64,000 nt of DNA, taken from assembly GCF_921293095.1 (NCBI RefSeq), contig NC_060259.1, forward strand, positions 5,580,001 to 5,644,000, read 5' to 3'. Source of the stretch: Ischnura elegans (taxonomy: Eukaryota; Arthropoda; Insecta; Odonata; Coenagrionidae). The position numbers were made by a program, and so were the translations under genes. Positions within the stretch are counted from its first letter, which is position 1. Each line of letters opens with the position of its first letter. A model generated the notes under the pieces. That model worked only from the letters and a program-made list of their open reading frames with translations. It was not told where the DNA came from and did not search any database. This document shows positions 1-64,000 of this stretch, in pieces.

Positions 1-9
1 TTATCTTAG

Positions 10-345
10 ACAATAGAAAGAAATGCGATTAGAGGTATTGATTATCTTAATGGAAACAGTCATGACCAACTGGTAGTTTGTGTTCATGGCAGTCTTTTAC
101 ATACAAATCAAGAAGGTTAAAATGGTCCCGCTTCAGCAAAAGAGATAGAACAGGCCACAAAGATTGTTGTAACGTGTAAAGTTAATAGAGAGGAACTTTG
201 CCTCACTTTTTATGTCAAAACAAACATTTCACTAAAACATGTATCTAGTTTATGGCTGATTTTCTTAGATAAAGATGTAAAAGTAGAAAACACACATTTT
301 AGAGCCAAAGGTATTTATGGGGATTATCTATGTAGAGAATTTAGA
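10..345 (+). pseudogene. Unrecognised degraded coding-like fragment
   Basis: The frame starting at base 1 stays open from base 10 to a TGA at 346-348 except for one TAA at 118-120. The last 75 codons are uninterrupted and have a protein-like composition (for example QATKIVVTCKV and EELCLTFYVK). A shifted frame after 349 also reads coding-like (NIQVNVTWENFW). I do not recognise the family. The stop and the shift suggest an old gene copy or the broken end of a gene lying left of the window. It could also be chance, since base composition here is AT-rich. Confidence 0.25.
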
Positions 346-653
346 TGATGCAAAAAATATCCAAGTGAATGTAACATGGGAAAATTTTTGGTGAATTACA
401 TTTCGTGGACACTTACATTAAGAAACCACTCTCTACAGATGATGTATTTATATCAATTTTGATGGTAAATATTCATTCCTCAAGACTTCTCCATTGGAAG
501 TTTACCCTTCTGCAATAGCTTACAATAATTTGATCAAAAATTGTATTTTGTGCAATCAATAGTTGTAGATATAAACACCTATGTAGAAATTAATTATCAC
601 AAAACACACTGCTCTTCCATGCAGCATATGTTTTCAAAACAGGACAATTTTGG

Positions 654-896
654 TCAGGAGTACTGGCCGACGAGAAAATATCTGCATAGCAATTGAGCCT
701 CATTGAGCTGAGACTAGGAAAACAGATAAATGTAAATACAATCTGGTAATTTCTCGTATTTAAAGCCAAAAACTTTACCTGAAACAGGAATACCTCTAGT
801 TCACACAGAGAACAAGGAGTAAAAGAAATTCCTGCCACCATAAAATATTCTATTAACATAGCTAAGTTCATTGTTGACTTCATAATAGTGGCAGTT
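654..896 (-). CDS. Candidate pair of terminal exons, unknown protein
   Basis: On the minus strand a pyrimidine-rich tract ending in CAG (AG at 898-897) opens a 118-nt exon, 896 to 779, followed by a CAG/GTAAAG donor. A second good acceptor (TTTTCCTAG, AG at 715-714) opens 713 to 654, which ends in TGA. Joined, both exons read in one phase with no stop, giving about 58 residues: a hydrophobic stretch around NLAMLIEYFMVAG, then CELEVFLFQ and SQLNEAQLLCRYFLVG. The family is not recognised. Phase agreement across two plausible splice sites is the only support; no upstream exon was identified. Confidence 0.28.
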
Positions 897-3394
897 CTGG
901 GAGTGAAAAATAACACTACCAAGCAAAGGTTGTCGTTGGTACCATCAAGTGAACGTTTTGGCAGGATTCAGAAATAGGATGGGGGTTGAGGTGCAGAGAA
1001 ATTATGTAATATCGTAATATCTTCAGTAATAAATAACTATCAAAGACATTTTTGTCTTCACTATAAAAGCATATTACATTTACTGAACTACCTGAGTTAC
1101 TAGCGGTCATAGAACAAACTATGAGCCGAAGTTAAACTTTCTAATAAATGCATAGACCTTAACCTTCATGAAAATGAGTTTTGAGGTGACTCCAAATGCG
1201 TGGAAATATTTCCTACCCCTTTTAAATAAAACATATTAATAATTTATAATAAACATTTCCATCATATTATCAATGAAAATAAGTGAATAATTCACAAAAG
1301 TTACAAAAAAATAGAAGAAATATACGATAAGCCAAAATGACATATCATTGGTAGTCCAAACATGCGGTCATTCTCGTATTAATGGTCAGAATTTTCACTA
1401 ACCCTTCCAGTACTGTAACCATGTTAATTCATGAATTCAATGTCAAACAGCCAATAAAAACAATAGCATTCTACATTTAACTCATCACTAATGCAGCAAT
1501 GGTGGTGGCTGGCAGCTGGCCATTAGGATTGGTTCCCATGCAATTAAGAATTTGTGAAAACAACTTCTATTTTGAAAACGAAGTGGGAGTATTAGAGGCC
1601 TCTGAAAGACAAACATTCATTTCCAGCAAAGAAAAACAGATCCCTGAATCAAGATTTGAGACTCTGACTGGGAATAACTGAACACTTCATCGAAACATTT
1701 TGTGGGCATAGACACACATGACCCCAACTTCTGACACAGAAAAGACTTCCCAACCAGAAAACAAGCATGGTAACAAAGGAAATTTAAACAAATTTCTTGG
1801 AAAGCTATGGCTGTCAAAGGAACTTGAGGATTAGCCCACAAAAGAAGCTTTTAAAAAAAAAAAACAAGAAAGGAGCTACAGCTGATTACGAGGTGGAATC
1901 GCAGACAGAGAAACATATGTAATTCACTGGTACCTCATGGCAGCAACTGACAACAGATGATAGATACATTTCCAAACTCAGGCATACACAAGCGGAACTT
2001 AAGTAAGATGAAGACAAACATTGTTGAATTCTCTCCATTCCAAGATGCAAGTAACCACTCTTGTTTTATATGATCCAGGGTGAAATGAATTAATGATTGA
2101 TAAAGAGATTAATAAAATGACAAGTTTTTGATTTTCATTTGTAACAAATCAATGAAATATGCCATCTTATTTCTAATGTGCGTCCATTTAAAGTTGTCTC
2201 CTAACTCAGGCCTCCATATAACAGACACCTATTCATTGCAATTATTATTTTGTGGATAATTCAAAGTGGATAAAGATATATTTTTCAAAAATACATCACC
2301 ATTCAGCTGAGGTAAAATCAAGGCAATAGACATTTGTTTAAACTTACTTTGAAGGAATGTTTCCTAATAGTTGTCCATCCTATGTTAAGAATAAGGAATG
2401 AAGCCATGGGGACACTATAATCCATAGTAAGAGTGGGTGCAGCCACACCAGTCCCAGTAAGATCAACAAATTCAAGAGTTCACACTAAGGTAGCAAAAAT
2501 TCCTTAAGTGTGATGCACTTGTCTCCAAGTGGCAAGCAGAAGGAACATGGGGTTGGCACAATTACTGGACCAAAAAAGCCCTGGGGAAAAGGAGGCAGCT
2601 TCCAAACCACCAATCAGCTGAAGCTGTAGCAAGAGAGGGAGTCATTATCCACAGACATTTGAGAGAGAGAGTCTTAAGGGAACCCCCTCCTAATGAATCC
2701 CCCCCTCCAAAAATTCTACCTCTCCAAATGAGCCCCTAAAATGTTTTCCCACTACTGCCCACAAATATAGCCTTCCACACACTCTTAACCGAAATGGTAT
2801 TGTGAGATCACCCTTATCGTTACAAAATGCATCACATTATCATTGGCAGTGGTTTAAATTTTCTGACATTGCTTGATAATACCAAGATAAAATTAATGGA
2901 ATCTTCTGATCAAATAAGGACATTGTTTAGAGAAGGAAATAATGCCAAGCAATACACAAAACTGCAAAGTTACTATCAGAAACAGCAACAAAAATATCTT
3001 GATTGTTTGAATCAATAACTATTTACTAATTAATGGAGCACTAATAAGTAAAGTTCTAAGTTATTAAACCACTATAAGTGTTCACTTAAGAGAAAAGGAA
3101 CTGAACCATAAAATATCATGACAAAATATAGGCATTGGTGACTCAATCATAGACGAATCATCAAACAGTGCTCCACATTTCCTCATATATTGATCGCTTT
3201 GAATCATCCATCTTTAATTTCGAATACCCTCAATGAAGCACCCATCAATATTATTATAAACCTCTCTGTCACACATTATCTTCTACCAGAAACCCAGCCA
3301 ACTGTCCTAAAAGCAATGGTAATACTACAAGCCAGCATGATGAATCTGACCCATGCTGACAATTCTCCCACCCTTTGGATATACGAAACCATCA
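897..3394. other. No gene recognised
   Basis: AT-rich single-copy-looking sequence. Small open frames (1499-1681 plus, 1617-1841 minus, 2827-3018 plus, 3190-3432 plus) show no family signature. A purine-rich patch with GAGAGA runs lies near 2660-2675. No terminal repeats or target duplications were found. Confidence 0.5.
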
Positions 3395-3798
3395 TCAAAA
3401 TCGAAATCCCAAAGGAAGAAGGCATTGGATAGATGTGACCAATACTTGGCCATGAATATCTGATGGCTTGGATAAATATATTTTTACATCATCACCAAAT
3501 TCATAAATGAACTGCCGACATATGCCACAAGGGGAGACATAATCTGGTCGGTCGCTCATCTCAGCAGCAACAGCAACGGCTTTAACCCGTCGTCTTCCTT
3601 CCGTTATTCCTTTAGCTAGAGCCGTTCTCTCAGCACAGATGCAATTTCCATAAGATGAGTTTTCAATATTAGAACCAATATGTATTTCCTCCGAATCATC
3701 CCAAATTACAGCTGCTCCAACAGCAAATTTGCTGAATGGGCAATAAGCATATTTTCTCGCAGAGTTGGCTGCTACTATCAGCTCCCTTCCAGTTTTGT
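3395..3798 (-). CDS. CDA: Cytidine deaminase, 3' catalytic exon
   Basis: Encodes nearly the whole catalytic core of a small zinc-dependent cytidine deaminase, the pyrimidine-salvage enzyme that converts cytidine or deoxycytidine to uridine or deoxyuridine, normally a cytosolic homotetramer. The reading frame shows AYCPFSKFAVGAA (substrate-side N-terminal motif), SNIENSSYGNCICAERTA (zinc Cys and catalytic Glu in CAE) and SPCGICRQ (the two other zinc cysteines), then YLSKP and LLPLGF before tandem TGA stops. A strong acceptor on the minus strand (TTTATTTGCTTCAG, AG at 3800-3799) sits just before DKTGRELI, so the exon starts at 3798 with one codon base supplied upstream. About 134 codons match most of a family length near 145. 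The short N-terminal exon was not located. No stop or frameshift is present, so this looks like a working host gene. Confidence 0.85.
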
Positions 3799-4302
3799 CT
3801 GAAGCAAATAAAGACTTGGCATTAATGAAAAATTGAGGATGGATATCATTACAAGTTAAAAAATAGTGATGGAAGCAATTTATTTTGATTGGCCTGGTTA
3901 AACAATACATCAACTTTTGTGATTTAAGGCTGGTTCACAGAAAAAAATTAGCAATTCATGATCACACTCATCACGGAGCACACTTAGCATGAGATTGCAG
4001 AAGGCCACGCACCAATAGCAGTGCAGCATTCATAGACAAAATGAGCACCTCGTGAAATTAACGTCATGGGGTTTGGTCGATTTTGGAATAACAGAAAAAA
4101 TAGCTTGAAAATTTTGAATTCGTAATTTTGAAGTCACTTTTTCCAACCCTATTTACCCATGTTTGGTTAGTTCTAACCATGAATTGTGGAAAAAGAACAC
4201 TCAGATTGAAAAATAATGCGGATATAGTATGGAATTGAGAAGTAATCTCAGGAAAAGAAATCAATGTGAATAAGAAACAGCTCCATTCAATTTTAATCTT
4301 TA
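3799..4302. other. Upstream of the deaminase exon, presumed intron
   Basis: The open frame continues past the acceptor to 3913 but loses deaminase similarity there, as expected for intron. No first exon with start codon and donor could be assigned before element A begins at 4303. If the gene is intact, its 5' exon lies right of or beyond element A. Confidence 0.4.
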
Positions 4303-4580
4303 CCCAGCAAGGAAAAACTGATTTCCATCAGATTTAACACTGATTTCCAACAGGTTTGACGCACTGATTTCCTTCTCCTTTGAATCTGTTTTGAAAATTG
4401 AAACAGCTGGAAATCAGTAGGAGGACAGTGGGAAATCAGTTGTGAAGGTCCAACATGGCGGCTGTTTTCCTACTCATTTCCATGAATGTGGTTTGACTCT
4501 GGTTTCCACTGTTCAACAGATTTGAATCCGGTTTCCCCGTTTAAGCTTTTTCGAATCTGTTTTCCACCTTCATACCTATC
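4303..4580 (+). repeat. Left inverted-end array of element A
   Basis: Degenerate repeats of GATTTCCA, GAATCTG and GGAAATCAG words in both orientations, spaced about 15-30 bases. It includes ATGGCGGC at about 4455-4462. The mirror array is at 9560-9877. Confidence 0.65.
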
Positions 4581-4670
4581 TGAATCTTGTTTGCGACTCG
4601 ATTCTCACCTCCTATGACCTGCTGATGCATAAGTTAACTTCGGATACATGAGTTAACTGCTGATACCCGA

Positions 4671-4692
4671 GGCGGAAATAATTATTTCCGCC
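4671..4692. repeat. Perfect 22-bp palindrome in element A
   Basis: GGCGGAAATA joined directly to ATTATTTCCGCC reads identically on both strands. Two GAGTTAAC/AGTTAAC copies lie just upstream. It may be a protein-binding site or hairpin; function unknown. Confidence 0.6.
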
Positions 4693-6647
4693 AGGTCCAA
4701 GTTTCGCAGAGCTGCACTCAACCAACGTTTCTAACTTCACATGCTACATCTCTATCATTAATCTGGATGTAGACTCAGCTGAAAAAAGATGACAAAATAC
4801 AGCCTAACAAAATGAACTTCATGTAAGTCTCCCACCACAACAAAATAACACAGGCTCTATTAACGTATTTATTAAGAATGCACAAACTCTGTTGGAAGTA
4901 CATATTCAATTGAAAATACATAGTCATCTAATTTGGTAAACTTCTGCGGCAGAATACACTTAAAATCTCAATTTCATGCGTTAGAAATAATTTAGGGAAA
5001 CACAGAATTTACAGATGAAATCTCATTAGAAGGAGAGTTAGACAAACTAGTTGTGCTTTTTGTAATTGTTTATCAGTTCTTGAAAAGTCATCGAAAGGCA
5101 AAAGTTTTGCCAAGAGTAACAGAACAGTCACTGCACCAGAACAACAACAACTTGCATCAGATTCCACAATCTTGAATAGGGTTGTTCAAGCCTATCAGAA
5201 CGGTCTAAAAAAACGAATGTATATCACTTCTGATGTAATTTAATTTTGATTGGGATGAATGACAGATGCGTTGAAAAAGTAATGATGGAATTATTAGCAA
5301 TCAAAATTCGAACAATTTTAAACGCCGCCAAAAACGGTCGGCCATCTTGAAATAGAGGTGATGACGAAACAAGCCTGTACGGCTGGCCTGTGCCCTCGAT
5401 CGCTCGATGCCAAGCTGAGCACTCTGCATGCCGACTGGACATTTGCCAAGGTTATTCCTTATTTTGAAATGGCCTATGTTGTGCATGAAGCTTCCGGATG
5501 GATCAAGGCGACATAAAATCCATTATTCAAGTTAGGCAGGCAACGTATGTAATGTAATTGTTGACAGGAATTGAAAGTTTTGTATAGCTGCATTTGCAAG
5601 GAAACTACCTACGTGCAGTGAACTTTCATTTTGCCGCTAGTGCAAGTGAACAAAATTTGTGCCCTTAATGTACCCCTGAGTGAATTGATTGCATTTAGAC
5701 GATGAAGTAAAGAGTGAAGCGACAAGTGAAGTGAGTTGTGAATGTAACATCTTCGACGAAATTATTTATTTTTTCCATGCTGGTTCAATCAACCCTATAC
5801 ATTTCGATCTAAGGTATCTAACTATTGCGAAGGATATGTTTCATATTTGAGCTAGTTGTACTTAGAGGATACATCGAACGTATATTAATTTTCATTCGTT
5901 TGTTCGCCTCTAAGTTCTGTTTGATTTTATTACCTATTGCCAATTCATTTGGAGCATTCGTCAGTGTTTACATTTCACGAAATTCGTTGCGCTGTTGTTT
6001 GTTTTGGTCATATTTTGGTTACGGTAATAGTGAAAGTGAAATTCGAAGTTTTTTGATGTTACAGTAACTGGTTTAGCTAGTTTAATAATTTGTTTCAGCC
6101 TATTCATTTCATTGTCTTCGTAATGTCAATGTAAAATAACGTAAACTGATTCTAAGTCGTTAGTGATGAGTGGTAAGTGAGGTGTGGACAATCCTTACGA
6201 ACTTCAAGGAGTGCAAATTCTTTTGTGTGTGCAGAGTGATTGGAAAACCGATTGTCATGTTTTATTAGTGTTACATAATAGTGTTTTATATTTATTGTGA
6301 GCCAAGTTTTTTATTGAATCAGTTGATTTGGAATATACTGATTATACGTATCAAAAAGACAGCTCGTGAAATGTGTGCGTTGTAGTGCCATTTGTGATAT
6401 GATGAGCAATAAATATGTACAAGTAAGGGTAATTTTGCTTATTATTACTCTTATTAAAGGATAAATTTGGATTTTCTTTAAACACTGATCTGGCGGCAGA
6501 CGCTGGAGATCTTTAAAAAAAAGTAGAATAACCCTGCTGAGCCACTTCAAACACTGCAGTAGGGCATCTACAGGCTTGTGACGTCACACACCAATTCAAG
6601 ATGGAAGTAGGGCTTTTTGGCGTAACGTAAAATTTGTCACTGTTTAA

Positions 6648-8516
6648 GGGTGCGATTCATAGACGGCACTTTAGGCTAAAGTATACTTTAGCCGGGCTAA
6701 AGTCTGCTTTTTCCGTTTCATAAACGCACTTTAGAGGAAAAATGGCCGAATCGTCACTTTACCGTAAAGTGCCCAACCGGAGCTCACTTTAGGGCTAAAG
6801 TGTCCTTTACGGATGAATAAATATGGCTGCACCGGCTGTTATTGAAGTTGAAATATGAAGATATTTGGGTTACGGAAATGAATATGAACTAATTTTTTGG
6901 TGAGAACACAGCAGCAAACTGGCGCGTTTCAAGAAATAACCAGACAAGTAATATATGTCTTTTCCCTGAATATATATCGAGTCGGTATTGATGGAGATGA
7001 CCCAATTCTTATATTTTGAAGTTTAACTCTATCGGTCGTGTGATAATTACAACACAGTAAGTGGTTGAACAGGTTGGCATAATTTATGTTGATTTTATAT
7101 ACAAGTTAATTGTTAAGTTCTTAGGTTTTTTATACGTTCATATTCTAGAATTTTCCTTAAAGATACTTGAATATGATAGCAAAATTCTGTTTATGCATTG
7201 GCGTCAATAGCCTTCGTAAACAAAGACTTGATTTTCATATCGTTTGGCCAGCCAAATACTAGTTTCTACACCTTGTATTGCATTTTAAGCGTTTTCATTC
7301 AATATTTGCTTAATGTACTCTTTCCGTATGCCTCCATATCACGCTTAACATGTTTCTGTGATTGTGAAACTAGAGTCGAGTTTCTGTTTCGTTTTTCGAC
7401 ATATGCATGTTTACAATGATGATATAAGATCTCGTCATGAAAGGCAGCAATAAAAAGTAAAACGTACTTTCCTTCATAGCCATATTATCAGCAGCAAAGC
7501 AATGTTTCCTCGAGGATGTAGGATTGTTATGAAATGTTATTTACACAGCATCACAGACTTCACTGACATTTTCTACTGCAAAATTCGTGAATGGATACTC
7601 GGGTTAGGTATTCACATATGTCGAGGCATCTTTTAAAGTAGACAAAGAGATATTTATTGATATAAGTCCATTCTCACATTAAACATGTTTCATTGCGTGG
7701 CCATTCATTCATTGGTTTTGATGATATAGATATTCTTGACTGTACATTCTCGTCCATTTCTCTAGAATATATAACCCCTTAGGTCAACATTCCAAGAATT
7801 AAAATATTGGTAAGCACAAAAGAATTCAACAAACACCCATACCTCATTCAAAATACGCGTCCAACTGAGACAACCACTGATCGGTAAATCTTCAAATTAA
7901 TTGGTAGTTTCAAGTTAACGCGAGAGAATTTCACTATTTCACCCACCTTCAATGAACGTACACCATCAAACTTCGACTAACATGTAGTCCAAACAACCGA
8001 ATGCAGTTAATCATAGAAAATGATCATAAAATGACGTGAAAATATCAGCATTTGAATATTTACTTCGCTGGGAACATCGAAGGGCATTACCAATACACGA
8101 AGCTAATTAAAAGTGAGCTTTTATTCAGCCAACTCAGTCATTAACGTACAAAAAGCTAGTGGGGAAAAGCTTTCAATGACGCAGTATTCATTTACATTTG
8201 CTCATAATATGAGAAAACGAGAAAATACAGCTTAATAAATCTTAGCAAAATACAACACGAAAACCCAGTCGCCAGAAACATGTAAACAAGTACGCATTTA
8301 ATATCGTGTGTCATCTTTTTCTTCACTTTTTCGCAGCGTTCATTGCCAACACTCAAAAATTTCAATGCATGATCGAGACTTTAGGAGCTAAAGTTCCACT
8401 TTATAAAGTGAGATCCTTGGGACGACTCTGAAACGAAATTTAGCTAAAGTCTCACTTTACCGTAAAGAGAGACTTTGTAAAGTGAGCAATTTCAGTGTCG
8501 TCTATGAATCGCACCC
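6648..8516. mobile_element. Non-autonomous PIF/Harbinger-like element nested in A
   Basis: The ends are inverted copies: left GGGTGCGATTCATAGACG and, at right, its reverse complement ending in CCC, with one mismatch over about 24 bases. The element is flanked by a 3-bp direct repeat TAA (6645-6647 and 8517-8519), the target size typical of PIF/Harbinger. Subterminal regions are crowded with ACTTTA and TAAAGT words in alternating orientation, which could fold into hairpins or bind transposase. No transposase frame is visible in the 1.87 kb, so it would depend on a partner. Confidence 0.72.
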
Positions 8517-9559
8517 TAAAGCCTTCTCTAAACATGTACAATGAAGAAAATAGCATAATATTATTGTCATTGCTCCTTCTGAAGCACGATCTTTCGATTT
8601 CTTAAATAAAAAAAATATGGTGAACAACCCTATTATCGAGGAGCACAAATTTTTCCGTGATAAACAGAAAAATCACTACACTAGAAAATATTTCAGATGC
8701 CTTTACGAAAGAAAGACTTCTTTACGTGACTTATGAAAATAATTCTGGTTCAGAATTAAGCCAACGATATCTGTATGTTGCACTACAGAAACTTTCCATT
8801 AATGTTTAAATACATGAACACGGTCGTTTCACTTAGCACAAACAAACCAGCAAGATACACAATACTCTGAAAATCCTGGTAGGTTCTCTTCGGCGACGTA
8901 ACGCAAGTACATATTATACATATTGTACACAAAAATATTAGTAATCGCTCAAAATCTGTTGACACAAGATAAATTATTCAATGAAAACACAAAAGATCGA
9001 AATCACATCAGGCTTCCACTGTCGCTTGAAGACTGAAGAGATGCACGAATGGCTTAATTCAACGCTGCGGGAATTTAGCACTGGTTAAATAATACTGATA
9101 TGATTATTTTTTCTCCACGCCCTATTACTTTAGCACAAAACAGAACCACAAGCACGTAAACATTCAGAACCAAAGTTCAGAACGGAATCGGCGTATCGGC
9201 GTTGCTACTTTGGTTTGCTATCTTTTGTAGTTAGGTGGCAGCACTATGCCCGCTATATTTTTTTAAAAGGCGAAGTCGCAAAGTGAGGTTTAAACGTGCT
9301 TAAGCCGTATTAGCCACTTAAATTGCATGCCCGGTGAGCTCCAGCAGGTGAAATGATGCACAATACAAAATGTGGATGATGTACAGTAAATTTTTTTCAT
9401 CACCCGTGAATTTTTGCAAGACGGCAAGGTACATATTTCCTCTACGTCATTATTTTATTTCTGACCATGATTTTGAACTAATTATACTCATTGACACCTC
9501 AGAAGAAGTAATTTTCCAATCAACGCAGTCGTAAAGCCTGTGTGAGATAGGTTTTTATA

Positions 9560-9877
9560 AGACACTCATTACAAGAGAATTTCAAATTCATTCTACAATT
9601 CAACTCTGTTGGAAAGCACTTGTGGAAAACTCTTTCAAGCCAATAAATAAGGAAAAGAGTTTCAAATGACATTCAAGTCAGTGTCAATACAGTCCATGTG
9701 GAAGACGGCTGGAAACCAGTTACAATGGAAATGAGATTCAAATCACTTCCTTCCATTTCCTGTCCGCTGGAAACCAGTGGAAATCAGTGTCAAGACAGAG
9801 TCAAATCAGATTTTAAGGATTCAGATCAGATTCAAATGAGGTTCAAAACTGTTGGAAATCAGTTTTTCTTTCCTGGG
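9560..9877 (-). repeat. Right inverted-end array of element A
   Basis: Mirror of the array at 4303-4580: repeated GGAAATCAG, GGAAACCAG, TTCAAATGA and CAAATCAGA words. A 60-codon open frame across it is a by-product of the repeats. Confidence 0.62.
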
Positions 9878-10354
9878 TATGGGCTGTAGTTATAGTGCTG
9901 TTCTGGTTCTGCAGAGGAATGATAGCAGGGTTCCCACTCTACCTGAACAATGAAATTCACGGCTTTTTCCAGGTTTTCACGGTTATTTTTCAGGTTTTCA
10001 CGTTTTTTTCCCAGGTTTTCACGGTCTCAATTTCGCTAAATTCACGGTACGTTAATAAGCCAACAATAAGAAAATCACTGGCCGTATATCAACAGAAAAT
10101 TAACGTACGCGACAAACGCCGTGAATGTTAACGCCGCAATGAAAAGTGATATCTGTTATGACGTGATCTATCGTTTGCAAAATTCAGGGCCGATTAACGG
10201 ACCAGCCCAACCGCGCTCTTGCCTGGACGCCGAATACCCTTCGGACCTTCTTCCGTCCGGACACCCGAGGTCCTTTTTTAATTCCTCGCCGAGAGATTGT
10301 TTTTTGCGCACGTTGTTATTACTGCACACTAACCAAATTTCCCCCACCCCAATA

Positions 10355-10474
10355 TTTCTTATTTAACGGAAAATATTTTATTTAAATTGTTTATAGAATA
10401 TAATAAGTTGATTCTTTCTTATTTAACGGAAAATATTTTATGAAAATTGTTTATAGAACATAATAAATCGAAAA
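10355..10474 (+). repeat. 60-bp tandem duplication
   Basis: Two adjacent copies with a period of exactly 60, each starting TTTCTTATTTAACGG, with a few substitutions between them. Confidence 0.75.
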
Positions 10475-12046
10475 ACAATTTCATACACCGTATTAGCACA
10501 AATCTAAGACGAACACGATTAAGACTACCCTCCTTTTTTGAAACTCCACTACACTAGGGGAAAATTTTTTTTTCCTAATAACGATACGATTATAAAATGA
10601 ATGCGGAAAAACGATCAATGCTTTATTTTTTGGTAGGTTGCCTATGTCCCAGGAAACGCAGGATTTTGGCGAGTAATTAAGATATTCATTTAAGGTTTCA
10701 AACAATATTTTAGATGATAACAGGAATAGTAGTACTTTATCAAGACACATAGGTCATATTGTTGATTCGACCCATATCTCTTTCAAAATTCTGAAGGAAA
10801 ACGCCACCTCACTAAAAAAATGTTTGCTCTCCACTCGGCATTTACACTACCATTATGGATTTCAGTCTGATGTAAAAACTCTTATCCATCAAACACCATT
10901 TCCAGTACACGTATTCACGAGAGCAATGTGCATGTTGTGCCTAAAACAACCGCATTCGCCGGCGCAGTGACTGGTTGTGAGATGGATGACGAAGGCCAAA
11001 AATAGTCTATTACTTGAATTGTTCCTGTCTAATGAATATATTTTTAATATAATTGAGGTAGTGTGTAAAGCGTGAACAATGTTGCGTTAATCGTCAGTGG
11101 CACGCCCACTTGGATCTTCGCCTTCATATCTCTACTTGCTTTCTCCAGGTAGCTCACTCTACCCCCATCCCTACCGTCATGTGCTAGCGGACAACCCAAG
11201 GCGCTCTGCAATATTCACGCGCACCATATATGACTGCGCCATGAAATTTTTTACCCTAAAGATACCCATTCTTTTCTAACTATCGTAGCGCCAGATGAGC
11301 AGATGAATTCGGATTGTTAGTAGGGAGAAACAAAAATCCTGAGAAGATATCCCTCTTCGTCAGTAACTCTGACAAGTGAGACTTATAGTATAGCTCGTAA
11401 ATTGATAACTGATAACAACCTGACATCATGTTTTCGGAACAAAATGCAGAATTAGCTGCCGAGAAGCTCAGCTACAAGGATATCGCGTTTCGCCAAAAAT
11501 CACCATCGTATTTTTCCATCTATCTCCTTGCTTAAAATACGTCGTGTTTGGTCTCGTTTTTTTTAATTACGTGCAAATTACTAACATTTCAATCTAATAA
11601 AAGCATAATAGCAATTGCTGAATATCATTGTTAGATACCTTTTGGGCTAATAGGTGACACATGCAGCAGTTGACCTCCAGGAACTTGGAACCTTGAAGGA
11701 GTTAGGCTGAAAAAGGTCAGCAGGTGAGAAGAGGGGGGAGCGCGGAACACGTTTCTATTGTTCTCGCGTAACTCGATATTTTTTTCGAAGCTAAGGTCTT
11801 CGTAATACGATCGCTGCGCGAGCTGGAACATTTTTTTTTATTTTGAAGAAGAGGAAAGCGTCAGAAAGGGGGAGGCGAATGCGAATGGAGGGGGATAACG
11901 AATCTTGGGAAATGCGCTAATGTTACTTTCCCATGGCACTGAGCTTCTTCCAATGGTAGTTTCATCTCTTGGGGAAGATTCCAACTAGGTGCTGGTCGTC
12001 ATTAGCCATAAATGACACATTGTATTTATTTCGTCTCATTTTCGTC

Positions 12047-12226
12047 AAACGATGGATGCGGGAAAGTTATGCGTCGGAACCGCGATCTTCAAACGATCAA
12101 TGCGAGAAACGATACTTCGGGGAACGATAGATGCGGGAAAAAATTACATTGTCTATAAGGAACTTTATTTGGGACCAGAAACGGCGAACGATCAATGCGG
12201 GAACGATAGATCGAGGTTCCACTGTA
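12047..12226 (+). repeat. Short-word repeats ending in a pogo-like terminus
   Basis: AACGAT followed by variants of GATGCGGGAA recurs about five times, then the stretch ends in CGAGGTTCCACTG followed by TA. That terminus equals the right end of the pogo-like copies at 25509-27073 and 37763-39418. A matching left end was not found, so this is probably a truncated relative. Confidence 0.38.
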
Positions 12227-12417
12227 TAACTTTTCTTTTGAAAGCGGCAGTGTAATGACTTACTTTTCTCTGCTATCGTAATACTCTGAAACCAAAACTG
12301 AATCGATCTTTCTAATCAGAGGCAAATCATGTTCCCTTCATACCGTTGCTCTGGGAAAAATGGAACGACTTTGTAGCAGTTTAAATCGCGACGGCATTGA
12401 GGCTTTAACGTTACAAT

Positions 12418-12627
12418 CACAGGCGGATCTAGTGAAGGACACGGGGGCACATACCCCCCCAGACACTTAAAAAATATGCAAGATTTTGAATACGGTCACA
12501 TTATCATTGCGCTAGTTTTGTATCATGAGGTATCCTTGTGCCCCCCCCCCCCCCCAGAACAAAATCCTGGATACGGCTTTGCTTGGGCTCCCCCACTCCC
12601 CAGAAAGAAATCCTGGATCCGCCTCTG
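12418..12627. mobile_element. hAT-type MITE, 210 bp
   Basis: Inverted ends CACAGGCGGATCTAG and CAGAGGCGGATCCAG (right end, reverse complement). The 8-bp flanks GTTACAAT (12410-12417) and GTTAAAAT (12628-12635) match at 7 of 8 positions. The interior has runs of G and C, including a 15-base C run. No coding content. Confidence 0.7.
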
Positions 12628-14047
12628 GTTAAAATTTAGGCAAATTGTAATCAATCACACAAAAATTTTTTACGTTGATCAAGCTCTAACTTGAATGGAG
12701 CCGAACCCAGGGTAAAGCAGGCGATATCGCGGACACGGCAGAAGTGCACCCGGCGATTGATTGGCACGCACGCTTTACCTGCGGCCTAAAATGGCAATAG
12801 TTTTTCACTTAAACACAACATTAAATGAGCTAAATTACTGTTCAGGTATTTTTGACGTTGATTTTTCGTTGTATAGCTATATATATATTAGGTGGCAAAC
12901 TCAGGTATCCATAATTTTTTCCGACGAAAATTATGCAACCCGATTCACGTCGAGAATTTTGCATCCGATTGTAAGACGAACCCTCTTTTCTGCAGGAGTT
13001 AGGAGGAAAAAAACCTTGTCTTAGATAGGTGCAAATAGGTAAATTATTAATTCACTTGGTTTGAAATATATAAAGACATAATAAATACCTGCTGAAACAT
13101 GTTATTTTCACTTTCACTTTATCACTCGTCAAATATTTCCACACAAACTTTCCGGTTGCGACGTAAAACTGGCAAGTCCCAGGTCGACGCATGCGAAAAT
13201 CGTGTAATGCTGTGTTACCATAAGCGGAAATCTTCTCTCGTTTTCAGGGGCTTTAAGGCCGCAACGCGCGAGAATTAGTAACGTCGGCCGAAAGCTCGCT
13301 GTCGCCCGGTTCAAACGCAGGGAGCGTCGTGTCCGCAGCGCATAGCAGGTTGTCAAGGTTAGCGGTCTTCCAATCACAGGATTGAGGGTGTTGAATAAGC
13401 GTTCAAATTTTTCGACACAAAGGCCATCTAGATTTAGTTTCGAAAGTGGTCGCTGCAGCCAGTGGGAAGCCTAACTGGGTGAAAGGGGGACTAACAAAGC
13501 AGTGACCGAGGGAGGGGAAACCAAGGCAGTCGAGGTAAGTAAACAAGCTGATGAGAAGTGGTGTCATATTTCAGGAGGGGGGAGAGAAAAGGCCTGCGCA
13601 GGAGAAAGATGTTTTTTTTTCTTCAGGCAACATTCGTTCCCACGCTTTTCTGACCCATGCGACGATGCTCGCCACAATGAATAGAAGTGCGCTCACTACG
13701 AACGAAGTTGAAAATTTCTGGGAAGGTATTATCATCAAGATTGAGAGATTTTTAAGGTTTTAGGACGAAATTCACGGCTTTTTCCAGGCTTTTTCACGGT
13801 AGACGAAATTCACGGTTTTAAGGTTTTCACGGTTGAGTGGGAACCCTGGATAGTTGCCATCTAATCCTCTATGAATACCCAAAAGCTGTGAAGCCAATTT
13901 GTTCATTAATTCTTATTTATATTTATTATAAATTTTTCTGATAAACTGGCCTTCATTCATTTCAATTAGGTATGTATTTAATTTTCAATTTATGAATTTT
14001 CATAGATTTATGTACACTCACATGTGGTTGGAATTGGTAGCTGTAAG

Positions 14048-14352
14048 CAGTGGCACAGCGAGGGGGGGGGGGCGTTTCGGGCGATAAACCCCCCCCCCAC
14101 CAGAGCTCAGAGGAAATTTAACCCATTTTACTTAATTTGATTGATTTTACCAATAGAATAGAGTAAGGATGAATAAAATATCCCTCAGAAAGCCGTAAAA
14201 CTCACCATTTTGAACCATTTATCTTGAATTTTCCGTAATTTATTAATCTCGCACCTACCGCTTATCCTGGAGGGTATACCATACCCCGCACACCCCGGTG
14301 TTATAGTTGCACCTAAACCCCCCCCCAGCCTTAATTCCTAGCTGCACCCCTG
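14048..14352. mobile_element. hAT-type MITE, 305 bp
   Basis: Flanked by a perfect 8-bp duplication GCTGTAAG (14040-14047 and 14353-14360). Ends CAGTGGCACAGCGAGG and, reversed, CAGGGGTGCAGCTAGG. G and C homopolymers lie inside. No coding content. Confidence 0.82.
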
Positions 14353-14360
14353 GCTGTAAG

Positions 14361-14879
14361 TACAATGAGCCAATTGAAAATAAGTTCCATTTTCTTATTA
14401 TGCATTCTTTTGAGTGGCTAAACGGTGAATTTTTGCATTGTCCTTGTCACAATAACATTTATGCAGCAAAATATCAAATAGCCAGGCCTCAATGCACAAG
14501 ATCATGTAAGTAGCAGTGGTAGCAGCAGCCCTTAATGCAATGCCTAGAGCAGTGTAACAGTAAGAAGCGTTTAAATGACTCTCAATTATAACAAAATGAC
14601 ATTGGAAAGTAAAGTTCACATACCTTGTGACTCATAAGCTTAAGGATAATGAGCCTACAAGACTCTATGTTGAATGAAACAAATTTTTTAACTATTTTGA
14701 ATGAAGGTACATTAATTTACCCAATATAAAGCAATTCTTTTCTGTGAAATAATTTAGAAACAACATTAATGAGTCAACGAGAGGATAATAGGACCTAAAG
14801 ATTATTCCTCCTCTTTATGAATACCAAAACCATGGTATTTCTAAAATACATATGTATATGTAACCACTAAGGGCAAGTT
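14361..14879. other. No gene recognised
   Basis: AT-rich sequence between the hAT MITE and the Penelope-like tail. The opposed small frames at 14307-14513 and 14398-14619 carry no family motif. Confidence 0.5.
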
Positions 14880-15330
14880 GGATCTAAGGTTTCCACGGCG
14901 TCTCTCCATATGAGTCACAGCTTTCGGGCATTCCTCTGCATTGTGTTGCCCATAGGTGACGACAGTTTCCCCAGCCATCCTGCTGGCGTCTTCAGGTCAG
15001 AAGTGGCGATGCATAAATTTGGCCCTCTTATACAGGCACTTGTGGGATCAGAGGTCAGTATTTCCACTCATGATTCATGATGAGTAATTTCGAATCAGCC
15101 ATTACTATAGTATACACGCAGGCGTATCATTTTACCAGGTCCCGCCCCCCATGTGTTGAAACCTTCACTCACTGCCTCCCAACCCTACTTGTGTGTCCCA
15201 ACTCTTCCTCAATATCGTCTAATCCTAACCCACCCCTTCCTCAAATGTATCTATGTGACGTTCTCATGCACTGTGATGTCTAGCGCCAGATGATGTCTTT
15301 GTCAGCCAAAACATGTTATAAGCATTAAAA
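14880..15330 (+). mobile_element. Possible Penelope-like 3' remnant
   Basis: A proline-rich frame (15077-15283) is followed by GATGATGTCTTTGTCAGC, then ACATG and an AT-rich tail. This resembles the layout after the GIY-YIG domain at 36150-36480 (proline-rich tail, GATGATGACGTC, AT-rich end). A block at 14955-15000 (GTTTCCCCAGCCATCCTG) also looks element-derived. No domain survives, so the assignment is by layout only. Confidence 0.28.
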
Positions 15331-15892
15331 TAATTGAGGAAAAGTGCAATTCTATTTTCTTTCAACTTGCAACTCCCACTATATCAGTTAAAAATTTTTT
15401 GTGTGTTTTAAAAACTATCACTGATTTTTTAGATTATTTACATTACAGTACGATGTTGAAAGTAACCTATAAATAAAACTTGTGGTGTTCGACAATATTT
15501 TCATGGCCTAAAGAAAAGGTCATTCCGAGTCAAAACAAACAAAATTTCAACCAAATGAAATCCAAAAACTAGGATTTTCAAGAAACTTGCTATGGACATG
15601 CATCTTCCCACATTGCACAAAATATCTGCAGCATGCCTCTAATATCTTGGATATTTTAAATATCAACTAGATGTCTAGAATGTCTTCTCTTTGAGAGACA
15701 ACTCTCACTGTATATGCCCAGTGCAATTAGCCAAGAAACAGCCGAATCTAGAAAAAAAATGTAACTGCAACGCTTTTTGGTGGATGGATGAATGAAGTCA
15801 TGGTACACATATCCACTAAAAAACAAAGGCAAATCTTCTGGAAAATGTTTGTCAAAGTGATTTAAAGTTACAAAATAATTGTTTTTAAAATA
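15331..15892. other. No gene recognised
   Basis: AT-rich sequence without terminal repeats or an open frame of note. A small minus-strand frame at 15656-15895 has no family signature. Confidence 0.5.
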
Positions 15893-15900
15893 CATACTAG

Positions 15901-16280
15901 TAGTGGCGGATCTATGGGGGCTGAGGGAGCAATAAGCCCCTCCCCCATTGGGTCAAAACACACACTAGATAAAATCGAAATTTTTGGAGGTTTCCACTTT
16001 GAACAAAAGTATTTACTTATATTTTCCGATATTTTTCACTTACTTCAACAGATAGAAATACAAATAAGCTCAAAACTTAAGGCTTATTTTACACGCTTTT
16101 GGTACGTTACAATCCAGCGGCAGGTCCAGAGAGGAGCTAGAGGGGGCTTTAGCTTCCCTTGAGTTACACTAGATAGAATAGTAATTTTGTTCGGACCCCC
16201 ACCACTGCTGGGAGGTTACCCCCCACTTACTCTCTCCTCCTCCCACGTGTCCCTATCCTGGATATGTCCCTATGCCATTG
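15901..16280. mobile_element. hAT-type MITE, 380 bp
   Basis: Starts TAGTGGCGGATCTATGG and ends CCTATGCCATTG, a poorly matched inverted pair. The flanks CATACTAG (15893-15900) and CCGACTAG (16281-16288) match at 6 of 8 positions. It has G/C runs like the MITEs at 12418 and 14048. Confidence 0.55.
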
Positions 16281-17238
16281 CCGACTAGATGTCTAGATTA
16301 TGTCTACATATTCTATGAAAGTATCTATGGCCATTGCTTAGCCTTCGAAAATACCAAATTTTAGATATTTAAAGCAATTAACCCTTAACCGGTGACATGC
16401 GGTCTGAGAGACCGCCGAGCTTCTAAAAATATGAAAATTTTCAAAATACCTATTCTTCTCGTTAGCTTCATATTTTTGCATAACAATGACATCCCACTCT
16501 TAAAATTTAACTTTATTTTTATTAATTACTGTAAATTTGCAATTGAATTCGATTAGCAGTCTGTGTGACCAAACGTTACTAAATTAGAAAAATCAATAAA
16601 GGTAATGCGGGTGGAAATGATTCAAAAAGTTGTTGAAAACAATTCGTAGTGATTTATTAAGCATAGAAATAATTAATATTTTGTTAGGAAGCATCTTTAG
16701 TTGTACAGAATGGATATTTAAGCGCTTAATTTTTTAAAAAATTCATTACGTTAGAATAAATGACCATTCAAGTAGTTTCTAAAGGCAAATGCAAAACAAA
16801 TGAAATACAGTTTTTATTGGAAATACCACTCATATTGTTATTTTGATGCTAACATTTTTATAATGTTATCAATAATTAGATTAAAATAGTGGTAAATTTC
16901 TCGTACCCCTAGTAGGCAGTACAAATATAATGTACCTTGTGAATTGGAACCAATTGAACCCCGAAATTTCTCGCGGCCACGCTGGAGCGCAACATTTATT
17001 TATGGGTATCTTTCAGCAGTTGGTCTCCTCCTAACTATTTGGGGACAGCACATCTTAGCATCGAGTTCCACCACAATAAGAAATAAAAAAAGCCTAGGAA
17101 ACACCGATAGTCAAACGTCGAAATGCAAGTAACGTTATGTCTACATTTGTCCGAAGCGTTTTTCTGGCCCCTTTTTTTCAAGCAACCAGAAAACCCTCGA
17201 GTCCTTAGTTTCTGAAGTACATTGTGTGAAAATCTGTC

Positions 17239-17937
17239 GATAAATGACGAAAAATACAACTGATAGTGAAGACGGGAGTACAGATGATGACATGAGTGAT
17301 GTAGTAAAAGATATCCCCAGGCAAGAACAATTTATTTTACAGGAAAAAGCGCTATGAGTGGTCAACAAACGAGCCAAAGAGGAAAATTCGTATACCCTTC
17401 CATAACACCGTAACTCATAAACCTGGTTTGAAGGATTACATTACATCACTTCGTAGGGATATTGAGCCTCTTGATTATTAGTCTCAGATTTTTGATGAGA
17501 GAATTTTGCAATTGAATATGTGGGTACGATAAAGAAAAATTAAAGAGGCTAATGATTTTGTGCCATCCAAAGGACACGTAATGGGCTCTTCATTTTACGG
17601 ATTCTCGGCGAACAAGACCGTAATATCCAATCTCCCCAAAATATATAAGGCTGTTTGCTTAGTGTCAATTATGCACTACAAGGTAGGTGACGATATAGAG
17701 TCACGGAAACCAGTGGTAATTGCATTTTACTACACAAATAAGGGTGGCGTAGATACTTTCGACAAAATGTATTGTAGATACACATCCAGGAGGTTGCCAA
17801 TGGCAGTATTTCTCAGAATATTAAATACTTCCTTTGTCAACTCTTTTGTGCTTCAGAAGTCTGAGATAGATAAGAGAGATATGAGACTATTTAATTGTAT
17901 TAAATCAATGGTGGAGATATCATTAGACTCCATATAG
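17239..17937 (+). pseudogene. piggyBac transposase remnant
   Basis: An acidic N-terminal start (TTDSEDGSTDDDMSD, from ATG at 17244) leads into an YEWSTNEPKRKIRIPFHN stretch in a shifted frame. The part holding the first catalytic aspartates is missing. The C-terminal part is open at 17560-17937: GYxSANK-like NKTVISNLPK region, then KPVVIAFYYTNKGGVDTFDK, which contains the last catalytic Asp of the DDE core, and RRLPMAVFLRILN. Stops (for example at 17355) and the deletion make it inactive. It belongs to the piggyBac copy at 16382-23106. Confidence 0.82.
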
Positions 17938-18203
17938 GAAGGAGAATGTCAAATATAAGACTCTCGAGACAGGTAGGATAAATTACTATGCAAATTCTCC
18001 ATCTACCGTAGGAAGAGGCTGAAGAAGTTGAAAGGTTTGAAATGCATACAATATGTAGACTTTTCACGCCCCACATAAACACGGAAAACCTCTTTCTTAT
18101 TTTTCCAATGCAAAAAGCCTGTGTATGCTTTGGTGAAAAATTGTAATTTTGATCGCCTGCAGAATACATCAAGAAAAAGAATAGGTGGGATAAACTACAT
18201 ATT

Positions 18204-18545
18204 CAGGGAAAAATTTCTGCTGTGTAAGTCATTTTGAACTGTCATGTATCTGCTTTGTACCACTGATTTGTATGTGCTTTTGAACTACTGTGGAATTGAA
18301 ACACGGTACACAGCAGTTCATGACGTCATAGCATCGCTACCATGTCATCAACTCATTTGAAACATATTTTGAACTGCCTTGGATTTACATTGGAAACTGC
18401 TATGGGACTCATTTGGATTTAAATTTGGAAGTCGTTTGTGCCACTCGTTCATCCGTTTTGAAACTGATTTGTACCAGTTGGACACCCATTTGGAACTCAT
18501 TTGTACAACATGCCACCTCATTTGTAGCAGTTCAAGATGGCGTAC
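18204..18545 (+). repeat. Left inverted-end array of element B
   Basis: About 20 degenerate copies of CATTTGGAACTG/GTTTTGAACTG-type words. It ends at AAGATGGCG (18534-18542). The mirror array lies at about 22330-22767. Confidence 0.68.
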
Positions 18546-19357
18546 TCCATTTTCTTGAAGTTTATTTTAGTTTGTTTCGGATATATAGGCGAAATGACTA
18601 TTACGAATTGAAGTGCGGCAGTGCCGCCATTTCGCAATAGCTCCTTTGCTTTTTAAAGAAATAGTCATAAACAAAAGACCTTCAAGCTCGACAAGCTTAA
18701 CAAAAGTTTCGTGTTTTCATATTGCGGAGTGAGGGGTAAGTCACTTTGGTGGTCAAGAAAGTCCTTATCGAGAGCTTAATTCCGATCTTACGTGGTTGAT
18801 GTGGATCATTCAGTGTCCATTTTTGAGTGAAATGCCTTCGTTTCTGGAATTTTTTTCTTGTAAACCGTCATGTTAAATATCTGAAAATACAATGGGAAAT
18901 GCGAAAAAAGGCCCCAGACGGCACAGGAAGTTTTCGTACCTGAATACGAGGGTGGACCATCAAGATACAAAAATCGCGCTTAGGAAGTTACTAAAAAGGT
19001 TTTGTTTCTTTATTTCCTATAATGACGAAAAAAGATGCAAGAGGACTGGCAAATTCATATGCATCGATAAAATTGTATCTCATCGATAAAACTGTATTCG
19101 GTCTGGGACTATTTTCTTTCGCGGGTGGTGCCATCTGGTGTCATCGTGCCATATCCTCCTAGAAAGATCACATGTCTTCACAAGCTAGCACAAGCCGTTG
19201 GAGGTCGCGTCGTTTACGTAACGTCTTACCACATTTCAGGGATTTTTGTGGTTAAGTTTGTGAAAAATAGAGTGTCTGGTAATAGTGAAGTTTCCCTTAT
19301 TCTTTAATTTCATTCACTGGGCTTCAGAAACGTGTTTGTGAGATATTTTTGTTAAAA

Positions 19358-20155
19358 ATGCCTTTCGTGTGTTTATTGTCGGGATGACGTAATGGAAACT
19401 CCGGGACATGGTTCAAGGTTTTAGCTTTCCAAAAGATCCTCAGTTGAAGAAGAAGTGCATTTGGGCGATAAGAAGAAAACGTTTCACCCCTACGAAAAGC
19501 TGTGAGGTATGTACTCTTTCTAGCTGTAATTATTTGGATGTAATTTTAAGTTAGAAGTGGCTTCGGGATGTTGATGCATCAACATCCCGAACTATTCAGT
19601 ACTAAAAATGGTGATTGAAAATATTGTAGCAGCAATTCTTTTGAAAATTCTTGCATTTTAGTTGTCTTTTTTGTATTAATTCATTCGGTGAACGTGTGGT
19701 TAAAAGGAGAAACTAGGAATAAACTGCCAAGTTTATAGGATCGAATATTGCTTCTTAGCTTGCCCTATGGTGTATTACACGTCGGCTTTCTTCATTTCAA
19801 ATTATCTTATGCTATAGTGTAAAACAATAAAAATATCAGGCATACAAATATTTACTATATTTACGAGCCTAGTAATTTGATTACTCATGCAGAAATACCA
19901 AAAATTGGAAATGATTTGACCTAATAAGTTACATGGTATTTTATTATTTATTAATTTTAGGTGTGTGAGCTTCACATCGCACCATTGTGATATCAGAAAG
20001 TAATCTGTGGCCTTGGACGAGAAGACGAGGAGAAAATTCTTGCTGAATTGAAGGTGCCCAGATTGGAGGAAGGTACCATTGCTTCACTGTTACCTGTCGC
20101 CAAGAAGACAGACATTGTGGCAGAAGTGACATATTTGTGGATGTGGATTTGATTT
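19358..20155 (+). pseudogene. THAP-domain (transposase-like) pseudogene
   Basis: ATG at 19358 starts MPFVCLLSG, then TGA where the second zinc cysteine of a C2CH THAP finger is expected. After one frameshift the read is FPKDPQLKKKCIWAIRRKRF then TPTKSCE, ending at a GTATGT donor (after 19506). A TTTTAG acceptor (AG at 19959-19960) opens VCELHIAP, matching the VCSxHF end of THAP fingers, then a TGA, then PRLEEGTIASLLP, which resembles the AVPTIF-like box after many THAP domains. The exon frame ends near 20155. THAP fingers bind the ends of P-type DNA transposons. Two stops and a frameshift make it inactive. No catalytic domain was recognised downstream. Confidence 0.75.
19562..19591. repeat. 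Perfect 30-bp palindrome
   Basis: TTCGGGATGTTGATG is followed directly by its reverse complement. It lies in the intron between the two THAP exon remnants. Confidence 0.8.
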
Positions 20156-20587
20156 GTGCAAGTTGATGCTGTGATAGTGGACGTTCATCGGAGCAAGTAG
20201 TGAAGATAGTTTTTATGTATCGACCAGTCCTCTTTTAAATAATTTTTTATTCGAAAGAGAATAAGAGTAATTGTTTCGCTAAATTAGATGTGGGATAGAA
20301 GAGAAAATTGGAAATATTATTGTGGTTGACAATAGAAAATACATAATACAGACATTGTGGCAGAAGTGACATATTTGTGGATGTGGATTTGATTTGTGCA
20401 AGTTGATGCTGTGATAGTGGACGTTCAGCGGAGAAAGTATTGAAGATAGTTTTTATGTATCGACCAGTCCTCTTTTAAATAATTTTCTATTCGAAAGAGA
20501 ATAAGAGTAATTGTTTCGCTAAATTAGATGTGGCATAGAAGAGAAAATTGGAAATATTATTGTGGTTGACAATAGAAAATACATAAT
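20108..20587 (+). repeat. 240-bp tandem duplication
   Basis: Two head-to-tail copies (20108-20347 and 20348-20587), each starting ACAGACATTGTGGCAG, differing by only a few substitutions. The unit begins inside the THAP second exon, so the exon tail is duplicated. Confidence 0.9.
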
Positions 20588-21163
20588 ATATGTATTGTAT
20601 TTCTGTGGGTTTTTTCTTTCCTGCCTCTTTAAAATTTCTTATGGTGGTGACTTCATGCAAAGTAAGTATAAAATCGGAGGTGTGATCTAAGAGATACCAT
20701 GTTTTATTTTACAAGTGTTTATGCTGGTGATTTGGTAGGACTTTCATATGTTTAATAGGTTGATACATTTACTGCAGTGACCTAGAGACTTTTACTCATC
20801 CCAAATAATTTTTCAAATACTTTTGCGCCTGATATGGGTAAGTTTTAGTAGCTGAGACTGAACTATACGTTAATTTTTGCTTGCATTTTGATGAATTCGA
20901 TCATACTAATAGCAGATGTGTCAGCAATCCTGTTTCATCGGCAATTTTTATTTAAAAATTTTATTTCGTCAGGATTTAGGGTAAGCTTTTTAATGCTCGT
21001 GGGCTATGTGATGTCTTATTTAGTGTCAAAATTAATAAGAATTTACTCTTATTAACATCTCAAGGTTTCCAAGTAAGTACGAGCCACTTAAGAATGCTGG
21101 AGATGCGTGAATTAGCCTTGAGAACCTCATTTTTCGCAGTTATTTAAGTGGCCGAATAAGTTT

Positions 21164-21310
21164 TGTAAGTTCTCAATGGGTAAATAATACTATATCATGA
21201 ATTCTAATTACCATGAAAAACTCACAACCGACAAAAACTTTGTCGGTCGTGAGTCTTTCGTGGTAATTAGAATTCATGATATGGTGTTATTTACCTATTG
21301 AGAACTTACA
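21164..21310. repeat. Long hairpin, arms about 70 bp
   Basis: TGTAAGTTCTCAAT at left pairs with ATTGAGAACTTACA at right. The arms continue inward with few mismatches to ACCGACAAA / TTTGTCGGT around a 3-base centre. This could be an inserted foldback element or a fold in element B. Confidence 0.85.
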
Positions 21311-21796
21311 ATTCATAATGATTCGTATCAAGGTTCTCGCTACGGTCGGTAGCTATCGATTGTGTTGCGTTCGATACATTTTTCGATCGTGCGAGTTACG
21401 ATATATCTAATTTCGACCTAATCGATTGAAATTAGCCTGAGTGCCGTGTTCCTGCGCGCTTCGTATCCAATCGTACGTGCTTAGTAGCGGACATTCACAT
21501 GCTGCGTACGCGCTTCGTCGACAGGCCGCGAATGGAAATTATCCATTGACGAAAAGCGACGGAGCGGCACAGTATCCCCTTAGTCAATGGGTACTATGTA
21601 CATACGAATTAGATACGGAGGGTTCTGTGCCGTCTGGGGCCTTTCCGGGTAATCGAACTTGTCATCTTCGACATTGAAATATATTTTCGAAGGAGGGATT
21701 CATGGCGAAAAAATTCAGCCCTAAAATGCGGATCCAAATATGGACATAAACCATTTCCTAGGGATCGCGAAGACAATATACATCGGTATGTTTTAT

Positions 21797-21829
21797 CATA
21801 GAGTAAGTATATTATATACTTACTCTATG
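21797..21829. repeat. Hairpin with 15-bp perfect arms
   Basis: CATAGAGTAAGTATA, spacer TTA, then the exact reverse complement. Confidence 0.8.
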
Positions 21830-22329
21830 GTTTTATGTATATTAATCTATGCAAAATACTACTTTTCCGGTAGTATCAAAGAACGAAAGGAATGAAAGAA
21901 AAGGTTGCAAATATGCCGTAAAATTCACAATATTTAAAATTGCGAAGTATACTTTGAAAGTATAGACATTGAATTTTTACGATAATAATATACTTGGAAA
22001 CGCAAAAAAACGCGAGCGCTATGAATTTGTTATTGAATACCTTTATTATACGTAACCAAAATTCTCGGTACGTAGTGAAGATAATCTTGTCGCATTTCAA
22101 ATCGGACCCAAAAATACGATTTAAGCCACAAGGAAAATAGAATAATTTTTAAACTAATTCGAGTGATTATTTGGGAGTTCCGTTTCTATTAACTGACTTG
22201 CGATTATTTCTTATTAAACCACGTATGCATTTTTATTGCATATATGTATTAAAGAATTTTCGTTTTCTCGGCCAAACGTATCAGACTGAACCTGGTATGT
22301 TGGCGCGTAGAAGACAGTTCCAAAACAAA

Positions 22330-22767
22330 TGATGACGTTTATAAATCGCATGGATTTGTTCACAAAGAATTACAAACGTATGGAAAGCCGTAATACATGA
22401 ATCTTCTTAGTACACAACAGTTACAATACGAATGATGACGCCCGGATATCCTGTCATCTCGTTCAAAGGGAGTTCCAAATGAATTTTCTCCGTACACAGC
22501 AGTTACAATACGAATGATGACGTCTGGAAATCCTACCGAATCGTTCAAACGTAGTTCCAAATGAGTAGAAAGCAGTTCCAAACGAACACACTCTGTACAA
22601 AGGAGTTCCAAAGAGGATCACAAATGAGTTACAAACGTCTTCATATTTCTAATTTTTGGTACAAATGAGTGAAAATGAGTTTCACAGCAGTTCCAATGCA
22701 GATTTTGGTGTTCCAAAGCAGTTTCAAAAGGGTTCCAAAGCAGTTGCAAAGCAAAAAATTTTCCCTG
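22330..22767 (-). repeat. Right inverted-end array of element B
   Basis: Mirror of the left array: GAGTTCCAAATGAG, CAGTTCCAA and GAGTTACAAACG words. Near-repeats of TACACARCAGTTACAATACGAATGA-type units at 22410-22530 show local duplication. Confidence 0.66.
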
Positions 22768-23110
22768 AGTGGTTTCATACTACTTAGCCTTCCAACTTTA
22801 ACATTTAAGGCAATATTTTTAAACCTGGTGAAATATTGATACATAAATATGATAATTATAACTCAAAGTGTTTTTGGCATCAGTTTTTTGATCCTGCTTC
22901 AAATAACAATTTTTACTGGCAAATTGGTTTGTATTGGGAATGTAAAAATTTTAATATAAGTTTTAGAATAGTTAAGCATTTAAAGAAAAATTAAACAAAA
23001 CAATAAAAATGGAGCTGCAACATTATATGAATTTTTGACTTATTGCGGTCTCCCAGACCGCACGTCACTGGTAGTGTAACAAGAATTGCACGTCACTGAT
23101 TAAGGGTTAA

Positions 23111-23446
23111 ACAAAAACATCATTTAAAGAAATACATAATACATACATACTTAAAACACAAAACTCTTTGTGATAGAAGAACAAACATTGACAACTTAAG
23201 CAAAATTTTTCATTAATTAATTAATTAAAATTTGATATTTGACTATGAACTATAAGTTTAGTGCCTTACTGTCATTAACACACTGAAATTTTAGTGCCTT
23301 AATGTCAACAACACACAATGCAGGGTGATTTTTATTCTCATCCATAATTCCAATTCCGCTAGATGAAAAGTCATGATTACACAAGGAGAAATAAATTTTG
23401 ACAAAGTTATTAAATGTTTTGAGGAGTACTGCGATTAAAGAAAAAC
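23111..23446. other. No gene recognised
   Basis: AT-rich interval between the piggyBac end and the gypsy-0 gag remnant, with a TTAATTAATTAATTAA run at about 23213-23228. Confidence 0.5.
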
Positions 23447-23449
23447 TTG

Positions 23450-24325
23450 CTTCATTGTAGATTTCTATTTTATAGTCATATGCAAGCAGACAGTGAATCA
23501 TTTGATGCATTCCACACCACTGTTTTACAGTTGGCCTGTGGTTGTGATTTTACCAAGGAAGATGGGATACTAAGAGAAAAAAAATTTTTGGAGCATCAGA
23601 TGCCCAAACCAAGGATGATATTATTAAAGTAGGTTCCATCTATCTCACAGATGCTACCACAAAATTCAGACTTGCCGAAATTTCAAAGCAGCAAGCTCGG
23701 CAAGTTTTGGAGGAAGCCACATGCAGTGTAAAGGAGTGCAGTGTTGAAGCCTCCGTTCCGATCCCAGGTGCGTCCAACATGATGAATGCAAGACAAGTCA
23801 TCAGATAATGCAGGGTGCAATTAACTGTAAATGGTGCGGTGGTACCCATAAAAGGAAGGGAGGAGTCTGTCCTGGCCGAGGAAAGGTGTACTCAAAATGT
23901 GGCAAGCTGAACCATTTTGCCAAGGTATGTTTTACAAACCAGAGAAAGTTTGTCAGGGAAGTTGAAGAAGTTAGTGTTGGTGACAGTGATGAAACTGATG
24001 ATGATTATTACTGTGATTCTGAGGAAACAGTTAAGAAGTAAGAGCACACTGTGGTATGGCTACAGAAAGTTCTGGTTGAAAATATTAAAGTACTGTTTAA
24101 GTTGGATAGAGGGTCAGATTTTAATATCAATCCTTGAGAAATTTTGATCAGATACAAAAACACAGCAAGGTAGCAAAGTATCTTTGAAAGCTTACACAAT
24201 AGCTCTGAAATAAGAGTGATGGGCTCTGTCTCACTGAATGTTAAAGTTGATACAATATTGCACGTAGTGTCTTTTATAGTAATGTTTCAAGATGCACAGC
24301 CAAGTCTTGGCCTTGAAACTTTGTC
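23450..24325 (+). pseudogene. Gypsy-0 gag and protease remnant
   Basis: A capsid-like stretch (SESFDAFHTTVLQLACGCDF, then LREKK) is followed, after frameshifts, by a zinc-knuckle region with CKWCGGTHKRKGGVC and CGKLNHFAKVC. An acidic linker (DSDETDDDYYCDSEE) leads to KLDRGSDFNINP, a mutated version of the protease LDTGSDFN motif, and to LGLET near 24318. The order is that of Ty3/gypsy gag-pol. Several stops and shifts make it non-functional. Confidence 0.72.
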
Positions 24326-24326
24326 A

Positions 24327-24927
24327 TGCATTGCACGACAGACCCACCACAGCGGACCAGATGCCTGTCTAGACAACACCATTAAGGGCTGCATTGGGCC
24401 ACTCTCAGCTGTTTTGGAAGAGTCATAGTTAAATGTACCACCCTCACTTCTTTAAAAGGGTTCTAGATACCCTCACTGCTTTTAAAGGGTAATAGATGCA
24501 CTCTGTTTTAAAAGGGTCATAGATAGTTTCACTGCTTTTAGACGGAGGATAGATAAGTGCAGCTTAAAAGGATTGTGGCAGATGGTTTGCCACAAGAACA
24601 ACTTAAAAGGCCCATTTTGGGAGAAGCTCTCCCTCTCCCCTTCCCCTGCCTCAGAAACGTATACTGATCCCCCCCCTCTCTAGGAATAAGAGTATATAAA
24701 CCCTTGCATCCATGGACCTCGCGGGAAGAGACCTAGCTCGCTGCCAAAGGCTACGCTTCTCCAGGGTTCTGGAGTCTGTAAGATTTTCTGAAATAAAGTC
24801 TCTTTCCCACTAGCATCACTCTGGATTTCAATCCTTAAATACCAACAACCCTCTCAGAGAGTTGATCTAGCCACTCGGATCGATCTCTCCGTTTCAGTCG
24901 TGTGCACCGAGTTGTCGGAACATGACA
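24327..24927 (+). mobile_element. LTR-like insertion, probable solo LTR
   Basis: Interrupts gypsy-0 between protease and reverse transcriptase. It has a TATA box (GAGTATATAAACCC at about 24687) and, about 110 bases on, GAAATAAAGTC, a polyadenylation signal, as in an LTR promoter plus R region. Four similar TTTTAAAAGGGT...ATAGAT units at 24451-24560 form an upstream repeat. CATG occurs at both junctions and may be the target duplication. The exact ends are uncertain. Confidence 0.5.
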
Positions 24928-24929
24928 AA

Positions 24930-25508
24930 TAGTTTGAATTTGGGATACATCAATAAGAATAAATGGTGCATTCTATCTCAATGAATAAACCCAAAGAGAG
25001 AGTCATTGGATCATACAAAGATGTTTGTATGGGGATAGAGTTATTTCCACAGGATTATTTAAACAAATTGAAGGCAGGTGGATTGCCAATATTGAAACCC
25101 CCCACTGGGTCCCTATTTAGATTAGGGACAAACTTAAAATTGAGTTTGAGAGGTTACGCAAAATACAAATCATTTCAAGAATTGAGCATCCCACAGAATG
25201 GGTAACAATTTGTCGATTGTCGAGAAGCCACAGATGGCTCGTTGCGGTAGTGTTGGACCCAAAGGCTTTGAATGATGCACTCGCAAAATAATATTTCACT
25301 ATTCCTACCTTAAATAATAAAATAACTTCAAGTGTAGCAAGTCAAAGTACTTTTCTGTTATTCACTTGAAAGACTCATTTTGGCATATTGGCCATGATGA
25401 TCACAGCAGGCAATACTGTGAATTTTTTTACCATTTTTGGTAGTTATTTGTTTAACAGACTACCATTTGGGTAAACCATTTCTGCTTCGGTACTTCAGAA
25501 ATATAATT
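24930..25508 (+). pseudogene. Gypsy-0 reverse transcriptase, N-terminal part
   Basis: Frameshifted but readable: YKDVCMGIELFP, LKAGGLPILKPP, then IRDKLKIEFERLRK, RIEHPTEW, a LDPKALNDAL block (fingers/palm region), and VLQKYN just before the pogo-like insertion. The DxK-type palm strand (first catalytic Asp) is only recognisable as degraded sequence near 25370. Confidence 0.7.
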
Positions 25509-27073
25509 CAGTGCAACCTCGATAAAACGATATCCCACGGTGCTCAAATAAACACTCGCTATAGCGAATTGTCGCTTTACCGGAGGTGGAGCAAATAATA
25601 GCCAATATAATAAACGTATGCATAAACCCAAACGAAAGGCGATGTTTTTTGTATCACTTAATTTCCTTACTTAAACAACAACTAACTGTTCATCAAACAA
25701 TATATAAGCGCCGTACTGAATAAAAATCATGCAAAGCATTGTTTTGACAATCATTACGCCAATACACAACCGACGAAGCCATTTTTCTTTGTACTTAATT
25801 AGAGCATTTACATGATCATTCTATTACTTAGGTATTTTCCACTGAAAATTAAAAAAATAACTGATAAACTGTATCGCGGTTATTTAATGCCTCAAATGCT
25901 TCCATGGGTGTATGTTTATTGTTCCTGTACGTTACGCAGCAGTAAATATATCAGCGGCAGCTGTTGAAATAACGTATTGCATTTGCTTCTGCAGACGAAA
26001 ACGGTGGAAGGTTGCATAATAGGGCGGATCGGAAAAATCGATTTTTTTCAAATCCATCTGGCCCAATGAAAAAAAGTTGTGGGACCGATCAAAAATAAGG
26101 GCTGAAAATTTTGAGACCTCTTGGTGAACTCCTGACCCTCGCTTAAATGCAATTTGGGGGGGAGGGTCGAAATTAAAAAAATATAGTATTTTATGGTCAT
26201 ACTCTATAGATTTTGCCGAGTTACTGTCCTTCTGGGTAAAAATTTTGTGCATTTTGACGTATCTGACACCGTTTGGCCACAAAATGCCTAATTTGAGTCC
26301 GCGTCCGCGAAGAAAATATTCCAACGCCCACGCAGCGTCGCGGATACAAGAGCCGCAGGCCGATCCCTTCCCCTCCCCGCTCGCTTCTCCCTCTCCCACG
26401 CCTCCAATACAGCAAACTTCATCCCGCGTATGCTGCTAGGAGGTCGTTTATCTTTTATCAAATAAATCGGAAGATGGTAGAAGGTAATAAAGGAAGCGTA
26501 GTGAGACGACTTGTCCCTTATTAGGCGCCTCGTCGGCGTTAAAAAAATCGATGTTACCAACTTTTTAAGAAGTGATGAAATATTTATAGATCCGAGAACG
26601 CAGGAAAGTAGCCTACGGTTTATGAAAAGACGTATTAAGTGTTTTTTTTGCCATGGTGTCTACTATCAAATGCTTTCTATTCACGCAACTCACGGAAGTG
26701 CGGGTATGCTGCCGACTGCTTTCTGCCGATCGAGGAACAAAAGAAGATCAAGCATTCGCGAATGTTTATGCCACAATATTTTCACCAAAATGACTCATTT
26801 ATCGAACGACAGTTTACTACATGGATTTGAGACTGAGCACTCCACATTAACTTCATTTCTAACAGATCGCAAGAAATTAGAGAGATTAGGAACTCTTGGT
26901 GAAGGTTTTCCGGCGATGGAAACTCGCTATGGCGAGTGCCGACACCAAAAGGGCCTCGTAAAAACAAATTTTTTTACTTGCTTATTGTAGGGTCAATTGA
27001 CGGTGCCTCGGCTATCTCTCGTAATGGCGCGGGTCTCGCAATAGACCGTACTCGCTTTAACGAGGTTCCACTG
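25509..27073. mobile_element. Pogo-like DNA transposon, copy 1
   Basis: Left end CAGTGCAACCTCGATAAAAC and inverted right end CAGTGGAACCTCGTTAAAGC; TA follows the right end. It is closely related to copy 2 at 37763-39418: the shared left end includes TCGCTTTACCGGAGGTGG, and shared right parts include GCCATGGTG and GCTTTCTATTCACGC. About 600 bases of the middle (26018-26630) are unlike copy 2. No transposase was recognised; a 155-residue minus-strand frame (25932-26399) has no known motif. It sits inside gypsy-0. Confidence 0.75.
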
Positions 27074-27074
27074 T

Positions 27075-27164
27075 ATGATGTATTTTGGAGATATTGAAGG
27101 TGTTTTTGTTTACATTGATGACATTTTGATTCATGCTGAGACAAAAGAAGGAATGATGATATAC
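27075..27164 (+). pseudogene. Gypsy-0 reverse transcriptase catalytic fragment
   Basis: Reads YIEGVFVYIDDILIHAETKE: the YIDD box holds the two catalytic palm aspartates. It is bordered at left by the pogo-like element and at right by element D. Confidence 0.8.
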
Positions 27165-27167
27165 TAT

Positions 27168-28957
27168 CCACTGTTCCTGAAAAATTCTTATAAGAAATTG
27201 GTCATTTTTCTTACAAGAAAAGTTTTATAAGAAGCTTTCTTATAAAAAATTTCTTATAACTATCAATTACAAAATGTTATTTATAAGAAATTTTCCGATG
27301 GAAATATTTATTATAAATATCATATCATTATGCTTAAAACACTTCCCCAAACTTCTATAAAAAGCTACATAAGATTAACATCCTTACTGAGAATATAAAG
27401 TTAGCATTATACCTAATAAAATGTAGATGCCTATATCTGGTATACAGCAAACCTAATGATTTACTATGTACCAAATGTAGATGCCTATCATTAGTGTGCA
27501 TCAAGCAAGGACATTCAAGCTCTGTAAAGTTCACACCTGACTTGCCAGACAAGGCGAGATACCATAGAGGTCCTTCAGGGCATGGGTTCTGCATAGGGTT
27601 AACGTCCCCACATGCTAAAAGAAACTAAAAGGATGAAACCAACAATAGCCTAAAGTGATGGACTGATAATAGAACACAACTTTGGCAATCGCTACATAAT
27701 GAAAGATATAGGAATTGCAACATGGAATATGGTTTAACCTGGAAAATTGAAGAAGCAAATGAAATAAAATTCAAGTTTGACTTAGCATACTTCAAGAAAT
27801 GAGATGGGAAGGAGAAGGAAAAATTGATAAATCATATGCATATGAGCAATGTTTATTTAAGATACCAGGGAGAATGGCCTGTAAGTGCACTCTCTAATAG
27901 ATAATGAAAATATTGAATAGATAAGGAAAATAGAATTTGATGCCATTGGAGAAAAGATACCTAGAATATGGCTAAAAATAAGGGCAAGATTTAGGGAAAT
28001 TAATAGAAATCACAGAAACACTGATTGAGAATAATAGTTTATGTATTTTCCGTAAAATAATAACTGTGCAGACGTTTTAGGTTTACTCATACAAATTCAT
28101 TCTCATTCTCTTCAGAGACGACTAAATTACTCATTTCGTCTCTTGAAATACTGCTTTCATTAACAATTTCACTTATTATTGATATCCCACAATCTGAAAG
28201 AATATATCTATCTAAATTAATGATGAAAAGTTTAAAATTCCATGAAACTGTCTGTTTAAGGCAACGTGATTTTAGGAATGCCAGTTTTGTAAGACTTACC
28301 AAATGAGGTCAATGCCTTTTTTATTAGAAGCACACGACTTATTTCATGCAACTGCTATCACAAAAACATAGTGAATGATTCACATATAAAAGCAATCCCT
28401 AGCAACCTAGCAACCAAACAAGGTTTCCATGTGAACTGCATCCTGCAACGTATGCAATCGTTGTACACATACTTTCTGTTTATTCATGGCCTACATCAAA
28501 CTTCCATCGATTAAATAACCTGTAGACTCGAAAAACAGATTTTATAAGTCTACAATTTTTTGTGTGCTCTCAGGGATATTCCTTAAAATATATACTAAAA
28601 AGTCGCATAAACGAAGCTTCAGCTTCTTGGGACCATTTATGTCAAACACCTGCTGAAAATGCCAGAAAATTAGCAGAACACTACTAAACAAAGAGCTGTA
28701 CATAATTTCAAACAAAATCTTATAAGAATTCCTTAAAGAATAATCAATTGCCAACATATGTTACGGTGAATTAAACGCGTGCCGGATAAAAACCTGAAAG
28801 GTATGCGACCCGCGCAACATTATTGCAGAATTCTATAAGAAATGCAGAGTTCTTATAAGAATTTCTGTTAGAATTATAAAATCCTATAGGAGTTTCTGTA
28901 AGAGTTATAAAATCCTATAAGAATTTCTCTGAGACTTATAAGAAATTTCCAATAGGG
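27168..28957. mobile_element. Element D: repeat-array inverted ends, inside gypsy-0
   Basis: Both ends are arrays of TTCTTATAAGAAATT-type words, strongly self-complementary (left 27180-27300, right about 28830-28950). The outermost bases read CCACTGTTCCTG at left and, inverted, CCCTATTGG at right, so the exact ends are less certain than in A or F. The insertion splits gypsy-0 between HAETKE and ERARHNN. The interior carries a non-LTR endonuclease fragment (27700-28030) and otherwise nothing recognisable. Confidence 0.62.
27700..28030 (+). pseudogene. Non-LTR retrotransposon endonuclease fragment
   Basis: Frameshifted remains of an APE-type endonuclease N-terminus: IGIATWNMV, then PGKLKKQMK, then LQEMRWEGEGKID with a stop replacing one residue, and SYAYEQCLFKIPG. 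The WN(V) and QE(I/M)RW motifs are those of the family's metal-binding region. It may be the 5' part of the same element family as the RT at 37060-37760. It lies within element D. Confidence 0.62.
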
Positions 28958-29429
28958 TTGTAGAAAGGGCTAGACATAATAATGTGAAATTACATCCAAC
29001 TAAATTCCAATACTTGCATGATAAGGTAAAACATCTGGGTCATTTTTTTACAGCAGGCAATGTACAGCCTAATTCTGATAAGATAAAAGCTATCATTAAT
29101 TATGATGTCCCTACTGGCAATAAAATGCTGCAAAGATTTTTGAGCCTTGTTAATTACTTGCATAACTTCATTTCCAATTTAGCAGAGATATCATCCCAAT
29201 GAAGGGAACTGCTAAAAAGGAGTGAGGAGTTTCAATGGATAGAAAGAGTGCATGGCAAATGCTTGACAGCATTAAAGACACTGATCACCACTTCTCCCAT
29301 TATAAGCAATTTTGACCCAGAAAGCAAGACAGTTATCCAAGCAGATAGCAGTAAGTATGGCATTGAGTGTACTCTTACAAAAAAGGAGACCTTTTTGTTA
29401 TGCTACCAAGAATCTGAACTCTCGTGAAG
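28958..29429 (+). pseudogene. Gypsy-0 RT thumb and RNase H remnant
   Basis: ERARHNNVKLHPTKFQYL and KVKHLGHFF follow the split YIDD region. Then PNSDKIKAI, QRFLSLVNYLHNFI, LKRSEEFQWIE and an RNase H start, VIQADSSKYGIECTL, carrying its first Asp. Stops and shifts are present. It ends in NLNSREV at the TTAA where a piggyBac end begins. Confidence 0.78.
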
Positions 29430-29433
29430 TTAA

Positions 29434-30480
29434 CCCGGTAATGCCTGAATTAAAAAGTTTCCCTGATTTTAGTGATAAACTTATAGGTTAAAATCAATTA
29501 AATTCTGAGTAATTAAGCAAAAATTTTTATTGTTTTAGCACTAATCGGCAATGTGACCAACATTGAATATTTATAATTTTTCAAAAAACATTAATTTTCA
29601 TCCAAAATTATGCTAAAATATCAACAATACTACAGTAATTATTAAATATCACTGATTATGAAATAGAATTTATGTATCAATTACGTAGGGAGCAAGAATA
29701 ATATGATAACATGATTTTAGCACTTCCCTCAATCACTGCCGCCACAGAAAGGAGCAAAGCAGTCAATGCATAACCTTTCATTGCATTTCAAGCATTCTAT
29801 TCATTTCTACTGGTTCAGTTTTATTAGCACACCATCACCACTGGGGTGTGGATTTCACTAGGTGGTTGTTCCTGTTGTGCCTCTTTCGTCAGGGACACGA
29901 GAAAGAAAGAAGATATGCCGATAACAGTTGAATGAATCCTTTGAAACATGGACCAGTTCAAAATATATTTATGTATTTAGTCAATTACGCCCTTCCAGTT
30001 ACACTTCCTCTCGATAATGGTGCACCACCTCAATGAGATTTTGGTGATCTCTCCAGGCGTGACTGCTCATTGGAATTCAAGCTGAGCTATGCTCTTTCAG
30101 CATCTGCATTGAGCATCATTGCGTCCAGAACCCCAGCAAAAATGAGCCACCACCATTCCTTTGCCTTTACACTATCATTCCAAATTCTTTTTGCAGGTTT
30201 CCACATTCCTAGGTTTTACTAAGTGCCTATCCAAGCTATTGAGGCACATTACTTTGTTGCCAAATCTTATTAGCCAACCCTGGATGAATTGCTTACAGTT
30301 ATGTCTTCCGAAATAGGGCATTATTGACTCATCAAAACTCATGCACTGTCCTTCTCCAAAATATCTGCCGAATTTTTCCTCTGCCATGTTCATAACAGTC
30401 ACATTGTTTTATATACAAGCTCAATTTTGTCGTCCAGTGTAGCCTCACAATAGTGTCTTTTACTGGGAACTGTATGATAC
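29434..30480 (-). mobile_element. Second piggyBac remnant, one end only
   Basis: TTAA (29430-29433) is followed by CCCGGTAATGCCTGAATT, a piggyBac-type end, inserted into the gypsy-0 RNase H. Transposase remains are on the minus strand (about 30130-30480). No matching second end was found to 32640, so the copy is truncated or its end has diverged. It differs in its end sequence from the piggyBac at 16382. Confidence 0.6.
30175..30450 (-). pseudogene. piggyBac transposase DDE fragment
   Basis: Reads TVMNMAEEKFGRYFGEGQ, then MSFDESIMPYFGRHNCKQFI and IRFGNKVMCLNS. FDESIMPYFGRHN is the piggyBac block with a catalytic Asp and the conserved MxPxxGRxxxKQ. Only about 75-90 codons remain, and it breaks down on both sides. 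Confidence 0.8.
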
Positions 30481-30499
30481 CCACTTAAAAACAGAACTA

Positions 30500-32644
30500 T
30501 ATACTATGTACAGTCACTTTCAAAAGTCGGTCCCCAGGGCCAGCGCGAGCAACTACATTTTCCGCTGCGCTCGAACTTCGGGTATTGCTTATGCCTTCTG
30601 TGCCTTGAATGGGTCAGTTTGACTTACTCTCACCATCCGCGAAATCTTACAGAACACAGGCGAAGCATAAGTTCTCAGTCATGCGATTCTGACAGTGATA
30701 GTATTCTGAGACAGATGGTCTGTAGTCTGGCTTGTACTAAAAAATACCAAGACGTATTAGCGCTTCTACGCTCATGTAAGGAAGAAACGAAAATCGGAAT
30801 TAACGCCTGATAGAGTATTCTAAAAGTTGCCTCCAAAATAACATTCTAGATTATGCCTTAAACACATTATTACCAAACACGATCAATGCATATTGTTCAA
30901 TATATTAGTATTTTATTCACACTGATAGGCGCATTCATCATTCCTAATCATTTTCTTGGGATATATATATTATCCTACAGATTTCTACGCATCTCATCAA
31001 ACGAGAAATAAAAAATACTAATGTGCGCCAAATTATTACATTTACTTCGTTATGAAATTTATTCCAGTCGTTACTAACATTTCCCTAAGAAAATATTTAA
31101 ATAATGCTTAATGTATTCCAGGTATCAGTAAGTAATTAAAATATTTCTCTGTGTTCGAGGAAATTGGAATGTCTAACTAGTTATCATAAATATATTTTCG
31201 ATGGATAAAAAACCTTCGGAAACATTAATTACATGACTTGTTTGCCTCTTTCTTACTATTTTAAGGCACATTTAGTATATGCTTTATCTTTCACCCTTTC
31301 ACTGAGAGGTCAAACTAAGTCTTTCCCGTTTTTTGTTTCTTTTTTCTGTTAGAATCAGTCGTAATTGGTGTCTGGTGATATCATGCATGTCAATGTTCTC
31401 TACATTATTATGTATAAGTGGTTTAACACTTACTTACACCCACATAATGAATACCTTGTGGCAGTCTTACGGGTGAACAGATACTGATCATTATCCTACA
31501 AACAAAAAACTACGCATGCATAGTTTTCATCCGATAAAAATATACCGTGTTGGGTACCTGATAACCATTTCTGCGCAATTAATAAAAACGATATGTATTA
31601 GCAACAAAATATAAAGCTTGTGATGTAGCGATTTACGGTGCGAAAACTTAGACGACGACGAAAGATGGACAAGAAAAGAATGAAGGCATCCGAGATGTGA
31701 GTATAAAAAACAACGGAAAAGGTGAGATGCACGGAGAGGAAAAAAAGACGGAGAGATTTGAGGTACGTGGGGAGGAGAAGTATGAAGGTAAGGATATGGA
31801 TAGAATGAAAGGGCCCTAATGCAATGGGCGTTACTGTTAATTTAAGTGGTAAGTTGAAATTGGGAGGGGTGCAGGCGGGGTGATTCGTAAAATCTTTCAT
31901 GTAATCCTATAATATCAAGATACCTTTAATAATAATGATAAATACTCCCTTTTTCATTTCAAAACAGCAGGTCAAATTTGTTTTTTCATGACCACCATAA
32001 ATGGTTGACTCACAATCATAATGCCACACTGATGTTGCTTGTACTATTTTTCTTAAAAAACACCGAACAATACTAATGTATGAGTATTCCCCAGAAAGAA
32101 AAGGACAACATTTCCTACGACGCATTGCGGTCTGAAAGCTTGCCATTTTTCTCAATGCCCATAAATATCTCGCTACTTCTTTCACTGAAAAATTATATTT
32201 ATCTTCAAAGCAATTCAAGGCAATACGACTGCTCATCTGAAAAATATAATGCAAAAATTATTTTCTCTCATAAAACAATTTCTTTGCCGGTGGTTTTTCT
32301 AAGTGAGAAATTAAAATACTTCTTCTTATTTTATATTAATAGAATGGGAATACGTAACGGTATTCAAAATGTAGGCACCACTTGTCCTCCGAATAAACTC
32401 AAACTTAGGGAGTAACTGATATTTCACTTGTTAACATTGAAAAATGTCTGAAAATCCTTCGCCCTCGACACGGGTGAACGCGAGCGTGGATGGTAGCCGT
32501 GATGCTAACGACAATATTAACGTTGGTGTGTATATTTACGTATTTTTATCAAGACCACGTTGAGAAAAAAATATTGGAGTATTATGCTCGAAATGTTCCG
32601 AAAATTTTATTTGTACTAAATGTGCTGTATAAGTTTACAAAACG
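30500..32644. other. No gene recognised
   Basis: TA then CAGTCACTTTCAAAAGT at 30508-30526 resembles one Tc1/mariner-type end, without a partner. A 63-codon frame at 30619-30810, serine-rich at its start (SISSQSCDSDSDS), is unassigned. The opposed frames at 31907-32254 (minus) and 32080-32415 (plus) have no family motifs. Confidence 0.45.
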
Positions 32645-32755
32645 AATTAGTTTAATTGTGTTTAATTCCTCATTGAAATTGGCAGGGGACATCGGAATAT
32701 GAAGTAACCTATGTAACATGCTGTGAAAGGCTGATTACTTCTGAGAAAAACAATG
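32645..32755 (+). repeat. Inverted repeat arm, partner of 33588-33697
   Basis: About 110 bases reappear in reverse complement at 33588-33697 with few differences. It is the overlap between the inverted 5' part and the 3' part of the Penelope-like insertion, not an element end. Confidence 0.85.
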
Positions 32756-33587
32756 TCTTGAACTGGAGTGGATCACTTGGTCCGTATAGGAGTTTTTCCG
32801 AAAGACTGAAAACTCGAGGGGATTGTTGACCTTAGTGACTTTAAGATCTAGGAAGTTGAGAGAGTTATTATCTTCTATTTCGTAAGTGAAATTCAAATTG
32901 CGGTCCAAAGAATTCAAAAAAGATAGGAACGTTTGTAGTTGTCTTTTTGAGCCAGTCCAAATACAAAACACATCGTCTACATATCGATGCCAGGATAGCA
33001 CATTTTTGGTCTGTGTATTATTGGGTGAAAACAGGTTCCTTTCGAAAAAGTCCATATACATGTCCGCCAGGAGAGGGGATAAAGGAGAGCCCATGGCCAA
33101 TCCATTGGGCTGTTCATAAAATACACCGTTAAATTTGAAATAATTTTGAGACACACAAATCCTCAATAGATCACACAAGTCACTTATAATGGGAGCTGCC
33201 ACACGTTTCTGGACGAGAATAGATTCTGCTGTCTACGGCTTCTTTGGATGGGACACAGGTGAAGAGATTGCACACATCGAAAGACACTGACAAGCACTTA
33301 TTGGGAATATCAATTTTAGATACGTGTTGGATGAAGTCAATGGCATTAGTAACTCCATACTTAGGGGTAAACTTTGAGTGATGTCTTAGCACACAGTTGA
33401 GTTTTTTCGCCAAGAGGTAGCTTGGAGCCATGACGTTAGAAACAACGGGTCTAATTGGACAATCACTCTTGTGAATTTTAGGAAGCCCAAAAAAACATGG
33501 AGCTGAGGGATTCATTTGGTGTAGCCTAATCACTTCATTCCACTTAAATAATGCTGAAACTGATTTTAAGGCTCTTTTCCGAATAGG
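32645..33587 (-). pseudogene. Penelope-like reverse transcriptase, inverted 5' part
   Basis: Minus-strand RT in two frames. The first gives FFGLPKIHKSDCPIRPVVSN and SVSFDVCNLFTCVPS (palm motif A). The second gives NGLAMGSPLSPLLADMYMDF and the catalytic WHRYVDDVFCIW near 32980, then NSLNFLDLKV. After a stop near 32735 the read continues SAFHSMLHRLLHIPM and NEELNTIKLI to 32645. These are hallmarks of Penelope-like elements. The segment is inverted relative to the rest of the insertion (33588-36480), as produced by twin priming. A frameshift near 33190 and stops make it inactive. Confidence 0.82.
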
Positions 33588-33835
33588 CATTGTTTTTCTC
33601 AGAAGTTATCAGCCTTTCACAGCATGTTACATAGGTTGCTTCATATTCCGATGTCCCTTGCAATTTCAATGAGGAATTAAACACAATTAAACTAATTGCT
33701 AAAAATAACGGATACAACGAACAGTTAATTGATAGCTTATATCGGAAACAATTAAAAAAACAAGCAGTGGGAGAAATTTATGGATCCCGAACGCGACAAT
33801 AATCCACAGCCAAGTGGCGTAGAATCCTTTCTTTA
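33588..33835 (+). pseudogene. Penelope-like RT thumb and linker, 3' part
   Basis: On the plus strand CFSQKLSAFHSMLHRLLHIP repeats the end of the inverted RT. After one shift it continues NFNEELNTIKLIAKNNGYNE then QLIDSLYRKQLKKQ, the usual stretch before the GIY-YIG linker. It stops near 33830 and is then cut by a piggyBac-like end at 33838. Confidence 0.75.
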
Positions 33836-33837
33836 AC

Positions 33838-35780
33838 CCTTTGAGTGCGGATGGCATAGCATTGATGCCCAGTGTAGGTCCTGCCAACGGGCGGGTGGCA
33901 TCACATTGATGCCACGCCGGCCTATGTCCTTCAATCGCTCCCTATGCTCCTCCGCTCTGTTCTATCTACTCTCATGATGGTTTCCCGCACACAAAATGGA
34001 TTAGGCTACCTGCATATGCCTTCCCTTTTTTAAAAATAGTTTATATTTTTTGAGTAAATTTTTTAAATATTTATGGAGTACTTTTTTATTTGTAAGATTT
34101 TTCACCATTACAAAAAAATTTAAATGTGATATTTTCTTTACTTTTCTGAATATTTGTACTAAGCGTTACCACATTTGAAGGTTATTATTTTCGTTTTAGT
34201 CCTATTAAAATTTTTCAAGCAATATTTCCTTTCATCTCATTGACGAAAAATATTTTTGTATTTCAAATTACGGTCACTATACCTACACACGCTAAACACA
34301 GTTGAATAATCTGTTGCTGTTTTTATTAATGTGTAAACTTTATATTTACATAATGCCGTTATAACTCCTAACATTCTTCCATAATATATTTGCCACTCGT
34401 TTTCTGAACGATCCTTTCAATAGGGGTCTGATTATACTGGCTACGGAAGAAGAAATAGAGTTTTCGACTTTATCTCATTTATTTCGTATGAGTTTGTTAA
34501 AGTTACTAGGTGGGAATAATTACGAATACTAATTCGTTATTCACGGGAAATAATGAAGGTTCTAGGGAAACTTTTATATTTTTTCCATTTTGAAGGAGAA
34601 ATTGGAAAAATCCTTGGGGAAAAAATGATCGAATTTCGGGGCTCAAATAAAAAAGTCGTTTTCCGTCACCGTGGAATAGACTACAAGTCGCTCTGTGTCG
34701 CCTGTTATCTCTATTTTTAGAAGTATTTTTGCCATTCTTATTAGAAATCCATGCAACTATTCTGTTCGTAGAAAAGGTCAGCTCTTCCTTCTCAGTTTTT
34801 GCGACTCTCGTTATTAGTACAGTCTCTCTTTCGGACATCTTTCGATTTCGTGCATTTTCACTCCTCTATAGAGATTTTTTTTCTAATATTACCGTATGGC
34901 CTTTTTCCATTGGACATTTTTGTATTTTACATATATTTAGCCACTTACGTGGAATATGGGAGACATCTTCATTTTTAACTTTATTCCTATTTTCAAACCC
35001 CAAAGACCGTTTATGTATCAGCCTTTGGTCAACTAGGCTTAGAATATCTCCTCGCAATAAAACTACCTCTGGCACAATTTACTCAAGTGTATGCATGGAA
35101 CACTGCATTGGGTCTTCTCCGCGAAGGTTTTTTTTAACTTTGAAGCAATTTACATATTTTCCTTCGACCAAATAGAGCTATTATAATCAGAAAAGAAAGT
35201 CAGCAAAATTTCTATGCGCAAAGAAACAATTATTTTTGGATTATTATACGTTGCCGTTTTATCTGGAGCATTCACGTTTAGACATTTCTTGTACGTCGGT
35301 TCTAAACTTTAACGCTTACATCTCTTTCTGACTGCAAAAGAGCAACCTCATTAGTCTTGTGCATTTTGTAAGTGTAATGTATTTTACTGTAGTATATTTT
35401 ACAGGTGTTAACTGAGGTTTACGTTGAGGATGCAAGTATGTGGAGCTGGAGGAAATATTGTCATCTGAAAGGCTTTGGTCCATATTGCCAATGCCTCTCA
35501 ACATGCAGTTCTTCAAGGATAACCAAGCATAGGAATCTTACTCGTGGGGTATGGGAGACATTTTTGGTCCGATATACCTAATGTATGATTGTATGAAGTA
35601 TTGTAAGATGGCCATCCATTCCAGATTATTGGAAAAGGTAGGAAAATATCTTCGATTTTTCCCTGCTTCACAGCACTTTTTCCCGAGACCGATTTCAACT
35701 AATTTTCCGTTGCATGCAGTTTGGCAGGAACCCTGGAGTAGATGATCCGATACCAAGAGACCCCTTGCATAAAATTCGAC
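33838..35780. mobile_element. Insertion starting with a piggyBac-like end
   Basis: TTAA (33836-33839) precedes CCCTTTGAGTGCGGATGGC. Within 90 bases two inverted GGCATnnnATTGATGCC motifs follow, an end structure typical of piggyBac-family MITEs. The other end was not found. The 1.9 kb separates the Penelope-like linker from its GIY-YIG domain. Opposed frames at 34506-34838 (minus) and 34729-35175 (plus) have no recognisable motif, and 35513-35756 likewise. Confidence 0.4.
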
Positions 35781-35789
35781 CCCTTTTGA

Positions 35790-36387
35790 AATTATTCACT
35801 CAAAGAATGAAAGAAATTTATTATTTAACATTCTTTCCTTCACAAAAGATCCCATCCCAAGAGAAGAAAGGAGTGGGGTGTATAGACTAAAATGTGAATG
35901 CAATGCGGTGTATGTTGGGCAAATGGGGCGACAATTTCAAGAACGGGTGAAAGAACACCAAGCCTGCTTGAGAAATAAAAAGACTACTTCACAATTTGCC
36001 ACACATTTGTTAGATAACAATCATCAAAGTGATTTTGCTTTTGAAGTGCTTCATAATGAACCTAAAGGACCTAGATTAGACGCTTTGGAACAGATGGAAA
36101 TTTGGCAGCACGTATGTTCCAATGACAACATTGTAAACGAATTTTTGTATGACTCCCACTCCCCTCTTTTAAGCCTCCCACTCCTAAATTCCTGGGCTAA
36201 TGACATGACGAACCCTTTGGCCTCTCTCTCACCTGAACCATCCCCCCTCCACCTGCCATGCCCTCCCCAACGGAGCCTCCTCCCCCTAACTTCTTTCATA
36301 CCATATGACCAAGTTTACTTTCCCCCTCCCTCTTCTCAATTGGGCAATCCGTTCAACCCTGTTACCTCCCTCCCCCCCCCCTCCTAG
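35790..36387 (+). pseudogene. Penelope-like GIY-YIG endonuclease domain
   Basis: RNLLFNILSFTKDPIPREE leads into SGVYRLKCECNAVYVGQMGR, the GIY-YIG core with its Cys pair, then FQERVKEHQACLRNK, FATHLLDNNHQSDF and ALEQMEIW containing the conserved metal-binding Glu region. The endonuclease nicks DNA to prime Penelope-like retrotransposition. The domain itself is open (from 35878 or earlier), followed by a proline-rich tail to 36387. The rest of the element is broken, so it is a remnant. Confidence 0.85.
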
Positions 36388-36485
36388 CCTGGTATGAAAG
36401 GATGTGATGGACCTCTGTAGAGTTCACCTGATGATGACGTCTTACGTTGAAACCATGGTCGTGAATAAATATTAATGTGAAAGCA
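36388..36485 (+). mobile_element. Penelope-like 3' untranslated end
   Basis: After the GIY-YIG frame comes CACCTGATGATGACGTCTTA, GTTGAAACC and GTCGTGAATAAATATT, the tail typical of this class. The insertion probably ends near 36485. Confidence 0.5.
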
Positions 36486-36515
36486 CAAAGGTCTTCTTTT
36501 TAATTTAATTATGAA

Positions 36516-36701
36516 TTGCTTTCACCAAGTTACGCCTCAAACAATCAAGAGAATACTTGCCCAGCCACTCAAGTGTGCAGTGAAACACAATTTTCAGCAG
36601 GCAGTAATGCTGTAACATGGATACCTCAAAAGCTGCTGTCTGAGCATGTAGAAGAATTGGTTTTTCTACATGAGAATTTGAAAGGATCAAACATTACATG
36701 A
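36516..36701 (+). pseudogene. hAT transposase C-terminal fragment
   Basis: The frame ends LLSEHVEELVFLHENLK before the stop, resembling the last residues of the hAT dimerisation domain in BED-type transposases (pattern LSxEHVExLVFLxxNL). The upstream part of the frame is not recognisable. Only a few dozen codons remain, so the call rests on one motif. Confidence 0.45.
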
Positions 36702-37059
36702 TTCATTTACGTATATAATCTTTATTGCAATTGTGCAAATGCCTTTACTCAGTGCTCTTCCAAGCAGTTTGGATACATTAATTAATTAAATGGTCAACAT
36801 ATTACTATTAATTTTCATTCATCTCCTAATTCTGACAAAATTACCATCAACATTCCTCATTATCTTTTTGTTTTTACATCAGGCTAAGCCTTTCAGAACA
36901 GAAAACTTACAAGCAAATCTGAAAATAATAATAATATGTAGGAGCATGCACTGTTGTATTGCCTGGTCCAGAAGTTACCATACTCGACTCTGAGAACTGT
37001 GAACATCTTAGGATCATAAGCCAGACAACACATGCTCTGAAGATAATGACAACGATCAT

Positions 37060-37760
37060 CTATTGAAGAGTGCTCAGATGAGGACCAATTCAGATTCAGA
37101 AAAAGCAAGCATACGGGAAGCAATACTGGCCCTAAGGCTGCTCCTTAAGAAGAGAAAAGCAAAAGAACAAGCCAACGTTTGTTGTGTTCATGGACTTAGA
37201 GAAGGCATGTGACAATTTGGATAGGAACACAATACTGGGAATCCTGAAAGAAATTGGAGTTATTTACTATAACAAGAGATTCATCTACAATTTATAAAAA
37301 AAAACATGCCGTGATGCTAAGATAAGGATCCAACTGTGAAGATGCAAGAATTAGGAAAGGTGTAAGACAAGGCCATGCTTTGCCACCAGCAATTTTCAAT
37401 GTCCACATCGAGAAAGCCACTAATGAAATCAAAGAAAAGGCCTTGGGAGTGAATACCCATGGAGACAAAGGTAGCATACAACTATTTGCCGATGACATAG
37501 CTGTTATTGTAGAGACAGATAAAGATTTGAAAAAGATTCTGGTTAATATGGGTACGGTAAAGAGTAAGTATCAGCTGAAAACAGGCACAAAGATAACCAA
37601 CATATCAGTACGCAGCAGAAGAGAAGAAGTCAGTCAAGACTACCATTAAAATACGGAGGACAAAACCGGAGGAGGTGGATGAATTGTGTTATTTGGGAAG
37701 CAGGATAAATAGCAATGGGAGAAGCAAGAAAGAAATCATTAGCAGAATAGCACAAGCAAA
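37060..37760 (+). pseudogene. Non-LTR retrotransposon RT remnant
   Basis: Across frameshifts: EDQFRFRKSKHTG, then VFMDLEKACDNLDRNTILG (palm motif A with Asp), RKGVRQGHALPPAIFNVHIE (motif B) and QLFADDIAVIVE (catalytic FADD at about 37486-37497, open in 37380-37649). It then reads ELCYLGSRINSNGRSKKEII. Endonuclease/RT elements with this RT are common in arthropods. It is broken by the pogo-like element at 37763. Confidence 0.82.
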
Positions 37761-37762
37761 TA

Positions 37763-39418
37763 CAGTGCAACCTCGATATAACGACACCCCACGGTGCACT
37801 AATAAACTCTCGCTATAGCGAATTGTCGCTTTACCGGAGGTGGAGCAAATAATAGCCAATATACCTGTTGCGAACAGATATACAGGGACAGGGGTGGTGC
37901 GGCGAAAGATAAACATCTATCCTATAAACGTAAGCATAAATCCAGACGAAAAGCGATGTTTTCTACATCACTAAATTTCCTTACTCAAACAACGACTAAC
38001 TATTCAAACAATTTATAAGCGCCGCACTGAATAAAAATCATGCAAAGCATATTTTCGTCAATCATTATGCCAATGCACAACCGACGAAGCCATTTTTCTA
38101 CGCACTTAATTAGTTCATTTACGTGATCATTCTATTATTTTGGTATTTTCCACTGAAAATTCAAAAATTAACTGATAAAACAGTATCGCGGTTATTAATT
38201 GCCTCAAATGTTTCCATTGATGTATGTTTATTGTTTCTGTACGTAAAGCGGCAGTGAAGTGAAATAACGCATTACATTTGTTTCTACTGGCGAATACGGT
38301 GGAAGGTTGTATAACGTTCCCGCCTTAGAAGACTTTTTCTATCAGATAATGTAATATCTTCATCATCTATGGTAAAAAGTTTGCTAAGCTTGAAAATGAT
38401 GTGATTACAATTGCCGTTGTTGAAAAAAAGTTTCTTTTTGAGTGTTACGCTCGCGATGTATTTGAAATAATACACCGAGTTTACCGCGGCATTGCAAACG
38501 AGAGTTAGTTGTTCTGTGAGTTCTTCCAGCGGCCACCAGGGGATGCTCGGCTACCCACGTGACAAAAGGAGCGCCAGTACGACTCCGACCACTGACGCGA
38601 ATAGTTTACCCTTGTAAATTCGCAACGGAGATAAATACGTCCATCCGGACAATTCACGCTGAGTATCATTGCTTCGTACATCCTACTTTATCGCTAAGGC
38701 ACACTACCTACCTTTAGAGGCATCATTGCAAGAAATACCTCATACTGCAAGGCTTTTGTCGGGGAGCTGTATGTAAAAAAGTTCCTTAGCCCCTTTCTCA
38801 GAAGTTACCGCAGATTTGAGTGGGCAAAAACACCCGAACAAAGCTCCTTATAACTCTTCATCGTCTGCATTCCTTGGGCACTTTTGTTTTTTTAATTTTG
38901 CAGAGCGAATAGGAGGATAAATTAATTTCGACACTCTCATATTACTCCTTTATTTTTATTTTCTCGCTTAGACGTGTTTGGTGTTTTTTTGGCCATGGTG
39001 GCTGCCATCAAATGCTTTCTATTCACGCAACTCACGGACGTGCGGGTATGCTGCCGACTGCTTTCTGCCGCCCGAGGAACAAAAGAAGATGAAGCATTCG
39101 CGAATGCTAATGCCACAATATTTTCACCAAAATGAACTACTTATTTATCGAACGACAGTTTACCACATAAATTTGAGACTAAGCACTCCATTAACTTCAT
39201 TTCTAACAGATCGCTAGCAATTGCAGAGGTTAAGGAGTCATGATGAAAGTCTTCCGGCGGTGAAACCCTCGCTATGGCGAGAGCCAACACCAAAAGGGTC
39301 TCGTAAAAACGAAATTTTCAACACGCTTTTTATAGGGTCAATTGGTGGTGCATCGGCTATCTCTCGTTATATCGGGTGTGTCGCTATAGCCCGTATTCGC
39401 TTTAACGAGGTTCCACTG
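37763..39418. mobile_element. Pogo-like DNA transposon, copy 2
   Basis: Left end CAGTGCAACCTCGATATAAC and inverted right end CAGTGGAACCTCGTTAAAGC, with TA on both sides (37761-37762 and 39419-39420), the pogo/mariner target. It shares both flanking thirds with copy 1 (25509-27073) but not the middle. No transposase is recognisable. The 39338-39579 minus frames are antisense shadows reaching into gypsy-1. Confidence 0.8.
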
Positions 39419-39433
39419 TAGAGCATTCCACCA

Positions 39434-39625
39434 AGTGGTGTATTGGTATTTTGACAGTCTATTGTCTTTTGAGTGATGAGCAACCCCCTGGTGGGAGTGA
39501 TGGGGAAGCGTTGTGTGGCCACATGGGCCGGATATATGGGATCGTGTGCTGTACAATAAATAGTTAAATCCCGCGACATCTGTGTGTTTATTTTAATGTA
39601 CCTACCGCAGGGGGGAAACGTAACA
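39434..39625 (+). repeat. Gypsy-1 5' LTR
   Basis: Begins AGTGGTGTATTGG (3' copy TGTGGTGTATTGG) and ends GGGGAAACGTAACA. GTACAATAAATAG near 39550 is the likely polyadenylation signal. It has about a dozen differences from the 3' LTR. Confidence 0.88.
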
Positions 39626-39643
39626 AGTGGCGACGAGCGATGA
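39626..39643 (+). other. Gypsy-1 primer binding site
   Basis: AGTGGCGACGAGCGATGA starts directly after the LTR, where a tRNA 3' end would prime reverse transcription. The tRNA was not identified. Confidence 0.6.
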
Positions 39644-39697
39644 GTCAGTAAACACCCAGTGCGTGTGTTGCGGAGTAATTACTGTGTGTCAGATACG

Positions 39698-40685
39698 ATG
39701 GTGAACCCTCTGGTAAAAACTGCCCTATTCAGGCGCATGGATCCTTTTAGCCCGGACGAGGAAGATTTTGTATCGTACGCCGAACGTTTTGAGCAGTATT
39801 TTCTACTGAAAGGGATAACGCAAGAGGAAGTGAAGGTTCCGATGTTTATAACATTTTGTGGGGCATCAACATATACACTGTTGAAAAACATGTTGTTCCC
39901 AAAAAAGCCTACGGAACAGACATTTGCGAAATTGGTGGCTATTCTTACGACTCGTTATGCCCCAAAACGACTGACTATTGCGGAATGGTGCAATTTTCAT
40001 ACCCGTTCACAACAGACCAGTGAAAACGTAAAAGAGTTCATCATAGCCCTTAAGAAACTTGCAGAATTTTGTGATTTCGGAGATTTTTTGAACGATGCTT
40101 TGAGGGATAGGCTTGTTTGTGGTGTAGAATCAGCAGTGATCAGACAGAGATTACTTCTGGAGAGTAAATTAACGTTTGAGCAGGCATGCATCATCGCCAA
40201 CGATTTGGAGCTGGCACAGAAGAACTCGATTTTTGACGGGGTTGACAAGTTCTCGAATCTGGAAGTTGGGGCAGTTTATAGGGGAGCCCCAAACACTAAG
40301 CAGAACTTCCACCGCCAACCAGATGCTGGTTTGAGCCGCAGGAGAGAGGACATTCCAGCACAACCGGGACCATGTCAAGAGAACGGGCAACGGACCAATT
40401 GGTATCAGAGGAATGCTGTGTGTCAACGGTGCGGAAGATTCCACAAAGAGGATTCCTGCCCCCCCCCAGGATTGGGAATGCTTTAGGTGCCATGGGAGGG
40501 GGCACGCTTCCAGAATATGTCGAAGCAGGGAGTTTGTGAGGTGTACTCAGACGATTGGGAGATCGGTCTGTCAGATGACATTTCCCACTCACAAAACACC
40601 CATCCCACCAAACCAAGGTCCGAGTCGCAATGCATTTACTTGCCTGCTGTTAAATAGGTATCTGGAACTTCACCACTGTTTGTAA
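39698..40685 (+). pseudogene. Gypsy-1 gag
   Basis: ATG at 39698 opens a gag with a capsid-like region (EEDFVSYAERFEQYFLLKGI, LTTRYAPKRLTIAEWCNF, FIIALKKLAEFCDFG, LRDRLVCGVESAVIRQRLL). Two zinc knuckles follow in different frames: CQRCGRFHKEDSC up to 40455 and CFRCHGRGHASRIC at about 40478. The frame change coincides with a run of nine or more C at 40457, so it is probably a homopolymer indel. The frame ends at 40685, just before protease. Confidence 0.82.
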
Positions 40686-40687
40686 AT

Positions 40688-41999
40688 ATGTATGTGAATG
40701 GAGTTTTATTAGCTTTTGAGGTAGATAGTGGTGCTAGTGTGTCTTTAGTATCTGAAGAGACATATCACTGGTATCTCAACGGTGCGAAACTCCACAAGTG
40801 TATCCTATCCTTGAAATCAGTCACTGGTGACCAAATTAATGTCAAAGGAAAAATTGAAGTTAGGGTATCTTGGGTCAGTGGGAATGCTAGTAAGAGCCAC
40901 ACATTAGAATTAGTTGTTGTGTCTTCCACTGTGCGAGTAAGGCCTCTCATGGGTCGCCCCTGGCTGGATATTTTGTCCCCAGGATGGAGAAAGAGGCTAC
41001 TTTCTTGTTGTGTTTCAAATGAGGGGCACCTTGATGTGGATGATAACAATATTTTCAAGTTTGAGTCAAATACAACGTTGGAAGACAATTGTTATAAATC
41101 GCTGTTGAAGGACAGCAAATTGCTATCCAGTTATGCATGCAAATATCTAAATGTTTTCAGCGGGAAATATTCAAACATGATCAAGCAGTTTAAGGCAAAT
41201 CTTGTGATTAGGGAGAATGCTTTCCCAATTTTTCATAGGCCATACTCAGTACCTTTTGCCTTAAAAGGGGAAGTTCGTAAGCAATTGGAAGAAATGGTAA
41301 CCAGTGGGGTTCTAAGACCTGTGAAACACTCAGAATGGGCATCCCCAATAGTGTGTGTTCCAAAAGCAGACGGAGGTGTTAGGATTTGTGTTGACTTTAA
41401 GGTGACCTTCAATAGGGTTTTGGTCACAGATTTCTATCCCTAGCCCAAATTAGATGATGTGTTTGGATCATTGGCTGGGGGGACTGTATTTTGTACGCTA
41501 GACCCCCAAAATGCATATTTGCAGTTAGGTGTTGGACTAGAATCTCAGAAGTACCTTACCATCAACACTGATGATGGACTTGATCAATTTACCCGCCTAC
41601 CCTTTGGCATCTCTAGTGCTCCAGGTATTTTTCAGTCTGTAATGCGGGAAATTGTCAAGGGTTTGCCCATGGTTACATGTTATTTGGATGACTTATTAAT
41701 TTCAGGGAAAGTTTCAAAAGATTGCCAAGAAAGGGTGGAAATGGTGCTGAACAGGCTAAATGAATATAATGTGAGGGTAAATATGAATAAATGTAAATGG
41801 TTTTGTGAGTCTGTGGATAATTTAGGTCATACAATAAGTGCAAAAGGTGTTTGTCCAATATCACACAAAATGAAGGCCATACTGGAGGCTAAGGTTCCCA
41901 AAGATGTATCACAAGTGAGATCCTTTGTGGGAATGTTAAATTTTTATCATCGCTTCCTGCCTAACCTTTCTAGCCTACTATTTCTACTTACAAGCCTAA
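40688..41999 (+). pseudogene. Gypsy-1 protease and reverse transcriptase
   Basis: Aspartic protease at the start (AFEVDSGASVSLV, later PLMGRPWL), then RT: GVLRPVKHSEWASPIV, CVPKADGGVRICVDFK, then a TAG at 41441-41443 in place of the Leu in the usual YPLPK. In the same frame CTLDPQNAYLQLGV (first catalytic Asp), LPFGISSAPGIFQ and the catalytic CYLDDLLIS follow. NKCKWF, NLGH and LNFYHRFLPNLSSLL end the RT, where R1 begins. One in-frame stop and the loss of RNase H inactivate it. Confidence 0.88.
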
Positions 42000-42604
42000 G
42001 TATTTCACGCTTTTAGATTTTTAAATGACGATATCTATTTTTCGCGATTAAATGAAAAGTGAAAATTTTCAAGCGCGCGGAAACGAGACGCGTAAGTATG
42101 AATGTCGGGAAATCTCTCTCCGTGTGGCGTATTTCTGGTTCCCGCTGCCGCCCTGTGAGGTGACCTTGAGGCGAGTTGAGCGCTGATAGGACGCAGGCTG
42201 CTAGCGGGTAGCTGAGTACCCTGCTGGCTGGTAGCGCTTGGCTTAAATAAGGATTATTAATATCTTATCAAATGAAGAAAACTTTCCGACCTTAGCCAGT
42301 TTTAATAAGTGATTATTAAGACATGTTTCCCTGAGCTCTGCGCCTCATGCATGCATTGGTAACATCAGAAGACGTATAACTCCTATCTTCTCGTATAGAA
42401 ACTAGGTCCCTGTGACGTCACGTGGAGTGGCATCGCATGGGCGCCAATCTGGCCCTTTTCAAATGAGGATAAAAATGGACCATTGCCATTCGTCTAAACC
42501 GGTATTTATAAAACGAAATAATTTGTATATTATGAATACAGTAATGGTGGGTAACGAATCGCAATCAATGCCTTTCGTTTTATTTGATGAAGGAAACTAC
42601 CCTA
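42000..42604 (+). mobile_element. Repeat R1, copy 1
   Basis: About 605 bases from GTATTTCACGC to GAAACTACCCTA, found again at 52935-53448 plus 60022-60111. It separates the gypsy-1 RT from its integrase. CCTAA stands on both sides (41995-41999 and 42601-42605 overlap), a possible target duplication. No inverted ends and no coding motif were seen. It contains a TGACGTCA-like site (GTGACGTCACG) and GCGCCAATCTGGCC. Class unknown. Confidence 0.6.
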
Positions 42605-43604
42605 ATGTCCCATTTTTCAGACAAAGATATGATATCTCCCTGGAAAATGGATGTTTGTTAATGGGGTCAAAGGTGATCATACCTCTCAAATTGCAGAACG
42701 ACATGCTGAATTTATTGCATGGGTCACAAACAGGAATTGTGAGAATGAAGTCCCTTCCTCGTTCATTACGCTGGTGGCCAAATGTTAACAGGGATATTGA
42801 GGAGAAGGTGAAAAATTGTGAAGCATGCCAAATTGTAAATTTTCAACCAGACTGTTTGCAAAAGGCATCATGGCCTAGGGTTGATATTTGGGGCAGGTTG
42901 GATGTTGATTTTTTTGTTATGCAAAAGAAATATTTCCTGGTTATTGTTGATAGTGAGAGTAAGTGGATTGAAGTGTACCCTATGGCAAATGGAACTGATG
43001 CTAGGAAAGTATGTGAAAACCTGAGTACATTATTTAGCACTTTTGGTTATCCATCACAGATAGTCTCTGATAATGGCCCCCCATTCAACTCAAAGCTGTT
43101 TGTTGATTTCTGCTCCCATAGAGGCATTGAGGTATTTAAGTCCCCAGAGTACCATCCCCAATCAAATGGTATTGCAGAGAGAGCTGTTCAAACCATTTAA
43201 AGGTTACTTGCCAAGAAGTTGAATACAACACCAGGTGCCCTTAGTGACAAAAACATTCACTCAGTCCTTGGCAAAATTTTACTTGCCTATCGTACTACAC
43301 CTTTGGCAACAGGTGAGATAAGCCCTTCAGAAAAGATGTTCAAGTATAAACCTCGCACCCTCTTGTCATTAATTAAACCACCCTCTAATAGTCTCACCTT
43401 TCCAAGCTCTAGATACCCAGAATACAAGGTGGGGGAAGCTGTTTTGGTAAAAATTAGACCAGGCAGGGTGCCTGTAAAAGGTGTAATTGGGAAGAGGGTC
43501 AGTGTGGTTACTTACAGGGTGTACATTGGAAGCCAATATCGGTACATGCACATGAACCAATTGAAACGCTTGCCACCTACAAAAATTATCCCTAAAGCTG
43601 GTGA
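42605..43604 (+). pseudogene. Gypsy-1 integrase and pol C-terminus
   Basis: Open from 42412 with gypsy similarity starting at VPFFRQRYDISLENGCLL. Features: HGSQTGIVRMK, RWWPNVNRDIEEKVKNCEAC (second half of the HHCC zinc site), the catalytic DDE core with DVDFFV, IVSDNGPPFNSK and SPEYHPQSNGIAERAVQ, then TAA at 43198-43200. The same frame continues RLLAKKLNTTPG, LLAYRTTPLATGEISP and YPEYKVGEAVLVKI to HMNQLKRLPP, where element F interrupts. After F the tail continues at 45031-45262 (proline-rich) and, beyond element C, ends KAPQWLDL. Confidence 0.85.
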
Positions 43605-45030
43605 CCCACAGTCAAATTTACATCAAAATTTTTGGACAAAAATTTTGATGCAACTGGACAGGGGGTGTCCCACGATGCATCTCATTTTGATCAAAAACAA
43701 ACGAAAGACGATATTTATGTAAACAAATTTGGAAACTTGTGGAGGTGAAGTATTCTGTCTTTTTTAGCAGGCGAAGTTGTCTGAACAGGCCTCTTGAACA
43801 TAAAAGAGGTGAAAAAAGAAAACAGAAGGAATGCTGAACTTGGCCTTGGCTGGAAAGGGGGTATGAATGCGTTGGAATAAGCATGCTAAACATGTTGGAG
43901 AAGGAGTTGGTCTCCGATGTTCCCGTATATTATCAATAATAATTGACGATAAGTGAGAATATTTTCATGTCCCTTATTAGCAAGGTTGAGGGCAGAATAA
44001 AACGCCAGGATACAAACGTAAGGCAGTTTATTCCCACGAGGAAAATGTTATTAATAAATGATGGACATTGTGGTTGAGGAGATGTTATGAATAGTGCTGT
44101 AAGCGTGCATTTAAATCACATTTTTCTCTCCTAATCTAGCAGTTGCTAAAATAAGGTCCTTATCCTATAATCATAGCAATAGAAATGGGCAGCTGTAGTG
44201 TTTCACAGGTATAATCGTCAGTTCATATTAGTCATTTCTCCAGCTGCTAGCTCGCACATTGTATGCCCTCCACAAAGCTAACCTGTAGAATTCGGCCTCG
44301 ATACCTTAATTAAATCTTTTATTCTTTCCAAAACATCCCTCCTTGTATTGCGATTCTAAAGATTGCTTCCTTCTTATTAAAGATCAACTAATTATTACGG
44401 ATTTCCTAGTTGAGAGTTTCCATCGCCTATCATAAAGACCAATTTTTGCTCATATTTACTTTAAGGACCACACCAGGCAATGAAATAGACGATCACGAAC
44501 ATATATATATATTTGAAATAATGTTTTGTGAATTCACTCCGTGGTATGGTGATATTATAAATTTAAAACTAAACCTTTTAGTATTCCATACAGTACTAAT
44601 GAAAAAACTCAACCGGCTTCGATCTTTTCAAGTCCTTATATAGAGGTTTACGATTAAGATAACGACCAGAAAAGGTGGAAACCGGTTGGGTTTTTAATGC
44701 ATACTGTGTGGAATACAACAAAGTTTATTTTTAAGTCCATAAGATACATAATTATTACTTAAAACACTCATGCAGACGATAAATAAGTTTAACCTATTTG
44801 GTCTGTGTGACAGCGCTTGGCGATGCTTTTTTGTCAAAGGCCCTGTGATTGGTTGGTTTCATCCAATTGGATGAAAATTTAGAACCTGTCCTATCCATTT
44901 GTACAAATTGGTGATTTGTACAAACGATAGGACCAAAAGCCAGTTGGATGAAATTTTGACCGTGGGACAGGGTGCGCGTCAGTTGCATCAAATTTTGATG
45001 CAAATATTTTGATGTAAATTTGACCGTGGG
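43605..45030. mobile_element. Element F: repeat-array inverted ends, inside gypsy-1
   Basis: Ends CCCACAGTCAAATTTACATC and, inverted, CCCACGGTCAAATTTACATC, continuing AAAAT with only one or two mismatches over 30 bases. Inward lie repeats of CATCAAAATTTTGATGCAAC, itself nearly palindromic, and a second internal GTCCCACG copy at each end. 1.43 kb, no recognisable protein. It splits the gypsy-1 pol tail. Confidence 0.75.
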
Positions 45031-45262
45031 ACATTGGCTTAAGCCAAATGTTTTCCCTTTCCACTTGTTAGCAGATCCTGATGACTCAGCTGTGGATGCA
45101 GCACCTCTATCGTCAATGGTGCAGACTCCCTTGACCATTTCCCCTCGACCCAGCCCATCTTATCCTGCCTCTGTCCCAACTGCTGAAATGGTAATACCCA
45201 CGGCTAACCAATCCTCTAGGAATACAGGTCCAAAACTTGGCCGCTCCAACAGACCATCCAAC

Positions 45263-48200
45263 CCCAACAGCACACATTTGGATATACATATGTATTTATA
45301 TTGTATTTTCATGGGTCACATACAAATGTATTTTTGTTATGTATTACATATGTAATACTTATGTATTATTGAATGTATTTCCTTTGTATTCATACATATG
45401 TAAAAGTGGTACGTGTTACATGATAAATACATTTGTATTTTTGTGTATTTTTGAAATTTGAATACTTATGTAAATGTGGTCAAAAATACAAATGTAAATA
45501 TCGTGTAACACGTACCACTTTTACATAAGTATGAATACAGAGGAAATACATATGTAAATGTGGTCAAAAATACACAAAATATACATTATGTATATTTCCT
45601 GTAATTTTTGAGAGGTGGATTTTCGTGGCGTCTTGTGAAATGTTCATAAACATTTTTTCCAGAAATAATATGTTCACTGCAAACGCCAGATTTCCTCATT
45701 TCAATGATCATTCATCCATTCGACCCAGAAAGCCTAAAAATAAATCATATACTGATCGATGTGAGCAAGGGTAGTATGGCGGCCATATTTATGTTAATTT
45801 GTAAATGCACGCGAAATACAGACGTATTACATATGTAAAATTCAGTTTCCATCCGCGAAATATACACATGGAAAATGGTTCACAATACATGAAAAATACA
45901 AAAAATAGTTCTTGCACAGAGCAAAAGTAGAAGCGAAGTTTAATTTTTTAAACAATATTTTAAATTAACTGTTTAAACAAAAATTAAATTCTCAATTCTG
46001 CGTCTCCACTGTCGCAATAAGCTAGGGAAGTGAGTGGGAGTGATAATCTCGTTAACAGTTAAGCTCGGCATTTCGTTCGAGACTACGAGAACGTCGAGAA
46101 CGTGCTGTAGGAGGAACTCCGGCTACTGATGTATAGTTAATTTTATATTTGTTTGTATTATTATACGTATTGGAAGAATTGACATAGTGTTTTAATCCTC
46201 GATAACCGGTGCGTGTGGATGGTGTGCTCAACCCGAAGCTATGTTTTGCTAGAAATGTGCTTCAATCCCGCACGTTATTGCGATTCGTGCAAGCCAGCTC
46301 CAACAGTTTCCTGTCACTGGATAATTAAGGTAGGGTATGATTTATCTTTAATTATATTGTACGCCTACATAGACTACATTAATTATGTTATTTTAGTATA
46401 TTTGGATACAACTATTGGCGCAATGTGTTGACCACATAAATATTGCGCCAATAGAGGTAATTATTTTGTTTATGTTTGGCTATTGTTTCCCTTTTTTGTT
46501 GAGTTATGTATCGAGGAGACTGGTCTCCATTGAAGTTATATGGTAAAACATAGTAATGTCAATCTTGTACGCATAAATTAATAGATTATACGTCGTATAG
46601 TAATTCCGTGCTTCGCGGCTGAAGTTACATTTTTTTCTTCTCTTAATTAAGAGCAGAAAAAATTGTTTAAAGGAATGTTTTCGATCACGTGTAAGTTGTT
46701 TTATCGCTGTTTATTACCACAACCTACTGTATTGTAGTTCTTGCATTCCTTGTTATCCTATGCTTTAGTCATAACATCTTTGACCGTAGACTTACCAGCG
46801 TAGCCTTGTCACTAATAGATTCCTCGAGGTTCCGAGACGTTTTGCCCACTACTTCTAATTATTTAACGAACAAGAAGTATTGGTCGTGTAATATCGGTTC
46901 CCTTAAAGCTAAGTGTAATATTTCTTTCATCTTGAAATGCAGTCAATCAAGGTGCATTTCGTCATTATTATTATTAACACAAGATAAATACGTAATTTTC
47001 ATGCGAAAGTTCGTAATTATATGTAAGAAAGAGGTGCGTATGGGCCAAATTAATTAATTATAATTTTATTTTCATGCTCTTTCGCGCATACCCAGGAGGC
47101 GACGATGTAAATAGCTTGGCCTGGACAAGAGGAGAATGGATTACGGAAAAAGCGACGAAGCAAAGCCATAAGACCATGTGGAATTGTTAATACCGAGGTA
47201 AGGTTTGAGGGAAATATTTTTTTTATCCATAATGGAGAGGTTTCTTAAAGTTAAGCCTGAAATTATCGGTTGTATGAAATTTATGTGTTTGAAAATTTGA
47301 TATCACAAGTTTATATTTTTTCTGTGTGAATCATCCGCTACTAAATCATGGTACTAATATATTAGTATCATGTTCTAAATAAGCATACCAATGGATACAC
47401 TTTTTCCTAGTTAATTTATATTTAAAAGTAGTCATATGATCTTTTCTCATATTTATCATTCTTCTTAATAGAAAGGCTATTAATTTTGTAAAATGAAAGC
47501 ATATCCCCAAAATATATGATTTCTCAAAGGATAAGGTCAAATCTGTGCTAGCTGGGACCTCGGCATAATTGGTAAATGAAAAAATTTAAAACTTATGTCT
47601 GGAATCTAGCAGAGAAGCCAAACTTTCATTTGCATTCAGAATACAGAATTAGTACTAAAATTACAGACTTCACAGAATACTGACTGCCTATATGAATTGA
47701 AAAAAAATAAAATTGAAAGGCCTTGAGCTCCTATTCAGATCTTACAAAAAGATATATATTTTTGCATGACTTTTAAACTTGACTTCTTCTTTTCTCCTTT
47801 CAGGAAGTGGCTTATGGTGCAAAGTTGGTTTCCTGAATTCAGGTTTCTTCTTGTGCAATGGGTTACAATGCTTGTTCCGTGCTAATATTTTTTTACTACT
47901 TTCCAACTCAAACCATTGTTTGTACTTGATTTATCTTTGTGCCATTTTTTTAAACTAAGTTTCACCTACTGTTTGCTGGCCCTTAATGCTTGTTGGCAAT
48001 ATTCATGGCCACACTTGTTCTTTGTGTGTATTATTTTATTTTTCTCTTTGAATAAATGTTTTATTATCTGTATGTTCTGGTTTCCTTATATTTATTCATC
48101 CGTTTGATCCATATTGATATTAAGTGGATGTGGGTCAGAAAATCAATATGTATAATTCGTGTATGAGGGCCTGCAGATACATATGTATATTACATGTAAG

Positions 48201-48519
48201 GATATTCAGATTTCCAATTTGTAATACGCACGTATACATACATCCTGAGGGACTTTTGAGCCACTTTTACGTGAAATATACAGACGTAATACGATTGTAT
48301 TCCATTGTATACATATGTATAATTCATGTATGGGTATTCAGATTTCCAATTTGTAATACGCACGTATACATACATCCATAGGGACTTTTGAACCACTTTT
48401 ACGTGAAATATACCGATGTAATACGATCGTATTCCATCTTATACATATGTATTTGGTCACATATTTTTTGTGTATTATTGATGTAATACAGATGTAATAC
48501 AAATGCCGTGTTATCTGGG
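45263..48519. mobile_element. Element C: repeat-array inverted ends, inside gypsy-1
   Basis: Left end CCCAACAGCACACATTTG and inverted right end CCCAGATAACACGGCATTTG. Each continues for 300-400 bases as arrays of TACATATGTATT, GTAATAC and ACAAATGTATTT words. ATGGCGGCC lies just inside the left array (45776-45784). The 2.5 kb interior holds possible exon-like pieces with GTAAGG (47198) or GTAGGG (46330) donors but no recognised domain. It is inserted between RPSNP and KAPQWLDL of gypsy-1 pol. Confidence 0.7.
48181..48444 (+). repeat. 132-bp tandem duplication in the right array of C
   Basis: TATTCAGATTTCCAATTTG and its surroundings recur at a spacing of 132 bases, with a few substitutions. Confidence 0.8.
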
Positions 48520-48571
48520 AAGGCACCTCAGTGGCTTGACTTGTGATGCAAGAGACATTTTGGATTCTAGT

Positions 48572-48582
48572 AGGGGAGGAGA
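48572..48582 (+). other. Gypsy-1 polypurine tract
   Basis: AGGGGAGGAGA lies directly before the 3' LTR, where plus-strand DNA synthesis would start. Confidence 0.75.
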
Positions 48583-48774
48583 TGTGGTGTATTGGTATTT
48601 CGACAGTCTATTTTCTATCAAGTGATGTGGCATCCCCTGGTGGGAGTGATGGGGAAGCGTTGTGTGGCCACATGGGCCGGTTGTATGTGATCGTGTGCTG
48701 TACAATAAATAGTTAAATCCCGAGACATCTGCGTGTTTATTTTAATGTTCCTACCACAGGGGGGAAACGTAACA
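48583..48774 (+). repeat. Gypsy-1 3' LTR
   Basis: TGTGGTGTATTGG to GGGGAAACGTAACA, same length as the 5' LTR, followed by the CACCA target repeat. Confidence 0.88.
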
Positions 48775-49255
48775 CACCAAGAGAGATATCTACTCACAGT
48801 ATGAAATTTAAACAAAGAAGTAAGGAAACAATTTATTAGAATGAGCATTTGGAATAGGCTTCTGTACAGAATAGAAGCATGGAAAATGACAGCAGCAAAG
48901 AAATTAAGGGTAGAGGCTTTCAAAATATAGTGCTACAGAAGAATGATGAAGATCAAATGGAACTACTGAGTTAGTAATGGAGATGTCCTAAGACGAGTAG
49001 GAGAGAAGAGAAGCCATGTGAAAACCTTAACAAGAAGACGGAACAACCTTATAGGCCACATCTTGAGACATGATGGCTTGATAAAGACAATCGTCAAAGG
49101 ACAAGTAGATGGCAAGAACAGAAAACAAAACCCTGAACAAAATATATGAAACAGGTAAAGATGGATGTGAAAGGGAAGAAATACGTAGGTGTGAAAATAT
49201 TAGCTGATAGGAGAATTAACCTGCACCAAACCATTCTTAGAATTGCTGACCAGTG
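48775..49255 (+). pseudogene. Non-LTR retrotransposon C-terminal remnant
   Basis: Continues the element of 37060-37760: LNKEVRKQFIRMSIWNRLLY, then RIEAWKMTAAKKLRVEAF, YRRMMKIKWNY, GDVLRRVGEKRSHVKTLTRR and NNLIGHILRHDGL, then ADRRINLHQTI and a stop near 49255. This is the usual region after RT in such elements. Stops at several places (for example after EAFKI). Confidence 0.82.
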
Positions 49256-50244
49256 ATGATCACTTACTTTTGTGCTAACTACTTGCTTAATGCCATAAAT
49301 ATTTGGTGAAAAGAGAAAAAAATTGTATTACCGAAATTTCTAAATATTTGGTGAAAGGTTTGAAATTGAAAATCAGAATCATGAACAACAAATCTTTCTT
49401 TAACATCAACATTTTTTTCTGTAATAGCATTCAAAAAACCATGGACAATTATGTTATACATGGTAGGTAATACTTTTATAGTTATTAAGGACTGGTTACT
49501 CGGTACATTAACACGTGCGAGTTAATGTTAGAATGCATGAAGGATTTTGGTGGACTGGAACGGAACGTGTTTGAATGCGTTTGCACAAGTTGGATGGCTA
49601 CATGGTGCATTTTTGTGTTCATTCACACGTTCATACATATAGACATCAACTTGTTAGTGTTAATGTACCATGTAACCAGGTCTTTTTTGCGGGATAAAAA
49701 ATTGCTGGATTAAAGGCTTCCTTAGGAAAATATTTAATGTTATATAGAACATTTTTTCGACACCAAAGTTTCAAAAATTTCGTGGGATATGTTGTCTCGT
49801 AGTTTTCCGTGGCGCTCTTGATTCGTTGATCTCCCCATCTTTTAGAGATGGAATTCATTAATCTCTCCAGGAAGATTTAAATGAGAGTTTAGAAAATTTT
49901 CAATACCCCTGAAGATATTTCTCATTAAATATTTGGAATCCTCATACTTTGGACGATAAAACTGCAAATTTTCATGATAATCGGATTAAAAAGAATATAA
50001 TTGATTTTACCCTAAAGGTACAAGTGCCCTCAGAGACCACTGTCTCTTAAAAACTGCAATCTCACCCCAACTTCGAGTGGATGTGAAAATGAAACTAGAA
50101 GAGATAGGCGAAAAAATTACACTGTCACATGAAAGTATGAACATTACAATTTTTCGCCAAAATCTGAGCTGGTGGGAGTGAAATCCGAATGAACTGACAT
50201 GAAATAACCGTCATATCTCAGACACCAGGACTTTATATACTCAC
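49256..50244. other. Interval before the divergent promoter
   Basis: Contains a small MITE-like element (49492-49679). The minus frame at 49646-49858 overlaps its right end and is not recognised. Nothing else is assigned; if the exon at 50245 is real, this is its first intron. Confidence 0.4.
49492..49679. mobile_element. Small MITE, 188 bp
   Basis: Left end CTGGTTACTCGGTACATTAA and inverted right end CTGGTTACATGGTACATTAA, followed by CAC in both. A clear target duplication was not found, so the superfamily is open. Confidence 0.62.
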
Positions 50245-50293
50245 CTAAAGCATCAAAAGGCAACAAGTCACCAGCAGTCTTTTGGCTTGCCAT
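50245..50293 (-). CDS. Candidate first coding exon, divergent from UBE4B
   Basis: On the minus strand CAACAAG precedes ATGG (ATG at 50293-50291), a good start context, and opens MASQKTAGDLLPFDAL. It ends at G/GTGAGTATAT, a strong splice donor (exon end 50245). The exon is 49 nt. The family is not recognised and no second exon was found, partly because the DNA to the left is full of transposons. Position and spacing, 511 bases start-to-start from UBE4B, fit a divergent gene pair. Confidence 0.4.
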
Positions 50294-50804
50294 CTTGTTG
50301 AAAAATACAAGCCCAGGTTATCTATTCCTTAGAAAACACCTTAGTGTATTCTCAAAATCTGTCAGCAATACATCCGCAGCTTGTTTCAATGGAAAACAAA
50401 TTTGGCGCGGTTCACAAAATTTTGATAGAGAGGAACCATATGAGAAAAAAGGCAAATTCTTTATCTATATGGGCCACGTACTCGGAGGTTTATATCTCCG
50501 TCAGGTGACTTTCCTGATGCGAATTACATATGTCAATAAGCACATAATCATCAAAATGGAAATTTAATAACAGAGAAAACAGCTGAGAATCAAAATTCGT
50601 TCTCGATAACAGCGCCAGTGCATTTCAGTGATTTCTGACAGAAAGTTCTTGCAGAGAAGGGAGGTGCACGGTAAATAGAAATAGTGGAAAGTTATTGCCC
50701 GTTGTAAAATGCTGTAGAACCGACCGACCACCCCTTTGTCAGTGAATGCGTTAGTCGGAGGCAGTGAGTTAACTCATCACAATCTCTTTGGGAATGCCCT
50801 AGTC
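50294..50804. promoter_or_regulatory. Probable bidirectional promoter interval
   Basis: Transposon-free 511 bases between the start codons of the minus-strand candidate exon and UBE4B. No convincing TATA box for UBE4B. The stretch ACCGACCGACCACCCC (about 50721) is the most GC-rich part. Promoter role inferred from position only. Confidence 0.4.
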
Positions 50805-50828
50805 ATGAGCGATCTGACAGCAGAAGAG
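50805..50828 (+). CDS. UBE4B: Ubiquitin conjugation factor E4 B, coding exon 1
   Basis: ATG at 50805 encodes MSDLTAEE and ends at GAG/GTAATGG. Joined in phase 0 to the exon at 51512, the read is TAEEIRRRRLARLA, the conserved N-terminus of UBE4B. UBE4B is a U-box E3/E4 enzyme that extends ubiquitin chains and works with the AAA ATPase VCP/p97 in protein quality control. Only the first 53 residues are in the window; the core and the C-terminal U-box lie to the right. Confidence 0.85.
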
Positions 50829-51511
50829 GTAATGGTATTTGTCTTGTATTTCATGGCCCATCCCTGCATCTATCATTTTTTAGTGTTAATTAATATGTAA
50901 TTATCCGTTAGCTGTAATGCTTCTTAGCTCTCACTTTCCCAGGAATTTCTATGACGGTGGAGGTGATGCCCATGAAGGTTACAAGCAACAAGTTTTGTGC
51001 TTTGTTGCAAAATTTTTAAACGAGAAAAAACAAGTTCATGCCTGTATATGGTCGTGTTGTGTGTTTTCCTTTGCATGTATACATATGTATAAATGTCCTA
51101 ATTTTATATGAGCTGACATATACTCGCCATAACCTGCGTTAAAGTATGTACATTCAAGGGCGTAACGTTTTGCATGTATCTTACCATGCTGTCACTTTAT
51201 GTTTTTCCTTTCAACATCCTTCTCATTGAAATCGTATATTGTCGTAAAGATTGGGCCTTTAAGGTTCGTTGTTGCTGCCATAGCAGAAACAACTCAGTGA
51301 TGCCATCTATTAGTTGAAATATCACCAGACTCCATACTCAGATTTAGGGTTTAATAGCTTAAGTAGACATATGGCATTTTGTGTCAGGATTTAGATTTGC
51401 TGCCAAGATTGCCCAAATGCCGAAGGTCATAGCTATGTCATGTGTCCATTTAGTTAATTTGTTGGAGTTTTCTACTATAATTGAGGTTAATTTAAAAAAA
51501 ATTCATTTTAG

Positions 51512-51647
51512 ATCCGGAGGAGGAGGCTGGCTAGATTAGCCAACTTAGATGTAGCGAATCCAAGGGAAAGCAGTGCTGGTGCAGTACAGTCTTCTAGTGT
51601 AGTTGCATCTACTTCACGTGAGATTCCTGCTGCACAAAGTCAAGAAG
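51512..51647 (+). CDS. UBE4B: Ubiquitin conjugation factor E4 B, coding exon 2
   Basis: Bounded by acceptor TTCATTTTAG (AG at 51510-51511) and donor GAAG/GTGAGG. Encodes IRRRRLARLANLDVANPR and a serine/alanine-rich stretch ending AAQSQE, 45 codons plus one base, leaving a phase-1 junction. The Arg-rich motif is the family's N-terminal signature, and the low-complexity Ser tail after it is also usual. No third exon was found before the right edge, so intron 2 is longer than 12.3 kb and hosts gypsy-2 and a non-LTR element. Confidence 0.88.
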
Positions 51648-52934
51648 GTGAGGCATGCTCTTTAATGTATTTTAATCCAGATCTAAATTGTTGGTTGTTT
51701 AGTAGTAATTGAAATTTTTTTAACGACTGAACGAGAATAATCACCAGTTTGACGTAATTGTAATACATAGAATTTTAAACATATTTATTGTGCTGTGATG
51801 TTAATCTTACTGTGGCGAGTGTAATGACTGATTCATCTTTAATTTTCCAATTTTCGTAACGGTGAATGACTTGACGTTTGACCGGAATATTTCACTTTGG
51901 ATGATTAGATGAGTTTTAGAAAATGCGAAATGAGAACCTATATCAAAGGACTGATACATTTTAATGTGATTTCGCTTTTCTGTTAATGCCGTTTTACGCT
52001 AATTGAAGCTTACCGTGTGACACTAATCATTTGATATTTTGCTTCATCAGAATATCTAAACATAGCATCATTCTATAGAGCGTTTTGCAGTGGTGTCCTC
52101 TAATTTCCTGTCTTTCTTAAATCTCAATGTCAGCCAAAGTGAGCTTACTGGTGAGAAGGGGAACTGAGAATTGGAAATCAATTTTGAACACCGTATAATT
52201 TTGTAATTTCATAAGTGTAGTTCCATAAAAGTCCATAATAGTGTTTTCTACTCATATAATATATTTAAAATAGGATATTCTGGTTCTCGGATGTATCACT
52301 GTTTTATGTATTTGTTTCCAATGATTTATTTCTTATTATCTATGATGCTGGAAGAATATACAAAAAGGGTCTTCTATTTCATGGCCACCAATAATATATT
52401 GTTAAAGGTGGATAGACAATGGGTTAATTCATATGAGTTTATTTTTATTCTCATGAACAGTTTTGATGGATGTGGTTATGTAGAAAAACATTTACCTAAT
52501 TGAAAGTGGGTAACATTTTCTGTGAAAAGTTTGTACAAGTCAAGGTGGTAGTATGGTGACTTATCTAGTTTACTCTTGTGTTCGGGCATTTTACATTCAA
52601 CTTGTGTTTTTTATTATATTGTAACCAGACCTTACTATGCTGCATTTTTACAAATGTATTTGTGAATGAAGGTGAAAAGCACATGCATAAGTAAGAATTC
52701 TTTGCAAAAATATTAATGCCACTGCTGTTCTTGAATAAGTTGTATTAATGCAGAGATTGATTATACATAGGTTAAAAGATGGTACAGTGTGAGGAAAGAA
52801 AGGTTGTTGCTGGATTGAAATAGCAAAATGAAGATGACTTGACTATAACTGTTGGTTGCTTGATAATTACTAGTAGGGTGGTTTCCTATTATTTTTTTAT
52901 TGCCTTAATCGAAAGATTATTACTCCTGGAGTAC
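51648..52934 (+). other. UBE4B intron 2, transposon-free start
   Basis: AT-rich sequence with no terminal repeats. The frame at 52291-52503 has no motif. A 17-base open stretch between CAG and GTGAGA at about 52136-52153 could mimic a micro-exon but has no support. Confidence 0.55.
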
Positions 52935-53448
52935 GTATTTCGCGCTTTTAGATTTTTAAATGACAACATCTATTTTTCGCGATTAAATGAAAAGTGAAAA
53001 TTTTCAAGCGCGCGAAAACGCGACGCTTAAGTATGAATGTCGGGAAATATCTCCGTACGTCGTATTTCTGGTTCCCCCTCCCGCCCGGTGAGGTGACCTT
53101 GAGGCGAGGCTTAGCTCTGATACGTCGCAGGATGCTAGCGGATAGCTGAGTACCTTGCTGAACGGTAGCGCTTGGCTTAAAAAAAGTTTATTAATACCTT
53201 ATCAAACGAAGAAAACTTTCCGACATTAGCCAGTTTTTATAGGTGATTATTAAGACATGTTTCCCTGAGCTCTGTGCCTCATGCTTGCATTGGTAACCTC
53301 AGACGATGCATAACTCCTATCCTCTCGTGTAGAAACTAGGTCCCTGTGACGTCATGCGGAGTGGAATCGCATGGGCGCCAATCTGGCCTTTTTCAAATGA
53401 GGATAAAATTTGACCCTTGCCATTCGTCTAAACCGGTATTTCAAAAAC
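52935..53448 (+). mobile_element. Repeat R1, copy 2, left part
   Basis: GTATTTCGCGC onward matches 42000-42515 at most positions. Gypsy-2 is inserted in it; the copy resumes at 60022-60111. Its ends again lack inverted repeats. Confidence 0.75.
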
Positions 53449-53839
53449 TGTAAGACCCCCGATGCTCTAAGGGGTGCCGCCGATCAATTGGCAGGGATTT
53501 TTGAAAGGAAACTCATACACTACGGAGAGAGGATTTTATTGTTGTACTCGTTTACATTACGCCACCACGCGTCCGACTACTCACGACCGCGTCTCCACAG
53601 CCCGCCTTCGCTGACCTCCCCTCCTCCTCCTTCTCCCTCCTCAGCCATCGTGTTTCTTTCACCAAGCTCTGCAGTTTCCCACGGGAGGTTGGAGTAGCCA
53701 CTGGATACGCGGAGGTAAAGCGATCCGACCCTTCGCAAAGGCAGAAACTTGGGAAGGAATATGGAAGAGAGTGTAGGTGATGGGTTGGGGCGTGAAAAGG
53801 GTGGGAACGGAAGTGACTCTGCTGTTTCTGTCTCTTACA
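53449..53839 (-). repeat. Gypsy-2 3' LTR
   Basis: TGTAAGACCCCCGATG to CTGTCTCTTACA on the plus strand; the termini TGTAAGA/TCTTACA are inverted. Differs from the right copy at about five positions (for example GAGAGGATT versus GAGATGATT). Confidence 0.92.
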
Positions 53840-53852
53840 TCACTTTCCCCTC
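53840..53852 (-). other. Gypsy-2 polypurine tract
   Basis: Minus strand GAGGGGAAAGTGA directly before the 3' LTR. Confidence 0.8.
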
Positions 53853-54547
53853 AAACTGCCTTTAATCTAATTGATTATAGGCCTCGTCCGCTTCACCCAT
53901 TGAATCCTGTGAAAAAGCCGTACATGGAAATGGAGAACACAAAGAATAAAATACAAGGAGCCTTGGAATGGGTGGACTCGGTGATGACACAGAGGCTAAA
54001 TACATTATATGTCCCCAAGGCACTAATTAGTCAAAACAAAATCCTCCAGCAAAACACTAAAATAGCAAATACAAAGAGAGAAAGAGAAATAAGGTTTTAT
54101 ACGTAAAATTGACAAACACTGCATTGCAAATGCATCCATTCGTTAATGTTCATTCATTGAAATTCTACCCAAACATAATCAGAAGCATAAAAATATCCTG
54201 ATTCTCTCCCACTAATTAGAATTCATCTCATAACCAGAGTTTTTCACTTTTTAACATGCTCAGCTCCATAAAAATTACAACCAGTAGATTATACTGAAAA
54301 CTCAAAATTCCGTAACATACTATAAAAAAAACTGTTCGTTCCACGAAAAGACATAATTTACTCACAAATCTTAAATGACTTTCTCGGCCAGCTGTTCAAA
54401 AAAGTACACAGCGGCCCCACTTAACAAACACACGATAACAACACACGATATCAACAAACAGCTCTACTCTTTCTCTTCTCTCTACGCTCTAATGCGAACT
54501 CTACGCTTTCTCTTCTCTTACAATTCTCTCTGCCGAAGCACTAACAC

Positions 54548-57500
54548 TTACGTCTTCCCTTCTGAGGACGGTCCGGTTTGCGACCTCAAAAGATAGGGAG
54601 AGCGGGCGGGATGGGTTGGAGAGATAAGGATGTTGTCATCTGCGTCGCTACTCCTGCTGTCTCCGCGGCCTTCCGCGGTATGTGCTGGCGTACGGGGTGT
54701 GGAAATGGGAGAAGCAAGGGCACTATCGTCTTCTTCACGGCCTTCACTGGAATGTGCGTACTCTCTTAGAGTACTGCTCTCGCTGGGTAGGCAGCTCGCT
54801 GGGGTTCTACGGGGAGTGCCCTCTCGTACACCCAACGGCTCTGGAGGCGTAGGGGTTGGTCGGGGCCTCAGGAGATAAGGGCTCCTTTGCCGGGCAGCTG
54901 CTTGCGACTCGGTCGTCGACGGGTATCTCTGCTCCTCCGTGCTCTCCGGCGTAGAGGCCTCTTCTGCTCGTTCTCTCTCGGCTATTGGCGATCCGGGCTC
55001 TTGGATCGCCGCTTCCTGCCTCTCTCCGCCCTCCGATGACGATGTCGACACCTGACTCATTTCCTCCCACCGTTCTTCGTCCTCTGACTCGGCCAATATA
55101 TGGGATCGGGGGGACATGACACCAGGGCGAGGGGGAATATGGGAAAAGGGAGTGTCTCCTATTGGGCTTGCTGGGCCACGCACAATTTCCGCTGATTTGG
55201 TGGGGGGGTGTTTCCGTGGTCTTCCTCGACGACGTTCTCCACACGGGGGAAAACCTAGAGTTGGCAAATTACCTAAATGCAACTTTAAGCGATTTTTGTG
55301 CACCAAAAGAGATCTGTAGGGGAGTTGAATTCGCACGTTGCACGGGGGAATCACTTCCGTCACTAGGTAGGGCCCTTTCCACGGGTAATGGAATTTTTTC
55401 GCTCCGCCTGTCTTCGTGCACGGGTCACTCAGGTAGACGTATTGACCACACTCATATGCCACGTCCTTCGTCCCCCTGTTAAAAACCGCCGCCCTCTCTC
55501 GGCGAGCGCGCGCGTCATTGATCTTACATCTACTCCGTAATGTCTCCAATTTCTCTTTCAATCCCTGAAGATACTTATTGTCAAACTGTCCCAATGTCGG
55601 TTCAAAGTACTCGAAGGGAGATCGCATGACGTGCCCGAAAACGATTTCATGAGGCGAGAAGCCTGTACTGCGATGAATTTTTGTATTGTAGCAGAGGACA
55701 GCGTACGGGACCCACGTATCCCAGTCCGAGTTTTTGTCGTTAACGTAGTGGCTAAGTATACCAGCAATTGTTCTATGTACCCTCTCCACTTTCCCGTTCG
55801 ATTCTGGATGGTAAGGAGAAGAGCGAAGTCTGGAAATTTTCATTAGTTCGCACACCTTTTTAAAGAAATCGGACATATAGTTTGCACCCTGATCCGTGAG
55901 AACCTTGACCGGTACCCCAAACCTTAGAATCCACCTTCTCACGAATGCCGAGGCGATCGTCTCCGCCTTTTGGTCCGGTAAAGGAATCATTTCTAGGTAA
56001 CGGGAAAAATTATCAATAATAGATAGAATGTATTTGTTACCATACTCACTACATGGAAGGGGCCCGACGGTGTCCAAAGAAACGAAATCGAATGGTCTAT
56101 CGGAAGAGGGTAATTCCTGAATGGGTGCCCTTGTTCTCCCGTAAGGGCTTCGACGGTGGCATGCGACGCAGTCTCTAAGAGCTTCTTTAATGTCCTTCGC
56201 TAAATTTCGCCACCAATATGATGCCCGCACTCTCTCGAGTGTAGGCCGGATCCCTAGATGCCCCGACAATGGATGATCATGGAAGTTTTTAATTATATCT
56301 TTCCTCAATTTCTCGGGGGCCACTATTTTCTCACCATCTTTGGTTTTCTTATAGAGAACGCCCCCTTTCACAAAGAATCCTATCTGCGTTCGCAACCGTT
56401 TGCATTCGGCGTCGTCGTTCTGATAGTCAATTATTTCGTCACCTAGCCCTCGTTCAACCGTTCGTACCTTCCGACTGAGTGCGTCGGCGTTTGAATGAAG
56501 CTTCCCTGGTTTGTGTATAATTTCATAGTCGAACTCGCTCAATTTCAACGTCCACCTTACCAAGCGGCTGTTAGGATCCTTAAGACTCAATAGCCATTTG
56601 AGGGCCGCGTGGTCTGTAATGATTTTAAATTTTCGACCAAATAAATAACATCTGAAATGTCCCGTAGCCCATACGGCCCCAAGGAGTTCCTTCTCCGTGG
56701 CTGAGTAATTTGTTTCGGCGCTGTTCAATTGTCTAGAGGCATAAGCGACGGGATGCTCTTCTCCGTTTATCTCCTGCGATAGAACCGCGCCTAAGGCATA
56801 ATTTGAGGCATCCGTAGAAAGGATGAAAGTTTTTCTGAAATCTGGGTACACTAGAATAGGGCTTTTAGTAAGCGCTGACTTAAGCTCCCTCATCGCCACT
56901 TCGCAATCGTCTGACCAGCTAAAAGTTGCCCCCTTTTTCAGCAGTCTCGTCAGGGGCTTTGCTATACTGGCATAGTCCTTCACGAACCTCCGGTAGTAAT
57001 TGGCTAAACCTAGGAAGGACTGTAGTTCCTTCGTGCAACTGGGCGTGGGATATTCATTTACTGCCGAAAGCTTCGATGGATCGGGAAAAACTCCGTCCTT
57101 CGTTATCACATGACCCAAGTAATTCACCTTGTCGTGGGCAAAGTGGCATTTATCAAATTTCAGAGTCAAACCTGCGATTCTCAGTCTCTCCAAAACGCCC
57201 CTCAGTCGTTCTGCATGTTCTTCAATTGTGGAGCTAAACACTACCACGTCATCTAAATAGACGAGACTATGCGCCGGTTTCAGCCCGCGCAGAACGCTGT
57301 CCATAAGCCGCTGGAAACTGGCGGGGGCATTGCGTAGCCCAAACGGCATTCGCGTATATTCCCAATGCTCGCTCTCCGTATTAAATGCCGTTTTTGGTTG
57401 TGACTCTCTGTCCATGGGAATTTGATGGTAACCGCTTGTTAAGTCCATCGTAGTAAAGTATCGGCAATTCCCTAAATAGTCCAAGGTCTCGACTATATTC

Positions 57501-58738
57501 GGCAGGGGATAAACATCAGGAGTCGTAATGGCGTTTAATGCCCTGTAATCTACGCAAAACCTATACGAATCTTTCCCATCAGTCGATTTCTTAGGGACAA
57601 CAACAATTGGGGCGGCCCAGGGGCTGGTACTAGGCACTATGACACCCGCCTCTAACTGCTCCCTCACTAGCCTATCGACTATTTCCTTCTGGTGGAATGG
57701 CGTGCGGTATGCCTTCCTATAGATTGGCCTTTCGCTAGACGTTGGAATATGATGTGTCACCAATTTTGTCGGCGGTGGAAGACCCTTACCGGCAAACAGA
57801 TCCTTATATTCCTCAAGAATTGGCAATAGAGCGTCACGTTCCCCGCAGTTTAAATGCACAAGTTTATCCGCAAAACAGACTTCGCCCTCGCAACGCCGCA
57901 CCGCATGCACTCGCGGACCCCAATCAGCTTCCTCTTCCGCCCCTCTATCTTCCCATTGTGTAGCGGAAGCTAAAATCGTTCCCTTCCTTAGCGTTACCTC
58001 TCCTTCGTTGAAGTTAGCTACTTGAACAATTACTTCACGGTTTTCATTCACTCTTGACATGCTTCTAGCCACTACACAGCCCTCCAGATCCTCAAAGTTT
58101 GGTTCGATAAGGATATCAGCGCCGATAGGGATTTGTAGGTCAGGTACATTGACACTAATTAGTTTTTCACATCTACCCGGCAATATTTCTGTCTCTATTG
58201 ACCGGATTAAAAACCCCGTGTCACTCCGCTTTCGGATTTCTTTCATTATTCCTACATTCGCTTGTTCCCCGTGGTTGCCCCTCAAACCCCAGGTCTCATT
58301 CCCTACGGAGAGTGTTCCCTGTTTAATGTTTATACAGCAACCTAACTTTTCTAGGAAATCTAAACCTAATATCCCCTCGTAATCCCCTAGTTCACTCACA
58401 ACTTGCATGCAACACTTATATTGAACACCGTTTACAAAAAATTCAATAACCTTTTCCCCAAAACTTTTCACCACATCACCAGTAATGCCCCTCACGCGAT
58501 AAGGGGACCGTTTAATACCCTCATTCCCACACACATCACTGCACACGAGGGATACCTGAGCGCCGGTGTCACACAGGAACCTGGCCCTTCTTCCCCCGAT
58601 GCTCACCACCGCCACCAAATCCATAGGTCCGCCTCTTTTCTCCACCCTCGGAAGGAAGACATCTAGTAGGGGCCGGAATTGGCGGCGTTGCCGGCCCCGC
58701 CGTCGTTTAACTCCGTAGTCTGCTGCCTCCGTCTGCAT
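54548..58738 (-). CDS. pol: Gypsy-2 Pol polyprotein, 1396 residues from first ATG
   Basis: Uninterrupted. In order: aspartic protease (FLCDTGAQVSLV, residues about 55-66); RT with YRFCVDYRALNAIT, FTTMDLTSGYHQI and the catalytic LVYLDDVVVF (about 493-502); RNase H (LSTDASNYALGAVLS about 638, TDHAALKWL about 706); integrase with zinc site (HLGIRPTLERVRASYWWRN then CVACH, about 825-865) and DDE core (SLDTVGPL, LTDQGANYMS, HPESNGKVERVH, about 886-985); GPY/F-type module (YPWKGPYLVTEV about 1122). About 250 further residues are Ser/Pro/Glu/Arg-rich without a known domain. It is expressed as Gag-Pol through the -1 overlap with gag; translation need not start at the ATG at 58738. Confidence 0.95.
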   Translation of the reverse strand: MQTEAADYGVKRRRGRQRRQFRPLLDVFLPRVEKRGGPMDLVAVVSIGGRRARFLCDTGAQVSLVCSDVCGNEGIKRSPYRVRGITGDVVKSFGEKVIEFFVNGVQYKCCMQVVSELGDYEGILGLDFLEKLGCCINIKQGTLSVGNETWGLRGNHGEQANVGIMKEIRKRSDTGFLIRSIETEILPGRCEKLISVNVPDLQIPIGADILIEPNFEDLEGCVVARSMSRVNENREVIVQVANFNEGEVTLRKGTILASATQWEDRGAEEEADWGPRVHAVRRCEGEVCFADKLVHLNCGERDALLPILEEYKDLFAGKGLPPPTKLVTHHIPTSSERPIYRKAYRTPFHQKEIVDRLVREQLEAGVIVPSTSPWAAPIVVVPKKSTDGKDSYRFCVDYRALNAITTPDVYPLPNIVETLDYLGNCRYFTTMDLTSGYHQIPMDRESQPKTAFNTESEHWEYTRMPFGLRNAPASFQRLMDSVLRGLKPAHSLVYLDDVVVFSSTIEEHAERLRGVLERLRIAGLTLKFDKCHFAHDKVNYLGHVITKDGVFPDPSKLSAVNEYPTPSCTKELQSFLGLANYYRRFVKDYASIAKPLTRLLKKGATFSWSDDCEVAMRELKSALTKSPILVYPDFRKTFILSTDASNYALGAVLSQEINGEEHPVAYASRQLNSAETNYSATEKELLGAVWATGHFRCYLFGRKFKIITDHAALKWLLSLKDPNSRLVRWTLKLSEFDYEIIHKPGKLHSNADALSRKVRTVERGLGDEIIDYQNDDAECKRLRTQIGFFVKGGVLYKKTKDGEKIVAPEKLRKDIIKNFHDHPLSGHLGIRPTLERVRASYWWRNLAKDIKEALRDCVACHRRSPYGRTRAPIQELPSSDRPFDFVSLDTVGPLPCSEYGNKYILSIIDNFSRYLEMIPLPDQKAETIASAFVRRWILRFGVPVKVLTDQGANYMSDFFKKVCELMKISRLRSSPYHPESNGKVERVHRTIAGILSHYVNDKNSDWDTWVPYAVLCYNTKIHRSTGFSPHEIVFGHVMRSPFEYFEPTLGQFDNKYLQGLKEKLETLRSRCKINDARARRERAAVFNRGTKDVAYECGQYVYLSDPCTKTGGAKKFHYPWKGPYLVTEVIPPCNVRIQLPYRSLLVHKNRLKLHLGNLPTLGFPPCGERRRGRPRKHPPTKSAEIVRGPASPIGDTPFSHIPPRPGVMSPRSHILAESEDEERWEEMSQVSTSSSEGGERQEAAIQEPGSPIAERERAEEASTPESTEEQRYPSTTESQAAARQRSPYLLRPRPTPTPPEPLGVREGTPRRTPASCLPSESSTLREYAHSSEGREEDDSALASPISTPRTPAHTAEGRGDSRSSDADDNILISPTHPARSPYLLRSQTGPSSEGKT

Positions 58739-59571
58739 TCCCGGGCGATGTGGCCCTCACCTCCACAGTTGAAGCAGCGCCTCCGATTTCGGCACTCCCT
58801 CGCCATGTGCCCCATCTCGCCACAGTTAAAGCATTTACCTTCCCTTGGAGCCCGGAAGACATGGCGGCTCGCAGGCTCCTCTCTCAAGGGGCGCCTCTCC
58901 ACCTCCTCGATCCTAATGGCGGCCTCGACCGCCTCGTCAAAATTTTGAGGCGACGTCAGCCGGCACTGCCTGCCCACTTCCCCTGAGAGACCATTAAGGA
59001 AGGCGTCAAGGGCGCGCTGATCTGCCTCATAGCGCGTCGCGGCGGCATGCTCCGCGGGCCCGGCCACGTCATACGTCTGGCTGTTGATTTTTCGCACCCT
59101 GTCTGCGAAGGCTTCCAAGTCTTCTCCAGCGCCCCTTCTTATGTTGGCTAACAGCTCCCGAAAAAAACGGGTACTCCGTTTCGTTCGGTACCGCTGCAAG
59201 AGCTGCGCTTTTAGTTCCTCGAACGTCGCGGCCCCTCGGCACTCTTCCTTGCTATGATAAAATTCGGCCGCTTCCCCGTTCAACTTCAGGATCGTTGCAT
59301 TCAGTTTGTCGGCGTCAGAGAGGCCCCCCAAATCGGCTGCGCGTTCCACTTTGTCTAAAAAGGCCGTTACGGACTCTTCCGGTCTTCCCGAGAACGCTTC
59401 AGTCGCCGAAAGCAAGCCGAAGTTTTTCCGCCCGCCTTCCTCCCCAGCAGCTGTCCCCGTCCGCCGAAGTCTCTCGTTATCCGCTTCGAGGTCGCGTAAT
59501 TTCTTGCTCATCTCTGTGATGGCCTGCTGCAAATCCATCTCCTGGCCTCCCAGGCTCACTCTCGCCGCCAT
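58663..59571 (-). CDS. gag: Gypsy-2 Gag, 302 residues
   Basis: The frame is open upstream to 59604, but its first codons there are not ATG; the first ATG is at 59571 (MAARVSLGG). An N-terminal helix prone to coiled coil (EMSKKLRDLEADNERLRR) and a capsid-like middle (FSGRPEESVTAFLDKVERA, FRELLANIRRGAGEDLEAFA) lead to two zinc knuckles, CFNCGEMGHMAREC and CFNCGGEGHIAREC, for RNA packaging. It ends in TAG at 58663 and overlaps pol by 76 bases in the -1 relation. Confidence 0.92.
   Translation of the reverse strand: MAARVSLGGQEMDLQQAITEMSKKLRDLEADNERLRRTGTAAGEEGGRKNFGLLSATEAFSGRPEESVTAFLDKVERAADLGGLSDADKLNATILKLNGEAAEFYHSKEECRGAATFEELKAQLLQRYRTKRSTRFFRELLANIRRGAGEDLEAFADRVRKINSQTYDVAGPAEHAAATRYEADQRALDAFLNGLSGEVGRQCRLTSPQNFDEAVEAAIRIEEVERRPLREEPASRHVFRAPREGKCFNCGEMGHMARECRNRRRCFNCGGEGHIARECRRRQQTTELNDGGAGNAANSGPY
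58705..58711 (-). other. Probable -1 frameshift site of gypsy-2
   Basis: Minus strand GTTAAAC stands in the gag frame as G TTA AAC, the arrangement needed for a -1 slip into the pol frame, 40-odd bases before the gag stop. GTTAAAC is a known functional variant of slippery heptamers. The next 25 bases are GC-rich and can pair (GGCGG with CCGCC), a possible stimulator. Confidence 0.6.
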
Positions 59572-59608
59572 CGTAATCAATGAGTCCTTCCAAAAATATG
59601 CCAATTAT

Positions 59609-59626
59609 CCCACTTCTTGACACCAG
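59609..59626 (-). other. Gypsy-2 primer binding site
   Basis: Minus strand CTGGTGTCAAGAAGTGGG immediately after the 5' LTR. The primer tRNA was not identified. Confidence 0.65.
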
Positions 59627-60017
59627 TGTAAGACCCCCGATGCTCTAAGGGGTGCCGCCGATCAATTGGCAGGGATTTTTGAAAGGAAACTCATACACTA
59701 CGGAGAGATGATTTTATTGTTGTACTCGTTTACATTACGCCACCACGCGTCCGACTACTCACGACCGCGTCTCCACAGCCCGCCTTCGCTGACCTCCCCT
59801 CCTCCTCCTTCTCCCTCCTCAGCCATCGTGTTTCTTTCACCAAGCTCTGCAGTTTCCCACGGGAGGTTGGAGCAGCCACTGGATACGCGGAGGTAAAGCG
59901 ATCCGACTCTTCGCAAAGACAGAAACTTGGGAAGGAATATGAAAGAGAGTGTAGGTGATGGGTTGGGGCGTGAAAAGGGTGGGAACGGAAGTGACTCTGC
60001 TGTTTCTGTCTCTTACA
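59627..60017 (-). repeat. Gypsy-2 5' LTR
   Basis: Same termini and length (391) as the left LTR. Transcription would run leftward from it. Confidence 0.92.
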
Positions 60018-60021
60018 AAAC

Positions 60022-60111
60022 CAAATAATTTGTGTATTATGAATTCACTAATGGTGGGTAACGAATTGCAATCAATGCCTTTCGTTTTCTTTGATGAAGG
60101 AAACTACCCTA
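60022..60111 (+). mobile_element. Repeat R1, copy 2, right part
   Basis: CAAATAATTTGTGTATTATG to GAAACTACCCT matches 42521-42603, completing the R1 copy split by gypsy-2. Similarity to copy 1 ends at about 60111. Confidence 0.8.
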
Positions 60112-61283
60112 TTATGACAATTTTTATGAGGAGTAGGAGCTATCAGGGTAAGGAGTGGTAGGAGGGGTAAGGAGTGGCTGTCGGAAGTTGGAGGAGTGAT
60201 ATTTAGGAGAACATAAAGTTCCCATATCAATAGATATTGGTTCTCAACATTTATAGAACATTGTTTTAACAACCATTTTAGTAGTTAAAACTGTGAAATT
60301 TTGCATGCTCCTATTGATTAAAGATGATACCTTAGCAGTAGCTAGAGCGGCGCGACTGTAACAGTGCGTGAAATTTTCATGTGCAGTAGAGGCAATGGGT
60401 GAGTTGTGCCGCCGGTCAGAGTTGACTGGTCCGAGTGGGAGTACAGTTGTCTGTGTCACATCACCCATCATTGGCTCCTATACAATTGTTTTTATTGTAG
60501 CGTCAGTCATTGCGAAGGAATCACATGTATAAATTGTTAACTGTGTGAATGCTTTATGCATAGGCCATGTTATTTTCTATACCCATTCACTTCTCCCATA
60601 AAAATTAATGCTCCCCCTTGCCTTTGTCCCTCTGCTAATCTCTGTGCCCTGGTTGCTAACACTCGTTGAGAAGATCCTCTTTACAATGAGGTGGCCTTCC
60701 ATTTCCCCATTCCACCCCTCCAACCACCCTCTCATCACCCCTGCCCTCCAGTCTACCTTTTAACCTATCTGCCATGGGGTTGGTTGATATGAAATGAAGT
60801 GTTGTGTTTTACCAACGTTTCACTGGTATTGAGGGGCAGTAGTACTTTCACGTTTGATGCAAAGTGCATCAATCAATGTACAGGGTGGCTACATAAGAGA
60901 GTAATGTCAGTGAAAATAAGTCACCTGCCAGAGGAAATGCAAAATAGCAGTGCTTTTTGTGCCTTGTCTAGGACAATCCTCAAGAAAATCCTTTCTTTCA
61001 TCTTTGAAATGATAAAATTAATTGAATGATTATTTCTCTGGAGTGTATAAAATTTATTATTATGTATGCAATCACAATTTTAGCAGATAAGATGGATGCA
61101 TAAATGATGGATGCACAAGACTCTCATTATTACGAAGTTCACGGGACAGAAAAACAGGAGGTTCGTAATAACAAAGTTTCTATAGGGAATCGCTGCAAAT
61201 AAACATAAGTTGTCAAAATTTCTTGTCTCTTCAATCTCTCATACTTATATTCGCACTCTGGAATAGCTTCAAAGTCATGTGTA
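60112..61283. other. No gene recognised
   Basis: UBE4B intron 2. A C-rich stretch (60610-60760) followed by TACCAACGTTTCACTGG (60809) has the look of a Penelope-like tail, too weak to call. Small frames here have no motifs. Confidence 0.45.
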
Positions 61284-62041
61284 CCGTATAAGCTTGTGTA
61301 AGAGGCGCACACGTGTAAGAGGCGCACCCCTATTTTGATCATCGAAGCTATAAAGAAAAAAAATTTTGCGACATTTTTTTATCCTATCGTGCGGTGTTGC
61401 AGACGTATGCCTGGAATTTCGACAGTTATCAAAATTTCCTCTTTCAAATAGTACTGAAAGAGGACATTTTGATAACTGCGGCGGCATAAGAGGGAGTAGA
61501 AAGAGTTCCGATCCTCTCTTTGCATACGCCATCGCTCTACGTTGCTTGTCCTACTCACGAACAATTTTGTTTAAAAGCTCTCGCAGGAGTATTGCAATAG
61601 AATTGCAGCCGTGGAAAATTTTAAGGCAAAACACGACAGGCAAATGGCATGAGCTTTCCCAAGAGATTGAACAACAATCGGGGCAATCTCAGCGCCGTAG
61701 GATAATAACCACGTCGTAGATTTAAGGCCCCTTGCACACGCACCGATTTTGGACGGCCGGTAAAATATCGGCCGTCCACATTCCAATAGTGAACAATGGG
61801 AGAGCATTGGAGCTTGCACACGTACCGACCACACGCCGGCACCGGCAAAATGCCGCTTGATTTTGACCCAGGGTTTCAGATGACTTACTCAGGCTGAAAA
61901 CCAAGGCCACTCAGTTCCCCTTGAACTTGCAACCGGTGAAGGGGAGGGGGGGAAGGTAAGAAGTTTGTGTAAGAGGCGCACCCCCATTTTTGGCTGCGAT
62001 ATCTGGGAAAAAAGGTGCGCCTCTTACACGCGCTTATACGG
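61284..62041. mobile_element. Mariner-type MITE, 758 bp
   Basis: Ends CCGTATAAGCTTGTGTAAG and, inverted, CCGTATAAGCGCGTGTAAG, both continuing AGGCGCAC; TA on each side (61282-61283 and 62042-62043). AAGAGGCGCACC is repeated inside both ends. A hairpin lies at 61423-61478. The inner block 61730-61860 (CCCTTGCACACGCACCG) may be another insertion. Confidence 0.75.
61423..61478. repeat. Hairpin inside the MITE
   Basis: CAGTTATCAAAAT, then CCTCTTTCA, pairs with TGAAAGAGG, then ATTTTGATAACTG, around an 8-base loop. Confidence 0.75.
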
Positions 62042-62043
62042 TA

Positions 62044-62600
62044 TAATATATGGGATTAAATTACAGCACAGCCCTTATTATCTGGGCTAACGATGGGGAG
62101 AGACGGCACAAACGATTGGAAAACACGGATAATTCAAACTCTCTGATAGCGCATGCTGTGAGGCTTGGAAAACAGGAACATGGTGCTCCCGTGAATGCAG
62201 CTAGCACACGACTGCTTCCGTTTTACAAAGGGGATCATAATGGAAATAATGTGCCTGGTGTATCCTAGCATTAATTCAGTAATTACAGTGATTTTGCGTG
62301 TGATTTTATTAATTATATAAAGATTGCTGAAATATTGAGGAAGAGTGAAAATCATGCGCGGATAATCCTCTACACGGAAATACCGCAGCTGGATAATCGT
62401 AAGTCTGCTGTATGTGCAAATGTATAAAAACAAGCTCATTCGTTTGATTTTATCAATAGAAGATTGCGGCATTTGAGGGTTGATATCTTCCCGAATACCG
62501 TAAGCCCTAAGGAAGTTAATAAACCTATGCAAGGTATCGAGAAATGCTGTTATCCTGCACAATGCAACACTGCATTACATTTGTGCGTAAACTCACGATT
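62044..62600. other. No gene recognised
   Basis: Intronic sequence. The minus frame at 62134-62562 (142 codons) contains no family motif and is probably chance. Confidence 0.45.
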
Positions 62601-62602
62601 GT

Positions 62603-62733
62603 TATAATAATAATATTTTATTGGTCACAGAAAAGATATGAACATACATACATAGGACCCGTCAGGAAAACATAAAAAGCAAATCAAAAATACAAAGAAA
62701 CTCACAATATATTACAATACATATATATATGTA
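62603..62733 (-). mobile_element. 3' end of the right-edge non-LTR element
   Basis: On the minus strand the sequence after the stop ends CCAATAAAATATTATTATTA, a polyadenylation signal followed by short ATT repeats, a usual non-LTR tail. Confidence 0.6.
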
Positions 62734-63993
62734 TTACATTAGTTGCGAGGCATCCTCAAAGAATTCATCAATTGAATAGTAGCAATGATCTATAAGATAT
62801 TTTTTAAATTTTGCTTTAAAAAGGCCAGGTCTGATTTCGTCTTTGATTGATTTAGGTAATTTATTATAAATTTTAATACTCATATTGATAGGCCCTCTAC
62901 TGAAGAGAGAAAGATTTTGTTGCCTCACTGTGAGCTCATTTCTACTTCTTGTATGATAATCACGAATATCGTTATTCATGGTAAGGCACCACTTTTGTTT
63001 AAATTCTCTAATTAACATCACAGCATAATAAATATATATACAAGGAAGGGGAAGGATCTGTAACCTTTTGAAAAGATTACGGCAGCTAGCTTGTTTTTTA
63101 GCTTTGCATAATATTCTTACCGACCATTTTTGTAGTTTAAAAAGACGGACTGCCTTAGGGGAGTGACCCCAGGCTAAATTACCATATTTTAATCTACTAT
63201 AAATATGTGCATAGTAAATTGATTTGGCTGTTTCTATATTTGTGAGCTGAATCCCCCGTCTAATTAAGTAGCAGCCTGAAGCCACCGAGGATGAAATACA
63301 ATTAATATGGGTGTCCCAGTTTAGATTTTCATTTATGGAGATGCCAAGAAATTTGGTATCAGTAACCCGCTTAATAGTACAATCCGAAAATTTAATATAA
63401 GGGCTGTAATCAATTTTTTTTTTAGTAGGATGGAAAAATATAAAGGAAGACTTGGATTTATTTATAGACACTTTGTTAGTTGAACACCATGTTTCCATTT
63501 TGATGACAGCATTTTGAGTGGGAACAACAATATTGCCATCACGTTTCAGTAGATGATTCGTATCGTCAGCATGCATAAAAATATTTCCTTTTAATTGTGA
63601 GGGTAGATCATTGATATATAACAAAAAAAGCAGGGGCCCAAGAATGGAGCCTTGAGGAACACCCCTCAATATCTCCTGGTGAGGTGAGGTATGTTTAACC
63701 ATGTTATCGGTTATAATGGTTACTGCCTGGGTTCTTTTTTCAAGAAAAGACCTGATTAGATTGTTTGCAATTCCTCTCATACCATATATGTGGATTTTCC
63801 TCAAGAGAGTCTCATGGTCAACAGAATCAAAAGCCTTAGACAAATCATAAAAAGTACCAACAGTATTGAGGTGATGATCAAGACCTTCAAGAACAGAGTC
63901 AATAAATTTATAAATGGCAAATTCTGCCGAAAGACCACCTATGAAACCAAACTGAGATTTGGATAAGATGTTGTTTTTTATCAGGAATGACAT
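62734..63993 (-). CDS. Non-LTR retrotransposon reverse transcriptase, partial
   Basis: Open for 419 codons and running off the right edge, so its N-terminus (and any endonuclease) is outside. RT motifs in order: ILSKSQFGFIGGLSAEFAIY, YDLSKAFDSVDHETLLRKI (palm A with catalytic Asp), EILRGVPQGSILGPLLFLLY (motif B), NIFMHADDTNHLL (catalytic ADD), TWCSTNKVSINKSK and KFLGISINENLNWDTHI. The C-terminal tail (CKAKKQASCRNLFKRLQILP and similar) fits Jockey/CR1-group elements. His replaces the usual Phe/Tyr before ADD. It sits in UBE4B intron 2, antisense to the gene. No stop, so it is fairly young. Confidence 0.88.
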   Translation of the reverse strand: MSFLIKNNILSKSQFGFIGGLSAEFAIYKFIDSVLEGLDHHLNTVGTFYDLSKAFDSVDHETLLRKIHIYGMRGIANNLIRSFLEKRTQAVTIITDNMVKHTSPHQEILRGVPQGSILGPLLFLLYINDLPSQLKGNIFMHADDTNHLLKRDGNIVVPTQNAVIKMETWCSTNKVSINKSKSSFIFFHPTKKKIDYSPYIKFSDCTIKRVTDTKFLGISINENLNWDTHINCISSSVASGCYLIRRGIQLTNIETAKSIYYAHIYSRLKYGNLAWGHSPKAVRLFKLQKWSVRILCKAKKQASCRNLFKRLQILPLPCIYIYYAVMLIREFKQKWCLTMNNDIRDYHTRSRNELTVRQQNLSLFSRGPINMSIKIYNKLPKSIKDEIRPGLFKAKFKKYLIDHCYYSIDEFFEDASQLM

Positions 63994-64000
63994 TATTCTT

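What the first reader, a model, noticed from the sequence alone, without database searches (positions are those of the whole stretch)
4303..48519. Five elements with inverted ends built from short degenerate repeat arrays
Elements A (4303-9877), B (18204-22767), D (27168-28957), F (43605-45030) and C (45263-48519) share one plan: a short conserved outer end, mostly CCCA or CAGG, followed inward by an array of up to a few hundred bases of a 10-16 base word in opposite orientation at each end. The word differs in each: CTGATTTCCA (A), CATTTGGAACTG (B), TTCTTATAAGAA (D), CATCAAAATTTTGATG (F), TACATATGTATT (C). Arrays are seen directly; that they form one superfamily with changing internal binding sites is inference. 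Such ends could be multiple transposase sites that change with the enzyme.
Basis: partly seen in the sequence, partly recalled or inferred. Interest (0 to 1): 0.85.

Follow-up and report, generated by a model that had tools for sequence, protein, structure and literature searches.

The report
Jumping-gene families with mismatched end repeats
Four of the five elements pointed out, plus one hidden inside another, look like gene-less copies of one known kind of cut-and-paste jumping gene (animal CACTA type) that share their outermost bases and cutting style but mostly carry different short repeated words just inside the ends; the fifth belongs to another known kind.

Summary
Largely real. The window lies in a 1.72-Gb eukaryotic genome, so true ends were read from other copies. 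A, B, C and D are repeat families with exact ends and 2-bp target duplications of free sequence: A 19 of 20 fetched copies, B 4 of 4, C 10 of 10, D 18 of 23 end pairs; chance about 0.07. Ends: CCCAG (A), CTCAG (B), CCCC/CCCAG (C), CCCTA (D). B is a composite hiding a further element, X (18913-21638; CCCAGACGGCACAG; 2-bp duplications in 2 of 2 copies). C-rich ends plus 2-bp duplications match published animal TRC elements of the CACTA superfamily. The genome has Transposase_21 genes, not linked to these ends; exact D ends bracket two 13.9-kb stretches, one of which, sampled, holds a transposase-like frame that Pfam did not confirm. Words differ by family: 11-bp asymmetric (A, B), palindromes (C, D), none clear in X. 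D copies carry 3-15 words in the left arm around a constant core. F is different: other ends, 3-bp TWA duplications in 7 of 10 copies, no array.

The parts
4303..9877 (.). Element A: canonical ~2.1-kb non-coding element (4303-5177 and 8632-9877) interrupted by an insertion; ends CCCAGCAAGGAAAAACTGATTTCC and inverted CCCAGGAAAGAAAAACTGATTTCC; TSD TA
   Evidence: 20 further copies fetched, 18 of them 2062-2125 bp; 2-bp duplication in 19 of 20 plus the window copy
4316..4602 (+). Left subterminal array of A, 11-bp period, CTGATTTCCA/CTGATTTGAA-type words
9577..9864 (-). Right subterminal array of A, same words inverted
5178..8631 (.). 3454-bp insertion in the window copy of A; ends AGGGTTGTTCA, TSD AT; not part of A
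   Evidence: absent from the 20 other A copies read
18202..22769 (.). Outer element B (about 1.83 kb without X): 18202-18912 and 21641-22769; family end CTCAGGGAAAAA, window left end mutated to TTCAGGG, flanks TA/TG
   Evidence: both ends of 4 copies and 6 further right ends
18913..21638 (.). Hidden element X inside B; perfect 14-bp ends CCCAGACGGCACAG; TSD GC; no clear array
   Evidence: second copy on C11 with TSD CA
27168..28957 (.). Element D; family end CCCTATTGGAAATTTCTTATAAG at both sides; arms of TTCTTATAAGAA palindromes; window left end decayed, own TSD not readable (AT/TT); inserted in a Gypsy-like RT frame
43596..45039 (.). Element F, PIF/Harbinger type: ends AGCCGATGTCCCACGG-like, TSD TAA; no array; inserted in the Gypsy element that also holds C
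45262..48519 (.). Element C; left end CCCCAACAGCAC, right end inverted CCCAGATAACAC; arms of ATACATATGTAT-type palindromes; TSD AA
   Evidence: 10 fetched copies, 2-bp duplication in 10 of 10

Best explanation
A, B, C, D and the hidden X are non-autonomous DNA transposons of the CACTA (EnSpm) superfamily in its animal TRC form, with C[C/T]C termini and free-sequence 2-bp target duplications. SHOWN: exact ends; 2-bp duplications; multicopy status; one empty site (A in X); host Gypsy frame restored on removal of C; no recognisable coding capacity in the window copies; variable number of words in D arms around a constant core; Transposase_21 genes in the genome. INFERRED: an element-encoded transposase cuts at the short conserved terminus, and an element-encoded DNA-binding function (like plant TNPA) binds several copies of the family's own inner word to bring the ends together, so that termini stay fixed across families while the words diverge and arrays grow and shrink. 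F is a PIF/Harbinger-type element and not part of the group.
For: Empty site. CCC ends, 2-bp repeats and Transposase_21 define animal TRC elements (PMC1636069, abstract and passages; PMC4298943, passages). 26 Transposase_21 matches over cut-off, open frames up to 882 aa. Exact D ends 318 times, reversed control 0; two listed inverted pairs span 13,949 and 13,929 bp; one of five 400-bp samples of the C3 one is open for 133 aa, 46% identical over 97% to an Ixodes scapularis hypothetical protein, and has a CxxC and GFVPDYMHC; C(2)C is listed for the CACTA-Mirage-Chapaev-Transib clade (PMC12730594, passages). Arrays bound by TNPA and diverging between families are described in plants (PMC2613891, passages).
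Against: B ends in CTC, not CCC. X has no clear array. Pfam gave no Transposase_21 match for the 133-aa frame or its two Ixodes relatives (only Clarin-2 E 0.11 and DUF1258 E 0.063, both below cut-off). None of the 26 Transposase_21 matches was tied to these ends; sampling around one found none. 5 of 23 D pairs and 1 of 20 A copies lack the duplication, as do window B and D. That the 13.9-kb stretches are single elements rests on their equal length and ends; their flanks were not read. No binding protein was identified.
Confidence: 0.78

Rival explanations
1. A, B, C, D and X belong to two or more superfamilies that happen to make 2-bp duplications (for example PIF/Harbinger-related groups), and the shared C-rich terminus is convergent.
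For: Harbinger-related groups with 0, 2 or 3-bp duplications exist (PMC12730594, passages). B ends in CTC, X lacks a clear array. Only D has a candidate transposase, not confirmed by Pfam.
Against: Free-sequence 2-bp duplications and C[C/T]C ends in all five, as published for TRC elements; A and B also share the 11-bp period.
Confidence: 0.15
2. The inner words are not protein sites but by-products of slippage or promoter/hairpin sequence that happens to accumulate near ends.
For: D arms vary strongly in length and word number between copies, and D and C words are palindromes able to pair; X does without an array.
Against: Words are at both ends and rare in the D core (0-1 in 22 copies), are inverted between ends in A and B, and resemble the TNPA-bound repeats of plant CACTA elements.
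Confidence: 0.2
3. One reading: all five, F included, form one superfamily.
For: F has CCCAC..GTGGG near its ends.
Against: In 10 of 10 fetched F copies GCCGATGT lies outside CCC at both ends; TWA duplications in 7 of 10; the Gypsy frame is restored with TAA; no array.
Confidence: 0.02

Closest known systems
Animal TRC elements of the CACTA/EnSpm superfamily (SmTRC1; Aedes and Tribolium TRC; Spongebob / EnSpm-4N1_HM)
   Same: Termini CCC (Aedes CCCAGTCAAC, Tribolium CCCTAGTAGCACC, Hydra CCCAGCCAACATTGAC) and 2-bp duplications (passages); Transposase_21 genes present in this genome
   Different: Window copies are non-coding; B ends in CTC; the passages seen describe one internal repeat motif in SmTRC1 but no subterminal arrays
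Plant CACTA elements En/Spm, Tam1, Tgm
   Same: Short conserved terminus plus subterminal word arrays, including palindrome-forming ones, that differ between families (passages)
   Different: Plant termini are CACTA with 3-bp duplications; a word-binding protein is known there and not shown here
PIF/Harbinger (for F)
   Same: 3-bp TWA duplications and an inverted AGCCGATG terminus; the TWA rule is recalled, 3 bp is in the passages
   Different: No transposase linked to F; classification rests on ends and duplications only

Membership tests
CACTA/EnSpm, animal TRC type (A, B, C, D, X) | Termini beginning CCC | tested here: inconclusive
   Met by A, C, D, X in genome copies; B begins CTC
CACTA/EnSpm, animal TRC type (A, B, C, D, X) | 2-bp target duplications without fixed sequence | tested here: met
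   A 19 of 20, B 4 of 4, C 10 of 10, D 18 of 23, X 2 of 2
CACTA/EnSpm, animal TRC type (D) | Transposase_21 / CACTA-type transposase between the ends of an autonomous relative | tested here: inconclusive
   133-aa frame with CxxC in a 13.9-kb D-ended stretch; no Pfam Transposase_21 match
CACTA/EnSpm, animal TRC type (A, B, C, X) | CACTA-type transposase between the ends of an autonomous relative | not tested
   A-end and X-end pattern searches did not complete; B and C ends were not searched as patterns
CACTA/EnSpm (plant definition) | Subterminal repeats bound by an element-encoded protein | tested here: inconclusive
   Repeats present in A, B, C, D, not clear in X; binding not testable here
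PIF/Harbinger (F) | 3-bp TWA target duplication | tested here: met
   7 of 10 copies exact TAA or TTA, and TAA in the window copy
PIF/Harbinger (F) | Harbinger-type transposase in an autonomous relative | not tested
   No search made

The most novel reading that the evidence does not exclude
In this one genome at least four co-resident CACTA/TRC families keep the same kind of cut end but have each adopted a different multi-site recognition code (11-bp asymmetric, helix-phased words in A and B; 12-bp palindromes in C and D), read by rapidly diverging element-encoded binding proteins that prevent cross-mobilisation, while X has shed the array.
Probability: 0.35. Interest if true: 0.55.

Novelty: new member of a known kind. 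Interest (0 to 1): 0.35.

Why it matters
Diverging subterminal words under a fixed terminus are described for plant CACTA elements. Here the same design appears in several co-resident animal-type families, with word number varying between copies and long D-ended candidates present, so how a transposon changes its binding code could be tested within one genome. For annotation it turns five loosely bounded repeats into exact families, finds a sixth element (X), and removes F from the group.

Tried and rejected
Pfam scan of 103 of the 122 ORFs of 50 aa or more that overlap the elements: six weak matches, none a transposase. Six-frame read-through of the five elements: no family at E 0.01 or better. 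hAT for B (CAGGG): no 8-bp duplication in the four copies; the end is CTCAGGG with 2 bp. TTAA elements (piggyBac, Kolobok) for A, B, C, D: rejected by the duplications. Linking the Transposase_21 gene at C6:12736319 to ends by sampling (20 x 45 bases, then 266 and 361 bases): no such ends seen, only a tandem repeat and sequence without an array. Window D's own duplication could not be read. In one search, 9 of 19 A copies were aligned in the wrong orientation, so its divergences are not used. Plasmid collection search with B: no match.
Full report

Observation. The end words are enriched well above background in A, B and D and at C's left end, weakly at C's right end, and not convincingly in F. 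A and B share an 11-bp period at both ends (0 of 500 shuffles reach it in each of four arms), with the word inverted between the ends. The D word is a palindrome and the C word nearly one.

A. Of 160 candidates 40 were scored and listed. The 20 best beyond the window were fetched whole. Eighteen of 20 are 2062-2125 bp, the others 3052 and 3484 bp. Nineteen of 20, and the window copy, have identical 2-bp flanks of varied sequence. The window copy is longer because a 3454-bp element with ends AGGGTTGTTCA and duplication AT sits at 5178-8631. One A copy on C11 lies inside a copy of element X; window X shows the same site empty with a single CA.

D. Of 791 candidates 40 were scored; 30 loci were read, the window included. 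The family end is CCCTATTGGAAATTTCTTATAAG at both sides. Of 23 end pairs in the 29 other loci, 18 match at 2 bp, none at 3 and one at 4 (TATA). The exact 23-mer occurs 318 times in the genome, the reversed control 0 times. In 22 copies the left arm is 105-337 bp with 3-15 words, the right arm 228-431 bp with 3-8 words, the core 1326-1391 bp with 0-1 word. The window copy has a decayed left end and flanks AT/TT.

C. Of 768 candidates 40 were scored; 30 of the 40, window included, match over the whole element, the other 29 at 90-97%. Ten forward full-length copies were chosen for end snippets.

B and X. Within B, 18913-21638 is an independent element, X, with perfect 14-bp ends and duplication GC; a second copy on C11 has CA. 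The outer B is about 1.83 kb. Of 524 candidates 40 were scored; four copies besides the window had both ends listed. All four have CTCAGGG at both ends and 2-bp duplications (CA, TA, CA, TA), and six of six further right ends also read CTCAGGG. The window copy reads TTCAGGG on the left with flanks TA/TG. X shows no clear array: its left end has no 11-bp period (375 of 500 shuffles reach it), its right end a weak one (5 of 500).

F. Of 1525 candidates 40 were scored. Ten forward copies were read at both ends: in 10 of 10 the sequence GCCGATGT continues outside CCC at both ends, and 7 of 10 have exact TAA or TTA flanks; the others read TCA/TTA, TTA/TGG and TAA/AAT (longer flanks of five). With these ends window F has TAA on both sides, and joining its flanks restores the Gypsy frame; joining those of C does so too. 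F is filed apart as PIF/Harbinger type by ends and duplication only; the TWA rule is recalled.

Identity. Animal TRC elements have CCC termini and 2-bp repeats: in SmTRC1, 7 of 14 copies; Aedes CCCAGTCAAC; Tribolium CCCTAGTAGCACC (PMC1636069, abstract and passages). Spongebob of Hydra, CCCAGCCAACATTGAC, was assigned to this type on the same grounds (PMC4298943, passages). The genome holds 26 Transposase_21 matches over the curated cut-off among 44 candidates, open frames up to 882 aa. None was tied to these ends: the A and X pattern searches did not complete, and sampling around one gene found nothing.

A candidate link for D. Only part of the 318 places of the exact D end was listed. Two listed inverted pairs, on C3 and C2, span 13,949 and 13,929 bp; that they are two copies of one element rests on their equal length, and their flanks were not read. 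Five 400-bp samples of the C3 one were read. Four show no long frame; one (C3:27233300-27233699) is open throughout for 133 aa. It is 46% identical over 97% to one Ixodes scapularis hypothetical protein and 45% over 77% to another, and all three share CxxC and GFVPDYMHC. C(2)C and H(3-4)H motifs are listed for the CACTA-Mirage-Chapaev-Transib clade (PMC12730594, passages); that DYMHC-LLG is typical of CACTA transposases is recall. Pfam gave no Transposase_21 match to the frame or to its relatives. The link is suggestive, not proved.

How it most likely works. The transposase cuts at the short conserved terminus and inserts with a 2-bp stagger (the duplications are shown, the enzyme is inferred). 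The inner words are most likely sites for an element-encoded protein, as TNPA binds the subterminal repeats of En/Spm; in plants the words differ between families while terminus and transposase are conserved (PMC2613891, passages). That step is inference here, and X argues that an array is not always needed.

Novelty. Six paper searches listed no paper that by title or abstract describes such arrays in animal TRC elements, but only listings and passages of four papers were seen, so absence from print is not claimed.

Noticed in passing
5178-8631: 3454-bp insertion in A with ends AGGGTTGTTCA and TSD AT; it contains a 27-nt inverted pair at 6644-6670 / 8494-8520. Family not identified.
   Followed up: partly
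20108-20588: 240-bp unit repeated twice (97% matches) inside X; the C11 copy of X has its A insertion at this repeat.
   Followed up: partly
about 4440-4470 and 18530-18570: AACATGGCGGC in the left arm of A and AAGATGGCG in the left arm of B resemble YY1 sites (recalled), perhaps promoter remnants of the autonomous elements.
   Followed up: no
17533-17934: piggyBac-type transposase remnant (DDE_Tnp_1_7, E 0.00015, 21.6 bits, just under the cut-off of 22.4).
   Followed up: no
39644-48550: One Gypsy-like element holds both F and C; another Gypsy-like RT is interrupted by D.
   Followed up: partly
54551-58756: Long open Gypsy-like pol frame of 1402 aa on the minus strand, with a gag-like frame beside it at 58666-59604.
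   Followed up: no
3395-3934: Minus-strand frame that looks like cytidine deaminase (motif recalled; the scan has one such member, E 4.6e-17), perhaps a host exon.
   Followed up: no
C2:121870606-121897998 of the window genome: About 18 exact D ends within 28 kb, and tandem or nested D copies at C10, C12, C19: D inserts into or beside D.
   Followed up: no
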